Part shown: positions 1 to 18,123 of the stretch, piece after piece
Layout: every line of letters begins with the position of its first letter
Numbering within the stretch: position 1 is the first letter of the stretch
Source: Ardenticatenaceae bacterium
GTDB taxonomy: Bacteria > Chloroflexota > Anaerolineae > Promineifilales > Promineifilaceae
Assembly (NCBI GenBank): GCA_020634495.1
Contig: JACKBR010000070.1
Location: 1-18,123 of the forward strand
Direction: 5' to 3'
DNA length: 18,123 nucleotides
The notes under the pieces: generated by a model
What the model was told of the DNA's origin: nothing
Seen by the model: the letters and a program-made list of their open reading frames with translations, nothing else
The model's database searches: none
Position numbers and translations under genes: made by a program

Positions 1-153
1 TATGGATTGAAGCGTATTGTCCGTGACCTGCTTCACATCCCTGGTCGGCTGTATTTTGACGGCCAACAACTCAAACGAATCGAGTTGTTAAAGCTAAACC
101 AAAATTCGCAAGACCTGATTATTTGTTTGGAAAGGTACTGTTTGGGCGAGTAG
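1..153 (+). CDS. C-terminal fragment of a DDE-type transposase (IS1380-like?)
   Basis: The first codons of the window are open from base 1 and end at TAG 151..153, giving 50 residues with no start in the window. The fragment contains a stretch reading GRLYFDGQQLKRIELLKLNQ and ends in LERYCLGE. This resembles the C-terminal tail of DDE transposases of the IS1380 kind, by memory of the family and without a search. The catalytic acidic residues are not in the window. It is convergent with the immunity-A gene, and its stop codon lies inside a short hairpin repeat (144..200) that looks like the IS end. It marks the left limit of the Rhs tip array. Confidence 0.5.
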   Translation, partial: YGLKRIVRDLLHIPGRLYFDGQQLKRIELLKLNQNSQDLIICLERYCLGE

Positions 154-200
154 AAATCGCCCTGTTTGCATTAAGTGGGTAGAAACCCGCTACTTTTGCA
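144..200. repeat. Two imperfect tandem hairpin units at the putative IS end
   Basis: Two 27-nt units (144..170 and 174..200) share the pattern GGG/GTAGAAA/CCC followed by TTTGCA. Each is internally self-complementary: GGGCGA with TCGCCC, and AGTGGGT with ACCCGCT allowing one G-T pair. The transposase stop lies in unit 1. The stop of the minus-strand immunity-A gene (190..192) lies in unit 2. This fits the terminal region of an insertion sequence that has entered the tail of that gene. Confidence 0.5.
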
Positions 201-852
201 CAAAATTAAGGTATTGGTCTGTAGTACAGGTCAATTCTATACTGTCAATGATTTTTTCCGCCTCTGTATTTAATTTATCACTACGACCTTGGTAAGCATA
301 TACTATTATTGAGTTGTTCTCATTATCTCTAATAGCAATCATCTCAATTATCTGATCGACGTCAGGGTCTTGTAGTCCAAATTGGTTTATGCTCGAGTTT
401 TCTTGCAATGCTATTGTTGGCAGTGAAATTATTGCAGTGGCCACTTGGTATCCATTAATTTGTTCCTGAATCGGCTCTTGAATGATTGTTACTGATTCCA
501 AATCATATGCGGCGTTTGACCTTTCTAACTCTGCCTCCAATACATTTTTTGAATTCTCATATTGCGATGGGACACATGCAAAGCCGTAAATTCCAATGCG
601 TGCAGATTCTTTTTCCTCATTTTCAGTTTCCAGCACAATAGAGCCATTTCGCTCAGTAAACACTAAACTCCAATTTTCTGGTTTTTCCAATCTTATGCCA
701 AAGTCAGGGTTTGTGTAAACTGTATCTTCAGAAGCTGAACTACACCCCCAAGACGCAAACAGCATTAAGAGAAGCGTCATTAGGAGGGAATATCTAATAG
801 AAAACTGATTTTGTAAAAGTCTCATAATCCTTTTTCGGTAGTGGTTAAACAT
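190..852 (-). CDS. Candidate immunity lipoprotein for tip A
   Basis: This 220-residue protein starts at ATG 850..852, preceded on the minus strand by AGGGAG nine bases upstream. Residues about 20-37 form a hydrophobic leader ending in FASWGC, a slightly irregular lipobox, so export and lipid anchoring are likely. The mature part opens with YTNPDFGIRLEKPENWSL, a pattern seen in PsbP-like and related secreted domains of Gram-positive and Chloroflexota proteins. The gene starts 27 bp after the stop of tip A in the same orientation, the position of an immunity gene in polymorphic-toxin loci. If so, it would neutralise the toxin outside the cytoplasm. The last three codons (V, Q, K) and the stop come from the IS-end repeat, so the C-terminus is probably altered. 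The immunity role is inferred from position only. Confidence 0.6.
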   Translation of the reverse strand: MFNHYRKRIMRLLQNQFSIRYSLLMTLLLMLFASWGCSSASEDTVYTNPDFGIRLEKPENWSLVFTERNGSIVLETENEEKESARIGIYGFACVPSQYENSKNVLEAELERSNAAYDLESVTIIQEPIQEQINGYQVATAIISLPTIALQENSSINQFGLQDPDVDQIIEMIAIRDNENNSIIVYAYQGRSDKLNTEAEKIIDSIELTCTTDQYLNFVQK

Positions 853-879
853 AAATAAATACTCCCTAAAGTTGATGCC

Positions 880-1761
880 CTACTCTTCTTGTTCCTTAAC
901 CCAAGCCTCATAATAATCATGCCCATACTTTAACCAGTAAATAGTATCCTCAGATGGTGTGTTTTGGTACTCTGTAAATTTCCATACTCTAACAATTAAA
1001 ACTGAAACGGATTCTGGTTCTCCTACTGCTGCCCCCCACATTCCCTGTGCTATGTAATTTATTTCAGAACGGCCTGAACAGCGTAGAGATTCAATGCATA
1101 CTTTTTGATTGGCATCAAGCTCACGCCCGCTGATCTCCACACCATTATTGTTGTAAAACGGTGTGTCATATGCTTTTCGTCCTGAATCAAAGCCAGGCCA
1201 CGTCAGATCATGAGTGTATAAATCTTCTGCAATTTTGTCAGCTAACGCTTCGAATTCCTCAATGGGTATAAATGGGATCAATGTTTCTGTGTCTGAAATT
1301 TGTTCTGGAGGAAAGTCTTTTAAGTAAACTGTGTCACCGAAGCATTCGGGTAAAGACCTCTCACATAATTCCGGAGAGTGACCATTTTCAGGGTAGTTTG
1401 GGGTTGGTTCTGGAGAATCGGATTTTTTGTCTCGACCCTCTCGATCTTCCTGGCAAGCTGATTCCCAAGGGCTGCCGCATCTTTGATGCCCAGATGGATC
1501 GTTAAAGTTGACTGGATTGTTCTCTACATACGAATACCTATTAAAACTTTGTGGATTACTTGGATTGGGTACAATGGAATCTGCACTGGCAAAGCGGTTA
1601 ATATAAGACCCTGTACTCTTAACCAATTCTGGGAAGATGGAGCCTCGGTTTTTTCTTTGGTTCTCTTCTTTTTGGGCGAGTCCAAAAAGAAAGAACAAAG
1701 GACTGCTGCATACAAAGCTTGCGATGGGCGAGGCAAGTGGCGCGGCCAGAGGCCGGGCCAC
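880..1761 (-). CDS. Orphan Rhs C-terminal tip A (unassigned toxin domain)
   Basis: The frame is open for 293 codons, but only the part from about 1620 downwards is Rhs-derived. The first ~45 residues are a translation of repeat R1, and the GTG at 1761 has no convincing ribosome site. The Rhs core (1486..1596) reads RFASADSIVP...DPSGH and is followed by CGSPWESAC, an acidic linker, and a C-terminal domain containing EINYIAQGMWGAAVGE and a final DTIYWLKYGHDYYEAW. I do not recognise that domain with certainty. It may be distantly related to tip B, which has a similar D-[ST]-I...[HY]-D-x-[YF]-E ending. The Rhs shell is absent, so the tip is probably silent unless joined to a full Rhs gene. The downstream lipoprotein gene is its likely immunity partner. 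Confidence 0.65.
   Translation of the reverse strand: MARPLAAPLASPIASFVCSSPLFFLFGLAQKEENQRKNRGSIFPELVKSTGSYINRFASADSIVPNPSNPQSFNRYSYVENNPVNFNDPSGHQRCGSPWESACQEDREGRDKKSDSPEPTPNYPENGHSPELCERSLPECFGDTVYLKDFPPEQISDTETLIPFIPIEEFEALADKIAEDLYTHDLTWPGFDSGRKAYDTPFYNNNGVEISGRELDANQKVCIESLRCSGRSEINYIAQGMWGAAVGEPESVSVLIVRVWKFTEYQNTPSEDTIYWLKYGHDYYEAWVKEQEE
1486..1596 (-). repeat. Rhs core repeat, copy A
   Basis: This 37-codon segment runs from the Arg codon of N-R-F to the His of DPSGH. It is one of five collinear copies of identical length in the window. The plus-strand word GGTACAAT (1568..1575) is present in all five. The Rhs match stops at the Asn-Arg codons, immediately upstream of which the copies diverge into two end types. 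Confidence 0.85.
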
Positions 1762-1837
1762 AGCTCACCGTAAAGGCCCGCCCCGAGCAGGAGGTCCATA
1801 TTGGGGGCTTGACAAAGCTTGTCCGCAGCAGAGGCTC
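1622..1837. repeat. Non-coding junction element R1 (no recombinase pair attached)
   Basis: R1 lies between the stop of immunity B and the core of tip A. It contains GGGAAGATGGAGCCTCGG, a T-rich stretch, and a perfect 10-bp stem (1666..1675 with 1682..1691) closing the loop GCGAGT. A stretch with GCTGCATAC and GATGGGCGAGGCAAGTGG follows, nearly the same as in R3. Two AGCA-containing motifs (about 1775..1796 and 1811..1840) follow, the last ending 7 bases before the immunity-B stop complement at 1838. Unlike R2-R4, it has no recombinase genes on its left. No credible gene lies inside it, although frames run through it by chance. Confidence 0.75.
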
Positions 1838-2440
1838 TCACTCACCGTATAAGTATCTTCCCATCTGCTTATCAATAAAAATAATCACCTCATTGAACAT
1901 TTCTATTGACATATCTTGGTCAATCATAGAATTGAAGCGAATAGTATATTCTTGATATCTAGCAGCCATTATGCACTGAAAACCAAAATTCGGTTGATTA
2001 CCGCAACCAGCGTAAAATTCATCAGCAAGAGAGCTTTGATAAAACAAATCCGTATTTTCCCTATACAAAGCTTGCCGTGATTCAACCATAAACAGATTTG
2101 AGGCCTCTGTTTCTCTTCTATATCGCCACGCACGGTATGTAGCGAGACCATTTCCTTTTCGCCAGTAAATAGTCATTGCGCCACCGTCAAAAGCTCCCTC
2201 TAATGTAGAAGGGCGAGCAATTGGGTTAACAATTGCTTCATCAGGAAACAACTCTGGTGGTAGTCCCAAATCCAAAGCATTAAAGGAACGATCTTGAACA
2301 CAGTTTAAAAAAAGGCAGCTCCTTACTATCAACACGTAACCAACCAGTATCCAGAATAATAGACTGGCACTTATTATTACTATTATTTTTCTACAAGTTA
2401 ATGGCCGGTTTCTGCTTAACTTTCTAACGTATTTCTCCAT
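1838..2440 (-). CDS. Candidate membrane-anchored immunity protein for tip B
   Basis: This 200-residue protein starts at ATG 2438..2440, only 5 bp after the stop of tip B, so the two are probably translated as a pair. A basic N-terminus (KLSRNRPLTCRK) precedes one transmembrane helix at about residues 19-41. The remaining ~155 residues, with several cysteines, are predicted to lie outside the cell. I recognise no family. Position makes it the likely immunity protein, and an outward-facing domain suggests toxin B acts at the envelope or is caught on entry. The stop codon sits at the border of R1. The gene is visibly more AT-rich than the recombinases nearby. Confidence 0.6.
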   Translation of the reverse strand: MEKYVRKLSRNRPLTCRKIIVIISASLLFWILVGYVLIVRSCLFLNCVQDRSFNALDLGLPPELFPDEAIVNPIARPSTLEGAFDGGAMTIYWRKGNGLATYRAWRYRRETEASNLFMVESRQALYRENTDLFYQSSLADEFYAGCGNQPNFGFQCIMAARYQEYTIRFNSMIDQDMSIEMFNEVIIFIDKQMGRYLYGE

Positions 2441-2445
2441 TTCTT

Positions 2446-3279
2446 TTATTTTGCCTCTGGATCAATACAGTCCCGACTTGCCAAACAATCAAACCTTTGA
2501 ACAGAGTAGCTATTCTCCTGTGACTGAGCTGGGCCGGGAGGGGAAAAAGTATCGGGCGGAGGTTGAAATAATACTAAAATATCTGTTGTTAGTGCAGCAG
2601 AGAATTCACTATTGGTTATATCAGGCCCATATTCTTCAAACAAATCGTATCCAAAACCAACAGCAATTGAGTCATAAGGATTTTCAAAGGCATTATCCGC
2701 AAATGCTGGATTAAAATTACCTTCCAGAATTTCCAATATCCCACCCGCTATACGTGAAAAATCCTCAGGCATTCCAACAGAGGCTGCAACGTAACCATAT
2801 AGAATATTACCAGGAACAGAATAATCAACCCAACGACAAGCATCGCTACTGCATAGGGTAATACCCTCACCGAGAACCTCCATCTCACGTTTAACATCCC
2901 ACTCGCCAAATTTTGTATTAAGGTCCAAGAATGTTGTTGATGCTTCATCTAACCATACTGCAGCCCAAATTATGGTCGTATCGGAGTCATCAGTTAATGC
3001 TGCAATGTAAGCATACCTCATTAGATCCAGTTGTTCTGCCTGAGCACCTCGACGCATAGCACCTGGCAACCATCCAGTAAGATCATATTGGGGTTCGTTA
3101 CAAGTCTGTTCCCAAGGGCTACCGCATTCTCCATGTCCTGAAGGATCTATTAGTTTGAGAGGATTATTTCGAACGTAAGAGAATCTATTAAAGCTTTGCG
3201 GGTTATTTGTGTCTGGTACAATTGTATCCGCACTGGCAAAGCGGTTAAGAGTTGACCACTTATATATACCCAGATTCAT
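2446..3279 (-). CDS. Orphan Rhs C-terminal tip B (polymorphic toxin type 44-like)
   Basis: The frame has 277 codons from ATG 3277..3279, which has no good ribosome site. Residues 13-49 are the Rhs core (RFASADTIVP...DPSGH), then CGSPWEQTC as in tip A, then a ~220-residue tip. The segment around residues 152-216 (VDYSVPGNILYGYVAASVGM, then PYDSIAVGFGYDLFEEYG) resembles what I remember of polymorphic toxin type 44 domains. The biochemical activity is not asserted. The start lies only a few codons upstream of the core, so the tip lacks the delivery part and is probably a stored cassette. It is followed closely by a membrane-anchored candidate immunity gene and preceded by the palindrome and recombinase pair 1 in the opposite direction. 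Confidence 0.65.
   Translation of the reverse strand: MNLGIYKWSTLNRFASADTIVPDTNNPQSFNRFSYVRNNPLKLIDPSGHGECGSPWEQTCNEPQYDLTGWLPGAMRRGAQAEQLDLMRYAYIAALTDDSDTTIIWAAVWLDEASTTFLDLNTKFGEWDVKREMEVLGEGITLCSSDACRWVDYSVPGNILYGYVAASVGMPEDFSRIAGGILEILEGNFNPAFADNAFENPYDSIAVGFGYDLFEEYGPDITNSEFSAALTTDILVLFQPPPDTFSPPGPAQSQENSYSVQRFDCLASRDCIDPEAK
3133..3243 (-). repeat. Rhs core repeat, copy B
   Basis: This 37-codon copy of the Rhs core contains GGTACAAT at 3215..3222 on the plus strand. It is followed rightwards by the compact inverted repeat GGTTAA-GAG-TTGACC (3243..3257), shared with copy D. The codons just before the core read S-T-L-N-R. Confidence 0.85.
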
Positions 3280-3302
3280 GAAACCATAGCGGCACAGAGT
3301 TG

Positions 3303-3365
3303 GTGCCTCCTATGCGTAGAATGGTTGTTCACACCAAACAACCACATTCACGCCATAGGAGGCAC
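3303..3365. promoter_or_regulatory. Imperfect palindrome 1 holding the RBS of recombinase pair 1
   Basis: The left arm GTGCCTCCTATGCG (3303..3316) pairs with the right arm CGCCATAGGAGGCAC (3351..3365). Inner arms around AGAATGGTTGTT and AACAACCACATTC also pair, with one- and two-base bulges. The right arm contains AGGAGG, the ribosome binding site of the ATG at 3369. In a transcript starting left of the palindrome that site would be paired. TAGAATGGTT in the left arm is also present in palindromes 2 and 3. The element may control translation, bind the recombinases, or both. Confidence 0.7.
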
Positions 3366-3368
3366 AAT

Positions 3369-4235
3369 ATGTTGGACGAAATCACCTGCTTTGTCAACTG
3401 GGTTCGCCGCCGCAACCCCCAAGCCCACACCTGGCAAGATTACCGCTGTGACCTACAGCAGTTTGTCACCATCGTAGGCGACAAACCCCCAGCCGACGTT
3501 CAAATCACAGACATCGACGACTTCATCAACGAGCAAAACAAGTGTGGCCTGCACCCGGCTACCATCAACCGCCGTTTGGCAGCGGTTACTTCGCTCTACA
3601 CTTTCCTGCAAGCCGAAGAGCCAGAGCTGCTTTGCCCGGTGCTGCCGCAACGCCACACGCTGCGCGCGCCGCGTCGTCTGCCTCGTGCTGTGCCGGAAAC
3701 AGATTTGCACGCCTTTTTCGACGTCATTGAAGATAGGCGTGACCAGGCCATCTTTCTGCTCATGTTAAGGTGCGGCCTCAGAATTTCGGAGGTGGCAAGC
3801 TTGCAGCTGCAAGATTTGTACCTGAACGAAGCCCAGCCCCGGCTGCAAATCATGGGCAAGAACAGCAAGGAGCGGTCGGTTTACCTTTCCAACCAGGCTG
3901 AAACTGCCCTGCGGCGGTATCTGAACGAACGGGCTGAGGTGGAGGAAACGGCCGTTTTCCTCAACTACCGCCACGAACCCCTCGCCGCGATTGGTATCCA
4001 CAAACGGCTGGAGCGGTACCGACGACTAGCAGGGATTCACATCACTGCCCATCAGCTGCGCCACAACTTTGCCAACGACCTCGTCTGCGCCGATGTGCCC
4101 GTCACCAGCATTCAGCAGCTCATGGGCCACGCCTGGATTGCCACCACCGAAACCTACCTAGCAGCCAACAACCCCAAGGTGAAGGCAGATTTCTACGCCG
4201 CAGTTGAGCAGCTCGCGGGGTGGCAACATGGCTAA
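3369..4235 (+). CDS. Tyrosine recombinase 1a (XerC/D-like)
   Basis: This 288-residue site-specific recombinase starts at ATG 3369 behind the AGGAGG of palindrome 1; the longer frame from 3300 would translate the palindrome and is rejected. An N-terminal SAM-like core-binding domain (about 1-95) precedes the catalytic domain. The tyrosine recombinase residues are all visible: Arg138 in GLRISE, Lys164/167 in GKNSKER, His228 and Arg231 in HQLRH, His254 in GHAW, and Tyr263 as nucleophile. It would cut and rejoin DNA through a 3'-phosphotyrosine. The gene overlaps 1b by 8 nt, so the two are probably co-translated and act together. Motif positions match those of 2a and 3a without gaps, although the sequences have diverged. 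The target site is unknown, but the adjacent core and palindrome are obvious candidates. Confidence 0.92.
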   Translation: MLDEITCFVNWVRRRNPQAHTWQDYRCDLQQFVTIVGDKPPADVQITDIDDFINEQNKCGLHPATINRRLAAVTSLYTFLQAEEPELLCPVLPQRHTLRAPRRLPRAVPETDLHAFFDVIEDRRDQAIFLLMLRCGLRISEVASLQLQDLYLNEAQPRLQIMGKNSKERSVYLSNQAETALRRYLNERAEVEETAVFLNYRHEPLAAIGIHKRLERYRRLAGIHITAHQLRHNFANDLVCADVPVTSIQQLMGHAWIATTETYLAANNPKVKADFYAAVEQLAGWQHG

Positions 4236-5868
4236 GAAACAGAAACAAGCGCAAACCGCCCAAGCGCAAACCGCTGCTGAACGTTACGACACAGCGTTGC
4301 GTAAGGGCAGCAAGATTTCACCCGTACCAGATGGTTGTCCTGCGCCCTTGCCGACTGCTGCTTGGCCACCTAAAAACGTGGCCCTGTTAGAAAAATATCG
4401 TTTATGGCTAGCGGCTGGTGGTGTGGCGCAATCTGTCATTGAGCAGCACCGCATCCCCATGGCCGGGCATGTGTTGGGGCTCAACCTCAAGCCGCATTCC
4501 CAGCTAGACTTGGATGGCGACCTGCAAAAAGCGATGGTCTACATCGAGTCCAAGCAGCGGAGTGCAAGCTGGACGAGAAATTGCCGCCACTCCCTCGCCT
4601 GGTTCCGCCGCTTTTTGGAGATGGAACGCGGACTGATGCTGAATGCGTTCAACGGCACTTCCTACGGCAATGCTGAACGGTACCGGACAGGTTTACCGGA
4701 CTGGCTGCTGACTCAACTGGAGCAATTTCTGCATCTACGACAGGCCAGTTGGCGGCCGTCCCGTCGGGCGGTTTCCACCTACCAGTTTTGGCAGAAATAT
4801 ACCCGAATCTGGCGTTGGCTTTGCCAGCAGGAAGAGATTGAATTGGACAGTGTTGAAGGCATCATGGCCTTGCGCCGCAGCCATCTGTATGCCTACCTGG
4901 ATGAAAAGCTGGTAGAGGGGTATGCCATCGGCAGCATCAATCTTGACCTGTACAACTTCCAGGGCAGCCTGCGCTTTTTGCAGGAGCGGGGCTGCAAAGT
5001 ACCCGCTGCCTTGCTGACAATGCCTGGCTTGAAGAAGCCAGACAGCTTGCCTCGTTTCCTGACAGATGAGCAGATGCGGCGGCTGCGGGATGACCTGGAA
5101 CAGCAGCTTGCCAAAGCCAACACAACGGCCAGAAGGCGAATGTGCCGTTTAGAGCTGGCGGCGTTTTACTTGCTGTGGCAGGGTGGCTTAAGGCTGTGTG
5201 AACTGGAGGATTTAACGTTGGCAGACCTTTCGCTCGACCAACAACGCCTCGTCATCCGGCGCAGCAAAGGGGTGAAAGACCGCACCATCTACCTGACGGA
5301 AGCGACGGTCAAAGCAGTTAAAGCTTACCTTGAGATGCGTGGAGAAAGCATTGGTGGCATAAACGAGTACGTTTTCCTCTACCGCCACAAGCACATTTCC
5401 AGAGAGCTCATCCGCTGCCGACTCAAGGCAGCGGGGAAACGAACGGGCATAAAAGTGACGCCCCACATGCTGCGGCACACCTTTGCTACCCAACTGGTGA
5501 ATGCGGGCTGCAAGATTACCAGCATCCAGCATTTGCTAGGCCACCAGCGGCTGCAAACCACCTTGACCTATGCCCGGCTGCATGACCAGACGATTGCAAC
5601 GGATTATTACACGGCCATGGCGGTTATTGAGGCGCGGTTGCAGCCTGGCTTGCCGACTGTGGCCAACGGCCAAACCGAAACCAACGATGCGTCAGCCCAC
5701 CTATTGCAACTGGTCTCATCTTTGCAAGCGCAGCCGTTAACCGACAACCAGCAGGAGTTGCTAACTGAATTACAGCAGGGATTGGTTGTGCTGGTAGAGG
5801 CGGTGCAGAGAGCAGAAAAGCTTCCAAACACGGATATTGTTAACGAACAAGCGGCACTGCCCTCATAG
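4228..5868 (+). CDS. Tyrosine recombinase 1b (long form)
   Basis: This 546-residue partner of 1a starts at ATG 4228, inside the end of 1a, with GGGGTGG upstream. The N-terminal ~270 residues form a large helical region (PMAGHVLGLNLKPH, then NWR-type RQASWRPSRR), longer than in Xer proteins. The catalytic domain has Arg322 (GGLRLCE), Lys347/350 (RSKGVKDR), His413 and Arg416 (HMLRHTF), His439 (LLGH) and Tyr448. A C-terminal tail, HLLQLVSSLQ...PLTDNQQELLTELQQGL, is conserved in 2b and 3b and may mediate assembly. A long and a short tyrosine recombinase in one operon recalls Tn554 TnpA/TnpB, but no TnpC-like gene is present. The intact active site argues for a working enzyme. Its end abuts element R2. 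Confidence 0.9.
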   Translation: MAKKQKQAQTAQAQTAAERYDTALRKGSKISPVPDGCPAPLPTAAWPPKNVALLEKYRLWLAAGGVAQSVIEQHRIPMAGHVLGLNLKPHSQLDLDGDLQKAMVYIESKQRSASWTRNCRHSLAWFRRFLEMERGLMLNAFNGTSYGNAERYRTGLPDWLLTQLEQFLHLRQASWRPSRRAVSTYQFWQKYTRIWRWLCQQEEIELDSVEGIMALRRSHLYAYLDEKLVEGYAIGSINLDLYNFQGSLRFLQERGCKVPAALLTMPGLKKPDSLPRFLTDEQMRRLRDDLEQQLAKANTTARRRMCRLELAAFYLLWQGGLRLCELEDLTLADLSLDQQRLVIRRSKGVKDRTIYLTEATVKAVKAYLEMRGESIGGINEYVFLYRHKHISRELIRCRLKAAGKRTGIKVTPHMLRHTFATQLVNAGCKITSIQHLLGHQRLQTTLTYARLHDQTIATDYYTAMAVIEARLQPGLPTVANGQTETNDASAHLLQLVSSLQAQPLTDNQQELLTELQQGLVVLVEAVQRAEKLPNTDIVNEQAALPS

Positions 5869-6175
5869 CGAGACTACCCTGGGAGGGGGAGCCTCGGTTT
5901 TGCTACTTTGGGCGAGTCCAAAGTAGGGACAGACTTTGCTGCCCCACGGCGGCTGAACGCGAACAAAGCCATGTGGCGCGGCGGGACGCCGTGCCACAGC
6001 CACTACGAAGACCCGGCCCGAGCAAGGGACTGCTGCATGACAAACCTACGACAGGCGAGGCGGAGGCGAGTGGCACGTTCAGGAGAACGGCCACAGCCCC
6101 GCTGGGAAGACCTGTCCAGAGCAGAGGGTCGTTCCACATCCCAATGGGAATACCCGTCCTAAGCAAGGGTATCTC
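5869..6175. repeat. Non-coding junction element R2 (expanded form)
   Basis: R2 is the longest of the four junction elements, between recombinase 1b and the stop of immunity C. It has GGGAGCCTCGG, then a perfect 9-bp stem CTACTTTGG/CCAAAGTAG (5903..5911 with 5918..5926) closing the loop GCGAGT. Its stem differs from R1 and R3 on both sides, so pairing is kept. The CTGCATGAC/GGCGAGG part follows. Three small hairpins (around 6007..6031, 6106..6136, 6148..6175) share an 11-12 nt loop with AGCA. The third is TACCC/GGGTA around GTCCTAAGCAA. Overlapping frames here have no family features and are not genes. Confidence 0.75.
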
Positions 6176-7390
6176 TCAACTTCCTATAGGCAAAGCCATT
6201 AACCAAATACCCACTGGTAGATCCTCCACCCCAGGAAGGAAGTCCTGCTCACCAGCTATTAGAGCAATGAACCTACGGTTTGGTGAAATGATCCAATCTA
6301 CAATGTGTCCCTCGAATTTTTCTAGGACAAAATCTTCATTATTGGCTGGATCGCAATATCTTATGTGGGTTTCCAGGAAAGTATCAGAAAATTCTGACTC
6401 CAAGTAGATACATCGGGGAGTTAGTTCTGGATCAAGTAAAATAGCTTTGTCTGTATCGGCATTTGGTATTGACCATTGCTCCTTAGTCGCTCGATTATAG
6501 AAGTAGTTCGTTTCGGCACGCACCAATATTACTTCTCCATCGGCCGAAAGATCACGGACACTATAAAGAGATTTTTCACCTTCCCAGGGTGTATCTATTT
6601 GTCCCACAGACAATGTATCAAGGTCAATAAGCCAACTAGAATGTAAACAACGATATCCTGGTGTACCTGCTGTATTGACGATTGCTACATTCTCATTTGT
6701 TGACCATATTGGCGGACCTAATACTCCAAAACAACTATCTATTAAACCCAGTTGAAAATCTTGTCCATCCTCCCGTAACCACAAAGTATAACTGTAAGGT
6801 GGATAATCAGGATTGTCTGGTTCATCTGGAAATGGAATAGGTACTGGCAAGGGTAAACGGTAGAGGATTTTTCGACTGCTGATAGGTGACAGATTGAGTA
6901 ATTCAGCGTTTTCTGGCAAGGTAGCTTCTATCTGGGGTGCGAGTTCACGATATGTACGAGGAACGTAAGGAATTGATGTAGAGTTTCCACTATATATATC
7001 GTATGCCCATGCTTGCTGCGCTTCAACATCTTGATAATAAACTGTTTGGCTATCTTCTGACCACCAAACCGTCTCGGGTAAAGAAGAGTGTATGGAAAGA
7101 ACTGGCTCAATGGTAGCTATCTGCACCAGATCGAAGCTGACATCTGGTACAACTGTAGCTGAAATAGCGACTGGTGTTTGTATAACGGAGTTATCTACCG
7201 TTGTTGTCGGTGATGGTTGGATCGTCGATGGCAATACGGTTACTACAGGCAACGGTGTTGATGAAGCTGTCGCTGATTGCGCTGAACGTGTTTCCTCAGC
7301 TTGATAAACAGGCTCATTTGTTTCTAATGTTGTACAAGCCATAATCCCTACACACATTATAGAAACAATAACGAAAGACAAGACTCTCAT
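6176..7390 (-). CDS. Candidate immunity lipoprotein for tip C (beta-propeller-like)
   Basis: ATG 7388..7390 is chosen because GGAGG lies 8 bases upstream; the TTG extension to 7414 lacks a better site. The 404-residue product begins MRVLSFVIVSIMCVGIMACT, a lipoprotein signal with lipobox IMAC. A Thr/Pro/Ser-rich stalk (about 25-85) and a beta-rich domain follow. Repeated phrases such as WWSEDSQTVYY, LSADGEVILV and ISPNRRFIALI resemble blades of TolB-type propellers. The gene starts 14 bp after tip C stops. Tip C is an M23 peptidase, which acts on cell-wall peptides, so a surface lipoprotein is a sensible inhibitor or decoy. That pairing is inferred. The stop codon lies at the border of R2. 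Confidence 0.7.
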   Translation of the reverse strand: MRVLSFVIVSIMCVGIMACTTLETNEPVYQAEETRSAQSATASSTPLPVVTVLPSTIQPSPTTTVDNSVIQTPVAISATVVPDVSFDLVQIATIEPVLSIHSSLPETVWWSEDSQTVYYQDVEAQQAWAYDIYSGNSTSIPYVPRTYRELAPQIEATLPENAELLNLSPISSRKILYRLPLPVPIPFPDEPDNPDYPPYSYTLWLREDGQDFQLGLIDSCFGVLGPPIWSTNENVAIVNTAGTPGYRCLHSSWLIDLDTLSVGQIDTPWEGEKSLYSVRDLSADGEVILVRAETNYFYNRATKEQWSIPNADTDKAILLDPELTPRCIYLESEFSDTFLETHIRYCDPANNEDFVLEKFEGHIVDWIISPNRRFIALIAGEQDFLPGVEDLPVGIWLMALPIGS

Positions 7391-7404
7391 TTTTCTAACC
7401 TCCA

Positions 7405-8268
7405 TTAGTCCCAAGGATTTATGTAGCCTGGCTGACCTTCGTTCAGATTACTGCCATTATAAATTAACGGAGGTTGGTCATACATAGATGACCACATCCC
7501 ATCATCTCGGTTGTTAAATGTGATTCTAGGATCATTTTCGTCCATTTCTAACCGCAATGCAATAAACTGATTCAACACCTCAGGGGACATATATTGGTAT
7601 GGAATTTCTATCATTCTATTTGCAATTCTTTCGCCTGTGCCTGTCCAAAATTCAACATGGATATGTTCCTCAGAATCCTCAGTTGTACCTACAACTGTAT
7701 CGGGATTAACATTTTGACCAGTTTTTAACTCTGTCTGAGTTCCAGCAGACATATGGCCTATCATCATAAAGATATTTTCGCCAATTTTAATGACCACATA
7801 ACGTGGCTCATAAGCTGTCCAATCCGAGACCCAGGCAATTTCACCTTGAATTCCAGCCATAACCTCTGTACCTGATGAAGCTATCAAATCAAGTCCTCCA
7901 TGAAACCCTTGACTGTAAGCATAACTGGGTCCACTCCCATCAAGGTTAAAAGCAAAGTTGGTGTTCCCATACAACTGGATAGCCTCAACATTTTCTGGAT
8001 CGATCCAAAGCTGGGTCACTTTAGGAGTTGGTGGAGGGGTTAAAGGCTTTGAACCGCCATTGCAATTACCCGGCATAGCTGCGTTTAATCCGGGATCGTA
8101 ACACACATGGCCGGTGGGGTCTGTATAACGAATTGGGTTGTTTTGCACGTATGAGTAGCGGTTAAAGCTTTGGGGATTGGCAGGGTTTGGTACAATGGAA
8201 TCCGGTGTGAGCATGCGGTATATATAAGACCCTGTACTCTTAACCACCCGTTCCCCCTCATAGGCCAC
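7405..8268 (-). CDS. Orphan Rhs tip C: M23 (LytM-type) zinc endopeptidase
   Basis: The frame of 287 codons carries the Rhs core at residues 18-54 (RMLTPDSIVP...DPTGH), a Pro-rich linker (TPPPTPK) and a peptidase domain from about residue 90. The M23 zinc and catalytic motifs are visible: His123 and Asp127 in HGGLD, His172 in GHM, and His202/His204 in HIH. M23 enzymes cleave cross-link peptides of peptidoglycan, so the predicted target is the wall of a competitor. The GTG at 8268 has no clear ribosome site. An in-frame GTG at 8245..8247 has GAGGGG six bases upstream, so weak independent translation is possible. Without Rhs it has no delivery module. Recombinase pair 2 starts on the opposite strand just upstream. 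Confidence 0.8.
   Translation of the reverse strand: MAYEGERVVKSTGSYIYRMLTPDSIVPNPANPQSFNRYSYVQNNPIRYTDPTGHVCYDPGLNAAMPGNCNGGSKPLTPPPTPKVTQLWIDPENVEAIQLYGNTNFAFNLDGSGPSYAYSQGFHGGLDLIASSGTEVMAGIQGEIAWVSDWTAYEPRYVVIKIGENIFMMIGHMSAGTQTELKTGQNVNPDTVVGTTEDSEEHIHVEFWTGTGERIANRMIEIPYQYMSPEVLNQFIALRLEMDENDPRITFNNRDDGMWSSMYDQPPLIYNGSNLNEGQPGYINPWD
8107..8217 (-). repeat. Rhs core repeat, copy C
   Basis: This 37-codon copy is flanked on the right by GGTATA...TTAACC (8217..8245), the longer end type shared with copy A. The codons just before the core read K-S-T-G-S-Y-I. Copy C and copy E have Met after the first Arg where A, B and D have Phe. Confidence 0.85.
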
Positions 8269-8276
8269 AACTAGCG

Positions 8277-8332
8277 GCCTCCTAAAGGTAGAATGGTTTT
8301 TGTCAGAAAACTATCCCTACCAAATAGGAGGC
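8277..8332. promoter_or_regulatory. Imperfect palindrome 2 holding the RBS of recombinase pair 2
   Basis: GCCTCCTA (8277..8284) pairs with TAGGAGGC (8325..8332), GGTAG (8287..8291) with CTACC (8317..8321), and AATGGTTTT partly with AAAACTATC. The right arm contains AGGAGG, placed correctly for ATG 8339. TAGAATGGTT is present in the left arm as in the other two palindromes. Confidence 0.7.
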
Positions 8333-8338
8333 ACCAAA

Positions 8339-9271
8339 ATGGTCAACGAAATCCAGCTTTTTGTCAACTGGGTGCGGCGACGCAACAGCAAGGCGCGCAC
8401 CTGGCGCGATTACCGGCACGTCCTCAACCGGCTGCTCTCTGTCACCGGCGACAAGCCTCCCGGTGACGTTACCATTCACGACATCGACAACTTCCTGGTC
8501 ATGCTCGTCGAACAAGGTCTCCAGGCTTCCACCATTAACCGGCACCTGGCCACTGTCATCGCCTTCTACACCTTCCTGGCCGACGACAACCCCAGCATTA
8601 TTTGTCCGGTGCTGGACCAGCGCCATTTCCTGCGCAAACCGGAAAAACTGCCCCGGTCAGTGCCCATTGATGTCCAGCAGCAGTTCTTTGCCGTCATCGA
8701 GGATGTGCGGGACAGAGCGATGTTTTTGCTCATGTTAAGATGCGGTCTCAGAATTGCCGAGGTGGCCAACTTACAACTGCCGGACTTGTTTCTGGCGGAC
8801 ACGCCGCCAAGATTGCGGGTGTTGGGCAAGAACAGCAAGGAGCGCACGGTTTACCTCTCCCCCCAGGTGATGACGGCCGTTTCCACCTACCTGGCGCAAC
8901 GGCCGTCTGTCCCCAGCACCTTCCTCTTCCTCAGCTATCAACAAGACGGCCTCTCCACCACCGCCATCCACAAGCGACTGATGAAATATCGTATCCAGGC
9001 GGGCGTTCACCTCACGGCGCACCAGCTGCGCCATAGTTTTGCTAATGATTTGGTCGATGTGGGCGTGCCCGTGACCACTGTGCAGAAACTCATGGGCCAC
9101 GCCTGGATTGCCACCACGCAGCGGTATCTGGATGCCAACGACCACAAGGTGCAGGCCGAGTTCTACGCCGCGGCCGAGCAGCTGGACCAATGGCAGATGG
9201 ACGCAGCCCTGGCTGAGGACGAGACTGGAGAACAGGTCGAAGCACAACAAGTTGAGGCGGTGCTGTCATGA
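8339..9271 (+). CDS. Tyrosine recombinase 2a (XerC/D-like)
   Basis: This 310-residue recombinase starts at ATG 8339 with TAGGAGGC upstream; the upstream TTG extension at 8300 lies inside the palindrome and is rejected. Catalytic residues fall at the same positions as in 1a: Arg138 (GLRIAE), Lys164/167 (GKNSKER), His228/Arg231 (HQLRH), His254 (GHAW) and Tyr263. The first ~285 residues align with 1a and 3a without gaps. The C-terminus is about 22 residues longer, an acidic and Gln-rich tail not present in 3a. It overlaps 2b by ATGA. It is clearly homologous to 1a but diverged throughout, so the array was not formed by a recent tandem duplication. Confidence 0.92.
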   Translation: MVNEIQLFVNWVRRRNSKARTWRDYRHVLNRLLSVTGDKPPGDVTIHDIDNFLVMLVEQGLQASTINRHLATVIAFYTFLADDNPSIICPVLDQRHFLRKPEKLPRSVPIDVQQQFFAVIEDVRDRAMFLLMLRCGLRIAEVANLQLPDLFLADTPPRLRVLGKNSKERTVYLSPQVMTAVSTYLAQRPSVPSTFLFLSYQQDGLSTTAIHKRLMKYRIQAGVHLTAHQLRHSFANDLVDVGVPVTTVQKLMGHAWIATTQRYLDANDHKVQAEFYAAAEQLDQWQMDAALAEDETGEQVEAQQVEAVLS

Positions 9272-10887
9272 GCTTTACACCAAAATATGAGTCGGCTGCA
9301 GCGTGGTACACGGCCATCCTGAAGAACAGCCGTAAGTCCAAACTGCCGCCAAACTACCCCCAACCACAACCACCGGCCGCCTGGCCGGAAGAAAACGTCG
9401 CCCTGCTAGAGCGGTATCTGCTCTGGCTCTACGCCGACAACGCCTCGCTGGTCAGCATCCAGAACTTCTACCTGCCCATCGCCGGGCATATCCTGGGCTA
9501 CCATTTGCAGCCCCACCCCACGCTGGATTTAGAAGAGGGGTTCCAGCCCGTCCTGGACTACCTCCAGGCCAAGCAGGTGAGCCAGCGCTGGTTAGACATG
9601 GCCCACCGCGCCCACAACCGCTTTCGTCGCTTTATGCACCAGGAACGAGGGTTAGCTCAACTGCCGGACACTTTGCAAGACCTGTCGCCACGCCTCAAGC
9701 GGTACCAGGATGGGCTGCCAGACTGGTTGGTGCACCAACTGTGCCAATACCAGCAGATACGCCAGGCTAACTGGCGGCCGTCTAGGATAAAAGGAGCCAT
9801 CATTAATTTCTGGCGCAGCCACACCCAGCTGTGGCGCTGGATGTTTGCCAACTATGGGGATGAGATTGAAAGCGTGAGCGACATCCAGCGCCGTCATATT
9901 TATGCTTTCATCGATGACGAACTGGAAGCGGGCTATGGCATTCGCACCATCAATCTGGACATCCGCGCCTTTCAAGCCACGCTTCGTTTTCTCCAGGAGC
10001 GGGAGTATGAGGTGCCGCAAGCCTTGCTGCGGCAGGCGGGGTTACGCGAACCGGCCGACCTGCCCCGCTTCCTCACCGACGAGCAAATTGCCCGGCTGCA
10101 AGCGGCGATTGAGCGGCGGGTGACAGCCGCCAACACCCCGGCCAGGCAGCGCAATGCTCTCCTGGACAGGGCGCTGTTTTACTTGCTGTGGCAGGCGGGT
10201 CTGCGGGGAGCGGAACTCAAAGATTTGGAGCTGAAGGACCTTTCGCTAGCCAACCAGCAGCTAATGGTGCGCGGTGGCAAGGGATTGAAAGACCGTACCC
10301 TTTACCTGACCGACCGCATCTGCCTGGCGCTCAAGGCGTATCTGGCCCAACGTGGCACGGGCTATACTGACCATCTTTTCCTCTACCGGCATGAGCCGAT
10401 GAAAGCTGAACTGGTGCGCAACCGCATCAAGGCGGCGGGGAAGCGGGCTGGGGTGAAGGTGACGCCACATATGTTACGCCATACGTTCGGGACGCAGTTG
10501 GTCAATGCGGGCTGCACCATCACCACGATCCAGGCGTTGTTGGGGCACAAGCGGCTGAGCACGACGCTCATTTACAGCCAGATTCACAACCAGACGGTGG
10601 CCGAGGATTACTTTACCGCCATGGAAAAGGTGGAGCAGCGGTTGGCAGAACAGCTGCCGCCACCGCAACAGGATGGGGAGAGTTCGCTCTCAAACGGCAC
10701 AACCAGCCACTTGCTGACGCTGGTGGACGGCCTGAACCAGGACCCCTTAACCGACAGCCAGCAGGCATTGGTCACTGAGTTGCAGCAGGGGTTGGCTGCT
10801 TTGGTGCAGGGAACGAATGGGGCTGCCAAACCTTTGCTTGTTAACGAGCCAGCGAGGTACTTGGAACAGCCAATACCCTTGCCCTAA
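9268..10887 (+). CDS. Tyrosine recombinase 2b (long form)
   Basis: This 539-residue partner starts at the ATG of the ATGA overlap with 2a. The extended N-terminal half contains LPIAGHILGYHLQPH and RQANWRPSR, also found in 1b and 3b. The catalytic domain shows Arg313 (AGLRGAE), Lys338/341 (GGKGLKDR), His401/Arg404 (HMLRHTF), His427 (LLGH) and Tyr436. The C-terminal HLLTLVDGL...PLTDSQQALVTELQQGL tail is conserved. It probably forms a heteromeric synaptic complex with 2a at sites in the same module. The gene ends just before R3. Confidence 0.9.
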   Translation: MSFTPKYESAAAWYTAILKNSRKSKLPPNYPQPQPPAAWPEENVALLERYLLWLYADNASLVSIQNFYLPIAGHILGYHLQPHPTLDLEEGFQPVLDYLQAKQVSQRWLDMAHRAHNRFRRFMHQERGLAQLPDTLQDLSPRLKRYQDGLPDWLVHQLCQYQQIRQANWRPSRIKGAIINFWRSHTQLWRWMFANYGDEIESVSDIQRRHIYAFIDDELEAGYGIRTINLDIRAFQATLRFLQEREYEVPQALLRQAGLREPADLPRFLTDEQIARLQAAIERRVTAANTPARQRNALLDRALFYLLWQAGLRGAELKDLELKDLSLANQQLMVRGGKGLKDRTLYLTDRICLALKAYLAQRGTGYTDHLFLYRHEPMKAELVRNRIKAAGKRAGVKVTPHMLRHTFGTQLVNAGCTITTIQALLGHKRLSTTLIYSQIHNQTVAEDYFTAMEKVEQRLAEQLPPPQQDGESSLSNGTTSHLLTLVDGLNQDPLTDSQQALVTELQQGLAALVQGTNGAAKPLLVNEPARYLEQPIPLP

Positions 10888-11042
10888 ACAAGATATGGGA
10901 AGAGGGAGCCTCGGTTTTTTCTTTGGTTCCTTTCTTTTTGGGCGAGTCCAAAAAGAAAGAACAAAAGATTGCTGCATACAAAACTTGCGATGGGCGAGAC
11001 AAGTGGCCCGCTGTGAAAACCTATCCGCAGCAAGGACAAACT
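10888..11042. repeat. Non-coding junction element R3
   Basis: R3 runs from the end of recombinase 2b to the stop of immunity D. It contains GGGAGCCTCGG, a T run, and a perfect 12-bp stem (10930..10941 with 10948..10959) closing GCGAGT. The segment with TTGCTGCATAC and GATGGGCGAGACAAGTGG follows, then one terminal AGCA motif (11029..11032) ten bases before the immunity-D stop complement. It is the closest relative of R1. The hairpin is not followed directly by a T run in either direction, so it is not a textbook terminator. Confidence 0.75.
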
Positions 11043-11765
11043 TCACTTTTTCTGATGCAGTTGTTGTAAATATTCGAGATTCAGGTAAGCCTCTACTTTT
11101 TGACGATTGCTTATGTGGTTTGGGTTCATATAATCAAAAGGGGCTTCTTGCAAAATCAGAGTAACCCCTCCTAATTCTTCAACAGGCTTGGCCTTGAAAA
11201 CTGGAGCGGACAACAACTTGCTTTTACCCCCAAATCTTTGAACCCAATCTGGTCCAAAGAAGTTAAACCACTCAATTGCCACTGGTACTTTGTCTGTATC
11301 AATTTTTTTTCTTAATTGTCTACGTTCAGGAGAGCTATTAATCTCGCCGCTCTTGTTTCCATATCCATAGTAAGGCAAAAATATCTTGAGACAAAAATTG
11401 AAAATATCCTGCAACTGACCAAAGATTAGGGTTGGTTCAATTCCTATAAGATGTTTATAATCAAACCCAATTCGTAAAGTATCTGGAAACTTACTATGCT
11501 TGTACTCTTTGTCGTTAGTTGTAACCCTTAAAACTATTCCGTTTAAGGATTTTAGACCTACAGCCATTCCCTCTTCATTACCCCAAGCTTTTAATTCGTT
11601 TCTTAAGCTAACTGGCGAAAGAACAACTTCTTTTCCAGCCAATATTTTAGGCATATAGTTGTTACCGTATTGATGAAGAAACTCATTAATTTCCAAGACA
11701 ATTTTTGTCGGATCATGTTTGCCATAGGCCCAAAAAATTAGATTATATTCTGTTGGAAGTAACAT
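11043..11765 (-). CDS. Candidate cytoplasmic immunity protein for tip D
   Basis: The frame is open further upstream, overlapping tip D, but ATG 11763..11765 is preferred: AGAGGA lies six bases upstream and it begins 11 bp after tip D stops. The 240-residue product (MLLPTEYNLIFWAYGKHDP...) has no signal peptide or membrane helix and is predicted to be cytoplasmic. This fits a partner for a nuclease. The N-terminal pattern Y-N-L-I-x-W-A-Y-G-K is faintly like Imm52, which is linked to Tox-REase-5 toxins in the literature I recall; this is a weak suggestion. The immunity role rests on position and matching topology. The gene is AT-rich relative to the flanking recombinases. Confidence 0.6.
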   Translation of the reverse strand: MLLPTEYNLIFWAYGKHDPTKIVLEINEFLHQYGNNYMPKILAGKEVVLSPVSLRNELKAWGNEEGMAVGLKSLNGIVLRVTTNDKEYKHSKFPDTLRIGFDYKHLIGIEPTLIFGQLQDIFNFCLKIFLPYYGYGNKSGEINSSPERRQLRKKIDTDKVPVAIEWFNFFGPDWVQRFGGKSKLLSAPVFKAKPVEELGGVTLILQEAPFDYMNPNHISNRQKVEAYLNLEYLQQLHQKK

Positions 11766-11776
11766 AAATAGTCCTC

Positions 11777-12670
11777 TTAAGGCATTCGCGGTGTATAAAT
11801 AACGTCTATCCCAGTGATATTTTCTTGCTCTAACGCCTCGCGCCAAAGATTCGCTGCCGCTTCATCGCTAAAATGCCATTGGATGTTTATTCCACCTGCT
11901 GCCTCAATTTGGTTTCGTGCTTGTTGAATCTTGCTATTATAAGCTCCGGAATTAGTTCCATAAACCATTCCCTTTACGAATCCTTCACTCCAGTCCTTAG
12001 CATCTAATAATACCATTTCACTGATATTTCCAGCATCATTTATTGTGCCTATAGCTCCATCAAAATCGACACCATTAAATCTAAACTCTAATCCTTCAAC
12101 ACCAGTAATTTGAGATTGATATCTTGCCCAGGCATCATCTGGGAAGTATTTAGAGACCCAATGACCGATAGCATTTCCGGCTTCATCAGACCACCCTGCC
12201 GGAATAAACCGGGTGGCCGCACGAGCAATGTTATCCCCCCATGCAGCGGGTATAAGAGGTAACATTCCCGCCGAATCATACCATTGAAAACCGTCACTTA
12301 AAGCTATTGCCCAATCGGCAGGTTCCCATAAGATCCCGGCTGCATTTTTGAAGAATTCTCCATAGTAATAACCGTTGGTATACTTATCCATAAAGCCTGG
12401 CAAGTAGGCTCCGGCTACTTGTAGCACGTCCGCCGTAGCACTCATCCCTGCTTGTCCCCCAACGACGAGACACTGCCCTGGTTTGCAATGACCAGATGGA
12501 TCGTTGAAGTTAATTGGATTATTTTCTACATAGCTGTAGCGGTTGTAGCTTTGTGGATTGGCGGGGTTTGGTACAATTGTATCTGCACTGGCAAAGCGGT
12601 TAAGAGTTGACCGGAAACACGAACCCAGAATCCTCTGGGTGGCTTGACATAAATTGTTAATGACCTCCAT
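11777..12670 (-). CDS. Orphan Rhs tip D: Tox-REase-5-like nuclease
   Basis: The frame of 297 codons starts at an ATG inside palindrome 3 without a ribosome site. The Rhs core occupies residues 25-61, then a ~130-residue Gly/Ala/aromatic linker, then a toxin domain from about 190. The domain has VDFDG (Asp204), LLDAK (Asp223, Lys225), a Gln-containing helix (KIQQARNQIEAAGG) and INIQWHFSDEAAA, ending ITGIDVIYTP. This order matches restriction-endonuclease-fold toxins of the Tox-REase-5 type: an acidic residue, then D/E-x-K, then Q-x-x-A-A and a W-H-F strand. It probably cuts DNA in the target cytoplasm. The Rhs delivery part is missing, so it is a stored cassette unless recombined with the Rhs gene to the right. 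Confidence 0.75.
   Translation of the reverse strand: MEVINNLCQATQRILGSCFRSTLNRFASADTIVPNPANPQSYNRYSYVENNPINFNDPSGHCKPGQCLVVGGQAGMSATADVLQVAGAYLPGFMDKYTNGYYYGEFFKNAAGILWEPADWAIALSDGFQWYDSAGMLPLIPAAWGDNIARAATRFIPAGWSDEAGNAIGHWVSKYFPDDAWARYQSQITGVEGLEFRFNGVDFDGAIGTINDAGNISEMVLLDAKDWSEGFVKGMVYGTNSGAYNSKIQQARNQIEAAGGINIQWHFSDEAAANLWREALEQENITGIDVIYTPRMP
12488..12598 (-). repeat. Rhs core repeat, copy D
   Basis: This 37-codon copy is flanked by the compact GGTTAA-GAG-TTGACC end (12598..12612) as in copy B, and contains GGTACAAT on the plus strand. It is the nearest silent copy to the expressed Rhs gene, 3715 bp from the equivalent base of copy E. Confidence 0.85.
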
Positions 12671-12719
12671 GAGATAGAATGGTTGCTCTCTACTTCAACC
12701 AATTTCATCTTATGGAGGT
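12663..12719. promoter_or_regulatory. Imperfect palindrome 3 holding the RBS of recombinase pair 3
   Basis: ACCTCCAT (12663..12670) pairs with ATGGAGGT (12712..12719), and AGATAGAATGGTTG (12672..12685) pairs imperfectly with CAACCAATTTCATCT (12696..12710). The right arm provides GGAGG for ATG 12726. Both arms differ from palindromes 1 and 2, yet pairing across the ribosome site is kept. TTGACA occurs just upstream (12644..12649), but no -10 box is well spaced from it. Confidence 0.7.
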
Positions 12720-12725
12720 TTTCTA

Positions 12726-13586
12726 ATGTTCAGCGACATTGACCGCTTTGTCAAATGGCTGCGCCGCCGCAATCCCCATGCCGACACCGCCAAGAGTTAC
12801 CAGTATCATCTACGCAAATTCACCGAAGTCGTCGGCGACTGTGCCCCCACCGACGTCACCTTGTACGACATTGACGACTTCATCGCGTTCCAGGCCGAGC
12901 GTGGCCTCAAAAGCAGCTCCATCAACCGCAGTTTAACGGCCGTTACCTCCCTCTACCGCTTCCTCGCCGACGAAGAGCCCACTTTAGAATGCCCCGTCCT
13001 GCGCCACCGCCACTGGCTGCGCGACCACCAGCGACTGCCCCGTGCAGTGCCTAAAGAAGAAGTGGAAAAGCTGTTTGCCGTCATTGAGGATTTGCGCGAC
13101 AAAGCCATCTTCCTCCTCATGCTGCGCAGCGGGCTGCGCGTTTCCGAAGTGGCCCGGCTCACTCTGCGCGACCTCTTTCTGGCCGAAAGCCCGCCCCGGC
13201 TGCGGATTCATGGCAAAAATGACCGGGAACGGTCAGTCTACCTCTCGGCGGCAACGGCGTTGGCACTGAATGCGTACCTGGAAGCAAGGCCAAAAGTGGA
13301 AAATGACACGGTCTTTCTCACCTACGCCGGGGCAGGGATCGGGGTGCGGGGCATCCAGAAGCGGTTACAGCAGTACCGCCAGCTGGCAGGCATAGAGCTT
13401 ACCGCCCACCAGCTTCGGCACAACTTTGCCAACAACCTCGTCCTGGCCGACGTGCCCGTCACCTCCATCCAAAAGCTGCTGGGGCACGTCTGGGTGGGCA
13501 CCACCCAAAACTACATCGCCGCCAATGATGCCAAAGTGAAAGCAGACTTCATCAAAGCAACTGAATGGCTGGAGGCGTGGCAATGA
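12726..13586 (+). CDS. Tyrosine recombinase 3a (XerC/D-like)
   Basis: This 286-residue recombinase starts at ATG 12726, seven bases after GGAGG in palindrome 3. The active-site set is complete: Arg138 (GLRVSE), Lys164 (GKNDRER), His228/Arg231 (HQLRH), His254 (LLGHVW) and Tyr263. It is collinear with 1a and 2a through the catalytic domain, and lacks the C-terminal extension of 2a. It overlaps 3b by ATGA. This pair lies closest to the expressed Rhs gene, so it is the best candidate for the enzyme of the most recent cassette event, but that is inference. Confidence 0.92.
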   Translation: MFSDIDRFVKWLRRRNPHADTAKSYQYHLRKFTEVVGDCAPTDVTLYDIDDFIAFQAERGLKSSSINRSLTAVTSLYRFLADEEPTLECPVLRHRHWLRDHQRLPRAVPKEEVEKLFAVIEDLRDKAIFLLMLRSGLRVSEVARLTLRDLFLAESPPRLRIHGKNDRERSVYLSAATALALNAYLEARPKVENDTVFLTYAGAGIGVRGIQKRLQQYRQLAGIELTAHQLRHNFANNLVLADVPVTSIQKLLGHVWVGTTQNYIAANDAKVKADFIKATEWLEAWQ

Positions 13587-15094
13587 GCGAGAAGCGAACC
13601 TTTCCCACGACTGCGGCCGTGCGGTATGACCGGGCGTTGAATAAAAGTTTGAAGCTCAATCCGCCGCCGCCTCATCTGGTGGTGCCGCACTTTTCTAGCT
13701 GCTGGCCTGCGGAAAATGTCACCTTTCTGGAGCAGTACCGAGATTGGCTCGTGGGCATTGGCGCGGCCGAGGCGGTCATCAACCAACACCGCCTGCCAAT
13801 GGCCGGGCATGTGTTGGGACTCAATCTCAAACCGCACCCAGAGCTGGATTTAGTCACCGACCTGGACAAGGCGGTCTGCTTCATTGAAGCCAGACCGACA
13901 AGTAAAAGCTGGCAGCGAAATTGTCGCCACTCGCTCACCTGGTTTTGCCGTTTTGTGAAGGAGCAGCGGGGGTTGGTTATCCGCGACCAATTTTCTTTTG
14001 GCGACGTGGCCCGGTTCCAGAAGGGTCTACCTGAGTGGCTCATTGCTCAGTTGACCAAATATCTGCACATTCGCCAGGCCAACTGGCGGCCGTCTCGCCT
14101 CGCCCAAATGACGACCCAGTTTTGGCATAAAGCTACTCGCATTTGGCGCTGGCTCTTTGAACAGACTGACATTCAGGCACCCCAAGACGTGACCCGCGAC
14201 CATCTATTTGCCTTCATCGATGAGCAGCTTGTGGCCGGGTACAAGGTGGCCACCATCAATCTCCATCTGCACACCTTTCAGGGGACGCTCCACTTTTTAC
14301 AGGAGCAGGGGATAGCCGTGCCCAATGCCGTGCTGACGCTGCCGGGACTGAAAAAGCCGCAGTCGCTACCCCGTTTTTTGATAGAGGCGCAGATGGTAGC
14401 CCTCAAAACAGACCTTGACCAGCGGGTGGAGCAGGCCAGGACAAGAGTTGCCATCAGGAATGCGCTCCTTGACCGAGCCATCTTTTACCTGCTGTGGCAG
14501 TGTGGCCTTCGCGTCGGTGAGCTGGAGGATTTACAGCAGACGGATGTGGATTTGGCGGCCGGAGTGGTGCTCATTCGAGCCGCCAAGGGGTTGAAGGACA
14601 GGTCTGTTTACCTGACTAAACGGGTCACTGAGGCCATTGAACAATATCTTGAGGTGCGTGGCCCGGCGTTGAGTGACCATCTGTTCATCTACCGGCACAA
14701 GCCGCTGTCGAAAGACCTGGTGCGCAACCGCATCAAGGCAGCGGGCAAGCGCACTGGCGTGAAGATGACGCCGCACATGCTGCGCCATACCTTTGCCACG
14801 CAGTTGGTCAATGCTGGGGCGAAGGTGACGACGATTCAGGCGTTGTTGGGGCATGTGCGGCTGAACACGACGATGACGTATGCCCGTGTGCATGACCAAA
14901 CGGTAATGGTTGACTTTTTTCGGGCAATGGAGCAGATTGAAGGGGTGCAAACGGCCGTTTTCGGTCCAGCAACGGTTACCCAAAACGCTCTTGCTTTGCT
15001 GGATAAGCTAGGGCAGGATGGATTGAATGATGAACAGCAACAGATTCTGGCTGAACTGCGCCGCTGTTTGGCGCAACCGACGATAGCTAGCTGA
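13583..15094 (+). CDS. Tyrosine recombinase 3b (long form)
   Basis: This 503-residue partner of 3a starts at ATG 13583 (ATGA overlap), with GGAGG seven bases upstream; the longer frame from 13565 is rejected. The N-terminal half carries LPMAGHVLGLNLKPH and RQANWRPSR. Catalytic residues are Arg310 (CGLRVGE), Lys335/338 (AAKGLKDR), His398/Arg401 (HMLRHTF), His424 (LLGH) and Tyr433. The C-terminal tail is shorter than in 1b and 2b but keeps QNALALLDKL and NDEQQQILAEL. It is convergent with immunity E and ends at element R4, which holds a strong hairpin. Confidence 0.9.
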   Translation: MSEKRTFPTTAAVRYDRALNKSLKLNPPPPHLVVPHFSSCWPAENVTFLEQYRDWLVGIGAAEAVINQHRLPMAGHVLGLNLKPHPELDLVTDLDKAVCFIEARPTSKSWQRNCRHSLTWFCRFVKEQRGLVIRDQFSFGDVARFQKGLPEWLIAQLTKYLHIRQANWRPSRLAQMTTQFWHKATRIWRWLFEQTDIQAPQDVTRDHLFAFIDEQLVAGYKVATINLHLHTFQGTLHFLQEQGIAVPNAVLTLPGLKKPQSLPRFLIEAQMVALKTDLDQRVEQARTRVAIRNALLDRAIFYLLWQCGLRVGELEDLQQTDVDLAAGVVLIRAAKGLKDRSVYLTKRVTEAIEQYLEVRGPALSDHLFIYRHKPLSKDLVRNRIKAAGKRTGVKMTPHMLRHTFATQLVNAGAKVTTIQALLGHVRLNTTMTYARVHDQTVMVDFFRAMEQIEGVQTAVFGPATVTQNALALLDKLGQDGLNDEQQQILAELRRCLAQPTIAS

Positions 15095-15300
15095 AACCAG
15101 CAACTAAAAAGATTGTTAACGAGCTAACGATACCCAAACCAAGAAAAGGCTGAGCTTGGGAGCCTAGCCTTTTCTTTGGTTCTTTCTTTTGGGCAATGCC
15201 AAAAGAAAGAACAGGTGGTTGTCGAATGACGGACCTACTACGGGCGAGGAAAGTAACACGGCGGGGAATCCAAGCGTACCTCTCCCCAGCAGTTGACCAT
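15095..15300. repeat. Non-coding junction element R4
   Basis: R4 lies between recombinase 3b and the stop of immunity E. It is the most diverged of the four elements. It has GGGAGCCTAGCC, a perfect 14-bp stem (15179..15192 with 15199..15212) closing the loop GCAATG in place of GCGAGT, and an ACGGGCGAGGAAAGTAACAC part. A final AGCA motif (15288..15291) lies nine bases before the immunity-E stop complement. The stem shares pairing but not full sequence with R1-R3. Confidence 0.7.
15137..15181. terminator. Probable bidirectional terminator between recombinase 3b and immunity E
   Basis: AACCAAGAAAAGGCT (15137..15151) pairs with AGCCTTTTCTTTGGTT (15166..15181) with a single bulged T and a 14-nt loop. 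Both 3' arms are T-rich (AGCCTTTTC on plus, AGCCTTTTCTTGG on minus). The two flanking genes converge here, so the hairpin could end both transcripts. It overlaps by three bases the second R4 hairpin, so the two could be alternatives. Confidence 0.6.
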
Positions 15301-15519
15301 CTATTTTGCAATCTCGAAAACTAGCATTATAAGTAAAATAGCATCCATAGCTGCTGCTATGAGCCCAGCAACAACCATTCCTCGTCCTACCTGTTTTTTA
15401 TAAGTTTTAAGTGCATCAGGACCATCTTGATTCGCACGATTTATCATAGCTTTCCCACGAGCTATTAGTATAAAAGTTAAGAATGAAAAGCCCAATAAGC
15501 CTTGCAAATAAATCAGCAC
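15301..15519 (-). CDS. Candidate two-helix membrane immunity protein for tip E
   Basis: The start is GTG 15517..15519, with AGGAG six bases upstream; the overlapping ATG two bases earlier runs into a stop after two codons. The 72-residue product has two predicted membrane helices (about 2-20 and 49-69) joined by a polar, basic loop (RGKAMINRANQDGPDALKTYKKQ). It lies 23 bp after the Rhs/tip E stop in the same direction, the immunity position. Small integral membrane immunity proteins often accompany toxins that act on the inner membrane, so tip E may be membrane-active. No family is recognised. Confidence 0.6.
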   Translation of the reverse strand: MLIYLQGLLGFSFLTFILIARGKAMINRANQDGPDALKTYKKQVGRGMVVAGLIAAAMDAILLIMLVFEIAK

Positions 15520-15542
15520 ATTTTGCTCCTAAAATGACAATC

Positions 15543-18123
15543 CTATTTTAACTTAAGGCGCTGGTCAAAATCTGTTTGAGTATATGCTCCACTTGCCCCA
15601 CCTCCTAGTATAATATACCCAACACTTATTCCCCAAGTTTCACCTGTAAATGGAACGCTTCCATCTTCCCAGAAAAAACTTGCCTGAGCCCCTTCTATAA
15701 AACTTAACTCAACGGTTAAGGTATGAAAAACCCCTTCATAATCAATGTTTTGGTCCAAGTTCCATACAAGCCCACCATAGGCCGCAGCATCGGCTTCTAA
15801 ACCCAATCCTGATCCTTGACCCATATAAGTAAAAATATCTATTTCCTCCGAATCAAGATTTCCCACGAGCTCTGCACCACCTACAATTGCCATAGGACCT
15901 GTTGCACTACCAGATATGCCTGGAAATATAATTGCATCTGGAAATACGATATCTTCCAAACTTGGTCCAATGTTTTGTGATATTTTTGTTGGCGGGGCTT
16001 CATACTCCACACCATAAATGTCTAGGAGTTCGACTATTCTGTCCGTCGTTCCAGACTGATATAATGGAACTAAAAACTCGCCGTATAGTCGTGCAAGACC
16101 ATCATCAGGTGTAAGAGGGTCAATATAATCTCTTAATTGAATCCAGGCATCGTGACATACTTGAAATGCTTCATCATCGCCATTTTCTTGGTACTGCATA
16201 CAGTGACCTGTTGGATCGGTAAAGACAAGCGGATTATTATTGACATAAGAGTATCTATTGAAGCTTTGCGGGTTATTGGGGTCTGGTACAATGGTGTCGG
16301 GAGAAACCATGCGGTTCGTGTTTGGCACGTAGTAGCGAGCGTTCATGTAGATCAGCCCAATGTCATTGCTGCCACTGTTGTTCCCCCGGTGGCCCGTGTA
16401 GCCCCGATCCGTGTAATCACCCGTCGGCTCAACTCGATAATCCCCAAACGGCTCATACAGCGCCCGTGCCTCTTGCAATTGGTAGGCGGTACCATTGTCA
16501 GGATTCAAGTAGCTCAACGTACTCGTGCTGCCCAGGTGATCGGTATGCATTGCAAACAGGAAGTTGCTCACCTGAACCCCATCTTCCAGTGTCCGTTTCC
16601 GCAAGAACACCGCCCGGCCGGCAATGCTGTACGTCGTCCGCTGCACAATCACCTCCGCCTGGGCCGGTGGCGGCGTGGGGGAAGGTGTCGGGCTGGGCAT
16701 TGCAGTGGCTGTGCTGGTAGCCGTTGGCGTTGGTCCGGGCACCGTGGCCGTTGGTGTGGCTGTACTGGTTGCTGTAGGTGTTGCTGTCGCTCCACCCCCG
16801 CCACCCGTTACACTCACGTTGTCAAACACGCCAGTTGCCAATGTTGTCGTGCTGTTGCCAGTTACTGCCATTCCCACGTAAATTGTCGTCCCCATCGTGA
16901 TTGTGCGCGTTTGCATCACAGACCAGTTCGTCCCATCGTTAGAGTGAGATAAGGTAAAGGTGTTGCCGCTGCGCTCAATACGCAACCATTCTGGCGCTCC
17001 TTGGGAATAACCGGCCACATCGGTAGTACTTCCTCCTGTACTGGCTCGGTCAAGTACCCGAACGCGGTTGCCTTGCACCACAGTCGTTACGTGGGCGGCA
17101 TTATCTGCCAAACTGTCCCGCATCATGATGCCTGCTCTTGGTGTCGAGCCACCGCCGCTTAATGAAACGGCATTGGCTGTAATGCTGCCATCTCCAGAGA
17201 GGCTTTGGTAAACAAAGTGGAAGGCATCGACGGTGCCAGCAATATCAGCCCCTGCGCCATCAATAGTGAATGTTCCACTTGTTTCATCAGCTGAACCAGT
17301 TACGCCTACGCCGCCAATATCAGCACTCACCCAGGGCGATTGCACTGGACCTGACAGCGGTGCCACCGCAGGCGATGCCTGGACCATGGGTGCAAGGAAG
17401 ACGCTATTCACCAGCAATCCCACTAGGCTCGCCAGTGAAATCGCTTTGGCTACCAAAATGCGATGCTGCCGCCAGGCCAGGCGTAGCCAGACACGATGTT
17501 TGGGTACCCGCAGCAGTTGCGTTGCACCCACCGGAATAATAAAGAGCGCGCTGCCCAACAAGACGTAGACAAACAGGCTAGCTGGTTCACCAGTATCCTC
17601 GTTTGTCGCGACTTTGCCGGTTCCGGCAATATTGCCACCACTGGCCAAGACTGTGCCCCCATTGGTAGTCGGCAAACTGGTTGCCATCAGGCCAGAAATC
17701 TCAGATGCGTCCAAAGCACGCGGAATAACCCGAACTTCGTCAATCTGCCCATCCCAGAAGCCCTGAGTCGTATTATCCGCTCGAGACCCAATTTTGAACA
17801 AGTTGGACTGACCAATTTGGCTTGGAACATCAGTAGTATCGCTAGCCATTAGCTGCCCATTAATATATATTTCTACAGCTTCACCTGGCCGAAACACACC
17901 GGTAATATGCACCCACTGGTTCAAATATTGGTTAAAGAAGCCATTGTATTCAGCAAGCCCTACATTGCCATTGTCGTCGTACACCCTGAACCGAAGATGA
18001 TCAATATCACCATATGCATCACCCAATGCCCAACCACGTAGTTTAGTGCTATCGCTGTTCCATTTATAGGTACTAACCACCAAACGGCCAAGACCTGTTG
18101 GTGCTGTTTCTGGTCGTACCCAG
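15543..18123 (-). CDS. Rhs-family polymorphic toxin, C-terminal part (LamG, membrane helices, Rhs core, tip E); 5'-partial
   Basis: The frame is open to the window edge (859 visible residues); TTG at 18083 is only an internal Leu. In order: a LamG/concanavalin-like domain (1-145, WVHITGVFRPGEAVEIYING); two hydrophobic helices (about 181-204 and 224-247) around a basic loop; a second beta-rich DUF1349-like domain (260-440, SNDGTNWSVM, IYVGMAVTGN); a T/P/A-rich linker (445-487); the Rhs-associated core (490-640, HTDHLGSTSTL, GLIYMNARYY, DTIVPDP, DPTGH); and tip E (641-859). Tip E has a Gly-rich, strand-like C-terminus and is not recognised. YD repeats are expected further upstream. It would display and deliver the tip. 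Composition shifts from GC-rich to AT-rich at the core, marking the tip as a replaceable module. Confidence 0.85.
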   Translation of the reverse strand, partial: WVRPETAPTGLGRLVVSTYKWNSDSTKLRGWALGDAYGDIDHLRFRVYDDNGNVGLAEYNGFFNQYLNQWVHITGVFRPGEAVEIYINGQLMASDTTDVPSQIGQSNLFKIGSRADNTTQGFWDGQIDEVRVIPRALDASEISGLMATSLPTTNGGTVLASGGNIAGTGKVATNEDTGEPASLFVYVLLGSALFIIPVGATQLLRVPKHRVWLRLAWRQHRILVAKAISLASLVGLLVNSVFLAPMVQASPAVAPLSGPVQSPWVSADIGGVGVTGSADETSGTFTIDGAGADIAGTVDAFHFVYQSLSGDGSITANAVSLSGGGSTPRAGIMMRDSLADNAAHVTTVVQGNRVRVLDRASTGGSTTDVAGYSQGAPEWLRIERSGNTFTLSHSNDGTNWSVMQTRTITMGTTIYVGMAVTGNSTTTLATGVFDNVSVTGGGGGATATPTATSTATPTATVPGPTPTATSTATAMPSPTPSPTPPPAQAEVIVQRTTYSIAGRAVFLRKRTLEDGVQVSNFLFAMHTDHLGSTSTLSYLNPDNGTAYQLQEARALYEPFGDYRVEPTGDYTDRGYTGHRGNNSGSNDIGLIYMNARYYVPNTNRMVSPDTIVPDPNNPQSFNRYSYVNNNPLVFTDPTGHCMQYQENGDDEAFQVCHDAWIQLRDYIDPLTPDDGLARLYGEFLVPLYQSGTTDRIVELLDIYGVEYEAPPTKISQNIGPSLEDIVFPDAIIFPGISGSATGPMAIVGGAELVGNLDSEEIDIFTYMGQGSGLGLEADAAAYGGLVWNLDQNIDYEGVFHTLTVELSFIEGAQASFFWEDGSVPFTGETWGISVGYIILGGGASGAYTQTDFDQRLKLK
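16203..16313 (-). repeat. Rhs core repeat, copy E (in the expressed Rhs gene)
   Basis: This is the core of the full Rhs gene, from N-R-M to DPTGH, the same 37-codon length as the four silent copies and with GGTACAAT on the plus strand. Upstream it continues into genuine Rhs sequence (ARYYVPNTNR), unlike copies A-D. This shows where the orphan tips lose homology. Confidence 0.9.

What the first reader, a model, noticed from the sequence alone, without database searches (positions are those of the whole stretch)
1486..16313. Array of silent Rhs tip cassettes interleaved with two-gene tyrosine recombinase operons
Five copies of a 37-codon Rhs core lie in the same orientation at 1486, 3133, 8107, 12488 and 16203. 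Only the last is joined to an Rhs delivery protein. Each is followed by a different tip and a candidate immunity gene. Three diverged recombinase pairs lie between them on the other strand. Orphan Rhs or CdiA tips are known, usually explained by homologous recombination; dedicated paired tyrosine recombinases in every interval are not something I know described. Exchange between direct cores E and D would remove 3715 bp and fuse tip D in frame to Rhs. Insertion of new modules at the core would push old tips leftwards, as in an integron.
Basis: partly seen in the sequence, partly recalled or inferred. Interest (0 to 1): 0.93.

Follow-up and report, generated by a model that had tools for sequence, protein, structure and literature searches.

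The report
Mobile elements that swap toxin tips
In a group of environmental bacteria, small mobile DNA elements carrying their own pair of recombinases appear to insert at one exact spot inside a toxin-delivery gene, giving it a new toxin and a likely matching immunity gene and shelving the old ones behind it, which may be the missing enzyme-driven route for toxin-tip exchange.

Summary
In detail: five Rhs cores and three tyrosine recombinase pairs lie at the stated places (pairs in 3 of 4 intervals). The array resolves into four end-to-end elements (1607-3253, 3254-8227, 8228-12608, 12609-16323). Each runs from an 11-bp arm at the 5' edge of its core, through tip, candidate immunity gene and, in three, the recombinase pair, to an inverted copy of the arm. 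Among the window and related Chloroflexota, 18 of 19 testable elements have matching inverted ends, against 7 of 1650 and 8 of 3800 in controls. Arms follow recombinase relatedness, not tips. A core lies on the opposite strand behind the large recombinase in 27 of 39 testable places (14 of 16 of the closest outside the window), never on the wrong strand. One genome has the same end at four places. Identical Rhs anchors (80 of 80 residues) carry different tips, parting at the predicted crossover. Best reading: site-specific integrative elements, built like Tn554-type elements, that enter the Rhs core, fuse their own tip in frame and push older tips into an array. Two papers state that no integrase was known for such exchange. 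Movement has not been observed.

The parts
12609..16323 (-). Element E: core-side arm 16313-16323, core, tip E, candidate immunity gene, hairpin repeat, recombinase pair 3, rec-side arm and spacer 12609-12625
   Evidence: Perfect 11-bp inverted ends; blastn homology to L005 starts exactly at 12609
8228..12608 (-). Element D: core-side arm 12598-12608, tip D (Tox-REase-5-like), candidate immunity gene, recombinase pair 2, rec-side end 8228-8245
   Evidence: Inverted ends match 10 of 11
3254..8227 (-). Element C: core-side arm 8217-8227, tip C (Peptidase_M23), candidate immunity gene, recombinase pair 1, rec-side end 3254-3270
   Evidence: Inverted ends match 11 of 11
1607..3253 (-). Element B, without recombinases: core-side arm 3243-3253, tip B (Ntox44), candidate immunity gene, hairpin repeat, rec-side end 1607-1624; both ends identical to those of element D
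   Evidence: no recombinase frame in the interval
190..1606 (-). Oldest displaced module A: core-side arm 1596-1606, core A, tip A, candidate immunity gene 190-852 (lipoprotein-like start, by eye)
   Evidence: left end not resolved in the window
15543..18122 (-). Rhs delivery gene (Laminin_G_3 and Rhs core) fused to tip E; 5' end outside the window
15301..15519 (-). Candidate immunity gene for tip E (72 aa, hydrophobic by eye)
   Evidence: Position; no Pfam match
11777..12670 (-). Displaced core D and tip D frame
11043..11846 (-). Candidate immunity gene for tip D
   Evidence: Position; weak Imm52/TsiV resemblance below cut-off
7405..8268 (-). Displaced core C and tip C frame (Peptidase_M23)
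6176..7414 (-). Candidate immunity gene for tip C (lipoprotein-like start, by eye)
   Evidence: Position
2446..3279 (-). Displaced core B and tip B frame (Ntox44)
1838..2440 (-). Candidate immunity gene for tip B
   Evidence: Position
880..1761 (-). Displaced core A and tip A frame
3369..4235 (+). recS of pair 1 (small tyrosine recombinase)
   Evidence: PF00589 1.3e-33
4228..5868 (+). recL of pair 1 (large tyrosine recombinase)
   Evidence: PF00589 6.3e-33
8339..9271 (+). recS of pair 2
   Evidence: PF00589 5.5e-34
9268..10887 (+). recL of pair 2
   Evidence: PF00589 5.8e-34; AlphaFold model mean pLDDT 82, pTM 0.46, best PDB matches XerA
12726..13586 (+). recS of pair 3
   Evidence: PF00589 1.7e-31
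13580..15094 (+). recL of pair 3
   Evidence: PF00589 1.1e-35
3303..3365 (+). Leader hairpin covering the likely recS ribosome-binding site, pair 1
8274..8335 (+). Leader hairpin, pair 2
12662..12720 (+). Leader hairpin, pair 3
15155..15254 (.). Hairpin repeat between recombinase and immunity genes; other copies at 1630-1741, 5880-6065 and 10896-11012

Best explanation
Each module is a site-specific integrative element. It carries, in order: an arm of the recombination site, an Rhs core segment, a toxin tip, a likely immunity gene, two tyrosine recombinases (one small, one large) on the other strand, and the inverted arm. The recombinases act on the joint of the two ends of a circular form: arm, 6-7 bp spacer, inverted arm, a dif-like layout. 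They insert the element into the Rhs gene at a matching spot in the core, crossing over at the spacer/arm border 4 nt before the first core codon. The element's own core then continues the Rhs frame, so the delivery protein gets a new tip and the cell a new immunity gene, while the old core, tip and immunity gene end up behind the element. Repeated insertion builds the array, newest next to the Rhs gene. Because the junctions have the same codon phase, precise excision would return the previous tip in frame. Shown by sequence: element borders, covarying ends, linkage to Rhs cores, the same end at several places in one genome, the same anchor with different tips. Inferred: catalysis by these proteins, the circle, use of the new tip, excision, immunity function.
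For: Inverted 11-bp ends in 18 of 19 testable elements (3 of them in the window; 15 at -4, 3 of a second clade at -46) against 7 of 1650 other offsets and 8 of 3800 shuffled flanks. The closest recS has exactly the same arm in 15 of 18 cases, e.g. wC-L005Y 90% and wE-L005X 95% identical, while their tips show no similarity (M23 against Ntox44 for the first). The four window elements abut without overlap. Homology of element E to L005 starts at its predicted end. G398 has the same 17-bp rec-side end at four flanks and G311 one at three; three of the seven flanks are Rhs cores entered 4 nt before codon 1. Linkage 27 of 39, wrong strand 0 of 39; cores are rare, 111 hits in 26 genomes. Same anchor, different tip: L005 against P0123, 80 of 80 residues upstream and 24 of 38 in the core; L001, which carries an element, against native-type P0125 and P0126, 76 and 75 of 78; P0122 against P0127, 80 of 80. 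Rec-side spacers travel with the element family; core-side spacers belong to the upstream neighbour.
Against: No excision, circle or insertion was observed; no joint of the commonest arm family was found in 26 genomes. The offsets -4 and -46 were read from largely the same elements before they were counted, and arms of different families are partly alike: 18 of 152 cross-family comparisons reach one mismatch or fewer. L016 has no matching far arm. Three of seven same-end flanks in G398 and G311 show no Rhs core, and L006/L142 sits inside the core instead of at -4. A core on the recS side is present in only 15 of 33 testable places, so displaced tips are often lost or some insertions lie elsewhere. 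Among more distant recombinases (under 500 bits) only 10 of 20 have a core behind recL. P0125 and P0126 part after the core, so homologous recombination also swaps tips. The loci are mostly draft MAGs, and the window's own genome is not held.
Confidence: 0.85

Rival explanations
1. Tips are exchanged only by homologous recombination between cores, as proposed for enterobacterial rhs; the recombinase pairs are unrelated selfish elements that like to land beside Rhs cores.
For: Breakpoint after the core in P0125 against P0126, 36 of 38 core residues shared; the published model uses homologous recombination with circular intermediates (passages of PMC2935791).
Against: The tip and its likely immunity gene lie inside the inverted ends, not beside them. 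Breakpoints in L005/P0123, L001/P0126 and P0122/P0127 fall at the 5' edge of the core, with 24, 25 and 28 of 38 core residues shared. Core orientation relative to the pair is fixed, 27 to 0.
Confidence: 0.07
2. The pairs are a programmed inversion or excision switch owned by the host that reorders existing tips, not mobile elements.
For: Same codon phase at the junctions; a leader hairpin hiding the likely recS ribosome-binding site suggests control.
Against: Cores in the window are all in one orientation. Three of the four mapped elements have their own diverged pair and arms. The same end occurs at several places in one genome, and near-identical pairs with different tips occur in different genomes. 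Both are signs of mobility. The two ideas are not exclusive.
Confidence: 0.05
3. The inverted ends are only regulatory palindromes, and the array grew by tandem duplication and decay.
For: A separate leader hairpin and hairpin repeats exist in the same intervals.
Against: Tips are mostly unrelated: 8 homologous pairs among 33 tips, none between two tips of the window. Each window recS is more like one from another genome (66-95%) than the small recombinases of pairs 1 and 3 are like that of pair 2 (53-59%). Arms of neighbouring modules differ at 4 to 6 of 11 positions.
Confidence: 0.03

Closest known systems
Tn554-related elements, with strand-biased circularizing elements (SEs) and GInts
   [quoted passage not shown] The best plasmid relatives of recL include a Rhodococcus pair of two adjacent tyrosine recombinases.
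   Different: No third recombination gene (TnpC, Tfp, Srap) was recognised between recL and the immunity gene. The target is inside a toxin-delivery gene, and the cargo replaces its 3' end in frame. The rec-side 6 bp stays with the element family rather than visibly recording the last donor site.
Integrons
   Same: New modules enter at one place next to the expressed position and push older ones back; long arrays with one recognised recombinase pair exist (G001 contigs 45 and 56).
   Different: Attachment site lies inside a coding sequence. Two recombinases travel with the module. IntI profile scores are far below cut-off (70-76 against 265 bits). No attC-type folding was tested.
Rhs C-terminal displacement (orphan rhs tips)
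   Same: Core fragments with different tips and immunity genes in one orientation behind one full-length rhs gene.
   Different: Published models use homologous recombination. [quoted passage not shown]
   Same: Arrays of immunity genes beside a tyrosine recombinase (rAID, passages of PMC12247911) or, in several cases, beside XerC/D-type genes (polyimmunity loci, passages of PMC3482391).
   Different: Those arrays hold immunity genes without toxins; here each module has toxin tip, candidate immunity gene and core segment.
Xer/dif systems
   Same: Two recombinases; two 11-bp arms around about 6 bp (dif layout recalled, not from a call); recL folds closest to XerA.
   Different: Not chromosome dimer resolution; scores below Xer equivalog cut-offs.

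Membership tests
Tn554-like elements | Tandem small and large tyrosine recombinase | tested here: met
   286-310 aa and 504-546 aa, PF00589, coding regions overlapping in all three window pairs
Tn554-like elements | TnpC-type third gene | tested here: inconclusive
   The stretches between recL and the candidate immunity gene are 307, 155 and 206 bp. One search lists small mechanical frames there that overlap the hairpin repeat; none was recognised as a gene, and none was tested for homology
Tn554-like elements | Inverted ends and fixed target | tested here: met
   18 of 19 elements; entry into native cores 4 nt before codon 1 in 8 of 11 cases examined, 10 of 11 if two 7-bp spacers are allowed
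Tn554-like elements | 6-bp footprint copied from the last donor site | tested here: inconclusive
   Rec-side 6 bp is the same within an element family at different sites, which suggests it is part of the element but does not exclude a common donor
Tn554-like elements | Sequence relation to Tn554 TnpA and TnpB | not tested
   Only indirect: recL 28.8% identical over 59% to the larger protein of a Rhodococcus pair
RIT elements | Three tyrosine recombinase genes | tested here: not met
   Two per element
Integron | IntI integrase | tested here: not met
   TIGR02249 70-76 bits against a cut-off of 265
Integron | Cassettes recombined by folded attC sites | not tested
   G001 cassettes share a conserved end, but no attC model was tried
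Rhs polymorphic toxin | Rhs core followed by variable toxin tip and immunity gene | tested here: met
   TIGR03696 above cut-off for E and D, just below for B and C, A not given; Ntox44, M23 and CDI nuclease tips, Tox-REase-5 below cut-off; of 20 tips from other loci 5 matched a family and 15 nothing at E 0.01; immunity by position only
rAID | Immunity genes without toxins | tested here: not met
   Each window module has a tip
Gamma-mobile-trio | GmtY and GmtZ equivalogs (family recalled; its paper was not seen) | tested here: not met
   GmtY at most 36 bits against 340, GmtZ at most 19 against 600
Xer chromosome resolution pair | XerC/XerD equivalog score | tested here: not met
   XerC 138-170 bits against 335; XerD 121-155 against 330

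The most novel reading that the evidence does not exclude
This is an integron analogue for toxin tips whose attachment site lies inside a coding sequence. Autonomous elements with their own recombinase pair give rise to recombinase-less toxin-immunity cassettes that are mobilised in trans (window element B; the G001 arrays of 7 and 6 tips with one recognised pair on those contigs). They accumulate as a store from which older tips can be brought back in frame by excision.
Probability: 0.45. Interest if true: 0.93.

Novelty: new variant of a known kind. Interest (0 to 1): 0.88.

Why it matters
[quoted passage not shown] These elements supply a candidate integrase pair, its site and its target, so the question becomes directly testable in a laboratory strain. 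If true, toxin weapons in these bacteria are mobile elements in their own right, spreading attack and protection together by rewriting the end of a resident delivery gene.

Tried and rejected
Core-to-core homologous recombination as the sole mechanism: rejected because tip and candidate immunity gene lie inside matched ends, though one protein pair shows it also occurs. The hairpin repeat between recL and the immunity gene as the element end: rejected, because it lies inside the mapped ends and one copy in G002 (L147) has no core in the 19 kb fetched. Phage origin: no DNA match of the element E region (window 12600-16400) in 50,697 phage records; of 24 recL relatives in viral contigs 23 are 29-36% identical over part of the protein, and one is 54% over a short stretch and was not followed up. 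Circular joint: none found for the commonest arm family. First AlphaFold model of recL: poor (mean pLDDT 54), replaced. Tips A and E: no toxin family above cut-off. Literature searches listed no earlier description that I recognised. Prevalence figures (19 of 396 in the class, 12 of 56 in the order, 4 of 400 in the phylum) are lower bounds, because searches scored at most three candidates per genome and the cut-off was strict. One place found (G428) was not fetched and is in no count.
Full report
WHAT IS THERE. Five Rhs cores lie on the minus strand at the coordinates given, and three pairs of a small and a large tyrosine recombinase lie on the plus strand. In the alignments of the three pairs, the residues that I recall as catalytic for tyrosine recombinases (R, K, HxxR, H, Y) are invariant. 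Core E is fused to a long Rhs frame; the others are not. The A-B interval has no recombinases. Tip B matches Ntox44 and tip C Peptidase_M23; tip D resembles Tox-REase-5 just below its cut-off. Tips A and E match no toxin family above cut-off. Immunity genes are named by position only.

ELEMENT BORDERS. Aligning the junctions upstream of the cores showed an 11-bp arm starting 4 nt before the first core codon, and its inverted copy beyond the start of the recombinase operon, before the next core. In the window the arms match 11 of 11 for element E (AAACACGAACC), 11 of 11 for C (TTATATATACC) and 10 of 11 for D (AACTCTTAACC). Element B has the same two ends as D but no recombinases. The mapped elements abut exactly: 1607-3253, 3254-8227, 8228-12608, 12609-16323; their lengths equal the core spacings. 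Independently, blastn homology between element E and a locus of another genome (L005, 86% over 2616 columns) begins at window base 12609.

RELATED GENOMES. A scan of one genome per species with the large recombinase gave 49 loci; the first 18 (L001-L018) are all Chloroflexota MAGs by title, and 16 of them have an Rhs core in the locus. The other 31 loci are more distant, have no core by the profile and are in no later count. Searches of whole genomes found relatives in 19 of 396 of the class, 12 of 56 of the order and 4 of 400 of the phylum. A protein search found 469 relatives at E 1e-40 or better among 7995 scored candidates and listed 120; those with an organism in the source name are Chloroflexota groups, except one labelled Gammaproteobacteria. 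After removing duplicates there are 46 distinct places with a large recombinase, 3 of them in the window. With at least 1.5 kb beyond it, an Rhs core (from 18 bits up) lies on the opposite strand within 7 kb in 27 of 39, and none on the wrong strand. For the closest relatives (500 bits or more) it is 17 of 19, or 14 of 16 outside the window. Those two misses are L003, whose cargo position holds an RNase-barstar pair beside a DUF4158 frame, and L006. In 26 genomes with the recombinase the core profile finds 111 places in 24 of them, in about 155 Mb, so assuming even spread a core within 7 kb on a given side and strand is expected in well under 1% of cases (my arithmetic). The core search is tuned to the window's cores and misses other Rhs types.

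COVARYING ENDS. Nineteen elements had a recS start within its first five profile positions, at least 150 bp beyond it and a well scored core behind; 13 others printed by the script were left out for lack of such a core (11) or of flank (2), and three loci were skipped as repeats of others. Fifteen of the 19 have matching arms at -4 and three, forming a second recombinase clade, at -46, which is 14 codons upstream. The one miss is L016. Controls: 7 of 1650 other offsets and 8 of 3800 shuffled flanks reach one mismatch or fewer; arms of other families do so in 18 of 152 comparisons, since several arm families are alike. The two offsets were read from largely the same elements, so this count measures consistency rather than an independent prediction. 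Arms follow the recombinases: for 15 of 18 recS sequences the nearest relative has exactly the same arm; the exceptions are window D, L099 and L106. Tips do not follow: window C carries M23 and its closest relative L005Y carries Ntox44; Ntox44 tips occur with three different arms (window B, L005Y and the L092 element with the AAACACGAACC arm); and related tips (68%) sit in L005X and in the -46 clade element of L092.

CROSSOVER POINT. On the rec side, 6-7 bp after the arm stay the same within an element family whatever the flank; on the core side the 6 bp belong to the upstream neighbour. The crossover is therefore placed at the border of spacer and core-side arm. Of 11 rec-side ends that I examined and that face a native (non-element) core, eight have the core starting exactly 4 nt before codon 1 after a 6-bp spacer (L001, L007, L010, L011, L014; L135, L136, L141). 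L097 and L106 fit with a 7-bp spacer. L006/L142 lies inside the core.

SIGNS OF MOVEMENT. A pattern for the rec-side end has 12 matches in 7 of 26 genomes, against 1 for the same pattern read backwards. G398 has the same 17-bp end at four flanks (two slightly different copies beyond it) and G311 at three; in six of these seven the contig breaks within 540 bases on the recombinase side, as expected for repeated elements. Three of the seven flanks are cores at -4, one is a partial core, and three show no core. At protein level, L005 and P0123 share 80 of 80 residues up to the junction but 24 of 38 in the core and have dissimilar tips. L001, which carries an element, and P0125 and P0126, with native-type cores, share 76 and 75 of 78. 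P0122 and P0127 share 80 of 80, P0129 and P0130 62 of 72, the window and P0124 63 of 79. P0125 and P0126 share 77 of 80 upstream and 36 of 38 in the core and then diverge, the mark of ordinary recombination after the core (which lists the 7 pairs with at least 75% identity upstream). In L092 an element of the -46 clade lies upstream of one with the AAACACGAACC arm, a visible order of insertion.

ARRAYS WITHOUT RECOMBINASES. In G001, contigs 45 and 56 hold 7 and 6 cores with one recognised pair (contig 56 is 8 kb and was read whole). Ten of the 13 junctions share a conserved end before the arm. Together with window element B this suggests recombinase-less cassettes mobilised in trans. This is inference.

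CONTROL OF THE RECOMBINASES. In 16 of 16 elements chosen for it the recS leader folds into a hairpin that covers its likely ribosome-binding site, with an invariant TAGAAT. The support from RNAalifold is modest: 6 consensus pairs, 4 with double changes, a covariation term of -0.22, and one pair lost in 5 of 16. recL has an extra N-terminal helical region; its best fold matches are XerA and other tyrosine recombinases, at low whole-chain TM-scores.

COMPARISON. Closest in build are Tn554-like elements and SEs: one ordinary and one large recombinase, target specificity, 6-bp spacer, inverted ends (passages of PMC10214605 and PMC3414803). No TnpC, Tfp or Srap gene was recognised here, and the cargo and target are different, so membership is not claimed. 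In behaviour it resembles an integron, but IntI scores are far below cut-off. [quoted passage not shown] the Vibrio effector paper likewise notes no evidence for an integrase (PMC5361080, passages); the Salmonella orphan study proposes homologous recombination (PMC3967940, passages). Searches for a prior description listed none that I recognised; I read only the passages cited, and the library holds open-licence papers only.

VERDICT. The array is real, recurrent and organised by site-specific ends. What is missing is direct observation of movement.

Noticed in passing
L015:1986-3206 and the outer junctions of L109 and L151: An IS110-family transposase gene ends right at the Rhs recombination site, and a similar end sequence stands before the first cassette of both G001 arrays, as if an insertion sequence targets this site.
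   Followed up: partly
L003:11689-12879: An element with matching recombinases carries an RNase-barstar pair in the cargo position, next to a DUF4158 frame, without a recognised Rhs core.
   Followed up: partly
window 1630-1741, 5880-6065, 10896-11012, 15155-15254; L147: A well conserved hairpin repeat lies between the convergent recombinase and immunity genes; in G002 one copy (L147) has no core in the 19 kb fetched. Possibly a two-way terminator.
   Followed up: partly
window 1596-16323: Neighbouring elements of the window never share the same arm (4 to 6 of 11 positions differ), and no joint of the commonest arm family was found in 26 genomes; such a palindromic joint may be unstable.
   Followed up: partly
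L092, L095, L099: A second recombinase clade inserts 14 codons further upstream in the Rhs gene, with its own arm sequence.
   Followed up: partly
window 190-852 and 6176-7414: Candidate immunity proteins A and C have lipoprotein-like starts (by eye), which for C would fit a cell-wall-cutting M23 tip.
   Followed up: no
window 3303-3365, 8274-8335, 12662-12720: Leader hairpins hide the likely ribosome-binding site of the small recombinase in the 16 elements examined.
   Followed up: partly
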